The notes below the pieces were generated by a model. It was not told the origin of the DNA. It searched no databases and saw only the letters and a list, made by a program, of their open reading frames with translations. This document shows positions 1 to 64,000 of a stretch of DNA of 64,000 nucleotides, piece by piece. The position numbers and the translations under genes were made by a program. Source of the DNA: Warburgia ugandensis (Eukaryota > Streptophyta > Magnoliopsida > Canellales > Canellaceae); contig CP141134.1 of the NCBI GenBank assembly GCA_035236585.1, positions 24,296,414 through 24,360,413 on the forward strand, in the 5' to 3' direction. The first letter of the stretch is position 1. Each line of letters opens with the position of its first letter.

Positions 1-7
1 TATTGGC

Positions 8-628
8 ATGGCTCTATATGAGGCACTTTATGGCAGACCTTGTTGGTCACCTTTATGTTGGAGTGATGTAGGAGAAAGGCGCGTTGTGAAATCTGAGTTA
101 GTGGAAGAATGTGCAAAAAAAGTCCAACTCATTCGGAAGAGGTTACTGACAGCTCACAGTCGACAGAAAAGTTATGCAGACAAGAGGCGAAAGGACTTAG
201 AGTTCTCTGAGGGTGAGCATGTATTCTTGAAGGTTTCTCCCATGAAAGGGGTGTTGAGGTTTGGAAATAAAGGGAAGCTTAGCCCTAGGTATATTGGACC
301 TTTCGAGATCTTACACAGAGTTGGAGCTGTGGCATATCAGCTAGCCTTACCACCACAGCTAGCAAATGTGCATGACGTCTTTCACGTGTCTATGCCGAGG
401 AACTACGTGCCAGATCCCTCACACGTATTGGAGCAAATCCCAGGAGAGCTACAGTCTGACATGACATTTGAGGAGAGACCAGTGCGCGTCCTAGATACAA
501 GAGTCAAGGAGTTAAGGAATAAGAGCATTGCCTTGGTCAAAGTCCTTTGGCAGCATCATTCAATACAGGAGGCCACCTGGGAGACTAAGGAGGAGATGCG
601 AAAGATCCATCCAAAGTTATTTACATAG
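8..628 (+). CDS. Chromovirus integrase C-terminus with GPY/F module and chromodomain-like tail (partial)
   Basis: The reading frame enters from the left edge, so the Met at 8 is not a true start. The order of parts is the usual one for a Tekay/Del integrase end: a basic linker (SYADKRRKDLEF), the EGEHVFLKVSP strand, the GPY/F module (RYIGPFEIL, about residues 91-101), the PPQLANVHDVFHVS block, and a terminal chromodomain-like segment (about residues 155-206, VLWQHHSIQEATWE). In this family the integrase inserts element cDNA and the chromodomain steers it to heterochromatin. The stop lies about 50 bp before the 3' LTR, the normal arrangement. The identification is confident, but only this end of pol is visible. 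Confidence 0.9.
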   Translation: MALYEALYGRPCWSPLCWSDVGERRVVKSELVEECAKKVQLIRKRLLTAHSRQKSYADKRRKDLEFSEGEHVFLKVSPMKGVLRFGNKGKLSPRYIGPFEILHRVGAVAYQLALPPQLANVHDVFHVSMPRNYVPDPSHVLEQIPGELQSDMTFEERPVRVLDTRVKELRNKSIALVKVLWQHHSIQEATWETKEEMRKIHPKLFT

Positions 629-1497
629 AGGTATGTAGCTAAATTTCGAGGACGAAATTTTTATGAGGGAAGGATGTAATATCCTTAATTTTAAGGATAA
701 AATAGGAAATTTTTAAATAAATAAAAATAAAAATCTATAGATGTAAATTTTTCCTGAAAACATAAGAATTAGAAAGTGCTCGTCGATACGAGTCCAACGC
801 CACCAAGAACGCGAAAAATGGAGCTCAAACAAGGGAGTTATGAGCCATCGAAGTTGTAAGGGCAAATTGGTCTTTTGACAGAAACGTGTTACACAGGGGT
901 CCAAATTGATAACGGCACCCTTGTCTTCCACACGTCTCTACCAGTCCAGCGAAATCGCCGGAGAGACATGGAAAGAGACGTGTGGGGAAGAGTTTCTCTT
1001 CCCCTAGGACTCTAAACCCTATATCTATGCTCCCCTAGGAGCCAAAACGCTCCACTTTGAGCATTTTCTCTGAGTTTTTACGTAGAACCCTAGCTTGGAA
1101 AGATTTCATTTTTCCGGCGAGTGGAACCCTGGCAACATGAGCAACCTCGGCCAGGTGCAAGGTAAGCCTTAAACTCTATTTTTTTTGTATTTATTAAATA
1201 GGAAAACTAATTAGAAAAGTATGAAATTTTTTTTTTTTAGGAAAAATCGAATTTCTTGGGAACCTGTGTGCACGCTACTGTTGGAGTGTGATTTCACGGA
1301 TCAAACCTCATTCGTTTGGAAATCACACCGTCCAACTAGTGCACAAGAGACCCAAGAGCAAACCCTTTAAATTTGGGAGTGATCCAACGGTGGATTTCTC
1401 TAGAAAATGCAAAAACCAGTACCCAGGGATGATTTTAGGAACTAGGAGAAATCATTTAAAAACCATGGTTTTCGGAAAAATCAATGCAAAATGAGGG

Positions 1498-1505
1498 TAT
1501 AAATA
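1498..1505 (+). promoter_or_regulatory. TATA box of the LTR promoter
   Basis: TATAAATA lies about 820 bp into the LTR, shortly before an ATGGCGCAAAAATC-type start region and the GC-rich block. This is where an LTR promoter at the U3/R border would be expected. The motif is seen directly; promoter function is inferred from position. Confidence 0.5.
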
Positions 1506-1539
1506 GATTCTAGAGAGAATTCTGAAGAAAATGGCGCAA

Positions 1540-1870
1540 AAATCACGCAAAACGGAGCTCTATAGCTCCGTCGGAGGCGACCGGAATCCGGTCGTCTTCT
1601 CCGGCGTCGTCAACGGCGTCGGCGCCTTGGCGCTGACGCCAGGATGCACTCGGGACGACGTCACACGATGTTGTCACCGCGCGCGTGCGGGAAGGAGTCG
1701 GTTGGCGGTCGCGGTGGGGCCGGGACGCGGCGCGTCCTGGCGACTGTGACGTACGCGCGTGTGCGTCACGGTGCCGAAGACGCACGGCGCGCGTCCCGTG
1801 CGGCGTCTGCGTCTTCGTGCATCTTTGTGGCGCCGGTATAAGCCAGTATAAACCGGCGAAAAAGGGCGTC
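1540..1870 (+). other. CpG-rich island inside the LTR
   Basis: About 330 bp of strongly GC- and CpG-rich DNA (repeated cgtcg, gcgcg and ggcgcc words) stands out in an AT-rich LTR, just downstream of the TATA motif. The solo LTR has the same block at about 22330-22690, so it belongs to the family. It is probably transcribed leader sequence. ORFs here on both strands (for example 1531-1749) reflect the lack of AT-rich stop codons rather than a gene. Confidence 0.6.
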
Positions 1871-4181
1871 GCCGGTATAAACCACCTTATGGTGGTCTGG
1901 TAGGCCCCATTTGAGGGTAGTTTTCACAAAAACTTGATTTCTGGGAGCTAGAGAGGTCCAAATCATGATCCAAAAGAGGCGTTGTGACCGTATTGACAAC
2001 GCAGACCTAGTTTTAACTTAAAAACTTAGAAATGACCACTTTTTCTTTAGAAAAATATTAAAATAGTGATGTGACATGTACAGGTGCACTTGAATGTACC
2101 AGTTAAAGGGAGTTATTAGCAAGATAGTGGTCTCACACTGAGATAGGTGACGACAACTAATGTTTTGCCTTGATTTTAAACCATGTTTAAACATAGCATC
2201 ATGTGTGATCGTGTTTTAAATTGCAATTCTTATTTACCGTGTATTTCATGCGACATTGAGTACAGGATGGTTATTCCAAAATGAAATCTTTTACTGAATA
2301 AACTTATTTAAAATACTTTTACAAGCATGATGTTAATTAGTTATGCTTAATTAGAGACTTATTTCTTATTATATGTATAGAAAATGCATAGATTTACATG
2401 GAAATGAGAATAGAGGCTTATTAGCTGGTCCTTTTATAGGCTAACCCCAGGATGAGGGGCATGTCTTGGGGATTGCAAGCTATAAGTGCTCTTGAGTTTT
2501 AGCATATACATATGATTTCTGTGTTTTATATTTGATGACGGGTGCTCTCGCCCGGTGGGCGTCATGCTAGGAGGGATAGGGCCAGCCACCCACCTTCCGA
2601 GATTATGATATGGTGATTTTGTGATATGACAGACACCTGCCTATAGATGGCATTCGGTAGGGGTTTGGTAACATGGATAGTCCACACTACCGGTCTGAGC
2701 CTTTCCATGGGGACAGACGCTAAGTCTCTCGTTATGGTGTCGACGGAGAGCGGCGGTGGTTGATACCCATGGAGGGTTGCCAGTGCAGCATCATGACCCA
2801 TATTCTTATTATATGTGCATGTATGATGAGCATGGTTATGGATGATATGCCTGGGTGTGACGACACTCAGAGGTTGACTATGTGTACTCCTGATCAGGGA
2901 TATTAGCGCGATGTGGTGGGACCCATTACCTTAGGGTGCCCTTATTCTTGTTGTATGCTCCATTTTATTGATTCATGTCATGTTTTAACTCTATGATTGC
3001 ATGTTTTAGCATATGGAATAAATTGGCATTTATTTGAACATGACATTATGATATCACTATTTTCATAAATGTTAGACTTTTCATCACTGTCGTTCATTAT
3101 TTCTTTCATTTATTACATTAATTGTCTATGTACCTACACAAGTGATAGCTTGCTGAGGCATTGCTTTGTTTTGCAATGCCTTAGATCTCGAGCGCGACAC
3201 CAGAAAAGGAAAAGCGGTTGATAAACCTTGAGAGCTGTTAAAGACTAGTTTTCCTTATAGTTTTAGGCAGTAATGTGAGTCATTAGAGGGGATTATCATT
3301 TGAATTTTATTATGGACTGCATACTTTATATTTGGATGTGAATTGGATGTTTGGACATATGTTGGACATTTATATGGGATGTTATGATGGATAGACCCTG
3401 GGCCATATTATTATTGTGTTTTGGACATTTATTTGAATTAAAATAAAGGCGCCTATTTATTTGACGTTGATTTATACGCGGATAATTTATTTATGTTTAA
3501 ATTACATGTACGCCATTTTGAGAAAGGAAAACTAACACCTGGAGTTTTTAAGATAGGTTTAGTAAAATGTTAAATAAATCTTTTCTCATGGGATCCCAAA
3601 TGCTCTCATATAAAGAAAAAAAAGAAGAAGAAATGTCTTAAAAATCCGGGGTGTTACATTGTGTGTCCCTAATTGGATTTAAAACTACATAAACTAATGT
3701 TTTTCATGATGAAACTACCTACACAAGCCAAGCTTGTTGAGATATTGTAAATTGTTTATAATGTCTCAGGTATGCAGAAATAGAACAGGGAAAAAAGGAG
3801 CAGAAAATGGTGATAAAGATCTAAAGAGAAGAGCATGATAGGTATAACAAATAGGTTTGTAATATAGTTATGATTTGATAAACTGATATGATGTTGTAAC
3901 AACCCCAAAATTTCACTATTTCATGATCATGTTATGAGTTTTCAGGAGCTATATCCTTTTATAGAAGTATACTTTGGAACTAATAAAACCATTAGATGGT
4001 GCTTAGAACATGGAATCCAATAAGCCAAAGAATGCTGAAAACAGAGCCCATATGGGCCTTTGAAATCAAGGGCAATATGGTAATTAAAAGAAAGAAAAAA
4101 AAAACAAAGCACACAACTTAACGGGAGGGGGCCAAATTGATATTGGCACCCCCCTCACATTGCAAACCCTACGAAATGTTG

Positions 4182-4183
<2 letters not shown>

Positions 4184-4235
<52 letters not shown>
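4184..4235 (+). repeat. (CT)n microsatellite
   Basis: About 26 uninterrupted CT units near the 5' end of the solo LTR. The sister solo LTR has a shorter tract at 48046-48067. Confidence 0.95.
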
Positions 4236-4240
<5 letters not shown>

Positions 4241-4787
4241 CTACCTCGGCAACCCCAAATGGGATGCAAAAAAACAAAAAAAAAACCCTCTGATCGGATT
4301 ACCCCTTCCATCTCCGTTTATCCCCTCTCTTGCCAGGTAAATCCTCTCCCTACTCCTCCATTTCCCTCTTTCTTCGTTCTTCTCTCTCCAATGCAGCCTA
4401 ATCCAGTTGACCATGCGGATGTCTTATCCATCTTCGATCAACTGGGCTGCCTTTCACCGGCAGCTTATCTTTTCCCCAATGCGGGTCACCATATCTCCAT
4501 CCCTCCTTTGGTTAGCCAGCCGTGGAAACCCGTTTGCCTTTGCTTCTCATGAGTTCGAATCAGATACGTTATAGAATGTCTGTTTGGGATGTGTTTCTTA
4601 GCACAATACAATTTCTAAATTAGCTGGGTATGGATTTCCTAAAGATGGGTTTTGTCCCTTTGGTGAGAGAAACGGGCAGGAATCAATCCTAGTCAATTGA
4701 GCTTGGGGGAGATGTGAATGCAACGGATCACACGGGGTAGACGGTGATGCACTGGAGCATTGTGCAGGGTGGATGCATTTGGAAGGG

Positions 4788-5199
4788 TGTTGCAGAGATA
4801 GTTAGGCTTCTTTGAAGGGAGTGGAGGGGTTTTGGTTGGAGACATTGCACATAGAATCACCGCGGAGGCTTTTGACATCGCGGATACTCTTTATGCTCTT
4901 TTGAATAGTATTATGCCAAATACCCTCCAGTTAGCTGAAATGGCAACTCATGTGTGGATGATCAATCCTATTCTTTCACTTATTTCAGCCTTGGTCATTT
5001 CGTGCATATCTGTTGTCATTGCTTATATGGGTGAAAAACTTTGAATGATATCTAGTAGGTCACATCATAGTGTTGCTAAGCTTTCATCTTACCTAAATGA
5101 GGTCCTCACAAAAATGCTTGTTGGGAAGGCATACAATGAGTTGAAGCGCACGAGGTCGATCGTGAAGAAGAGTGCGATTAAAGCTAGTGGAATCTAGTG
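4788..5199 (+). pseudogene. Captured, broken fragment of ABC transporter B family member 29-like gene
   Basis: Short peptide blocks match my recollection of the transmembrane domain of plant ABCB29 (a plastid half-size ABC transporter): LGFFEGSGGVLVGDIAHR, RITAEAFDIADTLYALLNSI, then SYLNEVL and KAYNELK. The ORF 4832-5044 covers the middle. In the host protein YLNEVL and KAYNELK are well separated, whereas here they are a few codons apart, so part of the transmembrane domain is missing between them; capture from processed RNA or a later deletion could explain this. No nucleotide-binding domain is present. The fragment is broken and not expected to make a transporter. The family call rests on memory of the protein, not a search. 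Confidence 0.65.
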
Positions 5200-7512
5200 A
5201 ACGCGTCACACGAGGTAGGTGGAAATTTAAGACAACATGTCTAAATAATAAGATGCATGTTCTAACATGATCTTATTTCTGACTATATGATTGATATTCG
5301 ATATGCTTTAAATTGAAATAATGTTAATTAAAAGAATTGCATGTTATAATTGATGCTTATGCCTTGTACATCATGTATGTGAATTGTGGAATGATGTTTA
5401 TGGTACATGGGTACCATGTTAGTATTGATGATGTATGAGTCTAGGTTATAGGATACATCCTTGGTGGGTTATCACCAAATAAGTGAGGATGTTATTCTTA
5501 TTATGAAATATATGAACAGGCGAATTGCCTGCTATTATGATTATTTTATATTCGAGCATGGAGGCCTAAGAGTTTTGTTTTAGACAGGCGTAGGCCTGGG
5601 GATGCTATGCTAGGAGAGTTATGAGGGTTTGGCCACCACTCTCCTAACTTTATTATGTTATAGATACCATGCACTATGTGTTGCAAAAAGTCAGATGGGG
5701 CAATCATGGGAAGGCCGCCACTGTGATAGCCATGGTCCTCCCCATGCGGACATGGATATTGTGATTTCCACAGAGGATGGTATAGGTGGATTATTAAGCA
5801 GTTATTTGGGTGCGGTGTACAGATTCTGACTGCATGCATAGTAGTTCTTATATTTGATGCACTATGGTGCATATCCTTGAGGGTTGCCAAAAGACACTAG
5901 AGTGCCCAAAAGACGTTGGTTATGCAGTTGTGAGGGCCAATCAGTTGCGAGGGACCCAAAGAGGACAATATTGTATCCGTTGTGCATTTTGCCCACGGGA
6001 CATGCATATATGATGACATTATAAGATGTTTTATATGATATGACATGATGATATGCCTTATATCGTTTTCCCAGTAATGGTTGGAGGATTGTGGACCCCG
6101 TATAGTGAGGGGCATGAGGATTATATTGATATACCAGTAATGGCTGGATAATTATGAACCTCGCATGATGAGGGGTATGATTTTGAAACCTAGCATAATT
6201 TGGGAATGCAAATTAGGTGACGTTGATTATATTCATAATTTTGTATGTCCTTTAACAATTTTCATATATGTGTAGTATTGTTATATTAATAAGATTGAGG
6301 GAGTAGTTTCATATGTTTTCATATGGGTTAGTGAATGGGTAGAATTGTATGCAGAGTATGGTTTATGGAATTGAAGTATTTATTTGATGATAAATAATAA
6401 GTAAAGATATCTGATTTATCAATGAAATTATTAATAATGATGAAAACATGTAGATATTTGGCTTACAAATTGGTTATTAAGATATGAAACATATTGTAAA
6501 TTCAATTTAACTTAATTGCTATATAAATGAATATTCTAATTACTATTAAATAATTAATGTATCTTAAGATTTAGCATGCTTCTTAAACTCCCCTACCAAG
6601 CATAGCTTGTTGAAATATTGTAAATGTTTTATGTTTACAATATCTCAGATGCAGAAAAACAGGAGAAGATATACACAACAAAAGGAATCCAAGAACCATA
6701 CTTCTGTGCACAGGCATACATTTTATTTAAGGCTTTTGTATTATGTAGTTAGTCATTTGAATTGTGATATTGGACATTTAATATAATGTTATAGGGGTTA
6801 TACAAGTGAACCACTGGATGGGTCCTGTTTTCATACATAAATTTCTATCTTCTAGAAAACTATATATATATATATATATGTATAGTGTGAGCATGAAGGT
6901 GACATCCGGGTTTTTGGAAAAATAAATTTCAAAGAAAAACCTTCCGCTATTTTTGTATTTTAAAATTTGAGGCACGCCATCTTTTGAAATAACTGCAAAA
7001 AAATTTCATGAAAAACTTGGGGTGTCACAGATGTGGACTTAATATGACTTTGCTTTATTTACACTTGATTATGTAAATGAAGTTATGGTGATGTTGCTAT
7101 GACTGGAGTGGTCTTAGGGATGTTAGTTTTAATCCTAGCCTTTTTGCACTATAAAATGTTTCTTTTTATTTAAATATAAATAGACAGGGGTGTAGATGTA
7201 TTTTGGAGGGAGACGAAGTCTCGTTTATTTATTTTACATATATATTGTATTTATCAGGTTCGCATTGCATGTGTTAAATGCACGGGGTCCAAAATACAAG
7301 GAGACTTTGCCAAATTTTTTGTATGAATGTGATATTCATTCCTCTGAAAGTCCTTGTATTTTTTAAAAGAAAAAATGACACTTGGGATTTTTAAGGTCTT
7401 CTCATGAAGCTTGTTTTTTCTCTATTTGGTTTCTAAATAGTTTTTCAAACTTAGGACCCCACAATTGTAAAAGATTTTATGAAAAAGTGTTGTAAAAACC
7501 CAGGATGTCACA

Positions 7513-9092
7513 CTACGCTAATGGAAATAAAGGCAGCATAAATAGGAGAAAAGAGAACCTCTATCAAAGAGTACATTCTATTTGGTAAATACGTGGTTGG
7601 CACATTAGGATTGATCCAAGCTTACATATTGACAAAATGTACATAAGAAAAGATGAACATGCCAACACCAACCCAAAATATCATATCTATAAGAAAAGGT
7701 ATTGCTAAGAACCAATAGAGTGTTCATCATGGTCACTATCAAACCATAATGATGAAGGACTTCCCCAAAGAAATTTTACCAAGCTTGGATTCTCCACCAT
7801 AGGCTCAAGCAGCATGACAACCAAAGCAGTTTACATCTCCATGACAAATGCACACAAGAGTGGATGATGGAGGGTAGTTTGAAGCCCCACAACATCTACT
7901 TAACAAAGGAAGGCCACCAAAGCAGTTCATAACTTCACACAAATCTCACATTAAAGTGCAACTTAAACTGTTTGCAACTCATTAGAAATTGCACGTTGAA
8001 GGGAAATGGGGGCTCCATACAATAACAGTGGCCCCATTTGAAGTACTTAAGAAAAAAAAAAAGGAATGGGAAAATGGGGTTAATTGTGGTGAATCAGAAT
8101 CCTGGATCCTTCATCCATTCCCCTTTCAAAGAACAGACAACTTATCATGTTTGTCCTTAGGGCAGCTGTTGACTGCCTAAATATTTGGGAAAAAGTAAAG
8201 GCCTTACATAAAAAACTTCACAGTAAAAGGACAACTAAAATAGTTCATAGCTTCACAGAAGTTGCATAGTGAAGGACAACCAAAGTAATTTGTATTGCCA
8301 CAACAGTTGCACGATGAAGGGTGCCAGGGCTATTAGGAGCTAAGAGTAATAGTTCTTAGCATTTGCTTAACAAAGGAAGCCATGTAAAGCAGTTCACAAC
8401 TCCACACAAAATGCATGTTGAAGCATAACCAAAACAGTTTGTAGCTAAACAGAAATTACTCTTTGGAGGGCAAGCAAAATAGTTTGTAGGTACACAAAAA
8501 ATGTTCTGTAAAGGGCAATCAAAACATTTCGTAGCTCCATAGAAGTAGCATAGTGATGGGTAACTGAAGCTGTTTGCTACTTCACAAAATGGCATAGTGA
8601 AGCAAAGCCTACGCTATTGGGAAATCTAGAGTAACAGTTCATTAATGGAGGGCAACCAATGTAATTCTCGGATCCACTAGCAGGGGAGTCAAATGAGTGA
8701 GAACACATGTTCTGTTGATGACCATAACTACGTTCTCTTAGAATTACATGGGCCTTTCTTTTGCCTAAAAGAAAAAGTAATGGAGGAATAGTGACTACCA
8801 TTGTCTAAATATTGGTGTGCCAACAAAGCTTGTAAGTTAAAGCAAGGTGTTAAAGGTTCTCAACTTGGCATTTATAATCGAGCAGTCCCAAGTATTAAAC
8901 ATAGTACTATTGATTGTAGCTTTTTGTTTCCTTTTCCTAGAACTTTCTTTTTGCATGAGAAACATTGTGATGAGATATGGGTGATTTTTGTACCCCCGAC
9001 CCATTAGCTAATAGTTTACAAACTATCTAACATGCAGCAGCTTAATGCATGAGTTGGGCTAGACCCCCAAGCTCTCTCTCTCTCTCTCTCTC
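7513..9092 (-). repeat. Array unit 1 (long type)
   Basis: The unit starts abruptly at the edge of the older LTR and ends at a CT tract (9072-9092). It is a long-type unit: the cysteine-rich block occurs twice (about 7828-8330 and 8370-8690), joined by AGAGTAATAGTTCTTAGCA followed by TTTGCTTAACAAAGG. A roughly 200-bp segment (about 8000-8215) replaces about 22 bp of the short units. The minus ORF 8356-8595 (79 codons) is the cleanest cysteine-rich reading frame in this unit. Confidence 0.8.
8356..8595 (-). CDS. Hypothetical cysteine-rich 15-residue-repeat ORF, unit 1
   Basis: 79 codons with cysteines recurring about every 15 residues (CYFYGATKCFDCP, CVPTNYFACPP, CGVVNCF). This is a fragment of the repeat block rather than a complete gene; its Met is internal and its end is a chance stop. 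Such a cysteine density would suit a metal-binding or disulfide-rich protein if translated. The period equals exactly 15 codons of the DNA repeat, so the pattern may be no more than a translated minisatellite. Confidence 0.25.
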   Translation of the reverse strand: MPFCEVANSFSYPSLCYFYGATKCFDCPLQNIFCVPTNYFACPPKSNFCLATNCFGYASTCILCGVVNCFTWLPLLSKC

Positions 9093-10881
9093 GATCAACC
9101 GATTGAGGAATTATATACTGCAATCAACCATTGCCAAGGAAAACATGAACCCAAGAAGAAATGTGTAGGATGGCCGGTATAACGCAAGTGGACAAGCAAA
9201 GACATCTAGAACGGTGTCGAGTCAGTCAAAATGAATACCACTCAGAGCGAACATGATGAAATTGTATAAAATTGCAATTCTGGCAAAAGCTAATGATACG
9301 TACATGATGGTATAGAAATGGTGTGTTTCGGTTTAAAGGTAAAGAGACACTGCACTGATGGAAAGAAAGGCAGGATAAATAGGAGGAAAGAGAATTTCTA
9401 TCAAAGAGTACATTCTGTTTGGGAAATACGTGGTCGGCACATTACGATTGATCCAAGCCTACGTATTAACAAAATGTACATAAGAAAAGATGAACATTCC
9501 AACACCCACCCAAAATATCGTATCTGTAAGAGAAGGCATTGCCTAAGAACCGATAGGGTGTTCATCATGGTCACAATCAAACCAAAAATGACGGACTTCC
9601 ACAAAGAAATTTTACCAAGCTTGGATTCAAGCAGCATGGCAACCAAAGTAGTTTACATCTCCATGGAAAATGCACACATGAGTGGATGATGGAGGTAGTT
9701 TGCAACCCCACAACATCTACTTAACAAAGGAAGGCTACCAAAGTAGTTCACAACTTCACGCAAATTGCACATTGAAGGGCAACTGAAATAGCTTCCAACT
9801 CAACAGAAATTGCATGTTGGAGGGCAAATGGGGATCTATACGGTAATAGTCGCCCTTTTGAAGTACTTTAGAAATAAAAAGTACGAAAAATGGGTTTTCA
9901 AACGGTGAATCAGAACCCTGGATCCCTCATCCATTCCCCTTTCAGAAACAGATAACGTATCTTGTTTGTCCTTAGGGGTAGCGGTTGACTGCCTAAATAT
10001 TTGGATAAAAAACAAAGGCCTTACATAAAAAATTGCACGGTAAAAAGGCAACTAAAATAGTTAACAGCTTCACAAAAGTTGCATAGTGGAGGTCAACCAA
10101 AGCAGTTTGTAACTCCACAGTAGTTGCTCGATGAAGGGCTGACAGGCTCATTGTGAGCTTAAGAGTAATAGTTCTTAGCATCTGCTTAGCAAAGAAATGC
10201 AGGTCGACACAAAATGAACGTTGAAGCATAACCAAACAGTTCGTAGCTTAAACAGAAATTACACTTTCGAGGGCAAGTAAAACATTTTGTATCTCCACAA
10301 AAAATGTGTTGTTAAGGGAAATCAAAACATTTCACAGCTCCACAGGAGTAGCATAGTGACGGGCAACTAAAGATGTTTGCAACTCCACAAAATTGCACGG
10401 TGAAGGGAAGCCAAGGCTACTGTGAGCTCCAAAGTAATAGTTCACTAATGGAGGGCAACCAGTGTAATTCTCAGATCTACTAGAAGGGGAGTCCATTAAA
10501 CAAATGAGAACACATGTTCTGTTGATGACCATAACTCCGTTCTCTTAGAATGATGCAGGCCTTTCCTTTGCCTAAAAGAAAAAGTAATGGAGGAATCGTG
10601 ACTACCATTGTCTTAATATTGGTATGCCAAGAAAGCTTTGGTATGCCAAGAAAGCTTATAAGTTAAAGCAAGGTGTTAAAGTTCCTCAACTTGGCATTTG
10701 TAATCGAGCAGCCCTGAGTACTAAACCTAGTACTATGGATTGTATTTTTTAGTTATCCTTTTCCTCGAACTTTTCTTTTACATGAGAAACATTGTGCTGA
10801 CATATGGGTGGTTTTCGTCCCCCCGACCCATTACCTAATAGATTACAAACTATCTAAAATACAGCAGCTTAATTCGCGAGT
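9093..10881 (-). repeat. Array unit 2 (long type)
   Basis: A long-type unit with two cysteine-rich blocks (about 9627-10150 and 10190-10497) and the same extra segment (about 9825-10035) as units 1 and 5. The CT tract expected near 10870 is missing, and the next unit follows directly. 10638-10662 contains a short local duplication (TATGCCAAGAAAGCTT twice). A plus-strand ORF of 123 codons (9318-9689) covers the part antisense to the non-cysteine segment. Confidence 0.8.
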
Positions 10882-11011
10882 TAAGGAAAACATGAATCTA
10901 AGAAGAAATGTCAAGGATGGCCAGAATAACTCAAGTGGAAAAGCAAAGACATCTACAAGCGAGGGTATAGCCCGCATATTGACAACGTGTACATAAGAAA
11001 AGATGAACATA

Positions 11012-12593
11012 TGTTGATTGTTTACCCTATGTGCACAGGTTACTGTAGTACAGGTTATGCAAGTACAGGTCGATCCCACAAAAACTCGACTAAAAATTTG
11101 GAGTTTAAATAAAATTTAATTGACTGAAAACTAAGATTACCTATAACATTCTCTAATGTGTCATGCATCAAATCATATTCACAAATTTTCTTAATTTAAA
11201 TAAAATAAAATAAAATACTATAGCAACACCTCTTGCTGTGTTTGCAAGTGAGAGTGTCATTAGAAAAGAAGAAGGTAACTAAGATAGTCATATGCGGCCG
11301 CACGCTTGTGACACTAGCTAAGCAGTTATCTTATCCCTATTTACAATCCAAGATTAATCTAGTTTCTATTTACAATCCAAGAACAATTAGAATCCACAGA
11401 GATTTCACTAACCTTGGCAACTAATTTCTTTTACTTTCTAATAGAATTTTTCAATGAAACTTGGTACTTAGAATAATTTGATATCAATAAATTTAATTGT
11501 ATGGTTAGATTTCAAATCAAGATAACAAAAATTAAGATATTTAATCACAAACATAGGCTGTTCACTAACCCACACAACAATACCTTTCAAGATTATTTCA
11601 TAAAATTAAACAAATCTGACCATTAAATCTCAAAATAATTTGTATTAAACTCTTTCTAACTTAAATAAGAATATAAGAAAAGCATTAGGTAATTCAAAAA
11701 CCTATCAAATATACCAAACTAAAGGTGCAAAATTTTAAGTAACTCATTGTTACTATTCATATAAATAGTAGCAAGTAGATAACTTTAACCATTTCAAGTT
11801 AAGAGATTTGGAATGAAAATTGAAAATCAAACACCTGGGTCTTCTTCTTCTTGATGTCTTCTATCCAATGAATCAAATATTAGATATTTTTATTAAGTAT
11901 CAAAGTAGGAACTGGCATACAAAGTACCCCTATTCACTAGCATGTGCATGCACTGTTCATCTTCTTCAACCCCCGTTTCTTTGAATTTTCAAGCTTTTTT
12001 TTTTTTCACTCATCTTCGATATGGTACTTATAGATGATGAAAAGTCCATTTGAATTCAATTTTTAGTAATTTCCACCTCCATTCTCTTTCCTTTTCTCTA
12101 AAGAATTCCAAATCAACTAAATTTCCTAATTTTAACGTAGGAAACTATTTCCTTTTCATCATTTTCACTTTCCATCATTAAACATAAAATCCCTTAGCTA
12201 TTTTTATTCTCTTGTGCTCATAATTTGGATTTGATGCTTGAGGATTGAACTGGGGTCCTTGATTTTGATTTAGATAATCTGGATTGATCTCAGCCATCCA
12301 TTTTAATCTAAAATTGAGGGAGATCTATGAAGTTGATCAACTTGATCTAACTACATGGATCTTGATCTACCACCTACAAAACAAATAAAATAACTTAATT
12401 AGTATTATACAATATTCAATTTTATGCATACTTACCTTGGATCATCATCTAACCATGAAAATTTACCAAAATAAGGTTAGATTATAAAATTTTTATATGA
12501 CATTTTTTTCATATAAATTTCTAATCAATATCTTAAAAATATTCAAAAGTCATGCTAAATGAGTGTAATTTATGTAATAATGGACTCTTAACA
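11012..12593 (-). repeat. 3' LTR of the Athila-like element
   Basis: 1582 bp, TGTTGATTGTTTACC to CTCTTAACA on the plus strand. It aligns with 21391-21468 plus 24480-26009 once the solo LTR is skipped. The GTACAGGTCGATCCC stretch near its left end is, on the minus strand, the GGGATCGACCTGTAC motif common near the 3' end of Athila/Tat-type LTRs. Confidence 0.82.
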
Positions 12594-15500
12594 CAACCCA
12601 ACTAGCATTTTGTTAGGCTCGAGCAAAAAATGGGAAAAATCAAATTACAAAATTAATACAAATTGCTACTTTCATAAGTACTTATGATTGTATTTAGCAT
12701 ATACAACAAGCCTTTGAACCCCTAGGTTACCCATAGTGGACGAGTTAAGGCTTGTGAGGGTTTGCAGTAAATATACCCATAAATTTTCAAAAACCTTTTT
12801 CAAGTGATTTTTCACTTTTCTTCTCAAAGAATTATCTTCAATAAATCTATCAACTTTAGCATATAGAAAAAAATGAATGAAAAATTCAAAACCCTACCCA
12901 TATGTTAAATAGATTCTAATTAAGCTCAGATCTTAGAGTGAGTTTATGTGTATAGTCTACACATAAAATAATCTTTATCTCTAAATAGAATATAACTTTT
13001 GAACTCCATATGAAATATGTTTTGACCTCAATCCTCACTAATAAACATACACTTAAAAATAAAACTCTCGAATAAATGGTTCAAATCATATCTCTCTTTT
13101 AAATATGTGAGCAAAGTTAATAAAAACAAATTTATCTCACATATATTCATGAAGGAATAAAAGTTACTAAGGAATTTAATTTTGAACCCTTTAGAAATGA
13201 TGGCATCACCTTTGAATATTTACAAATACTATTCTTTAAATCCTATCTTTTCATTTCCTCCTCAAGACTATATTCATTCTAGAATCAATAGGTCTTTAAG
13301 TGGGACAAAACATAGGCTTAAGACAGGGTACCAAAGAAAGGTTATAAAAGGTATTCAACATTCTTCAAAAATAAGTGGAGGTCTTCTACTAAATTTGACA
13401 ATTCTTCTTTCCTTGTATTGAAGTGAATATTTATTTTTTAACATTTTTGCATTCTTCAAACTTTTTTTTTTCCCCATCATTTTTTCATTCTTTTCAATAC
13501 TTTTGAATCTCTTTTAAAAACATTTCTTTTCTTAATATTCACTTTTCTACTTTTATTGCAACTGAAATGCATATCTTCATTCATCTTTAACTTATCTTTC
13601 GAAGAAAATAGGTAATGGATAATTTATACTAGTTTAATATGGGTAAAGGTAATTTTGGTGAAATAAGAAAAGACTTATAGAAAAGGCTCAAATTGGCTAA
13701 TTAGTGATAAAAATACTTTTGGGGTAGGCTTTATGTCTCTAGGTTAACAATAAGGATGACCTAAATCCTTTTCTAGGTTGCATATAATCTATGAGATTCA
13801 TTGAACTTTTAGAATTTTAAAGGTAATAGTCTAATAATTTAGGTAATTAGTCAAATTTAAAAATTGTTGGGATCAAATTTTAGTTTAAGTATGATGAAGA
13901 AAATTAAGAACATTTATAACCTTTTAAACAAAATGAATGGCTCTAAAACTCACTTAGGTTATAAGTCTCCATTGAATTTCTTTAGGATCTCTAAATTATA
14001 ACTACTTATCAATTTAGACTAGGTATATGCAATTGTGTACATATGTGATATGAGACTTAGCTTTCATGGAGTACTTTAAAAGATGAGTAAAATGATGAAT
14101 TAATCATGTATAATTTCATTAATAAGATAAAGTTAGCTAGACTATACTTCTAAAAATTCCAATTCTTATCATAGTATAGGAATTGGCTTAAAAACTCCAA
14201 AATTTTAAAATTTTTCAAAAATAGAGAAAAAACTACAAGAAGACTAGAATTCACCAAAATTCTACACCCGGAAACCTAACTGAAACATTGTCCTCAATAT
14301 TTAAAAAGAAGGCTGATGATGTTGTATTGAGAAATGACGAAATGAGAGATGTAGAAAAGAAAGTTCTAAAAAAACTATGGTACATAATTATTACAGATAA
14401 AAAATTTTCAAAGAGAAAAATTTATAGAGTTCGAAACTTCCTTAGGCCCCATACAAAATGAGTTGGACAGGCCTCTAAAAATGAAAGGTGAGTGAATTTA
14501 TCTTGCAATTAAAAAAATTTCATTTTATCACAGGGCAAGGTATTAAATATGTCCATAGGCTGCTTCTCATAATTAGAGACAACTGTGGGAGCTTGATGTA
14601 GCCTTTGTAGAAATGGAACAAGGACGTTATATGACTTAGGGGTGGGATATTTTCCTTATCAATAAAATTATCTCTTTTTCTAACAGATTTTGGTACTATC
14701 TTAGCCTTTTTAGGACCAAATTTCTCAATTATTTTACTGCTATGAAGAATGGTAATTTTCTTTGTTTGTTCTATGTTTGTAAATGAAGAATTAATCTCAC
14801 CTACCACATCCATACCATCAAGGTTTTCATTTGGTGGGATAGGACATTGCCCTTTGTTAATGGTCTACGCATTTTAGAAATCATGTCCTTTAATTTAGTC
14901 ATGTATTCTGAGTTCTCTTTTAATTGGGCTTTAATTTGAGCAATTTTCTTCTCCTGGTATTGCATGAATTGATGAAAGTTATCCTCCACTTCCCTCTTAG
15001 GTAGAGGAAGGTAAGGTTTAGGAGTAAGTAGTCCTTGATTTTGGTGATAGGGTTGGTATTGAGCCTTATGTGAGACATTAGCGCTATATCTATTTCTCTA
15101 ATTGAAAGTAGGATAATTACTCCAGTTGGAATTATGTTTCTCAAGATGAAAAAAAAATGTTGCTCATGAAAATGTGCCTATTCATGAAGTGCATCCTAAA
15201 ATGAAGGAGCAATTAGACATTTCTAAGTGGGATGTGTATTACTTTCACAAATATTAACACCTGTTCAATTTTCTTAGAGATTTTTTTTTTTCTCCATTTC
15301 CATGGCCTCAACTGTTCTAGCTAGGGATGCTATTTTAGTATTCATATCATCTTTTTCAGTCATAGCATATATTCCTCCCTTAGTGGATGTGGTGGTGGAC
15401 TTGGGCTTGTTTGGATAACCTACTTTTTTGAACCAGTCCAAGTTTGTGTACCCTCTTCTAGCCATTCCAAATACTATTGTGCCTCTTCAAGTTGTTTATT

Positions 15501-16795
15501 TAAGAAATTGACATTGCATATCATTTCAACAAACTAACACATATCAAAATTAAGTCCTTCATTAAAGAAGTTAATGATATGCCAAAGTTCGTATTCATGA
15601 TGAGGACAAGTTAACAATAAATCCTTGAATCTTGCCTAGCATTGGTAGAAATTTTATTTATCATTATGGGAAAATTCATTATATTTTAATGAACAGTATT
15701 TATCTTGTGTATATGAAAGAACTTTTTCAAGAACTTAGTCATTTCTTGTCAGGTTCATATGGAATCTGCTAACATTGAATGTAAAATAAAATGAAAATAG
15801 TTTTTGTCTTATTATGTGTAATTTGATGTTTTGTGTATGTTGGGTCATGCACACTTCATTGAATTTTTTTAAAAGCAGGTAATGACTCTCACTATCCAAC
15901 CCATAAAAGTAATTGAATTACTCCCACCTTTAATTCAATCATGCCAACATTTTGAGGTAAAATTATACATAAAAGTGTGCTGGTATAATTAGGCTATACA
16001 TTGTCTCTTAATGTTCTTCCATGATGATTTTGAGTATGCTAATTATCCTCATGTGCTCTATTTTGATTCCATTCCTTGTTATAATTCCTTCTCTTATTTT
16101 CAGGTGGTGGAGAATGATACCTCCATGAATGTATGTTATCATTAAATAGCGGAGGAGAATCGTCAGCATCAAAGAGAGGATTGTTCGTCTATAAAGAAAC
16201 ATCATCATTATCCAGGATGAGAGGTGGTTTATTATCATTAAAGAGGGGATTATTCCTCTATGGGTAAATATCATCTTTGTTAATGTTAGGGTGTAGATTA
16301 CCCCTTTGATCGGTGTTTAGATTATTCATTGGATGCAATTGATCATGTCGTTTCTTTCTTCTTTTTTTTGTGAAGAAAACTACACTAAATGATGCAACCT
16401 AATGTCTAAAGTGATGCACAAATAAAGGACACCATCAAACAATCCCTAAGGTTAACAAGCTAAAATGTTTTGATTTTCTTGAATTTGTGTAGGGGAGAAG
16501 GCTTTAAATTAACCTAATCTGACACTCCTCTCTTTCAAACTTGACTACTGCTTATCAGTTAGGTTCTGCTCTAAAGTAGTTAACACAATTCTCGTGTTAG
16601 GAGGAATTTAGACCTCAACCGACATCAACGAAAGGCGTGAAAAAGTTACTTGGATTTTAAGACATCCACTGTAACCATAGTGCTCTAAAGCCACTGGAGT
16701 AACAATAGATATCGTCCTTTTAATAGGGTCCTGGGAGCATGTGATGACCTCTATAGGTCTCTTCTAATTAATTTTAAATAAAATAGGAAGTTTGG
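12594..16795 (-). other. Internal region of the Athila-like element, mostly non-coding
   Basis: Apart from the gag-like stretch (14520-15465) this is AT-rich and shows no recognisable pol domain on either strand. Minus ORF 16008-16274 and plus ORF 13182-13421 match no family I know. Confidence 0.5.
14520..15465 (-). pseudogene. Broken gag-like region of the Athila-like element
   Basis: Three minus-strand open stretches (15274-15465, 14801-14989 and 14520-14813) look like the later part of an Athila/Tat gag: a GGIYAM.. segment followed by a helical stretch (NTKIASLARTVEAME), then KKIAQIKAQLKENSEYM and related heptad-like sequence. These elements usually have such a coiled-coil region after the capsid part. 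The region is broken, and no protease or pol follows to the left before the 3' LTR. The call is by pattern only. Confidence 0.5.
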
Positions 16796-17379
16796 TGTAA
16801 CAGCCCGGGGTTTCCACAGTGTGATATTGTTCGCTCTGGACACAGCCTGCACGATTTTAAAATGTGTCACAACTATTTGAGATTCACCGACTCTTATCAA
16901 CAGCCCAATTACTTTTTCCTTAGCGATGTGGGACTAACTCTCAGTCCCTCTCCACCTTCGTCCCCTCAGACCATCTTGGTCTGTTGCCTCAGACTATCTT
17001 GGGGCCTCCCCCTCAAGCCATCTTGGCTCACCCTCAGGCCATCTTGGCAGACGGCAACGGGTTCACCTCTCCCCCTTAGGGGACACGCATCCGTGCATGC
17101 GGTTAGCTACCCACCATTGGGTTAGGGGTTGGCTCTGATACCACTGTAACAGCCAGGGGTTTCCACAGTGTGATATTGTTCACTATGGGCACAGCCCTCA
17201 CGGTTTTAAAACGTGTCACAACTGCTTGAGATACCTCGACTCTTATCAACAGTCCAGTTACTTTCCCCTTAGCGATGTGGGAATAACTCTCAGTCCCTCT
17301 CCACCTTCGTCCCCTCAGACTATCTTGGTCTGTTGCCTCAGACTATCTTGGGGCCTCTCCATCAAGCCATCTTGGCTCA
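16796..17379 (-). mobile_element. TRIM unit A (minus strand)
   Basis: LTR (17145-17379), a roughly 114-bp internal region and LTR (16796-17030), read on the minus strand. The primer site at 17131-17143 (plus GGCTCTGATACCA, minus TGGTATCAGAGCC) matches the initiator tRNA-Met type used by many plant LTR elements and TRIMs. The internal region has no ORF. ORFs at 16862-17125 and 17226-17462 are the same LTR sequence read twice, not genes. Confidence 0.8.
17131..17143 (-). promoter_or_regulatory. Primer binding site of TRIM unit A
   Basis: The reverse complement is TGGTATCAGAGCC, the tRNA-iMet-type primer site, directly next to the LTR that starts at 17145. Confidence 0.8.
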
Positions 17380-17429
17380 CTCTTAGGCCATCTCGGCAGA
17401 CGGCAACGGGTTCACGTGCTGAGGGTGAG

Positions 17430-20071
17430 TGTGACGACCCGGGTTTTCTCATGCATTTTTAAATGCAATATCTAATTTCCTAAGGCGGGATGCATCCCTA
17501 TTTGAAAACCATTCTATAAAAACCATGCAATGCAGCAAAAAACCTTTAGTTTTAAACTCATTTTTTTGAAAACCCCGGGTGTCATTTGCCTTCACAACAA
17601 CCAAAGTAGTTTTTGAAAAACTTCAGAAATCATAAATATTTTTCCCCAGGTCTTTCCAGTCACAGCACACAGCCCAACTATAATGAAATACAACTTCATG
17701 TCCAAAGGGTTGAGAGTTTACTTACATGTATAACTTTCTTCTTTTTGATTTACTTGCTCATAGCACTAATATCTCCTGAGACGTCTTCTATTTATGAGTG
17801 GAACTATCCTGAAAAATGTTAAGGATAGGGTGAGTATATATTATACTCAGTAGGAGCCTATCACTACTAGTTTTATAATGCATGAGATGTTTTAAAATCA
17901 TATGCTCATTCAAAACATGTGCATGCCTAAATACTCAAGCTCAATATCACTATAAGAATCTGTTATCAAACTGAAATACTAATGACTTAAAGGATCGCAT
18001 AACCCAAAATTGAAAGTATCATATACATATATATATAATAACATCATGATATGCAATAGATGCTTCATGGAGTCCAACTCATGGATCTCTAGTATGGTAT
18101 GGTTGACCAACCTCATATTATGCTATATGAAATGCACATAAATCATCAAACCATAGGGTCCACTATGCCCACGACCTCCTCGCCGTGTGGTCCCTGGGTA
18201 CCTGAGGACACTCGGTCATAGCCTCCACAGGGCCTATGACACGTCGACCCAGTGCCGTGACACCAGTGGTAGCCCCCTGTACCACATGCAATCGACGTAG
18301 GGACTTGCCTCTTTTTAGGCGTGGTACTCATCCACCTAATAGTGGTAGAGGCCGGGTGGCCAACCCAGACCCCTCGGCATAGCACCCACGGGCTTACTCG
18401 CCCAAATCACATAAGATCAAATAAGCCAAAACCTCTTTTCAAAACATGTCCTCTTTGGTTCCCTCACAACTGCCTGGCCCTCGGCACTCCAGCGTCTTTT
18501 GGCAACCCTCAAGGACATGCAATTTTTGCAAGTACTTAAATCATGCAATGTATGCACTTGTTTTACAAAACATATATGTGCATAATGTATATGTAATCAT
18601 TTACAAAACATTTCTATGTACAAAGCATTTATCACATGCATGCTGAATTAAGTCATGCTAAACCAGTCATATACTTAAAACATATATTATCAAAACAATA
18701 ATAGTTCTTTTAAAAGAATCTAATAGTGATAGATCACCTACCTGGCTAGGTCGTGCTAACCCTTTTGTCCTCGGACGCTCCTGATCATGGTTTGGGGAAT
18801 CAAGGTTAGTTTGGCCTATCTTTTATGGGTTTTGGAGTAATTGTTCTAATTACTTAGGCATTAGGGGTCCATCCCTATGCCTGTGGGTGTCCTAAGGTCC
18901 TAATTGGGCCTCGGTGTCCTCAGTTTTCCAAAGTTCTAATGGTCACGCGCTACCATCCAATTCTAAGGGTCATGCCCACCTTTGATTGGGCCTTAATAAG
19001 AGATTTTATAGTTTGGATGTGTCCACGCCATCGACATGGACACAACGCCTTTTGCGGCACCTCAATCGGAGCTCTAGATCTCAAGTTATAAGTATTTCAG
19101 TGTTGTATGTACACAGAGTCTTAAAAATGAAAAAAAAAAAAAACGGAATGCTAGGGCGCTGCGCGACTGCGTCGTGCGCCTTGGCTTCCTTAAAGAACGG
19201 AAAAAACGACGCACTACTATAGCATTGCTTGTCTGCGGCATGCGCCTCAGCGGGCACGTCTGCAGATGCGCGGTACTCTTCGCCCGTCTTCCTCTTTAGC
19301 GGGGGCGTCTACGAACGCGCCTGTTGGTTTCCTCTCAGACGCGTTCGACGCGTCTCGTCTGTCTGGGGCGTCCTTGGGATGCCCTGGTTCGTCCCTGAGG
19401 AACCAGTGCGGCCCTGGGGACGTCCCAGGGTCCTTGGTGACTCCCTAGAGGCCTATTCCCCATGGATTTTCATGCGAAAACCTAGGGAAACTGAACCTAG
19501 GACTATGGGTGAGATGGGTTTGGGGAGTTTTTGGGCGTATCTGCTTTGTGGCTGGTTTTCTCTCCACATTTTCTCCTCTTGGTTACTGTTCCTCAACGGT
19601 TTTTCTTCAATGTTTTGGGCTGCCATTAGAGGCGCCTAAGAGCTCTATTTATAGAGCTAAGAGAGGGTTCTGGAGGGGGCTCTCACCGCCTTTGAATGGC
19701 AGTGGACAAACCTCCAAAATGGTGGTGATTTCTCCTCCAATCACCACCGTTCTAGAACCCTCTAAAGGTTGAAGATGAAGGGGTGCCCGTATCAAAATGG
19801 GCCCCTGTGTTTTTGCAGTTAAATCCGTTTTTGTAAAAATTACAATTTTGCCCCTGAACTTCAAAGGGCCATAACTTGCTCATTTTAACTCCGTTTTGGG
19901 TGATTTTGGTCTCGTTGGATTCCTTTTTTTGAGATACATCTAATGGAACTATTTTTTAGGGCCAAATTCCTGGGTTCAGTCAAGGTGAATAGTGAAATGA
20001 CTAAAATGCCCTTATCTTCAAAATTGAACTTTTCATGGGATTTTAATATTACAAAAATTGGGGTCATTACA
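17430..20071 (-). mobile_element. Solo LTR, Ty3/gypsy type, target duplication GTGAG
   Basis: 2642 bp. On the minus strand it runs TGTAATGACCCCAATTTT to CCCGGGTCGTCACA, the same end style as the other chromovirus-like LTRs here. GTGAG occurs at 17425-17429 and 20072-20076. No internal region is present. A GC-rich block lies at about 19150-19480. ORFs within it (19229-19639, 18146-18385 and others) match no family and are treated as chance. Confidence 0.88.
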
Positions 20072-20072
20072 G

Positions 20073-20656
20073 TGAGCCAAGATTGATTGAGGGGGAGGCC
20101 CCAAGATAGTCTGAGGCAATAGACCAAGATGGTCTGAGGGGACGAAGGCGGGCAGGGATTGAGAGTTAGTCCCACATCGCTAATGGGAAAGTAACTACGC
20201 TGTTGATAAGAGTTGGGGAATCTCAAACAGTAGTGACGCATTTCAAAACCATGCGGACTGTGCCCAAAGTGGACAATATTACACTGTGGAAACCCCGAGC
20301 TGTTATAGTGGTATCAGAGCCAACCCTTGACCCGATGGTGGGTGGCTAACCGCATGCGCGAACGCGTGTCCCTTAAGGGGGAGAGGTGAACCCATTGCCG
20401 TCTGCCAAGATGGCCTAAGGGTGAGCCAAAATGGCTTGATAGGGAGGCCCTAAGATAGTCTGAGGCAACAGACCAAGATGGTATGAGGGGATGAAGGCGG
20501 GGAGGGACTGAGAGTTAGTCCCACATCGCTAAGGGGAAAGTAACTAGGTTGTTGATAAGAGTCGGGGAATCTCAAATAGTAGTGACGCATTTTAAAACCG
20601 TGTGGACTGTGCCCAGAGCGGACAATATCACACTGTGGAAACCCTGGGCTGTTATA
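20073..20656 (+). mobile_element. TRIM unit B (plus strand)
   Basis: LTR 20073-20307, internal about 114 bp, LTR 20422-20656. The primer site TGGTATCAGAGCC lies at 20309-20321, one base after the first LTR. The unit is near-identical to unit A in inverted orientation. The end reads TTATA where the family end is TTACA. Confidence 0.8.
20309..20321 (+). promoter_or_regulatory. Primer binding site of TRIM unit B
   Basis: TGGTATCAGAGCC, the tRNA-iMet-type site, follows the first LTR with a one-base gap. Confidence 0.8.
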
Positions 20657-20661
20657 GTTGG

Positions 20662-21365
20662 GTGGTGCGTTTGTGGTGATTATCCTAGGTGGGCTAATAG
20701 GTGGCGATTAAATCCACCATTGATCTTGTTGGGACAGGTGCCCTTACTAATTAATTTTCACACTCCATGGTAGTTCAATCAACATATAAATCACTTTAAA
20801 GCAATAAATGTGCCCTAAGAATGTAATTAAAAATAATAAACTAATGCAAACTCTAAAAATACAATAATTATAAAATATGCTTTCTATATGCAATTATAAT
20901 ATCAAATAATGTAAAATTATTCTAAATGCAACTATACTAAAAATAAAAAGAGTGAGAGAAACTTACAATGGGGTTTTTGATAAAAATCAAGTGTGGGCAC
21001 TTATCCCACACTCGTGCTATTTTAATACAACTTTTTTAAAATTAAAATTAAAATTGCAAGTTACAATGTGCCTCACTACAAGATTCATTAAAAAAAAAAA
21101 AGTCTTATTTTAAGAAAGCAAGGAAATTCCATTTATTTGATGAAGCTCTACTTGCCAATTTTTTCCTTTTCTAATTAAAATAAAATAAAAATAGCAATAA
21201 GTACCAAATTCAAGAAATAAAGTGATTATGTACTAAAAAAAATTAAAAAATGCACCTAAAAATGCCTAGAATGCTAAAACAATGTTATTCCTAAAAAAAT
21301 TATCTTTAAACTTTTTGTTAGATGCTTTGAATTTTTTATTAAAATTTATGAAAACTCTATTGTGG
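20662..21365 (-). other. Leader region of the Athila-like element
   Basis: AT-rich, non-coding sequence between the TRIM pair and the primer site. It contains several runs of A and no ORF of interest. Confidence 0.5.
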
Positions 21366-21384
21366 GTCCCCGACAACGGTGCCA
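21366..21384 (-). promoter_or_regulatory. Primer binding site of the Athila-like element
   Basis: The minus strand reads TGGCACCGTTGTCGGGGAC, six bases from the LTR edge at 21391. It resembles the TGGCGCCGTTGCCGGGG site of Athila/Tat elements and sets the element's orientation. Confidence 0.75.
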
Positions 21385-21468
21385 AAAACTTATTGATTAT
21401 TTACCATAAGTGAATAAGATATTGTAGTACAATTTATGCAAGTACAGATTGATTCCACAGGGACTCAA

Positions 21469-24400
21469 TGTAATATCCTTAATTTTTAGGATAAAATAGG
21501 AAATTAATAAATAAATTAAAATAAAAATTTATGGATGAAATTTTTTCCTGAAAAGATAAGAATTAGAAAGTGCTCGTCGATACGAATCCAACGCCACCAA
21601 GAACGCGAAAAATGGAGCTCAAACGAGAGAGTTATGAGCCGTCAAAGTTGTAAGGGCAAATTGGTCTTTTAACAAAAACGTGTTACACAGGGGTCCAAAT
21701 TGATAACGGCACCCCTGTCTACACATGTCTCTACCAGTCCGGCGAAATCGCCGGAGAGACATGGGAAGAGACGTGTGGGGAAGAGTTTCTCTTTCCCAAG
21801 ACTCTAAAACCCTATATCTATGCTCCTCTAGGAGCCAAAACGCTCCACTATTGAGCATTTTCTCTGAGTTTTACGCAGAACCCTAGCCTGAAAAGATTTC
21901 ATTTTTCCGGCGAGTGGAACCCCGGCAACACGAGCAACCACGGCTAGGTGCAAGGTAAGCCTTAAAACTCTATTTTTTAGTATTTATTAAATAGAAAAAA
22001 TAATAAGAAAACCATTTAAAAATTTGAAAAAAATCAGATTTTTTTAGGAACTTTAGGCACGCTATTGTTGGAGAGTGATTTCACGGACCAAACCTTTTCC
22101 GTTTGGAAATCACACCGTCCAACTAGTGCACAAGAGACCCAAGAGTATACCCTTTAAATTTGGGAGTGATCCAACGGTGGATTTCTCTAGAAAACCCAAA
22201 AACCAGTACCTGGGGAGGATTTTAGGAACTTGGGAAAAATCATTTAAAAACCATGGTTTTTGGAAAAATCAGTGAAAAAGGCGGGCATAAATGGATTCTA
22301 GAGAGAATTCTGAAGAAAATGGCGCAAAAATCATGCAAAACGGAGCTCTGTAGCTCCGCCGGAGGCTACCGGAATCCGGTCGTCTTCTCTGGTGTCGTCA
22401 ACGGTGTCGGCACCCTGGCGCTGACTCTAGGACGCCCGCTGAGACGCACCCAGGACGACGTCACACAACGTCGTCGTCACACGCGTGCGCGGCACCGCGC
22501 GCGTATGGGGAGCGCGCAGGTTGATTGTCGCGGCGGGGCCGGGACGCGGCGCGTCCTGGCGACCGTGACGCACGGTCACGGTGCCGAAGACGCCCGGCGC
22601 GTGTCCCGTTCGGCGTTTGCGTCGGCGTGCGTCTTCGTGCGCCAGTGTACGCCGGTGTAAACTGGCGGAAAAGGGGCGCCGCCGGTTTAAACCACCTTAT
22701 GGTAGTCCGGCAGGCCCCATTTTAGCGTAGTTTTCACTAAAACTTGATTTTTGGGAGCTAGAGAGGTCCAAATCAGGATCCGAAAGAGGCGTTGTGACCG
22801 TATTGACGACGCGGACCTAGTTTTAACTTAAAAACTTAGAAATGAAAACTTTTTCTTTAGAAAAATTTTAAAATAGTGATGTGACATGTACAGGTGTACG
22901 TGAATATACCAGTTAAAGGGAGTTATTAGCAAGCTAGTGGTCTCACACTGAGGTAGGTGACGACAACTAATGTTTTTCCTTGATATTTGAACCATGTTTA
23001 AACATAGCATCATGTGTGATTGTGTTTTAAAAATGCAATTATTATTTACCGTGGATTTCATGCGACATTGTGTACAGGATGGTTATTCCAAATTGAAATC
23101 TTTTACTGAATAAACTTATTTAAAATGCTTTTACAAGTATGTTGTTAATTAGTTATGCTTAATTAGAGATTTATTTCTTATTGTATATATAGAAAATGCA
23201 TGGATTTACATGGAAATGAGAATAGAGGCTTATTAGCTGGTCCTTTTATAGGCTAACCCCAGGATGAGGGGCATGTCTTGGGGATTGCAAGCTATAAGTG
23301 CTCTTGAGTTTTAGCATATACATATGATTTCCGTGTTTTATATTTGATGACGGGTGCTCTCGCCCGGTGGGCGTCATGCTAGGAGGGATAGGGCCGGCCA
23401 CCCACCTTCCGAGATTATGATGTGATGAGTTTGTGATATGATAGACACCTGCCCATAGATGGCATTCGGTAGGGGTTTGGTAACATGGATAGTCCACACT
23501 ACCGGTCTGAGCCTTTCCATGGGGACAGACGCGAAGTCTCCCGTTATGGTGTTGACGGAGAGCGGCGGTGGTTGATACCCATGGAGGGTTGCCACTGCAG
23601 CATGATGGCCCATATTCTTGTTATGTGTGCATGTATGATGAGCATGGTTATGGATGGTATGCCTGGGTGTGACGACACTCAGAGGTTGACTATGTGTACT
23701 CCTGATCAGGGATGTTAGGGCGATGTGGTGGGACCCATTACCTTAGGGTGCCCTTATTCTTGTTGTATGCTCCATTTTATTGATTCATGTCATGTTTTAA
23801 CTCCGTGAATTTCATGTTTTAGCATATGGAATAAATTGGCATTTATTGAACATGGCATTATGATATCACTATCTTCATAAATGTTAGATTTTTCATCAGT
23901 ATTGTTCATTATTTCTTGCATTTATTACATTAATTGTCTATGTACCTACACAAGCGATAGCTTGCTGAGGCATTGCTTTGTTTTGCAATGCCTTAGATCT
24001 CGAGCGCGATAACAGGAAAGGCAAGGATGTTGAGAAGCCGTGAGAGCTGCTGAAGACCATTTTTTTATAGTATTAGACAGTGATGTGAGTCATTAAACAG
24101 AATTATCATTTGGATTTTTATTATGGACTGCATATTTTATATTGGGATGTGATTTAGATATTTGGACATATGTTGGACATTTATATGGGATGTTATGATG
24201 GATAGACCCTGGGCCATATTATTATTGTCTTTTGGACGTATATTTGATTTAAAATAAAGGCGCCTATTTATTTGACGTTGATTTCTACACGGATTATTTA
24301 TTTATGTTTAAATTACATGTACGCCATTTTGAGAAAGGAAAAATTAACACCCGGAGTTTTAAGATAGGTTTAGTAAAATGTTAAATAAATCTTTTCTCAT

Positions 24401-24474
24401 GGGATCCCAAATGCTCTTATTTAAAATGCCATTATATATTAAAAAAAATTGTCTTAAAAATCCGGGGTGTTACA
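21469..24474 (+). mobile_element. Solo chromovirus LTR, target duplication CTCAA
   Basis: 3006 bp, TGTAATATCC to GGTGTTACA, flanked by CTCAA at 21464-21468 and 24475-24479. It is the same family as the LTR at 675-3658, with high identity throughout. The CpG-rich block is at about 22330-22690. No internal region is present, so it arose by LTR-LTR recombination. It is younger than the Athila-like element it interrupts. Confidence 0.93.
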
Positions 24475-25379
24475 CTCAACTTAAAAATTTAGAGTTCAAA
24501 TAAAATTTAATTGACCAAAAATTAACATTTTCCATAACATTCTCTGATGTGTCACAAATCAAATCCTATTCACAAATTTTCTTAATTTTAAAAAAAATTA
24601 AAATACCATAGACCTCTTATTGCATCTGCAAGTGAGAGCGTGTTACTAAAAAAGAAGAAGGTAACTAACACAGTCATATACAGTTGTGCACATGTGATAC
24701 TAGCTAAGCAGTTATCTTATCCTTATTTACAATCTAGGATTAATCTAATCTCTATTTACAATCTAGGAGCAGTCAAAATCTACAGAGATTTCACTAGCTT
24801 TGGCTATTGATTTCTTCTACTTTCTGATAGAATTTTTCAATGAAACTTGGTACCTAGAACAATTTGATACCACTAAATTCAATTGTATGATTAGATTTTA
24901 AATCAAGATAATAGAAAATAAGATATTTAATAACAAACATAGGCTATTTACTAACCTGCACAACAATACCTTTCAAGATTATTTCATAAAATTAAACAAA
25001 TTTGACCATTAAATCTCAAAATAATTTGTATTAAACTCTTTTTAAATTAAATAAGAATATAAAAAAAGGATTAGGTTATTCAAATGCTCTTCAAATAGAC
25101 CAAACTAAAGGTGCAAAATTTTAAGTAACTCAGCACTACTATTCATGCGCATAGTAGCAAGAAACTCACTTTAACCGATTCAAGTTATAAGATTTGGAAT
25201 GAAAATTAAAAATCAAACACCTGGGTTTTCTTCTCCTTGATGTTTTATATCCAATGAACTAAATTTTAGATATTTTTATCAAGTATCCAAGTAGGAACCG
25301 AGTTGCAAAGAACCCTTATTCACCAGCCTGCGTGTGCACTGTTCATCTTCTTCAACCTCCATTTTTCTCCAAATTTTCA

Positions 25380-25382
<3 letters not shown>

Positions 25383-25419
<37 letters not shown>
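25383..25419 (+). repeat. Poly-T run of about 37 bases
   Basis: Uninterrupted T run within the Athila-like LTR. The matching site in the left LTR (about 11997-12006) has only about ten T, so it has expanded in one copy. Confidence 0.9.
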
Positions 25420-26823
25420 CACTCCATTTTTGATCTGATATTTATAGATGATGAAAATTTGGTTTGAGTTCAATTTTTAGTAATTTCGTCCTCCATTCTC
25501 TTTCCTTTTCTCCAAAGAATTCTAAATCAACCGAATTTCCTAATTTTAACTTATAAAAATATTTTCTCTTCATCCTTTTCACTTTCCATCATTAAACATT
25601 AAATCCCTTAGTATTCTTTATTCCCTTGTGCTCATGGTTTGGATTTGATGATTGAGGATTGAACTGGAGTCCTTGATTTTGATCTAGATAATCTGGATTG
25701 ATCTTAGTTGTCTATTTTAATCTAAGCTTGATTAGAGATCTATGATGTTAATCAGCTTGATCTAACTACATGGATTTTGATATACCACCTACAAAATAAA
25801 GTAAATAACCTAATTAGTATCATACAATATTCAATTTTACACATACTTATCTTGAGTTACCATCTAACCTTGAAAATTTACCAAATTAAGGTTAGATTAT
25901 AAAATTTTCAAATGACATATTTTTCAAATAAAAATTTAAATAATATCTTAAAAATATATCAAAAGTCATACTAAATAAGGGCAATTTAGACAATAATGGA
26001 CTCTTAACAACACACCAACACCCACGCAAAATATCACATCGGCAAGAGAGGGTATAGCAAATGCACACAGGAGTGGATGATGAAAGGCAGTTTGAAGCCC
26101 CATAGTATCTGCTTAACAAAGGAAGGTAGCCAAAGCAGTTCACAACTCCAAATAATTTGCTCATCAAAGCACAACCAAAACAATTTGTAGCTACAAAAAT
26201 TGCACATAATAGGGCAAGCAAAACAATTTGAGGCTCCACAAAACAATGCGCAGTAAAGGGCAATCAAAACAATTCACACCTTCATAAAATTTGCATAATG
26301 AAGGAAACCAAAGCAGTTTGCAACTACATATGAATGGCACAATGAAGGGCAGCAAAAGCTATTGGGAGCTCAAGAGTAATAGTTCAAAAGTGGAACACAA
26401 CCAGTGCAATTCTCAAATCCACAAGAAGAGGAGTCCATTGTAGAATAAATGAATGAGAAAACGTGTTCTGTTGATGAACATAATTTCATTCTCTTGGAAT
26501 GACCCGTGTCTCTCTTTTGCTTAAAAAAATAAATGGAGGAAAACTGACTGCCACAGTTTTACTATCTGCACGCCAAGAAGGTTTATAAGTAAAGGCAAGG
26601 AGTTAAAGTCTCGACTTAGCATTTTATGATCAAGTAGACCCGAGTCTTAAACCTGGTACAATGGTTAGTAGTTTTTTGTTTTCCTTTGCTTAAGAACTTT
26701 CCTTTTGCACGAGAAACACTGTGCTGAGATATAGCTGATAGCTTACAAACTATCAAACACGCAGTAGCTTAATGCTCGTGTTGGGCTACACCCCTACATT
26801 CTCTCTCTCTCTCTCTCTCTCTC

Positions 26824-28131
26824 AATCGAGGAATTATATACAATAATCTATCATTACAAAAGGAAAACATGAATCATAGTAGAAATGTCTAGTATGGCTG
26901 AAATAGACAGCAAGTGGACAAGCAAAGACATCTAGAACGTAGTAGAGTCGGTTAAAATGAATATCACTTAGAGCGAATGCAGTGAAATTGTACAAAATTG
27001 CAATTCTTGCAAAAGCTAGTGTTACACCCAAGATAGTATAGAAATGGTGTGTTTCAGTTCAGAGATCAAGAGACACTGCGCTGATGGAAAGAAAGACAGC
27101 GTAAATAGGAACAAAGAGAACTATCAAAGAGTATATTTTGTTATGGGAAATACGTGGTTGGCACAGTAGAATTGATCCAAGCCTACATATTAACAAAGTG
27201 AACATAAAAAAAGAAAATGCCAAACAGCCACCAAAAATATCATATCAGTAAGAGAGGGTATAGCCAGAGAATTGAGAGAATGTTCATCATGGCCACAATA
27301 AAACAAAATGACGAACGACTTCCGCAAAGAAATTTTACCAAGCTTGGGTTCTCCACCATAGGTTGAAGGTGGCAACCAAAGAATTTTACATTTCCACAGC
27401 AAATGCACACTAAAGTGGATGATAGAGGGCGATTTGCTGCTCCACAACATTTGCTTAATAGAGGAAGCCAGAAAATGAAGTTCACAACTCCATGCAAAAT
27501 GCACGATGAAGCGCAACCAAAATAGTTTGCTGTTCAACAGAAATTGCAGGTTGGAGGGCGAGCAAAATAGTTTGCAACTCCACAAAAAATGCACAGTAAA
27601 GGCAATCAAAATAATCCACAGCTCCATACAAGTTTCATAGTGAAGGGCATCCAAAGCAGTTTGCAACTCCACAGCAATTGCATGACGAACGGCAATTAAT
27701 GGAGCACAACTAGTGCAATTCTCAAAAACATAATAAGGGGAGTCCATTGTAGAATAAACGAATAAGAAAACATGTTCTGTCGATGAAAATAGCTCCCTTT
27801 TCTTGGAATGACTCTAGCCTCTCTTTTGCTTAGAAAATAAATAAATAAATGGAGGAAAACTGACTACCACGAAGAAAGCTTATAAGTAAAAGGCAAGTTT
27901 TTAAAGTTCTTCGACTTTGCATTTCTAATCGAGCTAACCTGAGTCTTAAACCTGGCCCAATTGGTTGTAGTTTTTTGTTTTCCTTTTCCTAAAACTATCC
28001 TTTTGCATGAGAAACATTGTGTAGAGACGTGGCTAATTTTTGTCCCTCCAATCAATTAGCTTTTACAATCTAGCACAAATCAACTTAATCCACGACTTGG
28101 ACTACACCCCCAAGTTCTCCATCTCTCTATT
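26824..28131 (-). repeat. Array unit 4 (short type)
   Basis: About 1.31 kb between CT tracts. The cysteine-rich block is at about 27355-27748. Minus ORF 27240-27497 reads from a cysteine-rich part into a hydrophobic MMNILSILWLYPLLLI end that recurs in other units. Confidence 0.85.
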
Positions 28132-29441
28132 GATCGAGGAATTATACACAAGAATAGACAATTAACAAGGAAAACACAAATCTGAGAAGAAATATCTAGG
28201 ATGGTAGGAATAGATGCAAGTGAACAAGCAAAGACATCTAGAACGTAGTAGAGTCTATTAAAATCAATATCGCTCAGAGCGAATGCGGTGAAATTGTACA
28301 AAATTGCAATTCTTGCAAAAGATAGTGCTACACCCAAGATGGTATATAGTTCAAAGGTCAAGAGACACTACACTGATGGAAAGAAAGGCAGGATAAATAG
28401 GAGGAAAGAGAACTTCTATCAAAGAGTACATTCTATTTGGGAAATACATGGTTGGCCCATTAGGATTGATCCAAACCTACAAATTGACAAAGTGTACATA
28501 AGAAAAGAGAAGCATGCCAACACCCACCCAAAATATCATATCTATAAGAGAGGGTATTGCATGGCAACTGAGAGAGTGTTCATCATGGTCACAATCAAAC
28601 CAAAAATGGCAAAGGACTTATGCAAAGAAATGTTACCAAGCTTGGATTCTCCACCATAGGCTCAAGCAGCATCACAACAAAAGCAATTTACATCTTCAGG
28701 GCAAATGCATGTTGGAGTGGATGATGGGGGGCAGTTTGTAGACCCACAACATCTGCTTAACAAAGGAAGGCCACCAAAGAAGTTCACAACTCCACGCAAA
28801 TTGCACTTTGAAGCCCAACCAAAACAGTCCGCAACTCAGTAGAAATTCCACATTGGAGGGTAACATTGGCTGCATATAGTAATGGTCGCCCCACCAGAAG
28901 TACCTTATAAGAAAACACACACAGAAAATGGGATTACTGGTGGTGCATCAGGACCCTGGATCCCTCTTTCATCCCCCTTTCGGAGAATATATCTCTTATC
29001 CTGTTTGTCCTTAGGATCAACGGTTGACTGCCTCAATATTTGTGAAAAAAACAAAGACCTTATGTAAAAAAAGGCCCGGTAAAAGGGCAATTAAAACAGT
29101 TCATAGCTTCATAAAGTTGCATAGTGAAGGACAATCAAGGAAGTTTGTAACCCCACAGCAATTGCATGATGAAGGGCTGCCAAGGCTATTGGGAGCTCAA
29201 GAGTAATAATTCATAGCATTTGCTTAACAAAGGAAGGCAGGTAAAGCTGTTCACAACTCCACACAAAATGCACGTTGAAATGTAATTGAAACAGCTTGTA
29301 GCTCAATAGAAATTGCACTTTGGAGGGCAAGCAAAGTAGTTTGTAGCTCAACAAAAAATGTGTAGTAAGAGCAATCTAAACAGCTCATAGCTCCACAAAA
29401 GTTGCATAATGATAGGCAATTGAAGTAGTTTGCCACTCCAC

Positions 29442-29694
29442 TGTCAAAGAACACAATTGTGAAATATATTTTCTGATGATTTCATTCATTGTTATTCTAT
29501 AATATATAGAATACGTATGAGGTACATTTACAAGGAAAGAACAATTTACATGTAAAGAACAATCTAAGTAATTACAAAATAATACCTACTAATAATACAA
29601 GAAATTATGAATAAGAAATATCCTATAATTAAGAGAGAAATAAAGGCAACTGCTGATTAAGAAGGTTGACTATTTCAAACCCTTAATTTTGGAA
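29442..29694 (-). repeat. 3' LTR of the copia element
   Basis: About 253 bp, TGTCAAAGAACACAATTG to about CTTAATTTTGGAA on the plus strand. A C-rich stretch follows at once (minus strand AACTTGAGGGGGG, the polypurine tract). Confidence 0.9.
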
Positions 29695-29884
29695 CCCCCC
29701 CTCAAGTTGGAGCATGGATATCACACATGCCTAACTTGCCTAAAGAATCATAAAAAACATTGCTAGCTATAGCTTTGGTAAGAACATCAGCTAGTTGATC
29801 TTTAGACTTCACAAAAGGAACTATAATGATCCCAGTTTCAACATTTTCCTTAATGAAGTGTCTATCAACTTCTGCATGCTTTGT

Positions 29885-30091
29885 TTAATCTTGTTGAACT
29901 AGACTGCAGGCTATCTTCACAGTTGAAGTGTTATCACAATACAACTTCATTGCATCTTGAGAGTCAACACACAAATCCTTTAGCAAGTTCCTCAACCATA
30001 GCAACTCACACACTCCAAAAGCCATGCCTCTATACTCAGCTTCGGCACTCAATCTTGCTACTACTGATTGCTTTTTATTCCTCCTAGTCAC
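29885..30091 (-). pseudogene. Copia RNase H region
   Basis: Contains the copia RNase H signatures KKQSVVARLSAEAEYR and LYCDNTSTVKIA. It lies at the 3' end of pol, about 190 bp from the 3' LTR. It is part of a broken polyprotein. Confidence 0.85.
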
Positions 30092-30292
30092 AAGGTTTCC
30101 CCCTACAAAAGTAAAGTATCCTGAAGTAGATCTTATATTATCAGTTGAACCCTCCTAATTTGCATCAATGTAACCTTCTACCTTCAGGTGATTATGCTTG
30201 GTGAAAAGTAACCCTTTATTAGCAGCAAACTTCAAATTCCTCAATATACATTCTACAACATCCATATGAGGTTTACGGGGATCAAGCATAAA

Positions 30293-31190
30293 CTAGCTCA
30301 CTACACACACTGCATAAGCAATGTTTGGCCTAGCGTGAGACAAATAAATCAGTTTTTCAACAAGTCTCTGGTATCTTATCTTATCAGTAGAAGTTGCATC
30401 CAAACATTGAAACAACTTATGATTTTGTTCAATAGGAGTATTCTCAGGCTTACATCCAAGCTTACTTGTTTCAGTTAACAAATCAAGAATGAATTTCTGT
30501 TGAGATAAAAAAAATACCATTCTTTGATCGAGCTACCTCAATCCCAGGAAAGTACTTCAAGTAATCAAGTTATTTCATTTCAAATTTTGAGGTCAAGTGT
30601 TGCTGTAAGCTCTCAATTTCATCTTGATCATTACATGTTACTACCATATCATCAACATAAATAACCAAAGCAATAATTCTTCCCTTTCAGTGCTTTAAAA
30701 ACAAAGTGTGATTTGAATTGCTTTATTTATAGTCAAAGTTTTTCATAGACTTGGTGAATCTTCCGAACCAAGCTCTTGGAGATTACTTTAACCCATACAA
30801 TGCCTTATTGAGTTTGTGCACCATTGTAATATTTGAGTACTTTTGTATACTCGGAGGATGATTCATATACACTTCTTCTGCAAGATCTTCATGCAAGAAA
30901 GCATTTTTTACATCAAATTGAAGAAGTGGCCAATCTCTGTTAACTGCTAAAGACAAGAGCACTCTAATTTTATTAAGCTTGGCAACTAGTGCAAAAGTGT
31001 CTTGATAGTCAATCCTATAAGATTGTGTATACCCTTTTGCAACTAATCGAACTTTGCACCTTTCAATGGCCCCATTTGCCTTATGCTTGATTGAAAACAC
31101 CCATTTACATCCCATGATCTTCTTTTCCTTTGGTATAGGCACAAGTTCCCAAGTAGCATTCTTTTCAAGTGCTGCTATTTCTTTTGCCAT
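30293..31190 (-). pseudogene. Copia reverse transcriptase region
   Basis: The N-terminal part has WELVPIPKEKK, GCKWVFSIKHKANG, RLVAKGYTQ, LLQFDVKNAFLH and KLNKALYGLK, all standard copia RT blocks. The C-terminal part (about 30293-30520) has LLTETSKLGCKPENTPIE and the usual RT to RNase H connection. The region is broken. Confidence 0.88.
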
Positions 31191-32243
31191 GGCTTGGGTT
31201 CATCTAGCAGCTACTAATGCTTCTTACATTTTACTAGGAATAGAGACAGATGATGACTGTAGCACAAAGACGCATATGACTTGGACAATTTTTGGGAAGA
31301 CACATTATCACTAATGGGATATCTAGCTTTGGATTTAGGATCAGGCTCATATTTAATGGGTGGTTTACCATGGTTAGAACAAGCTAGAAGATGATATTGA
31401 GACAATCATGATTCAAAATAACAACATCAATAATCATAGAATTAGGATTAATGGGTACCTCTAAAGGAGTCTCAGGAAAACATTGGCCTAGTTGTTGCGT
31501 TGGTTTGTTAGGAGACATTGTACTATCATAAAAAGAGTCATCTTCAGCATTTGAAGTCATTGTTTCAGCAATTAGGGACCTTTGTCCTTCATTCGGTTGA
31601 TCATTGGTATCACTTTTCGTCGTCCAGAACAAATTCGAGACGAAATCTTCATTTGTAAATTCACTAGTCATCCATTTTTCTTCCTCTAGTCGTTATGTAG
31701 TAGACAACCGATCCAATTCATTCGTTCGACCATTAGTATCATTTTTAGTCTTCTGGATATTAGAAAAATCCAAATCTTTGAGAAAAAATGCTTGTAGTTC
31801 TTTATGATTAATCATTTCTTCTTGATTCTCCCCCTGAAGTGGTAAATCAGTAGTTGGTGGCCTGTAGAAAAGTTCTTTCTCATGAAAAATAACATCCATG
31901 GAAACATAAAACCTCTGAGAAGATGGATCATAACACTTGTAGCCCTTTTGATTGATTCTATATCCCAAAAAAGTACACTTCTAAGCATGAGACTCAAGCT
32001 TAGTCCATTGATGTGGATGTAAGTGGACATACACTAGACACCCAAAAATTTGAGGAGCCAAAAGTACCTAGGTGGAAGAGTACAGTGATAAAAAAGAGCA
32101 TCCAATGGTCTTCTAAAATGGAGAACACTAGATGGTGTACGGTTTATTAAGTAAACCGCCGAATTCAAGGCTTCACCTCCAATCAAAAGAGACTGAGTAA
32201 CTTCTAATAATTGTCTATTTTTTTGCTCTGTAACACCATTTTG

Positions 32244-32709
32244 TTAAGGAGAATAAGGACATGTTGTTTGGTTAATAATCCCAACTGAGTGAAAGTATTC
32301 TGTCAATTCTTGCTTGAAGTATTCACCCCCATTATAGGAACGAAGAACTTTTATTAGAATGTTAAACTGAGTGGTTACCATTTGATGAAAGGAGCAAAAA
32401 ACTGAGCAAACATCACTCTTGTGCTTCAGTTGATAAACCCAAGTCATCCGAGTGCAATCATTAGCAAAAGTTACAAACCACCTCATACCATTAAGAGTAG
32501 AAATTGGTGTCGGTCCCCAAACATCTAAATGAACTAATGAAAAAAGGGAGATTTGCTTTATTATCACTCAAATGGAAAATAGTATGGTGACTTTTTGCCA
32601 TTGCATAAGTTTCGCAAATAAAATCTGAAAAATTACACCCCCTAAATAAAGAAGGAAATAATCTTCTAAGATAGCTAAAAGAGGGATGTCCTAGTCTCCT
32701 ATGCCACAA
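32244..32709 (-). pseudogene. Copia integrase region
   Basis: Pre-integrase WHRRLGHPS and core motifs such as HLDVWGP, FVTFANDCTRMTWVY and LRSYNGGEY identify a copia integrase. It is part of the broken polyprotein. Confidence 0.85.
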
Positions 32710-32753
32710 CCAAATTTTCTCCTTTTTTTATTTACCAAATCTTCCTCCACCAA

Positions 32754-33590
32754 TTAAGCTTTCCTTTTCCTGTTAGAATATTTGAACCCATCCTCCAAAT
32801 AGTACAATCTTCTATGTTGTCTACCACTGCCAATCTTCTCCTTGGTATAGATGTTCTGAAAAACACAATGAGTGGGAAAAAATAGAGCAACACAATTATG
32901 AAATTTGATTAATTGATTAACAAAGATAAGATTACAATTTAATGATGACATAAATAAGAACTCTTTGATAGCTAAGGAGGGGGATAATGAGATTGTACCA
33001 ACTCCAATAACTGGAGATGATACACCCTTGGCATTGGTAATGGTAGATTTGGAACATTTACGGGATAAGTGAGTGAACCTATAACGATCACAAGTCATAT
33101 GGTCCATTGCACCAATGTCAATTATCCAATTACTATTTCCAATAAAAGACATACCTGACTTCGCAGTAAATCTAGGAGTTGTGGCTAAATTCCCCTTTGG
33201 ATTGGTGTCCTCCTCCTTAGCATTCAAAGACACCTGAGACGCCTTCTTGCCCTTTGGATGCCAATCTGGATATCCATGGAGTCGAAAGCATGTATCCACC
33301 GCATAATCAATATCATTACAATAAGTACATTTTCGATCCTTTTTTGATGTAGCCCTTTTTTGAAAGGCCATTACAGCCCCTTCTCCAATCTTTTCTCCAA
33401 GCATAGTATCTTGACGATTACCTTCCATACAAACCATAGCATAAAGGGCTTGTATATTTGGGAGAGGTTTGGTAGCAAGTATGCGACCTCGAACCCAATC
33501 TAATTGAGAATTAATCCCAGCCAAAAACATATACACATGTTGGGAATTAACCTTAGTGGTATATTTTACAATATCATTATCACACTCCAT
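32754..33590 (-). pseudogene. Copia gag-protease region
   Basis: 278 open codons. The gag C-terminal half (FLAGINSQLDWVRGRILATK) leads into a zinc-knuckle-like CTYCNDIDYAVDTCF stretch followed by RLHGYPDWHPKGK, then the protease active-site region (WIIDIGAMDHMT). More gag sequence continues toward the 5' LTR (about 33600-34050). Confidence 0.85.
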
Positions 33591-34204
33591 TGTACAGTCA
33601 TCAATATCATCAAGTTTCTGCCATATTTTTTGTAGTTTGCCAAAATAAGAAATAACAGAACCTCCATTCTAGCAGATAGAAATTACCTTGTAGTGTAATT
33701 GATAAACTTTTGATGCATCCTCATAGACTGAATATGTTCGTTTGACCGCCTCCCATATTTCCTTTGCCATAGCCAACCGAAGAAAAAGATATCTAATGTC
33801 TTTTGTCTTTGCATCAAGAAGTCATGATTTGACTAAGCAGTTTTCATTCTCCCATGCTTCATATTACTCCAAATGAACGTCTATTGGTGCAGCCTTCGTA
33901 CCTGAAATAAAACCCCAACGTTTCCTCCCGCGGATCTTATTTTGAGCATTCAAAGACCATTTAATATAATTGATACCATCAAGTCGTTCTAGTGTGATTA
34001 GAGAAGTTTCTTGCATATAGAACCCAGCCAATATAGTAGTAGGTTCATTCTTCTAGAGAATCATTCCCACTTTCTTTTAAATCAATCATAGTGGAAAAGA
34101 CACTAAAAAAGAATTTTGCAGCGGAATGATATGAACAGAAACAAAAATTGTAAACACATGATCAAAACTCAATTCCTAGGGTAAAGAAGAGGAGATTGAA
34201 CCAT

Positions 34205-34216
34205 GGTCTAATACCA
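34205..34216 (-). promoter_or_regulatory. Primer binding site of the copia element
   Basis: The minus strand reads TGGTATTAGACC directly after the 5' LTR, resembling the tRNA-iMet-type site. Confidence 0.8.
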
Positions 34217-34451
34217 TGTCAAAGAACACAATTGTGAAATGTATTTTCTAATGATTTCATTCATTGTTATTCTATAATATATAGAATACGTATGAGGTAC
34301 ATTTGCAAGGAAAGAACAATCTAAGAAATTATAGAATAATACCTACTAATAATATAGGAAATAATGAATACGAAAAATTCTATAATTAAGAGAGAAATAA
34401 AGGTAACTGCTGATTAAGAAGGTTGACTATATCAAACCCTTAATTCTGGCA
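34217..34451 (-). repeat. 5' LTR of the copia element
   Basis: 235 bp, TGTCAAAGAAC to TTCTGGCA on the plus strand. It is shorter than the 3' LTR because of one 18-bp indel. Confidence 0.9.
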
Positions 34452-34874
34452 TCCACAAAATTGCACAATGAAGGGAAGCTAAGGTTATTAGGAGCTCCAA
34501 AGTAATAGTTCAGAGAAGGAGGGCAACCATTGTAATTCTTGGATCCACAAGAAGGGGAGTCCATTAAACGAAAGAGAACACATGTTTTGTTGGTGAACAT
34601 AACTCCATTCACTTAGAATGATGCGGGCCTGTCTTTTGCATAAAAGAGAAGGTAATGGAGGAATACTGACCATCATAGTTTTGATATTGGTATGCCAAGA
34701 AAGCTTCTAAGTAAAAGCAAGGTGTTAAAGTTCCTCAACTTCCTCAGTCTTAAACCCGGTACAATTGATTGTTGCTTTTTTCTTTTTCCTTTTCCTAGAA
34801 CTTTCCTTTTGCATGAGAAACACAGTGCTGAGATTGGATGATTTTTGTCTCCACGAGTTGGTCTACGTCCCCAA

Positions 34875-36185
<1,311 letters not shown>

Positions 36186-37522
36186 TGATCATGGAATTAT
36201 ATACAACAATCAACCATTACCAAGGAAAACATAAATCCTATAGAAAATGTCTAGGATGGTCAGAATAAAGCAAAGACATCTAGAACGCAGTAGAGTCAAT
36301 TAAAATGAATACCACATAGGGCGAATGTAGTGAAATTGAACAAAATTGCAATTCTTACAAGAACTAGTGCTACACCCACGATGGTATATAAATGGTGTGT
36401 TTCAGTTCAAAGGTCAAGAGACATAGCACTGATGGAAATAAAGGCATCATAAATTGGAGGAAAGAGAACACTTCTATCAAAGAGCATAAACTATTTGGGA
36501 AATACGTGGTTGGCACACGAGGATGGATCCAAGCACACATATTAACAAAGTGTACATAAGAAAAGATGAACACGCTAGCATCCATCCAAAATATCATATC
36601 AATTAGAGAGGGTATAGCATGAGTACAGTGACAATATTCATTAGGGTCACAATCAAACCAAAAACGACAAATGACTTTGGTAAAGAAATTTTACAATGCT
36701 TAGATTCTTCCCCATAGGCTGAGGCAGCACGGCAACCAAAGCAGTTTACATCTCCACAGTAAATGCACACAGGATTGGATTGTGGAGGGCAGTTTGTAGC
36801 CCTACAGCATTTGCTTAACAAAGGAAGGAAGCCAAAGAAGTTCATAACTGCACACAAAATGCATGTTGAAGCGTAATCAAAATAGTTTGTAAGTCAACAT
36901 AAATTGCACATTGGTGGCAAGCAAAACAATTTGTAGCTGCACGAAAAATGTGTAGTAAGGGTTAATCAAAATAATTCACAGCTCCACACAAGTTGCATAG
37001 TGAAGGGCAACCAAAGTAGTTTGTAACTTCATAGTAATTGTACAACGAAGGGCAGCCAAGGCTATTGGAAGCTTAGAGTAATAGTTCATTAATGGAGGGC
37101 AACTAATGCAATTCTCAGATCCACAAGAAGGGAGTCCATTGTAGAATAAACAAATGAGAACACCAGTTCTGTTAATGAACATAGCTTTGTTCTTTTGGAA
37201 TGATGTGGGCCTTTCATTTGCATAAAAGAAAAAGAAATGGTGGAAAACTAACTACCATAGTTTTGATATTGATAAGCCAGGAAAGCTTGTAAGGCATGGT
37301 ATTAAAGTTCCTTGACTTGCATTTACAATCGAGCCAACCCGAGTCCTTAACCTGGTACAATTGATTGTAGTTATTTGTTTTCCTTTTCTTAGAACTTTCC
37401 TTTTGCATGAGAAACACTGTGCTGAAATGTGATTGATTTTTGTCCCTCCAATCCATTAAGTAACAGTTTCCAAACTTTCTAACATGTAGCAGCTTAAACC
37501 ACGAATTGGACTACACCCCCAT

Positions 37523-37561
<39 letters not shown>
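36186..37561 (-). repeat. Array unit 7 (short type)
   Basis: About 1.38 kb. The cysteine-rich block is at about 36715-37140. The minus start MDSP-like segment reads GGGAGTCCATTG at about 37130. It ends in a CT tract at 37523-37561. Confidence 0.87.
36603..36857 (-). CDS. Hypothetical cysteine-rich ORF, unit 7
   Basis: 84 codons. The last cysteine-rich repeats (LLSKCCRATNCPP, VCIYCGDVNCFGC) run into a basic stretch (KISLPKSFV) and a hydrophobic segment (FGLIVTLMNIVTVLMLYPL) that could be a membrane helix. The same order and frame recur in units 4, 6, 8 and 10, which is the best sign that the minus frame was once coding. The Met is internal and no complete gene is visible. The family is not recognised. 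Confidence 0.3.
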   Translation of the reverse strand: MCAVMNFFGFLPLLSKCCRATNCPPQSNPVCIYCGDVNCFGCRAASAYGEESKHCKISLPKSFVVFGLIVTLMNIVTVLMLYPL

Positions 37562-37564
<3 letters not shown>

Positions 37565-37976
37565 TAGAGGAATTATATACAGCAATCGACCATTACCAAG
37601 GAAAACATGAATCCGAGATGAAATGTCTAAGATGGTTGGAATATATGCAAGTGGACAAACAAAGACATAAAGAACGTGGTAGAGTCGGTTAAAATGAATA
37701 CCACAGAGAGAACGCAGGGAAATTGAACACAATTGCGTAATTCTTACAAAAGCTAGTGCTACACCCATGATTAGAAACGGTGTGTTTCAGTTCAAAGGTC
37801 CAGAGACGCTACGTTGGTAGAAATAAAGGCATCATAAATTGGAGGAAAGAGAATTTCTATCAAAGAGCACATTCTGTTTGGAAAATACATGATTGGCACA
37901 CTAGGATCGATCTAAGTACAAATATTGACAAAGTGTACATAAGAAAAGATTGACATGTCAACACCCACCCAAAATA

Positions 37977-38249
37977 TCATATCAATAGGAGAGGGTATAG
38001 CATGAATACAGAGAGAGTATCCATCAGGGTCACAATCAAACCAAAAATGTCAAATGACTTCGGTAAAGAAATTTTACGAAGCTTGGATTCTCCACCATAG
38101 GCTGAAGCAGCATGACAACTAAAGCAGTTTACATCTACATAGTAAATGCACACGGGAGTGGATGATGGAGGACAGTTTGCTTCCCCATAGCATTTGCTTA
38201 ACAAAGGAAGGCAGCCAAAGCAGTTCCTAACTCCATACAAAATGTACAT
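37977..38249 (-). CDS. Hypothetical cysteine-rich plus hydrophobic-tail ORF, unit 8
   Basis: 90 codons: cysteine-rich repeats (GVRNCFGCLPLLSKC, ANCPPSSTPVCIYY, DVNCFSCHAAS), then ESKLRKISLPKSF and the hydrophobic FGLIVTLMDTLSVFMLYPLLL. It is the longest of five ORFs with this layout (units 4, 6, 7, 8 and 10). If real it would be the downstream half of a cysteine-rich protein with a membrane segment. It is also compatible with a frame left open by chance in a repeat. Confidence 0.3.
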   Translation of the reverse strand: MYILYGVRNCFGCLPLLSKCYGEANCPPSSTPVCIYYVDVNCFSCHAASAYGGESKLRKISLPKSFDIFGLIVTLMDTLSVFMLYPLLLI

Positions 38250-38345
38250 TTAAGCGTAACCAAAACAATTTGTAGGTCAACAGAAATTGCATGTTGGAGG
38301 ACAAGCCAAGCAGTTTGTAGCTCCAGAAAAAATGCACGGTAAAGG

Positions 38346-38609
38346 TCAATCAACATAGTTCACAACTCCACACAAGTTGCATAGTGAAGGGCAACCAAAG
38401 CAGTATGTAATTCCACAGTCATTGCACGATGAAAGGCAGCCAAGGGTATTGGGAGCTTCAAAGCAATAGTTCATTAATGGAAGGCAACCGGCGCAATTCT
38501 CGGATACACAAGAAGGGGATTCCATTGTAGAATAAACGAATGAGAACACTCGTTCTGTTGATGAATATAGCTTAGTTCTCTTGGAATGACGTTGGCCTTT
38601 CATTTGCAT
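38346..38609 (-). CDS. Hypothetical cysteine-rich ORF with natural-looking start, unit 8
   Basis: 87 codons. The second Met begins MESPSCVSENCAGC and is followed by exact 15-residue repeats (CLSSCNDCGITYCFG, CPSLCNLCGVVN). It lies upstream (on the minus strand) of 37977-38249 in the same unit and belongs to the same repeat block; the two are separated by a short broken stretch. MDSP or MESP starts recur in units 2, 3, 4, 5, 7 and 8. Confidence 0.3.
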   Translation of the reverse strand: MQMKGQRHSKRTKLYSSTERVFSFVYSTMESPSCVSENCAGCLPLMNYCFEAPNTLGCLSSCNDCGITYCFGCPSLCNLCGVVNYVD

Positions 38610-38902
38610 AAAAGAAAAAGAAATGGAGGAAAATTAACTACCATAGTTTTGATATTGGTATGCAAGGAAAGCTTATAAGGCAAGGTATTAAAGTTCCTTG
38701 ACTTGGCATTTATAATCGAGTCAGCCCGAGTCTTAAACTTTGTCAATTGATTGTAGTTTTTTGTTTTCCTTTCCTAGGACTTTCCTTTTGCATGAGAAAA
38801 CCTCTGCTGAGATGTGATTGATTTTTGTCCCTCCAATCCATTAAGTAATAGTTTACAAACATTCTAACATGCAACAGCTTAATCCATGAGTTGGACTAGA
38901 CC

Positions 38903-39911
<1,009 letters not shown>

Positions 39912-40035
39912 AGGAGAATTTGATGTTTGGGATGTTTCGCACTTAGTGCTTTGAATTTATTGTCATCAGATTATAAGTTCATTCCATACCAAACCAAGCG
40001 GCTCAGAGGGTTGAGGTGAGATAGTGCATCAATCT
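39912..40035. other. Filler sequence at an array rearrangement
   Basis: About 120 bp unrelated to the array unit separates truncated unit 9 from unit 10, which starts midway (AAAGAGCACATTCTATTTGG). This suggests deletion plus insertion of outside DNA during repair. I do not recognise its source. Confidence 0.5.
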
Positions 40036-41084
40036 CCAGCTCAAAGAGCACATTCTATTTGGGAAATACGTGGTTGGCACACAGGGATTGATACAAGCCT
40101 ACATATTGACAAAGTGAATTTAATAAAAGATGAACAGACCAATACCCACCCAAAATATCATATCAATAAGAGAGGGTATAGCAGGAGAACTAAGAAAATG
40201 TTCATCATGACGAAGGACTTTACCATAGAAATTTTACAAAGATTGGATTCTCCACCATAGGCTGAAGTAGCATGGTGACCAAAGCACTTTACATCTCCAC
40301 AGCAACTGCACACATGAGTAGATGATGGAAGGCAGTTTGCAACTCCACAGCATTTGCTTAACAAAGAATGGTAGCCAAAGTAGTTCACAACTCCACGCAA
40401 ATTGCACGTTGAAGCATTACCGAAACAGTTTGTAGTTCAATAGAAATTGCATGCTTGAGGGCAAGCAAAACAAATTGTAGCTCTCCAAAAAATGTGCGAT
40501 AATGGCAAACAAGATAGTTCACAGCTCCACAGAAGTTGTATATTGAAGGGCAACCAAAGTAGTTTGCAACTCCACAACAATTTCACTATGAAGGGCAGCC
40601 AAGGTTACTGGGAGCTCAAGAGTAATAGTTCAACAATGGAGCACAACAAGTGCAATTTTCGAATCCACAAGAAGGGGAGTCCAGTGTGGAATAAACGAAT
40701 GGGAATCCATGTTCTATTGACGAACGTAGCTCTGTTCTCTTTCAATGACACGGGCCTTTCTTTTGCTTAAAAGGAAACAGATGGAGGAAAACTGACTACC
40801 AAAGTTTTGTTACCCGCATGCCAAGAAATCTTATAAGTGAAGACAAGTTAAAGTTCCTCGACTTGGCATTTCTAATTGAGCTGGTCAGTCTTAAACCTGG
40901 TACAATTGATTGTAGTTTTTTGTTTTCCTTTCCTAGGCTCTTTCCTTTTGCATGAGAAAGACTGTGAAAAGACGTGGCTGATTTTTGTCCCTCTGATCCA
41001 TTGCTAACAATTTACAAACTATCTAACCTGCAGCAGCTTACTCCACAAGTTGGACTACACCCCCATGTTCTCTCTCTCTCTTGA
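40036..41084 (-). repeat. Array unit 10 (short type, 5' part missing)
   Basis: About 1.05 kb. The cysteine-rich block is at about 40260-40690. Minus ORF 40158-40400 repeats the layout of cysteine-rich repeats followed by a hydrophobic end. It ends in a short CT tract (41070-41083). Confidence 0.85.
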
Positions 41085-41461
41085 TCATGGAATTATATAC
41101 AACAATTGAATGTTATCAAGGAAAACATAAATCCAATAAAAAAATGTCTAGAATGGTCAAAATAGACCCAAGTGGACAAGCAAAGACATCTAGAATATAG
41201 TAGAATCGGTTAAAATGAATAACACAGAAAAGTATTGAAATTGAACAAAATTGCAATTCTTATAAAAGCTAGTGCTACACACACGATGGTATATAAATGG
41301 TGTGTTTCAGTTCAAAGGTCAAGAGACACTCGCTGATGGAAATGAAGGCAACACAAATTGGAGGAAAGAGAACACTTCTAACAAAGAGCACAAGCTAATT
41401 GGGAAATACGTGGTTGGCACACTAAGATCAATTCAAGCACACATATTGACAAAAGTGTACA
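41085..41461 (-). repeat. Array unit 11 (truncated), right edge of the array
   Basis: It follows the standard unit to ATATTGACAAAAGTGTACATAA and then changes to unrelated sequence, so this is the right end of the array. Confidence 0.8.
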
Positions 41462-42870
41462 TAATCCCCACTCCTTCCTAGATGCTACCTAATCCCCACT
41501 TTCTAAAACTCATCTCCACTTCCTCAGTCACATCCTTATCCCATCTTATTCTTTCCCCATTCTTATCTTTTGTTTTTATCTTCCTTAGGATTAAATTCTA
41601 GCGAGTTAAAAAGTGCAAAACATCATAAAACCATATAGGGCTCTCTAGGCACGGGACATAGTGAGTTTCATGCCTCTTTCTTGGCTGGTTCTCCATGCAC
41701 CTAAGATTCATCATGCCTCTTTCCTGTAAGGTTTCAATGCACTTCACTTGGATGCTTTCTATGCCTCTTTACCTAAGTCTTCTATGCAAATTCCAGGTTA
41801 GTTTCCTAGCATCCTGTCTTTTGTTTTTGAAACCCTTGTATTCTTTCTTTCATGTGCATGTTTCATGGTTCTCTCCTTCTGTTTTGCTTCTACTTTCCTC
41901 TATTTTTCTTTGATCCAGGGCCACCTATCTCTTGTAGTGATAGCCAAGAGATAGTAGCTTTTGAATCATCTTTGTTCCCTTTACGTGCTTCGCTTAGTTT
42001 CTTGCTTTGGATCATTTTTGTTCATATTTTGATTTTGTTTCCATATCTCTTTCACTCTCTTTCATTGATTCTCTTTTGGGGTTCACACACATGCCATCTT
42101 GGATGTCTTGTGAAGAGTGACAGTTGGATTGAAGATTGCAATCAAAATCTTGTACTTGAATGATGCACACTCCTCTTATTCATGTTTTCGAGTTTAAGTT
42201 ATCTTGTATGTTAGCGTTATTCATGTGATATTTTGAATGCAACAGAAGAACTCTTTTTAGTATCATATACGCTCACTTTTGAATGTTCTATGTTTACTTT
42301 GCCATAGAATCTTATGCACCACCCTTATAATGGATTACATGCAAGGCTACATGCTTGATCCCATGTGCACCATGCTTAATGTTCCATGCTCACACTCCAT
42401 GACCTCATGTGCACTCTTTTGATGCATGGTTCTTGTTTTTGCATGCCTTGTTTCATTGATTAGTTCATGTATAGATTTCATTGTTTAAGTTAGTTGCCTC
42501 TTTAGATTAGTTTTTAGCTTATTTTTAGAAACTTTCCTTTGGTTTAAGTACATCATGTTTAAATTCCCAAATTCTTTTAATTTCTAGATTAATAACAATC
42601 ATGACTTTTGGATAGGATAAGTACTTTAAATAAGGTCCAATTGCTTACAAATCTGTGAGATTCCTTGTAGGATTGACCTTACTCACGTATATCATATTAC
42701 TTTAATTTGTGCTCTTTCAAGTACTAATTAGAATTACATAAGAGGAATTATATGATGCAACATGTTTCATCACACTTGCATCATGGACATCCTTAAAAGT
42801 GGGTGGTGGACCTACTTTTTCTATTTTTCTGGGATCTAAACAGTTCATTGCCTCACCCTAGATGTTCCAC
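41462..42870. other. No gene recognised; possible LTR end fragment at 42640-42700
   Basis: T-rich non-coding sequence. 42648-42700 (GTGAGATTCCTTGTAGGATTGACC) resembles the end region of Athila/Tat-type LTRs in plus orientation, but I find no matching start or internal part. Plus ORFs 41695-41913 and 41852-42163 look like chance. Confidence 0.3.
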
Positions 42871-42883
42871 TCCCAAGTTCTCT

Positions 42884-43320
42884 CTTTCTCATTTGAGGGA
42901 TTATATGATATGACCAATCTCATCATGGTTGCATCAGAAGTGTACAAAAAAGTAGATGGTGGGCCTACTCTTATCATTTCTTTTCAAGATCCAAATCCTC
43001 CATTGAATTCGCCTCGTCTCAAATGGTCTAGGTATAAAATCTCACTTGCATAGCATATAGGCCCTTCATTTGTGAACTTTAAGGCTAGAAACAAATAAAT
43101 TGTGGCTGGTGTTTTTGGTCTTTCCTATGTTATATCATATTTTTTTATCTTCAAAATGCCCAAAAATGATGGACCTAGATATACCCAATTCAAGTGAGAT
43201 TTTGTATCTAGGCTATTTGAAATGAAGCGAATTTGACAAACAATTTGGATCATCGAAAGAAATGCAAAACTAGGTCCCACCCTATTTTTTTGTATGCCTA
43301 TGATGTTGCATCACACAATT

Positions 43321-43345
<25 letters not shown>
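42884..43345. repeat. Foldback (MITE-like) inverted repeat 1
   Basis: 42886-43065 and 43115-43345 are imperfect reverse complements: for example TAGGTATAAAATCTCACTTG against the complement of CAAGTGAGATTTTGTATCTA. The right arm runs directly into a CT tract. There is no coding capacity, and the ends and target duplication are unclear. Confidence 0.55.

Positions 43346-43374
<29 letters not shown>
43325..43374 (+). repeat. (CT)n microsatellite
   Basis: About 25 CT units separating the two foldback repeats. Confidence 0.95.
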
Positions 43375-43375
<1 letters not shown>

Positions 43376-43760
43376 GTATTTGGTGCTTTTGGAGGTAGCA
43401 GTAGTCTTTGTGCTAAATTCTAGTGCAAGTCCACTTTCAAGAGCATTTTCATGGATCAAAGATTTTTATCTTCTTTGGCCTCAAGAAGATAACCTAGGTA
43501 CAAAACATCACAACTATTGAATGTCCCCAAGGCCTTCATTTCTAGGTTAATTGTTAATGTAAAATGGATGGTAGCACTCTCTTTCCGCAAATACTATCTA
43601 TTTAAAAATTACAATTGACCCAAAAAACAAAGGCCTTGGAGGCATCCAATAGTTCTGATATTTTGTACCTAAGCTATTTGGTTGAGGCCAAAGAAGATGA
43701 ACATCTTAGATCCATGAAAATGCACTCAAAAGTAGGGCTATGATACCATCAAATACCAAC
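43375..43760. repeat. Foldback (MITE-like) inverted repeat 2, flanked by CT tracts
   Basis: The left arm (from TAGTATTTGGTGC, through GCATTTTCATGGATC to CCAAGGCCTTC) is the reverse complement of the right arm (GAGGCATCC..GATCCATGAAAATGC..CCATCAAATACCA). CT tracts lie on both outer sides (43325-43374 and 43764-43781), as if it had inserted into a CT microsatellite. No ORF is present. Confidence 0.6.
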
Positions 43761-43910
43761 TCCTCTCTCTCTCTCTCTCTAGAAGAAGTGGAGTGCAGGT
43801 ACCAAATTTCATATCAAATAGAGGTCTCGATAGCCACCAAAATTATGAGTATTTTGATGGTAAAATGGATGGTGTTTGGCATAGAAGGGTTCTTTCTATT
43901 TTCATCTTTG

Positions 43911-46175
43911 TGTAAGGATTGCAAGGTGATATCTGGGTGAGAGTCTAACCTCACAACATAGGTTAATATATGGATATCTATATTAAAATATAGAGGAAAG
44001 AAAATAAACTTAAATAAGTGACCAAAAACTAAATAGAGGAACTTAAAAAGGACAAAAGATAGTATTACTTACAAACAAGGTGATGGTAAAAGGAAACTAG
44101 TACAATAAAATTGCAGTAAACACCATGTGGACTAATATGGTCAATTCCAATAAGAAAGTGGCAAAAGATGACCTAGGAGTATCCAAAGGTAAAAGGCAAC
44201 CACTAAAAGAAACTTGGTGGTGAGTAAAAAAGTGCAAAAAGTTATTAAAGAGAAACATGTGCATTTTAAAGCATGGCAGAGGACTCAAAATAACAAAAAT
44301 TTTGAGCAATATAAGGACGATAAAAGGTTTCTAAGAGAGAAGTAAGTTAGTCTAAACTCAAGGCATATGATAATCTCTATAATGAATTAGGATCAAGAGA
44401 AGGTGACAATGATGTGTTTAAACTCATAAATGTACGAAAACAAAAGAGTAAGGACTTAGACCACATTAAGTGTATTAGAAGTTATGACCAAAGGTACTAG
44501 TCAAAGATGAGACCACATTAAGTGTATTAAAAGTGATGACCAAAGGGTACTAGTTAAAGATAACAAGATCAAATAAAGGTGAAAAAGTTACTTTCAAAAT
44601 TATTAAATGACAATTACATTGAGAATATAAGAATTCAACGTACCTTAACCCCAAATAATGTTGGAAATTATAGATACGACATTAGGATTAGAATACCTGA
44701 AGTAAAAGAGGCCTTGAAAAAGATGAAATTAGGAAAGGCCATAGGCCTACCAACAGAGGTTTGGAAGTATATGGGAGACATTGGAATAATATGGTTGACA
44801 AAGTTGTTTAACAAAATTGTAAAATCAAAGAATATCAAATGAATGGAGGAAGAGCTCTATTGTATCAATTTATAAGAATAAAAGATGCATACAAAGTTGC
44901 ATCAATTATCGGATGATCAAACTTATAAGGCATACCGTGACTAGTAAGATGCTACAACATGAGACAAATGCATCGAATAACCAATTTGGATTCATGCCAT
45001 GGAGGTCTACCATGGAAGTTATTTCCTGCTAAGAAAATTCATAGAGAAATATAGGGAGAGGAGGAAGGACCTCCACATGGGCTTTATTGACTTAGAAAAA
45101 GCTTATCATAGGTTCCCCATAAGGTTAATATGGTGGGTGTTGGGCAAGAAAGGGATTTTACAGGGGTATATAAGCATAATTAATTATATGGATGGAAGAG
45201 TAGTAACAAATGTTAGGACTAATAACAGAAGGACTGGTAATTTTTCTATCACTATATGATTGCACCAAGGATCGGCATTGAGCACGTACCTTTTCACATT
45301 GGTTATGGATCGGCATTGAGCATGTAACTTTTCACATTGGTTATGGATGAGTTAACAAAATATTTGCACAAGGAGATTCCATGGTGCATGTTATTTGCAG
45401 ATGATATAGTTTTTTTATTGATAAGACAAGTTAGGGCGTAAACAGAAAGCTATAGTTACAAGCAGAAGCATTAGAATTTAAAGGATTTAAAATTGGATGA
45501 ACTTAGATAGAGTACATTAAATGCAATTTTAGCAAGGAGAGGAGTGTGAGTAGAGCACTAGTAAAGATTGAATAACCAATAAGTCCCCTTAAAAGAACAC
45601 TTACAATACTTGGGATCAATAATTCATGAGAGTAGAGAGATTGAGAAGGAGGTTAAGTAGACAATCCAAGCGAGTTGGAACAAATAGATACCTGCTTTTA
45701 GAGTTTTGTGATCAGCTAGTACCACTCAAACTAAAAGAAAATTTTCAGAGGATGGCTATTAGGCCAGCCATGCTCTATGAATCAAAGTGTTTGTCAATGA
45801 AGGAATATCATGTATATAGGATGTTATCACTAAAATGCGAATGTTGAGATGAATGAGTGATAAGACAAGGAAGGATAAAATTAGAAATGAAAACATTATA
45901 GTAAACTTAGGAGTAACACTAATAGGTAGCAACACAATGGAGACTAGAATTAAATGGTTTGGACATATCTAACCGAGATAGAAAACTAGCACCAATTAGG
46001 AGTGAGGCGATCCAAGTCAAAGGTTCTAAAATGGCCAGGGAAAGGTCCTAAAGAACATGGACAGTAGTGAAAAAAGGTTTAAAACTTTGGAACTAAATGA
46101 AGCCATGACACTTAATAGAGGGGAATGAAGGAATGATTTATGTGACCGATCCCTATTCAGGATAAGGTCTTGATG
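43911..46175 (+). mobile_element. RTE-type LINE, 5'-truncated and decayed
   Basis: Homologous to the 3' two thirds of the LINE at 57074-60487. It begins at GTAAGGATTGCAAGGTGAT, which is late in the endonuclease domain, and ends with the family 3' end GGATAAGGTCTTGATGATGATGA. RT fragments include IRIPEVKEALKKMKLGKAIG and EVWKYMGDIGIIWLTKLFNK (44579-44842), FIDLEKAYHRFP (44999-45259) and the catalytic LFADDIVFL (about 45391). Multiple stops and frameshifts split it, and two short tandem duplications lie inside (44459-44565 and 45269-45344). I could not find a clear target duplication. It is dead and old. Confidence 0.85.
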
Positions 46176-46180
46176 ATGAT

Positions 46181-46312
46181 GATCTATAATTCAAATAAAA
46201 ACCCCATACCATCCATTTTACTACCACTAAAGGTCCACAAGTGAAGTCCTTAAAAGGCTATTCTTCACTATCTAGAATGGTTGATGAAAAGAAAAAAATA
46301 CAAACACACATG
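46181..46312. repeat. Possible partner arm of a foldback element split by the LINE
   Basis: CCATACCATCCATTTTACTA at about 46208 is the inverse of GGTAAAATGGATGGTGTTTG at about 43859, on the other side of the LINE. With a CT tract outside the left arm and a GA tract outside the right arm, the LINE may sit in the loop of a third foldback repeat. Confidence 0.35.
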
Positions 46313-46327
46313 TGTGTTTATATATAC

Positions 46328-46389
<62 letters not shown>
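46313..46389 (+). repeat. Compound microsatellite (CATA)n-(TA)n-(GA)n
   Basis: Runs of CATA, TA (to about 46360) and GA (46361-46389) in succession. Confidence 0.9.
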
Positions 46390-46391
<2 letters not shown>

Positions 46392-46585
46392 AGGATTGCT
46401 AGTAGAGGACGCATTCAATTATGAATTAGAAAGAAATAACAAAAAAGGAGGATAAAGATAAATGACAAAAGTGTCATGCGGTAATGAAATAGAGAGTTGG
46501 TGAAAAACTACCTAAAATTGATGATAGGAAAGGGGCCATGGGGTGGGGCAATTTTCATGTTTTCTCAGCAATCCAAGATAAGCTC

Positions 46586-46587
<2 letters not shown>

Positions 46588-46671
<84 letters not shown>
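46588..46671 (+). repeat. (GA)n microsatellite, about 84 bp
   Basis: About 41 uninterrupted GA units. Confidence 0.95.
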
Positions 46672-46673
<2 letters not shown>

Positions 46674-47107
46674 TTCGGATCTAGTGATCTAGATTTTAAA
46701 CTATTGATAAAATATATAATTAGGTTCTATACATCACATGCATGTATAGAACTAGCAAATCCTTCTCTACTGGGATTTGTTGCACCCTACCTACTTTCCC
46801 CAATGTACTGGTCATTAATCAAAGCATTGATCACCAAGTAGTTGTGTGTGTGAGTATATCCTACATAAACAGAACCAACCAATCCTTATGTTAAGGCTCA
46901 TTTTTGGGAAGTCAAATAGATGAAACCAGCATATCCTAGACCTATATTTGTGAGAGCTCATTCTAAATGCATGCATTCACTAGTAGAAAGTTTTAATATC
47001 TATTATTAAAGAATTAATTTTCTAAGTGGATAAATAGCTACAACATAACTACTCTAGTATGTTAATCACGTCTACTTTATTGAAAAAATAAATTAAAATA
47101 TGCACCA
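46672..47107. other. No gene; contains a perfect 11-bp-stem hairpin
   Basis: AT-rich sequence. 46724-46734 and 46742-46752 are perfect inverted copies of GTTCTATACAT around a 7-base loop. Nothing else is recognised. Confidence 0.4.
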
Positions 47108-47215
47108 ATGCCTTCTAGCTCAGTAGTGCAAGGAGGATTCTCTCACCTTGGTGACTAGGGTTTGAGATTGTGCATGGGTGTGTGTCTTTAACTCTCAAAA
47201 AAGAAAAAATTGATG
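47108..47215 (+). mobile_element. Possible tRNA-derived SINE
   Basis: CTAGCTCAGTAG (47115) fits a Pol III A box and GGGTTTGAGATT (47158) a B box, about 43 bp apart as in tRNA genes. An A-rich AAAAAAGAAAAAA run follows at about 47197. This is the usual head and tail of a plant SINE. I see no clear target duplication and cannot name the family. Confidence 0.45.
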
Positions 47216-47777
47216 GTAAAGTTTTGAAAATTTAGAGTTACAATAGAGGTATTTTTTCCATTCAGTAGCTACCTTTCTCATTTCTAAAACACAAATCAGA
47301 ATAGCAAACAACTAATATAGTACTACTGCATTTGACTGTCTTATGCTAGCTAATCTATGTGACACATTTTTATTTGAAGTTTGAAGGCTTGCGTCAGGCT
47401 CTTTTGTTTTCAAAAATTCTTTCCAAACACAAAAAAGGACACCATAAAAGAACATAATTAAGAATGGAAAAAGATTGGGCCAATTAGGAGACCCTACCCT
47501 AATTAGCCCATAAAGAGAGTTAGGGCTAGGAAGCTTGTTATGATGATTAGGCTAGGGTCAAAAGTTGTGACCCTAATTCATCTTAGGGATGGGTTAGGTT
47601 CAGTCAATAAAAATTTAGGAGCCCCAAACATTTTTCATATAGTAGTATATTAATTAAAGTGCCCTTGTATGTTTTTCTCTAAAACTCTTAGTGCAAGGTA
47701 ATTAAGTGTTTGACTTAATGTTTTTCCACAAAAATCATTTAACAATTGTTATCAATCAATTTTTTAAGCAAAAAAAC
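47216..47777. other. No gene recognised
   Basis: AT-rich. 47470-47600 has several GGGTTAGG/CTAGGG-type words, also seen at 51400-51550 on the other side of the solo LTR. No ORF worth noting. Confidence 0.4.
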
Positions 47778-50700
47778 TGCAACAACCCCAAAATTTATAT
47801 CCTTTTTATAGAAGTATAATTTGGAACTAATAAAACCATTATATAGTGCTCGGAAAAAGGAATCCAACAAGCCAAAGAACGCTCAAAACAGAGCCCGTAT
47901 GAAGAAGTTATGGGCCTTTGAAATCAAGGGCAATATGGTAATTAAAAAAAAAAAACCAAAGAACACCATTTACAGGAGGGGGCCAAATTGATATTGGCAC
48001 CCCCCCCCCCCCCACGTTGCAAACCTGACGAAAAGTTGGGTCTGCGCTCTCTCTCTCTCTCTCTCTTCAGGGCAAAACCTAGGGCTTTTGCCTGCTTCGA
48101 TCTTCCATTGGCACAATGAGTTTCCCTTGCTCAGATCTTCCACCAGCGAGAGAAAGAACATATCCCACGATCTGTTCTTCCAACCTTGAAAACCCTACCC
48201 CGGCAATCCCAAACGAAATGCAAACTCGACAACATGGAGGGTTTCTCTCTCTCTTCCATTGTCAACCAAACAGAGAAAACAAGGGGGAAACCGAAAACAT
48301 GTAGAATTCAACGATCCCAAACCCCCTTCCTTAGTGGTTTTCCAAAAAATAGATCGTATGATCTATTCTCAAACACATGAAAACCCCCCACTATTCTTCC
48401 TTCTCTCTGCTTGTCTCATTTCCAGTCTCAAGAGGCGTCAATGGCAAGGGCCTTTGACCACCACCGAAAACCCCTACCATATCTCTCATCTTCTCCGTCT
48501 CCGATCTCTTGGGCTGTCTTTCACTGGCAACTTACTCTTTTCTCCAACGTGGATAACCATCTCTCCATCCCTCCTTTGGTTAGCCATCCGTGGAAAATCG
48601 TTTGCCTCTGTTTCTCTTAGATTTCGGGTTTTAGGTCAACGAAGAAACAGAGCTCGTCAGAGACGATGGCGGCTCCGATCTCTAATCCGACCAGTGGATT
48701 AGACCTATAGAAAGGCACGATCAAAAGCCCTTTGTTTCCATTGTGATCGAATGAAGAATAATGTTGGATAAAAAAGGGAAACAATGCACGCATGAATAGT
48801 TGCCTGAAAATTTTGATGAAAAAAAAGATGTCTGTTTGGGATGTGTTTCTTAGAACAATAAGATTTCTGCATTAGCTGGGTACAAATTTCCTAAAGATGG
48901 GTTTTGTTTCTTTGATAGGTGACCATGGGGGATTTAGTGAAACGAATTTGAGCAAATTACTAGATTCTGGTTTTGAAAGAATTGCATTTGATGTTTTCAT
49001 TGGATGATTCAAAGTGGATTGGAAATTGTTACATTAGCTGTTGGTTGATTGCTTCTGAATTGGGTTCCTGGAACTTGGGTGTTGGGGGAGGAGTGAATGC
49101 AACGAATCACACGGGGCAGCCGGTGATGCACTGGAGTGTTGCGCAGGGTGGATGCATGTGGAAGGGTGTTGCAGAGAGAGTTAGGCTTCTTTGAAGGGAG
49201 TGGAGGGGTTTTGGCTGGAGACATTGCGTATAGAATCACTGCAGAGGCTTTTGACATCGCAGATACTCTGTGGGCTCTTTTGAATAGTATTATGCCAAAT
49301 ACCCTCCAGTTAGCTGAAATGACAACTCAGGTGTGGATGATCAATCCTATTCTTTCATTTATTGCAGTTTTGGTCATTTCATGCATGTTTGTTGTCATTG
49401 CGTATATGGGTGAAAAACTTTGATTGATATCTAATAGGTTACATCTTAGTGTTGCTAGGCTTCCAGCTTACCTAAATGAGGTCCTCACATCAATGCTTGT
49501 TATAAAGGCATACAATGAGTTGAAGCGTACGGGGTCAATCGTGAAGAAGAGTGCAATTAAAGCTAGTGGAATCTGGTGAATGCGTCACACAAGGTAGGTG
49601 AAAATTTAAGACAGCATGTCTAAATTATAAGATGCATGTTCTAACATGATCTTATTCCTGACTATATGATTGATATGCTTTAAATTGAAATGATGTTAAT
49701 TAAAAGAATTGCATGTTATAATTGATGCTTATGCCTTGTACATTATGTATGTGAATTGTGAAATGATGTTTATGGTACATGGGTACCATGTCAATATTGA
49801 TGATGTATGAGTTAGGTTATAGGATACATCCTTGGTCGGTTATCACCAAATAAGTGAAGATGTTATTCTTGTTATGAAATATATGAACAGGCAAATTACC
49901 TGCTATTATGATTATTTTACATCCAAGCATAGAGGCCTGAGAGTTTTGTTTTAGACAGGCGTAGGCCTAGGGATGCTATGCTAGGATAGTTATGAGGGTT
50001 TGGCCACCCGCTCTCCTAAATTTATTATGTTATGGATACCATGCACTATGTGTTGCAAAAAGTCGGGTGGGGCAATCATGGGAAGGCCGCCACTGTTACA
50101 TCCATGGTCCTCCCCATGTGGACATGGATATTGTGATTTCCACCGAGGATGGTATAGGTGGATTATTGAGCAGTTATCCGGGTGCGCTGTATGAATTCTG
50201 ACTGCATGCATAGTAGTCCTTATATTTGGTGCACTATAGTGCATATCCTTGAGGGTTACCAAAAGACACTAGTTAGGCAGTGTGAGGGATCCAAAGAGGA
50301 CAATATTGTATCCGTTGTGCATTCTGCCCACGGGACATGCATATATGATCGCATTATGAGATGCTTTATATGATACGGCATGATGATATGCCTTGCATCG
50401 TTTTCCCAGCAATGGTTGGAGGATTGTGGACCCCGTATGATCAGGGGCTTGAGGATTATGTTGACATATTAGCAGAGGCTGGATAATTATGAACCCCACA
50501 TGATGAGGGGTATGATTCTGAAACCCAGTATAGTTTGGGAATGCAAATTAGGTGACGTTGATTATATTTATAATTTTGTATGTCCTTTAACAATCTTCAT
50601 ATATATGTATTATTGCTGTATTAATATGATTGAGGGAGTAGTTTCATATATGTTTTCATATGGGTTAATGAATGGGTAGAATTGTATACAAAGTATAGTT

Positions 50701-51197
50701 CATGGAATTGAAGTATTTATTTGAGGATAAGTAATAAGTAAAGATATATGATTTATCAATGGAATTATTAATAATGATAAAAACATGTAGATATTTGTCT
50801 TACAAATGGGTTATTGAGATGTGAAACAGGTTGTAAATTAAATTTAACCTAATTGTTATGGAAATGAATATTCTAATTACTATTGAATAATTAAGGTATT
50901 TTAAGATTTAGCATGCTTCTTAAACTCCCCTACCAAGCATAGCTTGCTGAGATATTGCAAATATTTTAGGTTTATAATATCTCAGATATAGAAAGACAGG
51001 AGAAGATGTACACAACAAAAGAAATCCAGCAACCATACTTCTACGCACAGGTATACATTTTATTTAAAGCTTTTGTATTGTATAGTTAGTCATTTGAATT
51101 GTGATATTGGACATTTAATATAATGTTATAGGGGTTATACAAGTGAGCCACTGGATGGGTCCTGTTTTCAGAAATAAAGTTCTATCTTCTAGAAAAC

Positions 51198-51231
<34 letters not shown>

Positions 51232-51380
51232 TTGTGTGAGCATGAAGGTGACATCTGGGTTTTTGGAAAAATGAATTTCAAAGAAAAACTTTTCGCTGTT
51301 TTTGTATTTTAAAAATTTAGAGGCGCCATCTTTTGATATACAATGATGAAAAATCTTCATGAAAAACCCGGGGTGTCACA
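47778..51380 (+). mobile_element. Solo LTR carrying the ABCB29-like fragment, target duplication AAAAC
   Basis: 3603 bp, TGCAACAACCCC to GGGGTGTCACA, flanked by AAAAC at 47773-47777 and 51381-51385. It is a sister copy of the solo LTR at 3895-7029, about 470 bp longer mainly because of sequence at about 48070-48420 and 48710-48960 missing from the other copy. The shared ABCB29-like fragment is at 49164-49579. The (TA)n tract near the 3' end is at about 51198-51222. No internal region is present. Confidence 0.9.
49164..49579 (+). pseudogene. Captured, broken ABCB29-like fragment, second copy
   Basis: The best-preserved stretch is 49136-49423: ELGFFEGSGGVLAGDIAYR, RITAEAFDIADTLWALLNSI, VWMINPILSF and VIAYMGEKL, followed by LSVARLPAYLNEVL and KAYNELK blocks. 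The order matches the transmembrane domain of ABCB29 as I recall it, with the part between YLNEVL and KAYNELK absent. The residues are closer to the host consensus than those in the copy at 4788. It shares its boundaries with that copy, so capture happened once before both LTRs inserted. It is broken. Confidence 0.65.
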
Positions 51381-52600
51381 AAAACATTTTAGGTGTTAAG
51401 GTCAATTTAGAGGCCCAACTTGAATTGACCCTATAGGTTAAGGTTAGGTTGGCAATTTTTTGACTTATGACCCAAACTAGTTAGGGTGAGGGCTAGGTTC
51501 AAGATAAAAACATTAGGGTCAAAGTTAGGATTGACCAAAATTCTACTCAACCGATGCATTGCCATCCCTATACATAATCTACATGGGCTTCTCCTTTAGA
51601 TGATCTAATTTTTTTGTCATGTTCGACTTGATTTCATTTGTTTTCATACCTTCTTGATTGAAACATTTATCAAAAATATTATTATTTAAAAGCTTCTAGC
51701 ATGCCTATATAGGTTGTGTCATTCTATGCATCTGTTGTGAGCATTGTGATAAAGAACTATTTGGTTTTACTTTCCTAACAAATCTTTAGCTTGTCTCAAG
51801 AGAGAAAAGCTGCTATAGACAATAAAAATCGGCCACATGGTAGATTTATCTCTCAAATCCTCAAACAATGTGTCAATTGAAGCCGAATTGGAATCACTTT
51901 CACACATATGTTATACTTGTTGGCCCACATTGTCCTTCAATCATCAATCACATGCAAAACATCAAACATATAGCATCCATTATTATCAAGGAACATTAGC
52001 AGCTTTATCTAACATAAACGTAAATCAATAAGATCAACAAATGTATCACTTACTTCCATCGAGCGATGAAGTTTCTTCAAGCACTATGCATCTAATCACG
52101 ATTTCAAGGAACAAGAGAAAACACAAGATGATGAACTTACAAGTAATAGAGAAACCTTGCTAGGCCTTCTTGTTGACCTATCTTCAACTTAATTAGACCA
52201 AATCTACATAGATGGAAGGTAATACAAAAATATATAGAAGAAGGAGAAGCCATGTTTTCTTTCTTTTTGGCTTCCTTGGGAGTTAACACAATTACTTAGA
52301 AAAACTCAGAAAATCACCCCTAAAACACATCTCCAATATGAATGCTTAGTTGGCTTAACCTTAGAACCAAAAGTTCCTCGCATTACCTGGGAGATTTTTA
52401 CTTATATTACGAAGTAAACTTAAGTGATCAGGCCCACGAATAAACTCCACGGCAGCTTTAAGTATATCCTATCAGATCAAGTGGTCTGAACTGTCCAAAT
52501 CAAATATCTGGGTAATCAATCTAGGCAAGTGTTTGAGGACAGATAATTAATCTAATCTTGTGATTTAGTCGACCGCTATGACTAAACAAACAGAGCACTA
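51381..52600. other. No gene recognised
   Basis: AT-rich intergenic sequence. The ORF 51837-52031 has no known motif. 52440-52600 contains TCTGAACTGTCCAAATCAAA and GTCGACCGCTATGAC, which look like part of a dispersed repeat, but I cannot name it. Confidence 0.35.
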
Positions 52601-52945
52601 GTTCTAATGATGACTAAAAGAATAATTGAAGGGAGGAAAACCGACTAACTAACAAACATTTGATATTGGCACACAAACAGGTTGCAAGTAAAGCAAGATG
52701 TCGGAAGTTCCTCGACTCGGCTAAACTCGTCGAGTCCAACTCGTAGAGTTTGAAAAGTGTAAAACGGCATCGAATCGGTCGAGTTCCAGTTGCAAATCTG
52801 TTTTCTCTTTTGAGAACTCTCCATTGGCAATGAGAACCGCTGAGCTGTCAGAAAGTCTCTACATGCCAAATTCATTCTCTCAGACCATCTACAAGGTGGC
52901 AGCTTATCCCACGACTTGGAACTCTAGCCGTTGTCACGGACCATA
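52600..52945 (-). repeat. Diverged relative of the array unit's upstream segment
   Basis: It aligns in order with the array segment between the MDSP start and the CT tract: GGAGGAAAACCGACTAA, TTTGATATTGGCA, AAGTTCCTCGACTCGGC, TTGGCAATGAGAACCGCTGAG, and CAGCTTATCCCACGACTTGG. It is more diverged than any array unit. No cysteine-rich block follows on its left and no CT tract on its right, so it is an old outlying copy or part of the source locus. Confidence 0.55.
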
Positions 52946-55102
52946 CAATGGGTGAGCAGTACACCCAAAAGTATCTTCATCTAAAAATGCAATGCATCTA
53001 CTTTCTGGCTCTCAAATTGACAATTCAAAATGGAAGAAGGAACGCCCTTCATCTACATAAATCACAGCCCTACAGGTGGTGGCCCTCCTACCTATAGCAA
53101 AACCAAGATGTTAGACGATCTTGATCAAGGATAGTGGACTTAGATGAAGAGCTTGTATGCAGTGCAGTTGACACTCACTGAATCTTGGTGATTCATATTT
53201 TGGCCCAGATCTGAGACACTCAAAAATCAAAATATCATCTCACCGGATGATTTGAACCCTCTGATCAGATGAGTTACCAAGTACCCACAAAACATTTACA
53301 ACCGTCCATCTGAACTAGGAAATAATAATGGTCGCGATCATCTCATGTAGATAAGTCCTTCTTTCAAAGAGATGGTTAATGTGTTAACATGAGAGACCAG
53401 TCGACATATCACAATTTTAAAGAACGTTTGTGTTGCAGGAGAAAAGCTGCCGCTGACAAAAGATGCCTATATATTACTTGCAGAATACACAGTTTCAAAG
53501 AAAAACACGATTACAATGACTCTATTTCCAATTTAATGCTGTCACAGAAGAAAAAAAAACGGAAACTTGGATTTTGAGAATATAAAAGGAAACTTAGCCA
53601 TGTCTCTCTCACTTTCTTCTCCTTCACGCCTTCACCTTCATTGGCGTTTTGAGCTATTTTCACCTGAGAAACATAGCTTTCTGATAATCTCAAATGTCCA
53701 GAATCAATGGTTTGCTAGAGATGTGTCCTAAATGTTACATGAATGCCTTAGATGATCCTATCATTATATTTTGAATATTAATAAGGAAAAGTGCACTGAG
53801 TAGCTCGAGCCAGAAGTTCATTTTCTGGCGCCTACATGCATCTTGGCATGATTCAATCCGTTGATTGGTATGTACTATAAGCCCACCACTCAAAACGCAG
53901 GTCATTCCAGCCTAAAGGTAAACTGCATCCAAGCAAGGAGAAGCCCATTTCTTTCTGAATGTGGAGCATTTCCTTTCTCATTAATATATTTCTCGTTTGC
54001 TACCAGGAGAAAAAGAAAGGAAAAAGCATGATAATAGTCTTAGAAAAATGAGTTTTGCTAGTTCAGCAATGTGGACTACGGGATGCTTATACAAAGTCAC
54101 TAAGTACATTTCTTTTGTACCTTTTCCGACCATAAAGCTAAGATTAAAGTTCATATTTTTGGATGCAAGAATCATCCCAAAGTAAATGTTTTGCATTTGT
54201 AAGTTGCCAGTGTTGCTTTTTTATAGATGCAATAAGGATAAAACATTCTACCTATAAAGGAAGAAAAATAATAAGTTGGAAAGATACTCAAAGGCAGGAA
54301 AACAATAAGGAGAAAGTGGGAGAGGTACAAATCCACGTGACTTTTTTTTCTTGAGACTTGTGTTTTATTTCAACAATTTTCCTAGAACTGGTAAAAATAA
54401 AATAAAAAATCATGTCCCAAAAGAAGTGCGGCATGCCACTCATTGGTTTGTACTTGTTGCTTAAACAAGCAAATACCATGCTTGTTAATGTACTCATCAA
54501 GTAAATGAGTTTAGTGAGCTGATATTCCCGCACCAAGTTGGTACTAATGACACATCCTTTGATAGGGTTTTATGGTAAAAGTGCATCCGTGGTTCACTTT
54601 TCTGAGTAATTAATCAAGTTATTTATCTTAAGCATCTTGCTATAAATGATCCATATCCCAAAAATCACATATTTTAAACAATCTATGCATTGATTTTTTA
54701 ATTTTTTTTAGTACCATTAATTTTTCTATCATTGATCTTAGAACAAAAAAAGAAGAAGTAATAGTTCAATCATCCAATGTATGTGAATTTTGAGTCAAAC
54801 ATCATCTACTACAAAATAACGAAGAAAAATAGTTAAGAATATCATGAAAGTAAGGCCCTTATATAAAAGTATGGTGAGATTCCAAAAGAGGATGGGGCAT
54901 TAGTATCAAGGTCGTGGGAATATCAGCCCCGTATATCGTTTATTCATTCTGTGGGAGATTATATATTATCAAAGGAAGAAATCGTCTGTGCAAATTAAAA
55001 ATGGCATTTCTCTTTCTTAATTAGTCAACTAAAAAACTTACGTAGGAAAGAAGACGAAGGAGAAAACCATTTGGATAACAGACCATTCAGTATTCCTCGT
55101 CC
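52946..55102. other. No gene recognised
   Basis: Ordinary AT-rich intergenic sequence. The ORFs 53389-53577, 53981-54196 and 54288-54536 show no motif I know. It could include 3' flanking sequence of the minus-strand transporter pseudogene. Confidence 0.4.
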
Positions 55103-55480
55103 TCATCGACCTTGACAAACAGCAAGGTCCATTTTCCCTTCTCCTTTGTTGTTTATAGATATCTTCCAAAACCAGTGTTCTTCCCAAACCACATTTGTTA
55201 CCACATCGACGGGCACATGCCTGCCTATCTGTACAGGTAGTAAGAGCCTAACAAACAAGGCCATGATGGAGGGAGATGCCGCTGAGAAGAAAAGGACTGT
55301 AGCTAGATTTATTCGGCATACGATAGACATGAAGAACTGCCCTAAGACAAGGGAAAAGAGCATGTTAGATCTATATGTGAGGGCATAACACCCTGTATTT
55401 CTTAGAACAATCCACCCCACGGGGCCCCATAATTGTGGGTAGAAAAGGATCCATGCGGTAAATATCCATACCAGCAACAT
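55103..55480 (-). pseudogene. STP pseudogene, C-terminal exon
   Basis: 125 codons. LWGPVGWIV corresponds to the family's WSWGPLGWLVPSE; NMLFSLVLGQFFMSIVC to the NMLFTFVIAQ-FL-MLC helix; and VVWEEHWFWKISI to the family's conserved HWFW tail. About 15 residues of the PSEIFPLEIRS-AGQ loop are replaced by unrelated sequence. The frame is otherwise open to a stop about where STPs end. Confidence 0.78.
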
Positions 55481-56375
55481 ACTAATCCCTCAACTGCTTA
55501 CAGATGATGCTTCCAAGTGCAATCTACATCAGAGTTAGAACCAAAATTAGATAACAACCCAATCAATGATGGATATGGAGAATGAGAAAGAGAAAGTTAT
55601 AAGTTGTTGAATGAGGCGGATTTTATTTTTTTCCCTCATATCAGATCAAAAGAATTTAAATAAAAGAATTGCAGTGGAAACTAAGACACATGCAATCAGA
55701 TGAATATTGAAATCAAAAGAGAGGTACTCACAAAAATTTTAAATAAGTGAAACAATTTTCCTTGTCAATTAATCATGTAAAAATCTCTCTTTTTTTATTT
55801 TTAAAGGTAATACAAGTTTAAACCTCGTTACAAACCAAAGAAGTTCAACAAAGCATTATCGGAGAAACTGAGAATCATATCCTACTGTAGTGCACAATGC
55901 ACTTAACCATGGTTACATGCTTTCTTATTTACTTCTTTTAAGTAGAAAACATGTGTTTAATTTCTTCTACAAATTTTAAACATAAGTAGCTTAATTTGAG
56001 CAGTGCTTCTCATGTGCTAGCCAACCTCGTTGCAGTACAATGAGGCACGCTCAATTCTACATGCTGGATCTGAGCCATACTCGGTCCAGGTCATCACTTT
56101 GATGATTCTCACCTTGGATCTCCAATGGCTTGCAAACAGTACGAAATGGACCATCCTATTCCACATAATGTATCTTTGGCCGTAAAAAAGTTGTAGACAA
56201 TTGCCCATGAGATGAAAAACCCATTCCATTAGATGTCAAGGAATGATGTTTCCACCATGGGAGATCTTAACTGGGCGCTTCAGATAAATTGTAGGTGGAA
56301 CCTGCTCTGAAGATGCAACGTAAAAGCTCACCTGGGTAGCACCGTAAGGATGCAAACCCAAGACAGCCGGGGTGC

Positions 56376-56793
56376 CTAAATGATCAAGGGGCTAGAAAGT
56401 TCCTCACTCCGTATTCCATAATAATCTACAAGTGCCAATGACATATCGGTCTCAACCCCGGCCAACCGCAAGAGAACAGGTCCATAAAGCATTAGATTAC
56501 TGGGTCCTAAAATTTGATGGAAGAATTGCAATACAAGGGCGAGGATGGATGGAGGTAAGGCAGTGCCCACATCTTCTCTTACTACTGGAAGTTTGTCCTC
56601 CTCATCATTCATGCCGGAAATGAGACTGAGGGGCAACAGTAGGATAGCAAGAAGTAACACCATGGAATAAGGCTAGTCGCCAGCTACAAGGCTGTGTACA
56701 GAAGTTAACCATGTACGCAACAGCGGTTCCCAGCTGGTAAGGCATTTCGGAAGAACAATTTACTAAGTACCTCCAACATGAATTAACTCTCAC
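56376..56793 (-). pseudogene. STP pseudogene, middle block
   Basis: Reading minus, 56605-56793 gives YQLGTAVAYMVNFCTQ..SWRLALFHGV (family: FQL-I..G-L-AN..WGWRLSLGLA-VPA). After a frameshift, 56376-56663 continues with a LPLSLISGMNDEE stretch and LVLQFFHQILGPSNLMLYGP (family: PFFQQLTGINVIMFYAPVL). The QQLTG signature is degraded to HQILG. The frameshift and later stop show that it is not functional. Confidence 0.75.
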
Positions 56794-57056
56794 TATTTTT
56801 GTTTAGGAAAATTTCCGTAGTTTTACCTTATAGTTTTCATATAGTAGGGCATCTCCTTTAGAACGTCCCATGAAAGAGTTTAAACTTGCAATTTCGTTCC
56901 TCCATAGTCTATTACACGAACCCCTGTTAGAATTGAGGTTGAAAATGTGGCCATGCATCTTTTTTAGAATGGATTTTTCAAACATTTTAAGGACAAAATA
57001 CCTATTCTATCCCTATTAACATCTTAAAAAGATGCACGTAAAAGATTAATGGAATG

Positions 57057-57073
57057 GACTACATGGAATGAAA
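57057..57073 (+). repeat. Target-site duplication of the LINE, left copy
   Basis: GACTACATGGAATGAAA, identical to 60488-60504. Confidence 0.93.
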
Positions 57074-57762
57074 ACTCCACCAATGCCGGTCCCAAGCCTG
57101 GATAAAAAAGGAGGAGGGTCTTGCATCAGGTGCCAGCCGACAAGGGAGAAGTTGAAGATGATTCTATTATTTCTTTCTTGCAAATGAATACGCATTTGTA
57201 TATTAGTTTGTGAGAAAGAAATGAAAATCATCTCCAGCTTCTTAAAATATGGCCACCCTTACGTCAAGTAGCCAGTCGCAAGGGGGAAGTTGAATATAAT
57301 TCTATTATTTCTTTCTTACAAATGAATATGCATTTGTATATTAGTTTGTAAGGAAAAAATGAAAATCATCTCCCGCTTCTTAAAATATGGTCATCCTTGC
57401 GTCAGGTAGTCAGCCGACAAGGGTAAAGCTGAAGATGATTTTCATTAAAACTATGGCAACCCCAACATGATATGAATCGAAAACTGACATTCGCTCAAGC
57501 TAAGGTGTTCCCCATAAGCGACAAGCTGCATCGGATCCCGAGTACGGTAAAAAATGGGCAAGGGTTGCTAGGGTGTTCTCCCAAAAGCGACACGCTACAT
57601 CGGATCCTGGGTGTAGTGAAAAATGGGCAAGGGCTACTAGAACGTCCCCTCGGAAACAACGCACTGCATCAGAACTCAGGTGCAGTGAAAAGTAGACATG
57701 GGTTCATACCATGGAGATCGAGAAAGGCGATAGTAAATAAGGTATCTCCAGAACAAAAGATT

Positions 57763-58461
57763 CGCATCGCTACATGGAATATAGGGACACTGACAAGTAA
57801 GAGTTTGGAGTTAGTAGACACAATGAAACGTAGGAGAGTCAACATCACTTGTATCCAAGAAACCAAGTGGAAAAGGGCTAAAGCTAGAGAAATAGATGGG
57901 TATAAATTATAGTACGTAGGAAAAGAAAATAACATAAATGACATAGGAATAATAGTGGATAAGGAATTAAAGGATAAAGTTGTGGACGTTAAAAGAAACA
58001 GTGATAAAATCATAATAATAAAAATTATTCTAGGAGAGCAGATTATAAATATTATAAGTGCATATGCACCACGAGTAGGGTTACAAGATATAATCAAGAG
58101 ACAGTTTTGGAAAGATATGGAGGGAGTCATACAAGAAATTCCCAACACTAAGGGGATATTTATAGGAGCTGACTTAAATGACCATGTAAGAAAAGATAAG
58201 GAAGGATATGATAGAATACACAGAGTGTATGGTATAGGTGAACGAAACGAGATGGGGGAGAATATCCTCGATTTTGCTTTGTCATATAACCTATCCATTG
58301 CAAATACATTCTTTAAGAAGAGGGATGAACACTTAATAACCTTTAAAAGTGGACTTCATAAAAGCCAAATAGACTTTTTTCTACTTAGGAATAATGAACA
58401 ATCTATATGTAAGGATTGTAAGGTGATACCCGATAAGAGTTTAACCTCACACATAGGTTAA
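57763..58461 (+). pseudogene. LINE endonuclease domain (broken)
   Basis: The N-terminal part (ORF 57472-57912) carries IATWNIGTLT and ITCIQETKW (catalytic Asn and Glu regions) and stops after DGYKL. The next ORF (57955-58461) carries ISAYAPRVG, FIGADLNDHV (the GDLN-like motif) and THFKSG-like LITFKSGLHKSQIDFFLLRN. Together they cover the APE-type fold that nicks target DNA. The stop at about 57910 separates the two parts. Confidence 0.85.
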
Positions 58462-58910
58462 TGGATATGGATATTCATATCAAAAGATGGAGTAAAAGAA
58501 CTGAACTTAATACATATCTAAAAACTAAGTTGTAGAACTTAAAAGGAGAGAAAATAATCTCATTCAAAAATAAGTTGATGGTAGAAGGAAATTGGAACTA
58601 TGAAATAGAAGTAAATACCATGTAGACCAATATAGCTGAGTCCATTAAGAAAGTGGCAAAAGATGTCTTAGGAGTATCTAAAGGTAAAAGGCTATTAACA
58701 AAGGAAACATGGTGGTGGAATGAAACAGTGCAAAAAGCTATTAAAGAAAAATGAATGTATTTTAAAGTATGACAAAAGATTAAAAATAATGAAAACTATA
58801 AACAATATAAGAATGTTAAAAAATTTGCTAAGAGAATAGTAAGTGAGGCTAAACTTAAAGCATATGATGAGCTCTATAATAGACTAGGAACAAGAGAAGG
58901 TGAGAAAGAT

Positions 58911-59666
58911 ATGCTTAAACTTGCAAAAGTAAGAGAACAAAAGGGTAAGGACTTAGAGCATGTTAGGTGCATTAGAAGTGATGATCAAAGGGCATTAGTC
59001 AAAGATAATGAGATCAAACAAAGGTGGGAAATATACTTTCAAAAATTGTTAAATGACAATGGCCTTGAGAGTATAGGGATTGAAAATACTATAAATCTAA
59101 ATAACATTGGATATTATATATATGAACATAGGATTAGAATACCTAAAGTAAAAGAGGCCTTGAGAAAGATGAAATTAGGAAAGGGCATAGGGCCTGATGG
59201 TATACCAATAGAGGTTTGGAAGTATATGGGAGATATTGGGATAGTTTGGTTGACCAAGTTGTTTAACAAGATTATAAAATTAAAGAAAATGCCTAATGAG
59301 TGGAGAAAAAGCTTTATTGTACCAATCTATAAGAATAAAGGAGACATTCAAAACTATACTAATTATAGAGGGATCAAACTTATGAGCCACACCATGAAAC
59401 TTTTTGAAAGAGTAATTGAGAAAAGGCTACGACATGAAACAAGTGTATTGGAGATTCAGATTGGTTTCATGCCTGGGAGGTCTAAAGGGGTTTCTCAGGG
59501 GTATATAGACATAATTAAATATATGTATGAGGAAGCGATAACAAATGTTAAGACCACTAGTGGCGTGATTGGTGATTTTTCTGTCACTATCAGATTGCAC
59601 CAAGGATCGGCATTGAGTCCATACCTTTTCACATTAGTTATGGATGAGTTAACAAAACATTTGTAG
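58911..59666 (+). pseudogene. LINE reverse transcriptase (broken, internal deletion)
   Basis: 251 codons with GPDGIPIEVWKYMGD, WRKSFIVPIYKNKGD, NYRGIKLMSHTMKLFERVI, IGFMPGRS, then SQGYIDIIKYMYEEA and RLHQGSALSPYLF. Between MPGRS and SQGYI about 45 residues usual for the family are missing, including the FIDLEKAYD segment with the first catalytic Asp; the truncated LINE at 43911 still has it (FIDLEKAYH). The stop after MDELTKHL is followed by the second catalytic motif as FVDD (about 59690). Confidence 0.85.
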
Positions 59667-60112
59667 GAGGAGATTCCCTAGTGCATGCTATTTGTAGACG
59701 ATATAGTCCTACTTGATGAGACAAGGGAGAGTGTAAACATAAAGCTAGAGTTATGGAGAGAAGCATTAGAATTTGAAGGATTTAAAATTAGCTGAACTAA
59801 GACAGAATATATGGAATGTAATTTTAGTAAGGAGAGTAGGAGTGGAACATTAGTTAAGATTGATAACCAAGAGGTCCCTGTGAAAGACCACTTTTGATAC
59901 TTAGGATCATTGATTCATGAGAGTAGAGAGATTGAAAGGAAAGTTACCTAGAGAATCTAAGCGGGTTGGAACAAATGGAGATGTGCATCGGGTGTTTTAT
60001 GTGATCGGCGGTGCCACTCAAACTAAAAGGAAAATTCTATAGGATGGCTATAAGGCCAGCCATGCTCTATAGATCAGAGTGTTAGGCAGCTAAGGAACAT
60101 CATACTCATAGG

Positions 60113-60454
60113 ATGAGCGTCGCAAAAATGAGGATGTTGAGATGGATGAGTGGTAAGACAAGAAAGGATAGAATTAAAAATGAAAATATTAGAGAAAATT
60201 TAGGGGGAGCACTAATAGATAACAAGATGAGGGAGATTAGACTTAGATGGTTTGGACATGTTCAAAGGAGACCAACAACGGCACCAGTTAGGAGTGAGGC
60301 AATACAAGTAGAATGTTCTAAAAGGATAAGGGGAAGGCCCAAAAGAACGTGGATAGAAGTGGTGAGGAAAGATTTAAAAACTTTGGGACTAAATGAAGCC
60401 ATAGTATTTAATAGAGTGGAATGGAGGAATAAGATTCATGTGGCCAACCCCTAA
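60113..60454 (+). pseudogene. LINE C-terminal region
   Basis: 113 codons with MRMLRWMSGKTRKDRI, EIRLRWFGHVQRRP and RGRPKRTWIEVVRKDL, conserved in the C-terminus of plant RTE-type LINE proteins. The family stop follows VANP at about 60452. Confidence 0.8.
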
Positions 60455-60487
60455 TTGGGATAAGGTCTTGATGATGATAATGATGAT

Positions 60488-60504
60488 GACTACATGGAAT
60501 GAAA
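60488..60504 (+). repeat. Target-site duplication of the LINE, right copy
   Basis: GACTACATGGAATGAAA, identical to 57057-57073. Confidence 0.93.
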
Positions 60505-60727
60505 TTGCAAGTTTCAGCCCTTTCATGCAATATTTTAAAAGACAAGCCATCCTCTGGTATAAAAAGACAACTAATGGGCATTAGTACAAAAATTTTCTTT
60601 TTCTTTTTTTCTTTTTGTTAAACAATTGTCACTGTCTTTGCTCATCTAATGATTTATGCACAATAATAATAAAACTTTTTATCACCTATTCATCTCCGTA
60701 CACTAACAAGTTTTAGAAGAGAGCACA

Positions 60728-60925
60728 TCACCAGAGTAACCAATCCAACACCAAAACCTTTAACAATCCCCAGCGCGGCAACATGGCAACGTGTTCTGCT
60801 AGTCCACTTATAATTCCTTTAGCAATGAAAAGAAAAGAAGCCAAAGCCACCGTGACCGTTGAGTCATATATGAAGGATGCCCTTGTGATCAAGGATCTTG
60901 CCGCTGGGGCTTCTAAGTACAATGA
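60728..60925 (-). pseudogene. STP pseudogene, helix 2-3 block
   Basis: LASFLFIAKGIISGLAEHVAML corresponds to the GGV-F--GA-INGAA-NVAML helix. Just after it the frame shifts by one, and the neighbouring frame gives LGIVKGFGVGLVTLV, matching the family's GRILLGFGVGFANQ. This single frameshift alone would inactivate the gene. Confidence 0.7.
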
Positions 60926-60984
60926 AGTGAAGAATTGAAGATAAGGGTTGTCATACTTGAGCTAAATACTCAGCAGCATCATAT

Positions 60985-61035
60985 GGGAAGAATTTTTCCA
61001 AGAAATCTCCATGGCTATCACTCCACCCATAGCAG
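60985..61035 (-). pseudogene. STP pseudogene, N-terminal block
   Basis: GGVIAM followed, after a one-base shift, by DFLEKFFP corresponds to GGVTSMDDFLEKFFP, a hallmark just after helix 1. The preceding FGYDIGISGG part is largely deleted. It is too short for the length track but fits the gene order. Confidence 0.6.
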
Positions 61036-61157
61036 AAACCATAAAGTACTCAATATACACAAGGTGGGAATGGAGGGTATTCACCTTCGTACATGCACAA
61101 TAGTAATAAACAATGTTGTTTGTTAACAAAAACACCTAAAAATCTGTCATAGTAGGC

Positions 61158-62059
61158 TAGGGGTGGGAAAATATGACATGACATGATAACACGACTTGAA
61201 CCCAACACAAATTTAGCGGGTTTGGGTCAAGTCTTCTTGTGTTTGTGTTGTTTTTGGGTCAATTCAAAAATGACACACAAAAAATCATGTCGTGTTTGGG
61301 TCAATCAATGTTGAGCCGTTGTGTTGACCTGTTTGACACGTGACCTGTTAATTCATCGTGTTGACCTATTTGACCTGCAACCTGTTAACCAGTCGGGTTA
61401 AAAATATAGGACGATTTTTCAAACACAGTTCTATATTATTATAGTAATATAGGATGTTTTTTTAAAAACCGTCCTATATTACCTGTCCTATATTTTTATG
61501 GTTTTTAAAAAGCCATCAATATAGGATGATTTTCAAAAACCGTCATATAGAACAGTTTTTGAAAACCGGTCTTATATTCTTATTATTTTTGAAAAATCTT
61601 CAATATTAGACGAGTTTTAAAAAACCATCCTATACTGCTATACTTTATATAGGACGGATTTTAAAAACCAGTCCGATATTATGATTTTTTTAAAACCTTC
61701 AATATAGAATGGGTTTTCAAAAACCATCTTATACTCTTATAGGAATATAAGACGGATTTTGAAAACTTATCATATATTTTTATGACTTTTGAAAACCATC
61801 AATATAAGATGTATTTTCAAAAACTGTCCTATATTTTTACAGTTCTTGAAAAACTAACAGCCTATATTCTTATATGAAAAACCATAGTATATTAGTTATT
61901 TATATTTATTTAATTATATTACATGAGTCATGTCGTGTTTGAATCACAAGTTCTTGACACGATTATTAAGCGAGTCGTGTTCGTGTTGACTCATATACTA
62001 TAATGGGTCAGTCTCGCCACGACACAAACTCGACCTGCCAACCAAAATTGCCAGGTGTA
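61158..62059. mobile_element. hAT-like non-autonomous insertion rich in near-palindromes
   Basis: The left end TAGGGGTGGGAAAAT and the right end AAAATTGCCAGGTGTA are imperfect inverted repeats of the TAGGGGTGGCAA type common in hAT elements. Flanks TAGTAGGC and AAATAGGC agree at 6 of 8 positions, fitting a decayed 8-bp target duplication. Subterminal CACGACTTGAACCCAACAC and GACTCGTTCGTG-like words are internally repetitive. The core (61404-61880) is a series of ATAGGACGGTTTT and AAAACCGTCCTATAT motifs in both orientations. No transposase ORF is present. The core could be a CACTA-type subterminal region instead. Confidence 0.5.
61404..61880. repeat. Cluster of about eight near-palindromic ATAGGACGG/CCGTCCTAT motifs
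   Basis: Motifs occur at about 61404, 61446, 61519, 61600, 61649, 61704, 61745 and 61801, many as pairs around a short T/A-rich centre (for example AATATAGGATG..AACCGTCCTATATT at 61446-61480). The spacing is irregular, about 40-80 bp. Confidence 0.7.
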
Positions 62060-62416
62060 AATAGGCCATTCAAATAAAAGCCGTTGCTTCTCCAATATAT
62101 GGCTGCTAGAATTATAAAATTAAAAACGTAATTTTGGGTCCAAGAAACTTTTCTTAGATGTATAACTTCACCAATCACATAAAAGCTATAGGTCCCTTGT
62201 CCTGTTCCGTTCTTTTTACATCTATTACGGGAGAGAAGCAAAAACAATAAAAAACCCAAACGCCAAAACCACCTGCTTGCTTCTTACATAAGAAAAAGAC
62301 CCAAACTATAAAAGATCTAAACTTCTTCCAGACGCAAATGGATTGATAGCCCATCAAAAACCCTGCCATCAACACCCAACAACAAATGTAGATGAAACAC
62401 TCTCTGAAGTATGCAG
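62060..62416 (-). other. Probable 3' UTR and flank of the Gly/Arg-rich protein gene
   Basis: Non-coding sequence between the stop codon of the downstream exon and the hAT-like insertion. ORFs here (62008-62375) have no conserved motif. I did not find a decisive polyadenylation signal. Confidence 0.4.
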
Positions 62417-62677
62417 CTATGATGTCGTGACGGCAAGCGGCCTCCCTCGGCCAATGGCAAATCCTCGTGTACCATCTGGCATGCGCGGTCCAGGAGGTTG
62501 TTTTGTTGTTGGAACATCATTCTGGAGCAAGTTACCAGAAGGGGGAGTGCCAATTGGATGTCCACCACGGTTATTTTGGTTATTGTGGTATTGACCCCGT
62601 CCACGTCCCTTGCCTCGGCCACGGCCTCTTCCACCTTTCTTCACCCCGCTCTCCTTCTCATTCAGATTCTCCTCGCC
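62417..62677 (-). CDS. Last coding exon of a Gly/Arg-rich (RGG-type) protein, probably RNA-binding
   Basis: On the minus strand an acceptor AATAG precedes GGCGAGGAG, and the exon reads 86 codons to a stop at 62417. It starts GEENLNEKESGVKKGGRG, then has a tight RGRGRGKGRGRG tract, a polar HNNQNNRGGHP linker, and the tail PPGPRMPDGTRGF followed by GRGRPL. RG/RGG tracts usually bind RNA and are methylated on arginine. The reading phase (0) matches the upstream exon. I do not recognise the specific family. Compositional sharpness, clean splice sites and lack of stops mark it as a living host gene. Confidence 0.75.
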   Translation of the reverse strand, partial: GEENLNEKESGVKKGGRGRGRGKGRGRGQYHNNQNNRGGHPIGTPPSGNLLQNDVPTTKQPPGPRMPDGTRGFAIGRGRPLAVTTS

Positions 62678-62772
62678 CTATTTACATTAGTGATTCCGTG
62701 AAACTCACAACTTACACTTTAGAATGGAAAGGGCAATAAATTGAATACTCAGAGAGACTTCCCAAGTTTTAC

Positions 62773-62895
62773 CGTGTGATCATGAGATGCTTCTAAAGAT
62801 TGGATGTCATCTGGTTGTTCGGACGTGGACACATCATCTTCCTCACCATTCCAGTCACCTTCTTGACCTGCTCGTTTCCCTCTTGCGGATTTCGC
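62773..62895 (-). CDS. Penultimate coding exon of the same gene
   Basis: 123 bp (41 codons, phase 0 at both ends) between acceptor TGCCAG and donor GTAAAA. It encodes AKSARGKRAGQEGDWNGEED and a Ser/Asp/Glu-rich stretch ending EASHDHT. The 95-bp intron to the last exon is of normal plant size. The acidic, disordered composition beside an RGG tail fits an RNA-binding or ribonucleoprotein factor. The N-terminal exons are beyond or near the right edge. Confidence 0.7.
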
Positions 62896-63157
62896 CTGGC
62901 ATAAAAAGACAAATGAATCAGTAATATGCTTGTTTGACACTTGAAAACTACAGATTCAGTACAGAACTATGTAACTCCGTTTTGACTCGACTAGAAAAGT
63001 TCAAGGTACTGATTACAAATTTGAAAAGAGAAAGTTTCACTCTATCTCTATCTAAAGAATGTTGGTGCCAGCAGATTACTCTGGCTAGCCAAAGCCAAGC
63101 TAAGTTTCTGAGACCTGACACAAATGATGCACCAGTAACCATAGTGCATTCTAGGAT

Positions 63158-63365
63158 CTAGTTGCATTTCTGTGCTGAAGGTTGCCCATCGCATCCATAT
63201 TCTGAATTTGCTTTGTGGCATCCACATTCTGAATTTGCAGTGCCATCATGAGATTCTAGCCCTTCACCAGCAGAGTTTAGCTTGGTCACAACTAAATGAA
63301 CTTCTGATGAAAGCTTTGTATCAACTGATAAACCAGAATCTCCCTGAAGGTTCAGGTTTTCAATT
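63158..63365 (-). CDS. Possible alternative terminal exon of the same gene
   Basis: After acceptor-like CCTAG at 63366, a 68-codon open stretch begins IENLNLQGDSGLSVDTKLSS and ends NSECGCHKANSEYGCDG followed by a stop. It contains a local 24-bp duplication (AATTCAGAATGTGGATGC). Acidic/polar composition resembles the neighbouring exon, but I see no donor before the stop, so it would have to be a terminal exon, or the ORF is spurious. Confidence 0.3.
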
Positions 63366-64000
63366 CTAGGTATTTTGAAGGTTTTCTTCAAATATATGCT
63401 TTATAATGGTAGTTCTAAAGCTCCATAGCATCACTTTGGTCTTTCTATGTGGTTGCATGTGGTGTATCATGCTTCTTAAGTCCCTGTTTGCATGCCCACG
63501 ACCAAGCTACATAGCCTCCAGGTAACAATTCTCTGTGCAGTCCAACGACTAGATATAATTGCTAGACTGCAATCCAACATGTCAATAGCTCATACGTTCT
63601 AAATTGTCCATGCAAAAAACTTTCTGATAGAACTACCAGAGGTAATATAACATGCAAGATATAACAGTGAAACAGTACAAGGATAGAAACCTTGAATTAA
63701 TTCTCGAACAAGAAATGCATCAAGTAGTAGAGCCGTGATGTCATAGAGAATTCAAACATTGAAAAGCACAGAAACCAATTAGTATAGCTATGGGTGTTGG
63801 ACACAGTATCTGAATCACAACTTATTGTAGTTGCATGACAATAATGATTAATGACAGATGTAACGGAAAAGAAATATTCAATTCAAATAAGCATGACAAC
63901 AGAAATAATACCCATCAAATAAGGTACAATATAATGTTACAGAATCAAACAAAAAGATATGCAAAGCATGCGACAGTGTAGTCCAACTATCAAATTAATC
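63366..64000 (-). other. Probable intron, no exon recognised
   Basis: AT-rich sequence between the possible exon at 63158-63365 and the right edge. No ORF with clear coding character. Confidence 0.35.

What the first reader, a model, noticed from the sequence alone, without database searches (positions are those of the whole stretch)
7513..41461. Unrecognised tandem array of about eleven 1.2-1.8 kb units, possibly gene-derived
Once the nested transposons are set aside, about 14 kb of head-to-tail units remain, each with the same order of segments. The unit matches no satellite, transposon or gene family I know. It predates at least three LTR insertions and probably continues to the left of the window, since the LTR ending at 7512 is inserted in it.
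Basis: seen in the sequence. Interest (0 to 1): 0.75.

Follow-up and report, generated by a model that had tools for sequence, protein, structure and literature searches.

The report
Decayed single-site tandem DNA array
About a dozen old, worn copies of one 1.36-kb DNA segment lie head to tail at one place in this genome, broken up by later jumping genes; it looks like leftover duplication rather than a working gene family.

Summary
The array is real: 13.9 kb of head-to-tail units in the window (eleven units, several partial; 1,356-bp consensus, minus strand), plus one split unit to the left, so about -18,022 to 41,464, and a diverged fragment at 52,614-52,920. Four nested insertions, three with LTR pairs, interrupt units with 5-bp target-site duplications (one with a mismatch). 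In five searches of the 1.12-Gb genome every returned match lies at this locus, against a dispersed transposon or genome-wide satellite. The unit holds 45-bp repeats crossed by a Cys-rich frame, but tests show no coding constraint: dN/dS-like 0.97, 23 of 27 deletions frame-breaking, open frames no longer than in shuffles, a TGA in 9 of 9 units with bases there. C-to-T change is concentrated at CG and CHG sites, as expected of methylated plant repeats. Best reading: an old single-locus tandem duplication decaying without constraint. Descent from a lost Cys-rich gene is not excluded. Ordinary in kind; low interest.

The parts
7513..9069 (-). Unit U01 (unit nt 1 to about 1108; the rest lies left of the window beyond the insertion ending at 7512), with an extra segment of about 0.2 kb and duplicated internal repeats
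9102..11011 (-). Unit U02 and a truncated stub of the next unit (10,883-11,010); same kind of extra segment as U01 (K2P 0.139)
11012..26009 (.). Nested LTR-type insertion (LTR pair about 11,084-12,602 / 24,474-26,019, K2P 0.19); target-site duplication ACATA/ACACA (4 of 5 bases, by eye); holds further nested repeats
26010..26794 (-). Unit U03 (partial)
26824..28112 (-). Unit U04, near full length
28133..29441 (-). Unit U05, part left of the insertion at 29,442
29442..34451 (-). Nested Copia-type LTR retrotransposon (RVT_2, rve, SH3_retrovirus and Pol_BBD matches in separate frames; LTR pair of about 250 bp); TCCAC on both sides
34452..34856 (-). Unit U05, remainder
34978..36167 (-). Unit U06
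36188..37521 (-). Unit U07
37562..38906 (-). Unit U08 (first reference unit)
39024..39899 (-). Unit U09 (unit nt 468-1351), followed by 141 bp of non-unit sequence
40041..41065 (-). Unit U10 (unit nt 1-1054)
41084..41464 (-). Unit U11 (unit nt about 972-1354), right end of the recognisable array
52614..52920 (-). Diverged fragment (63% identity) matching unit nt 12-306; 52,500-53,300 returned only itself in the genome

Best explanation
An old tandem duplication array at one locus of what is most likely a plant genome. A local stretch of about 1.36 kb, holding a GA/CT microsatellite and internal 45-bp repeats, was duplicated head to tail by unequal exchange, some later steps copying blocks of more than one unit. 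The array was hit by retrotransposons and has been decaying without detectable constraint, with methylation-type mutation. Shown: array, single-locus result of the searches, insertions with target-site duplications, neutral divergence, CG/CHG-biased C-to-T change. Inferred: unequal exchange, methylation, absence of function, plant host.
For: Units in one orientation and order. All returned matches lie on contig C9 between about 24.278 and 24.338 Mb: 30 of 30 (unit DNA), 30 of 30 (frame), 12 of 12 and 14 of 14 (flanks), 31 of 31 at E up to 10 (repeat frame). Closest pairs suggest block duplication: U06/U10 K2P 0.131, U07/U11 0.132, U01/U02 0.139; median over 61 row pairs 0.24. Codon-position change rates 0.110, 0.147, 0.119, against 0.12-0.16 and 0.09-0.10 in the two flanks; dN/dS-like 0.97. 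Gap runs not a multiple of three: 23 of 27 in the frame region, 30 of 39 in flanks. C-to-T change 107 of 416 at CG, 137 of 656 at CHG, 309 of 3890 at CHH; each against CHH p below 1e-19 by Fisher.
Against: No transcript, methylation or population data. The genome searches score only their best candidates (5), so copy counts are lower bounds. An ATG in a good start context opens the Cys-rich frame in 6 of 10 rows that reach that codon and in the left unit, which a purely non-coding origin does not predict. LTR divergence of two insertions (0.17, 0.19) exceeds that of the closest unit pairs (0.13), so some duplication or conversion may be as recent as those insertions. CpG observed/expected of the array (0.36) is only slightly below the window right of it (0.41). 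The mutation-bias control is mixed: TE0 LTRs and a 3-kb repeat pair show CG and CHG excess, TE2 LTRs a clear CG but only slight CHG excess (0.22 against 0.17), TE3 LTRs none, with 6 CG and 10 CHG sites.
Confidence: 0.72

Rival explanations
1. The units are remnants of a tandem family of a small lineage-specific gene for a Cys-rich protein of about 180 residues with 15-residue repeats (minus strand), amplified and then lost, or amplified when already a pseudogene.
For: The consensus frame runs from an ATG with A at -3 and G at +4 through about nine 45-bp repeats to a hydrophobic end, with two in-frame TGA in 182 codons. Cys positions also recur in the divergent first and last repeats (by eye). 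dN/dS among nine internal repeats is 0.52 in this frame.
Against: Units diverge neutrally. TGA at codon 83 in 9 of 9 units with bases there (one more is gapped, the left unit lacks that repeat), and TGA at codon 23 in 4 of 8 rows with bases, plus the left unit. In 48 of 200 column shuffles of seven core repeats the ratio is as low; second, not third, codon positions vary most; another minus frame is lower, 0.335. Longest open frame of the consensus (115 codons, plus strand; 99 in the Cys frame) lies within 300 mononucleotide shuffles (median 89, 95% 131). No Pfam match, PDB only at E 0.88 or none, and no match elsewhere in the genome at E up to 10.
Confidence: 0.2
2. The unit is part of a transposable element or a retrotransposon-derived satellite.
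For: Retrotransposon-derived tandem repeats are a known source of plant satellites (PMC7004042, abstract, outline and passages). The array is full of nested elements.
Against: Insertions interrupt units and bring their own target-site duplications. No unit match returned outside this locus, whereas element-derived repeats would be dispersed. No Pfam match for the Cys-rich frame.
Confidence: 0.05
3. The array makes a functional non-coding RNA, for example small RNAs.
For: A TATATAA stretch near the end of the unit on the minus strand, before the GA tract, in 7 of 8 rows that reach it (by eye).
Against: No Rfam match at gathering score in 7,000-54,000. Flanks and frame drift at similar rates.
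Confidence: 0.03

Closest known systems
Long-monomer, chromosome-specific plant satellites and macrosatellites (potato centromere repeats of Gong et al. 2012: details recalled, seen only as a citation in PMC7004042)
   Same: Head-to-tail long units at one locus, amplified from other genomic sequence.
   Different: About 12 units, strongly diverged (median K2P 0.24), not homogenised, broken by insertions; centromeric location not tested.
Degenerate tandem gene clusters
   Same: One orientation, one locus, unit of gene size with an ATG-started frame.
   Different: No match elsewhere in the genome, in-frame stop shared by units, no protein family match, no coding signature.
Retrotransposon-derived tandem repeats (PMC7004042)
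   Same: Tandem units among retrotransposons.
   Different: Units are interrupted by the insertions and no dispersed source copies were returned.

Membership tests
Tandem satellite / macrosatellite array | Head-to-tail units in one orientation | tested here: met
   unit matches on the minus strand in one order
Tandem satellite / macrosatellite array | Long, homogenised array | tested here: not met
   About 12 units, median K2P 0.24 over 61 row pairs
Genome-wide satellite | Many loci | tested here: not met
   All returned matches of five searches at one locus; counts are lower bounds
Transposable element | Dispersed copies | tested here: not met
   None returned elsewhere
Protein-coding gene cluster | Open reading frame under purifying selection | tested here: not met
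   dN/dS-like 0.97, shared TGA, frame-breaking gaps
Protein-coding gene cluster | Coding history of the founder, read from the internal repeats | tested here: inconclusive
   dN/dS 0.52, but 48 of 200 column shuffles as low and another frame lower
Protein-coding gene cluster | Intact orthologue in relatives | not testable with these tools
   No relatives of this genome held
Structured RNA array | Match to a known RNA family | tested here: not met
   0 matches at gathering score, window 7,000-54,000

The most novel reading that the evidence does not exclude
The array is the graveyard of a lineage-specific gene for a small protein built of 15-residue Cys-rich repeats (about C-N-F-C-G-A-x-N-C-F-G-C-P-S-x), of a kind that matched nothing in Pfam or the PDB here, which expanded at one locus and then died out completely in this genome.
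Probability: 0.18. Interest if true: 0.4.

Novelty: new member of a known kind. Interest (0 to 1): 0.2.

Why it matters
It is a clean example of an old single-locus tandem array with recognisable insertions and mutation-biased decay, useful for ordering duplication against transposon insertion. It does not point to a new system. It would matter more if the Cys-rich frame proved to be a living gene in a relative.

Tried and rejected
Rejected: transposon or genome-wide satellite; known RNA; known protein family (PDB search listed two endothiapepsin sequences at E 0.88, and none for the profile); prokaryotic relative (a 59-aa piece of the frame: 69 pattern stretches, none confirmed); working coding array. 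The plus strand also has a long P/Q-rich frame through the 45-bp repeats; its internal-repeat dN/dS was 1.53 (plus frame 0), so I did not take it as coding; its own-genome search did not complete.

A search for the rest of the unit beside the 52.6-kb fragment gave nothing (score 15, 60 shuffles up to 20). BLAST also listed a 47-bp match at 66,523-66,569 (E 0.008, plus strand) that the profile did not list; I take it as chance. A literature search for the peptide motif found 9 papers, 8 listed, on arthritis or autoimmunity, with only the shortest term matched (titles and abstract starts). A search for the species by assembly size gave 0 papers. Searches on satellites and macrosatellites were seen as listings only. 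Of PMC7004042 I saw abstract, outline and passages. Structure prediction was not run.

Weak points: in the MAFFT alignment (12 rows; its output was cut in the middle) the duplicated internal repeats of U05a are partly misaligned (K2P 0.655 to U05b, two parts of one unit, is an artefact), which adds noise. No row was dropped; U11 lies outside the frame; the left unit was not in the alignment. The LTR control is mixed (see evidence against).

Full report
What is there. The window is G000:C9:24,296,414-24,360,413 of a 1,122,538,268-base genome in 14 contigs, 55-106 Mb long. The host is inferred, not shown, to be a plant: Copia-type element, C-to-T bias at CHG sites and neighbouring gene remnants. 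Self-comparison shows a family of direct repeats; mapping with one unit, the consensus and a profile resolves them into eleven units (five near full length: U02, U04, U06, U07, U08; the rest truncated or split), net 13,944 bases. Each of 10 shuffled windows gives 0 hits.

Anatomy. On the minus strand the 1,356-bp consensus has 388 bp of flank before an ATG, about nine 45-bp-type repeats, and a further part ending in a TATATAA stretch (7 of 8 rows that reach it). A CT/GA tract of variable length lies between many units: 7 perfect runs of at least 8 bases, up to 113, in 7,000-42,000. U01, U02 and U05 carry an extra segment of about 0.2 kb and duplicated internal repeats. The nearest relatives are not always neighbours: U06 resembles U10 and U07 resembles U11 (K2P 0.131, 0.132), as expected if blocks of units were duplicated.

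Limits. Stretches fetched on both sides were searched from -139,999 to 124,000 in window coordinates, with a more sensitive pass on the left flank and on 41,400-64,000. Further unit sequence was found only at -18,022 to -17,303, -10,215 to -9,964 and -9,943 to -9,691, all minus strand, and as a diverged fragment at 52,614-52,920 (profile E 1.6e-15). A query of 52,500-53,300 returned only itself.

Insertions. Four insertions interrupt units, with target-site duplications read by eye: about -17,302 to -10,215 (CATAA), -9,690 to 7,512 (CTACG), 11,012 to 26,009 (ACATA against ACACA) and 29,442 to 34,451 (TCCAC). LTR pairs were found for the first, third and fourth, with K2P 0.17, 0.19 and 0.07; I did not identify an LTR pair for the second. 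These units predate the insertions. Because the closest unit pairs (0.13) are less diverged than two LTR pairs, some unit duplication or conversion may be of similar age or younger.

Copy number. Five own-genome searches returned only this locus: 30 of 30, 30 of 30, 12 of 12, 14 of 14 and 31 of 31 matches. The tool states that such counts are lower bounds.

Is it gene-derived? The minus-strand Cys-rich frame is the best candidate: 182 codons from an ATG with two TGA in the consensus. Against coding: change rates at codon positions 0.110, 0.147 and 0.119; 167 synonymous, 454 non-synonymous and 18 stop changes, a dN/dS-like ratio of 0.97, stops at 0.73 of the synonymous rate; TGA at codon 83 in 9 of 9 units with bases there, so the founder unit very likely had it; 23 of 27 gap runs in the frame region not a multiple of three; open-frame length within shuffles. 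For coding: the ATG in 6 of 10 rows and a ratio of 0.52 among internal repeats, but 48 of 200 column shuffles of the core repeats are as low and another minus frame is lower. No Pfam family matches. I conclude that the units were probably not working genes when they multiplied; whether the founder descended from a gene stays open.

Decay. Relative to the consensus, C-to-T change is 26% at CG (107 of 416), 21% at CHG (137 of 656) and 8% at CHH (309 of 3890). Among comparison pairs, the first insertion's LTRs and a 3-kb repeat pair show the same excess, the third insertion's LTRs a CG but hardly a CHG excess, and the fourth's none on few sites. CpG observed/expected is 0.36 in the array, 0.41 right of it and 0.60 in the third insertion. 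This is the pattern expected of methylated plant repeats (established knowledge; methylation itself not measured).

Verdict. A real, unlabelled, apparently single-locus relic tandem array; ordinary in kind.

Noticed in passing
window 54,000-56,700, minus strand: Degenerate remnants resembling a sugar transporter (Sugar_tr E 0.0052 and 0.16, both under Pfam's cut-off).
   Followed up: partly
window about 62,400 to L013:6952 (window about 70,950), minus strand: Probable exons of a La-related protein gene: La domain E 9.1e-06 (under cut-off) and PAM2 E 3.6e-05 (above cut-off) in L013; an Arg/Gly-rich last exon near 62,400-62,680 read by eye.
   Followed up: partly
window 16,796-20,658: Inverted pair of about 580 bp (88.9% identical), each arm with two direct repeats spaced about 350 bp; possibly a DNA transposon. 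Six open frames within it gave no Pfam match at E 0.1.
   Followed up: partly
window 674-3,658 and 21,468-24,474; about -6,935 to -4,006 (in L011): Three copies of one LTR-like repeat of about 3 kb (89-94% identical); the pair at -6,935 and 675 has K2P 0.04.
   Followed up: partly
window 43,904-46,183 and 58,401-60,481: Two related sequences (74-76% identical); the second overlaps frames with RVT_1 (E 1.2e-07) and, under cut-off, Exo_endo_phos_2 matches, so probably a LINE.
   Followed up: no
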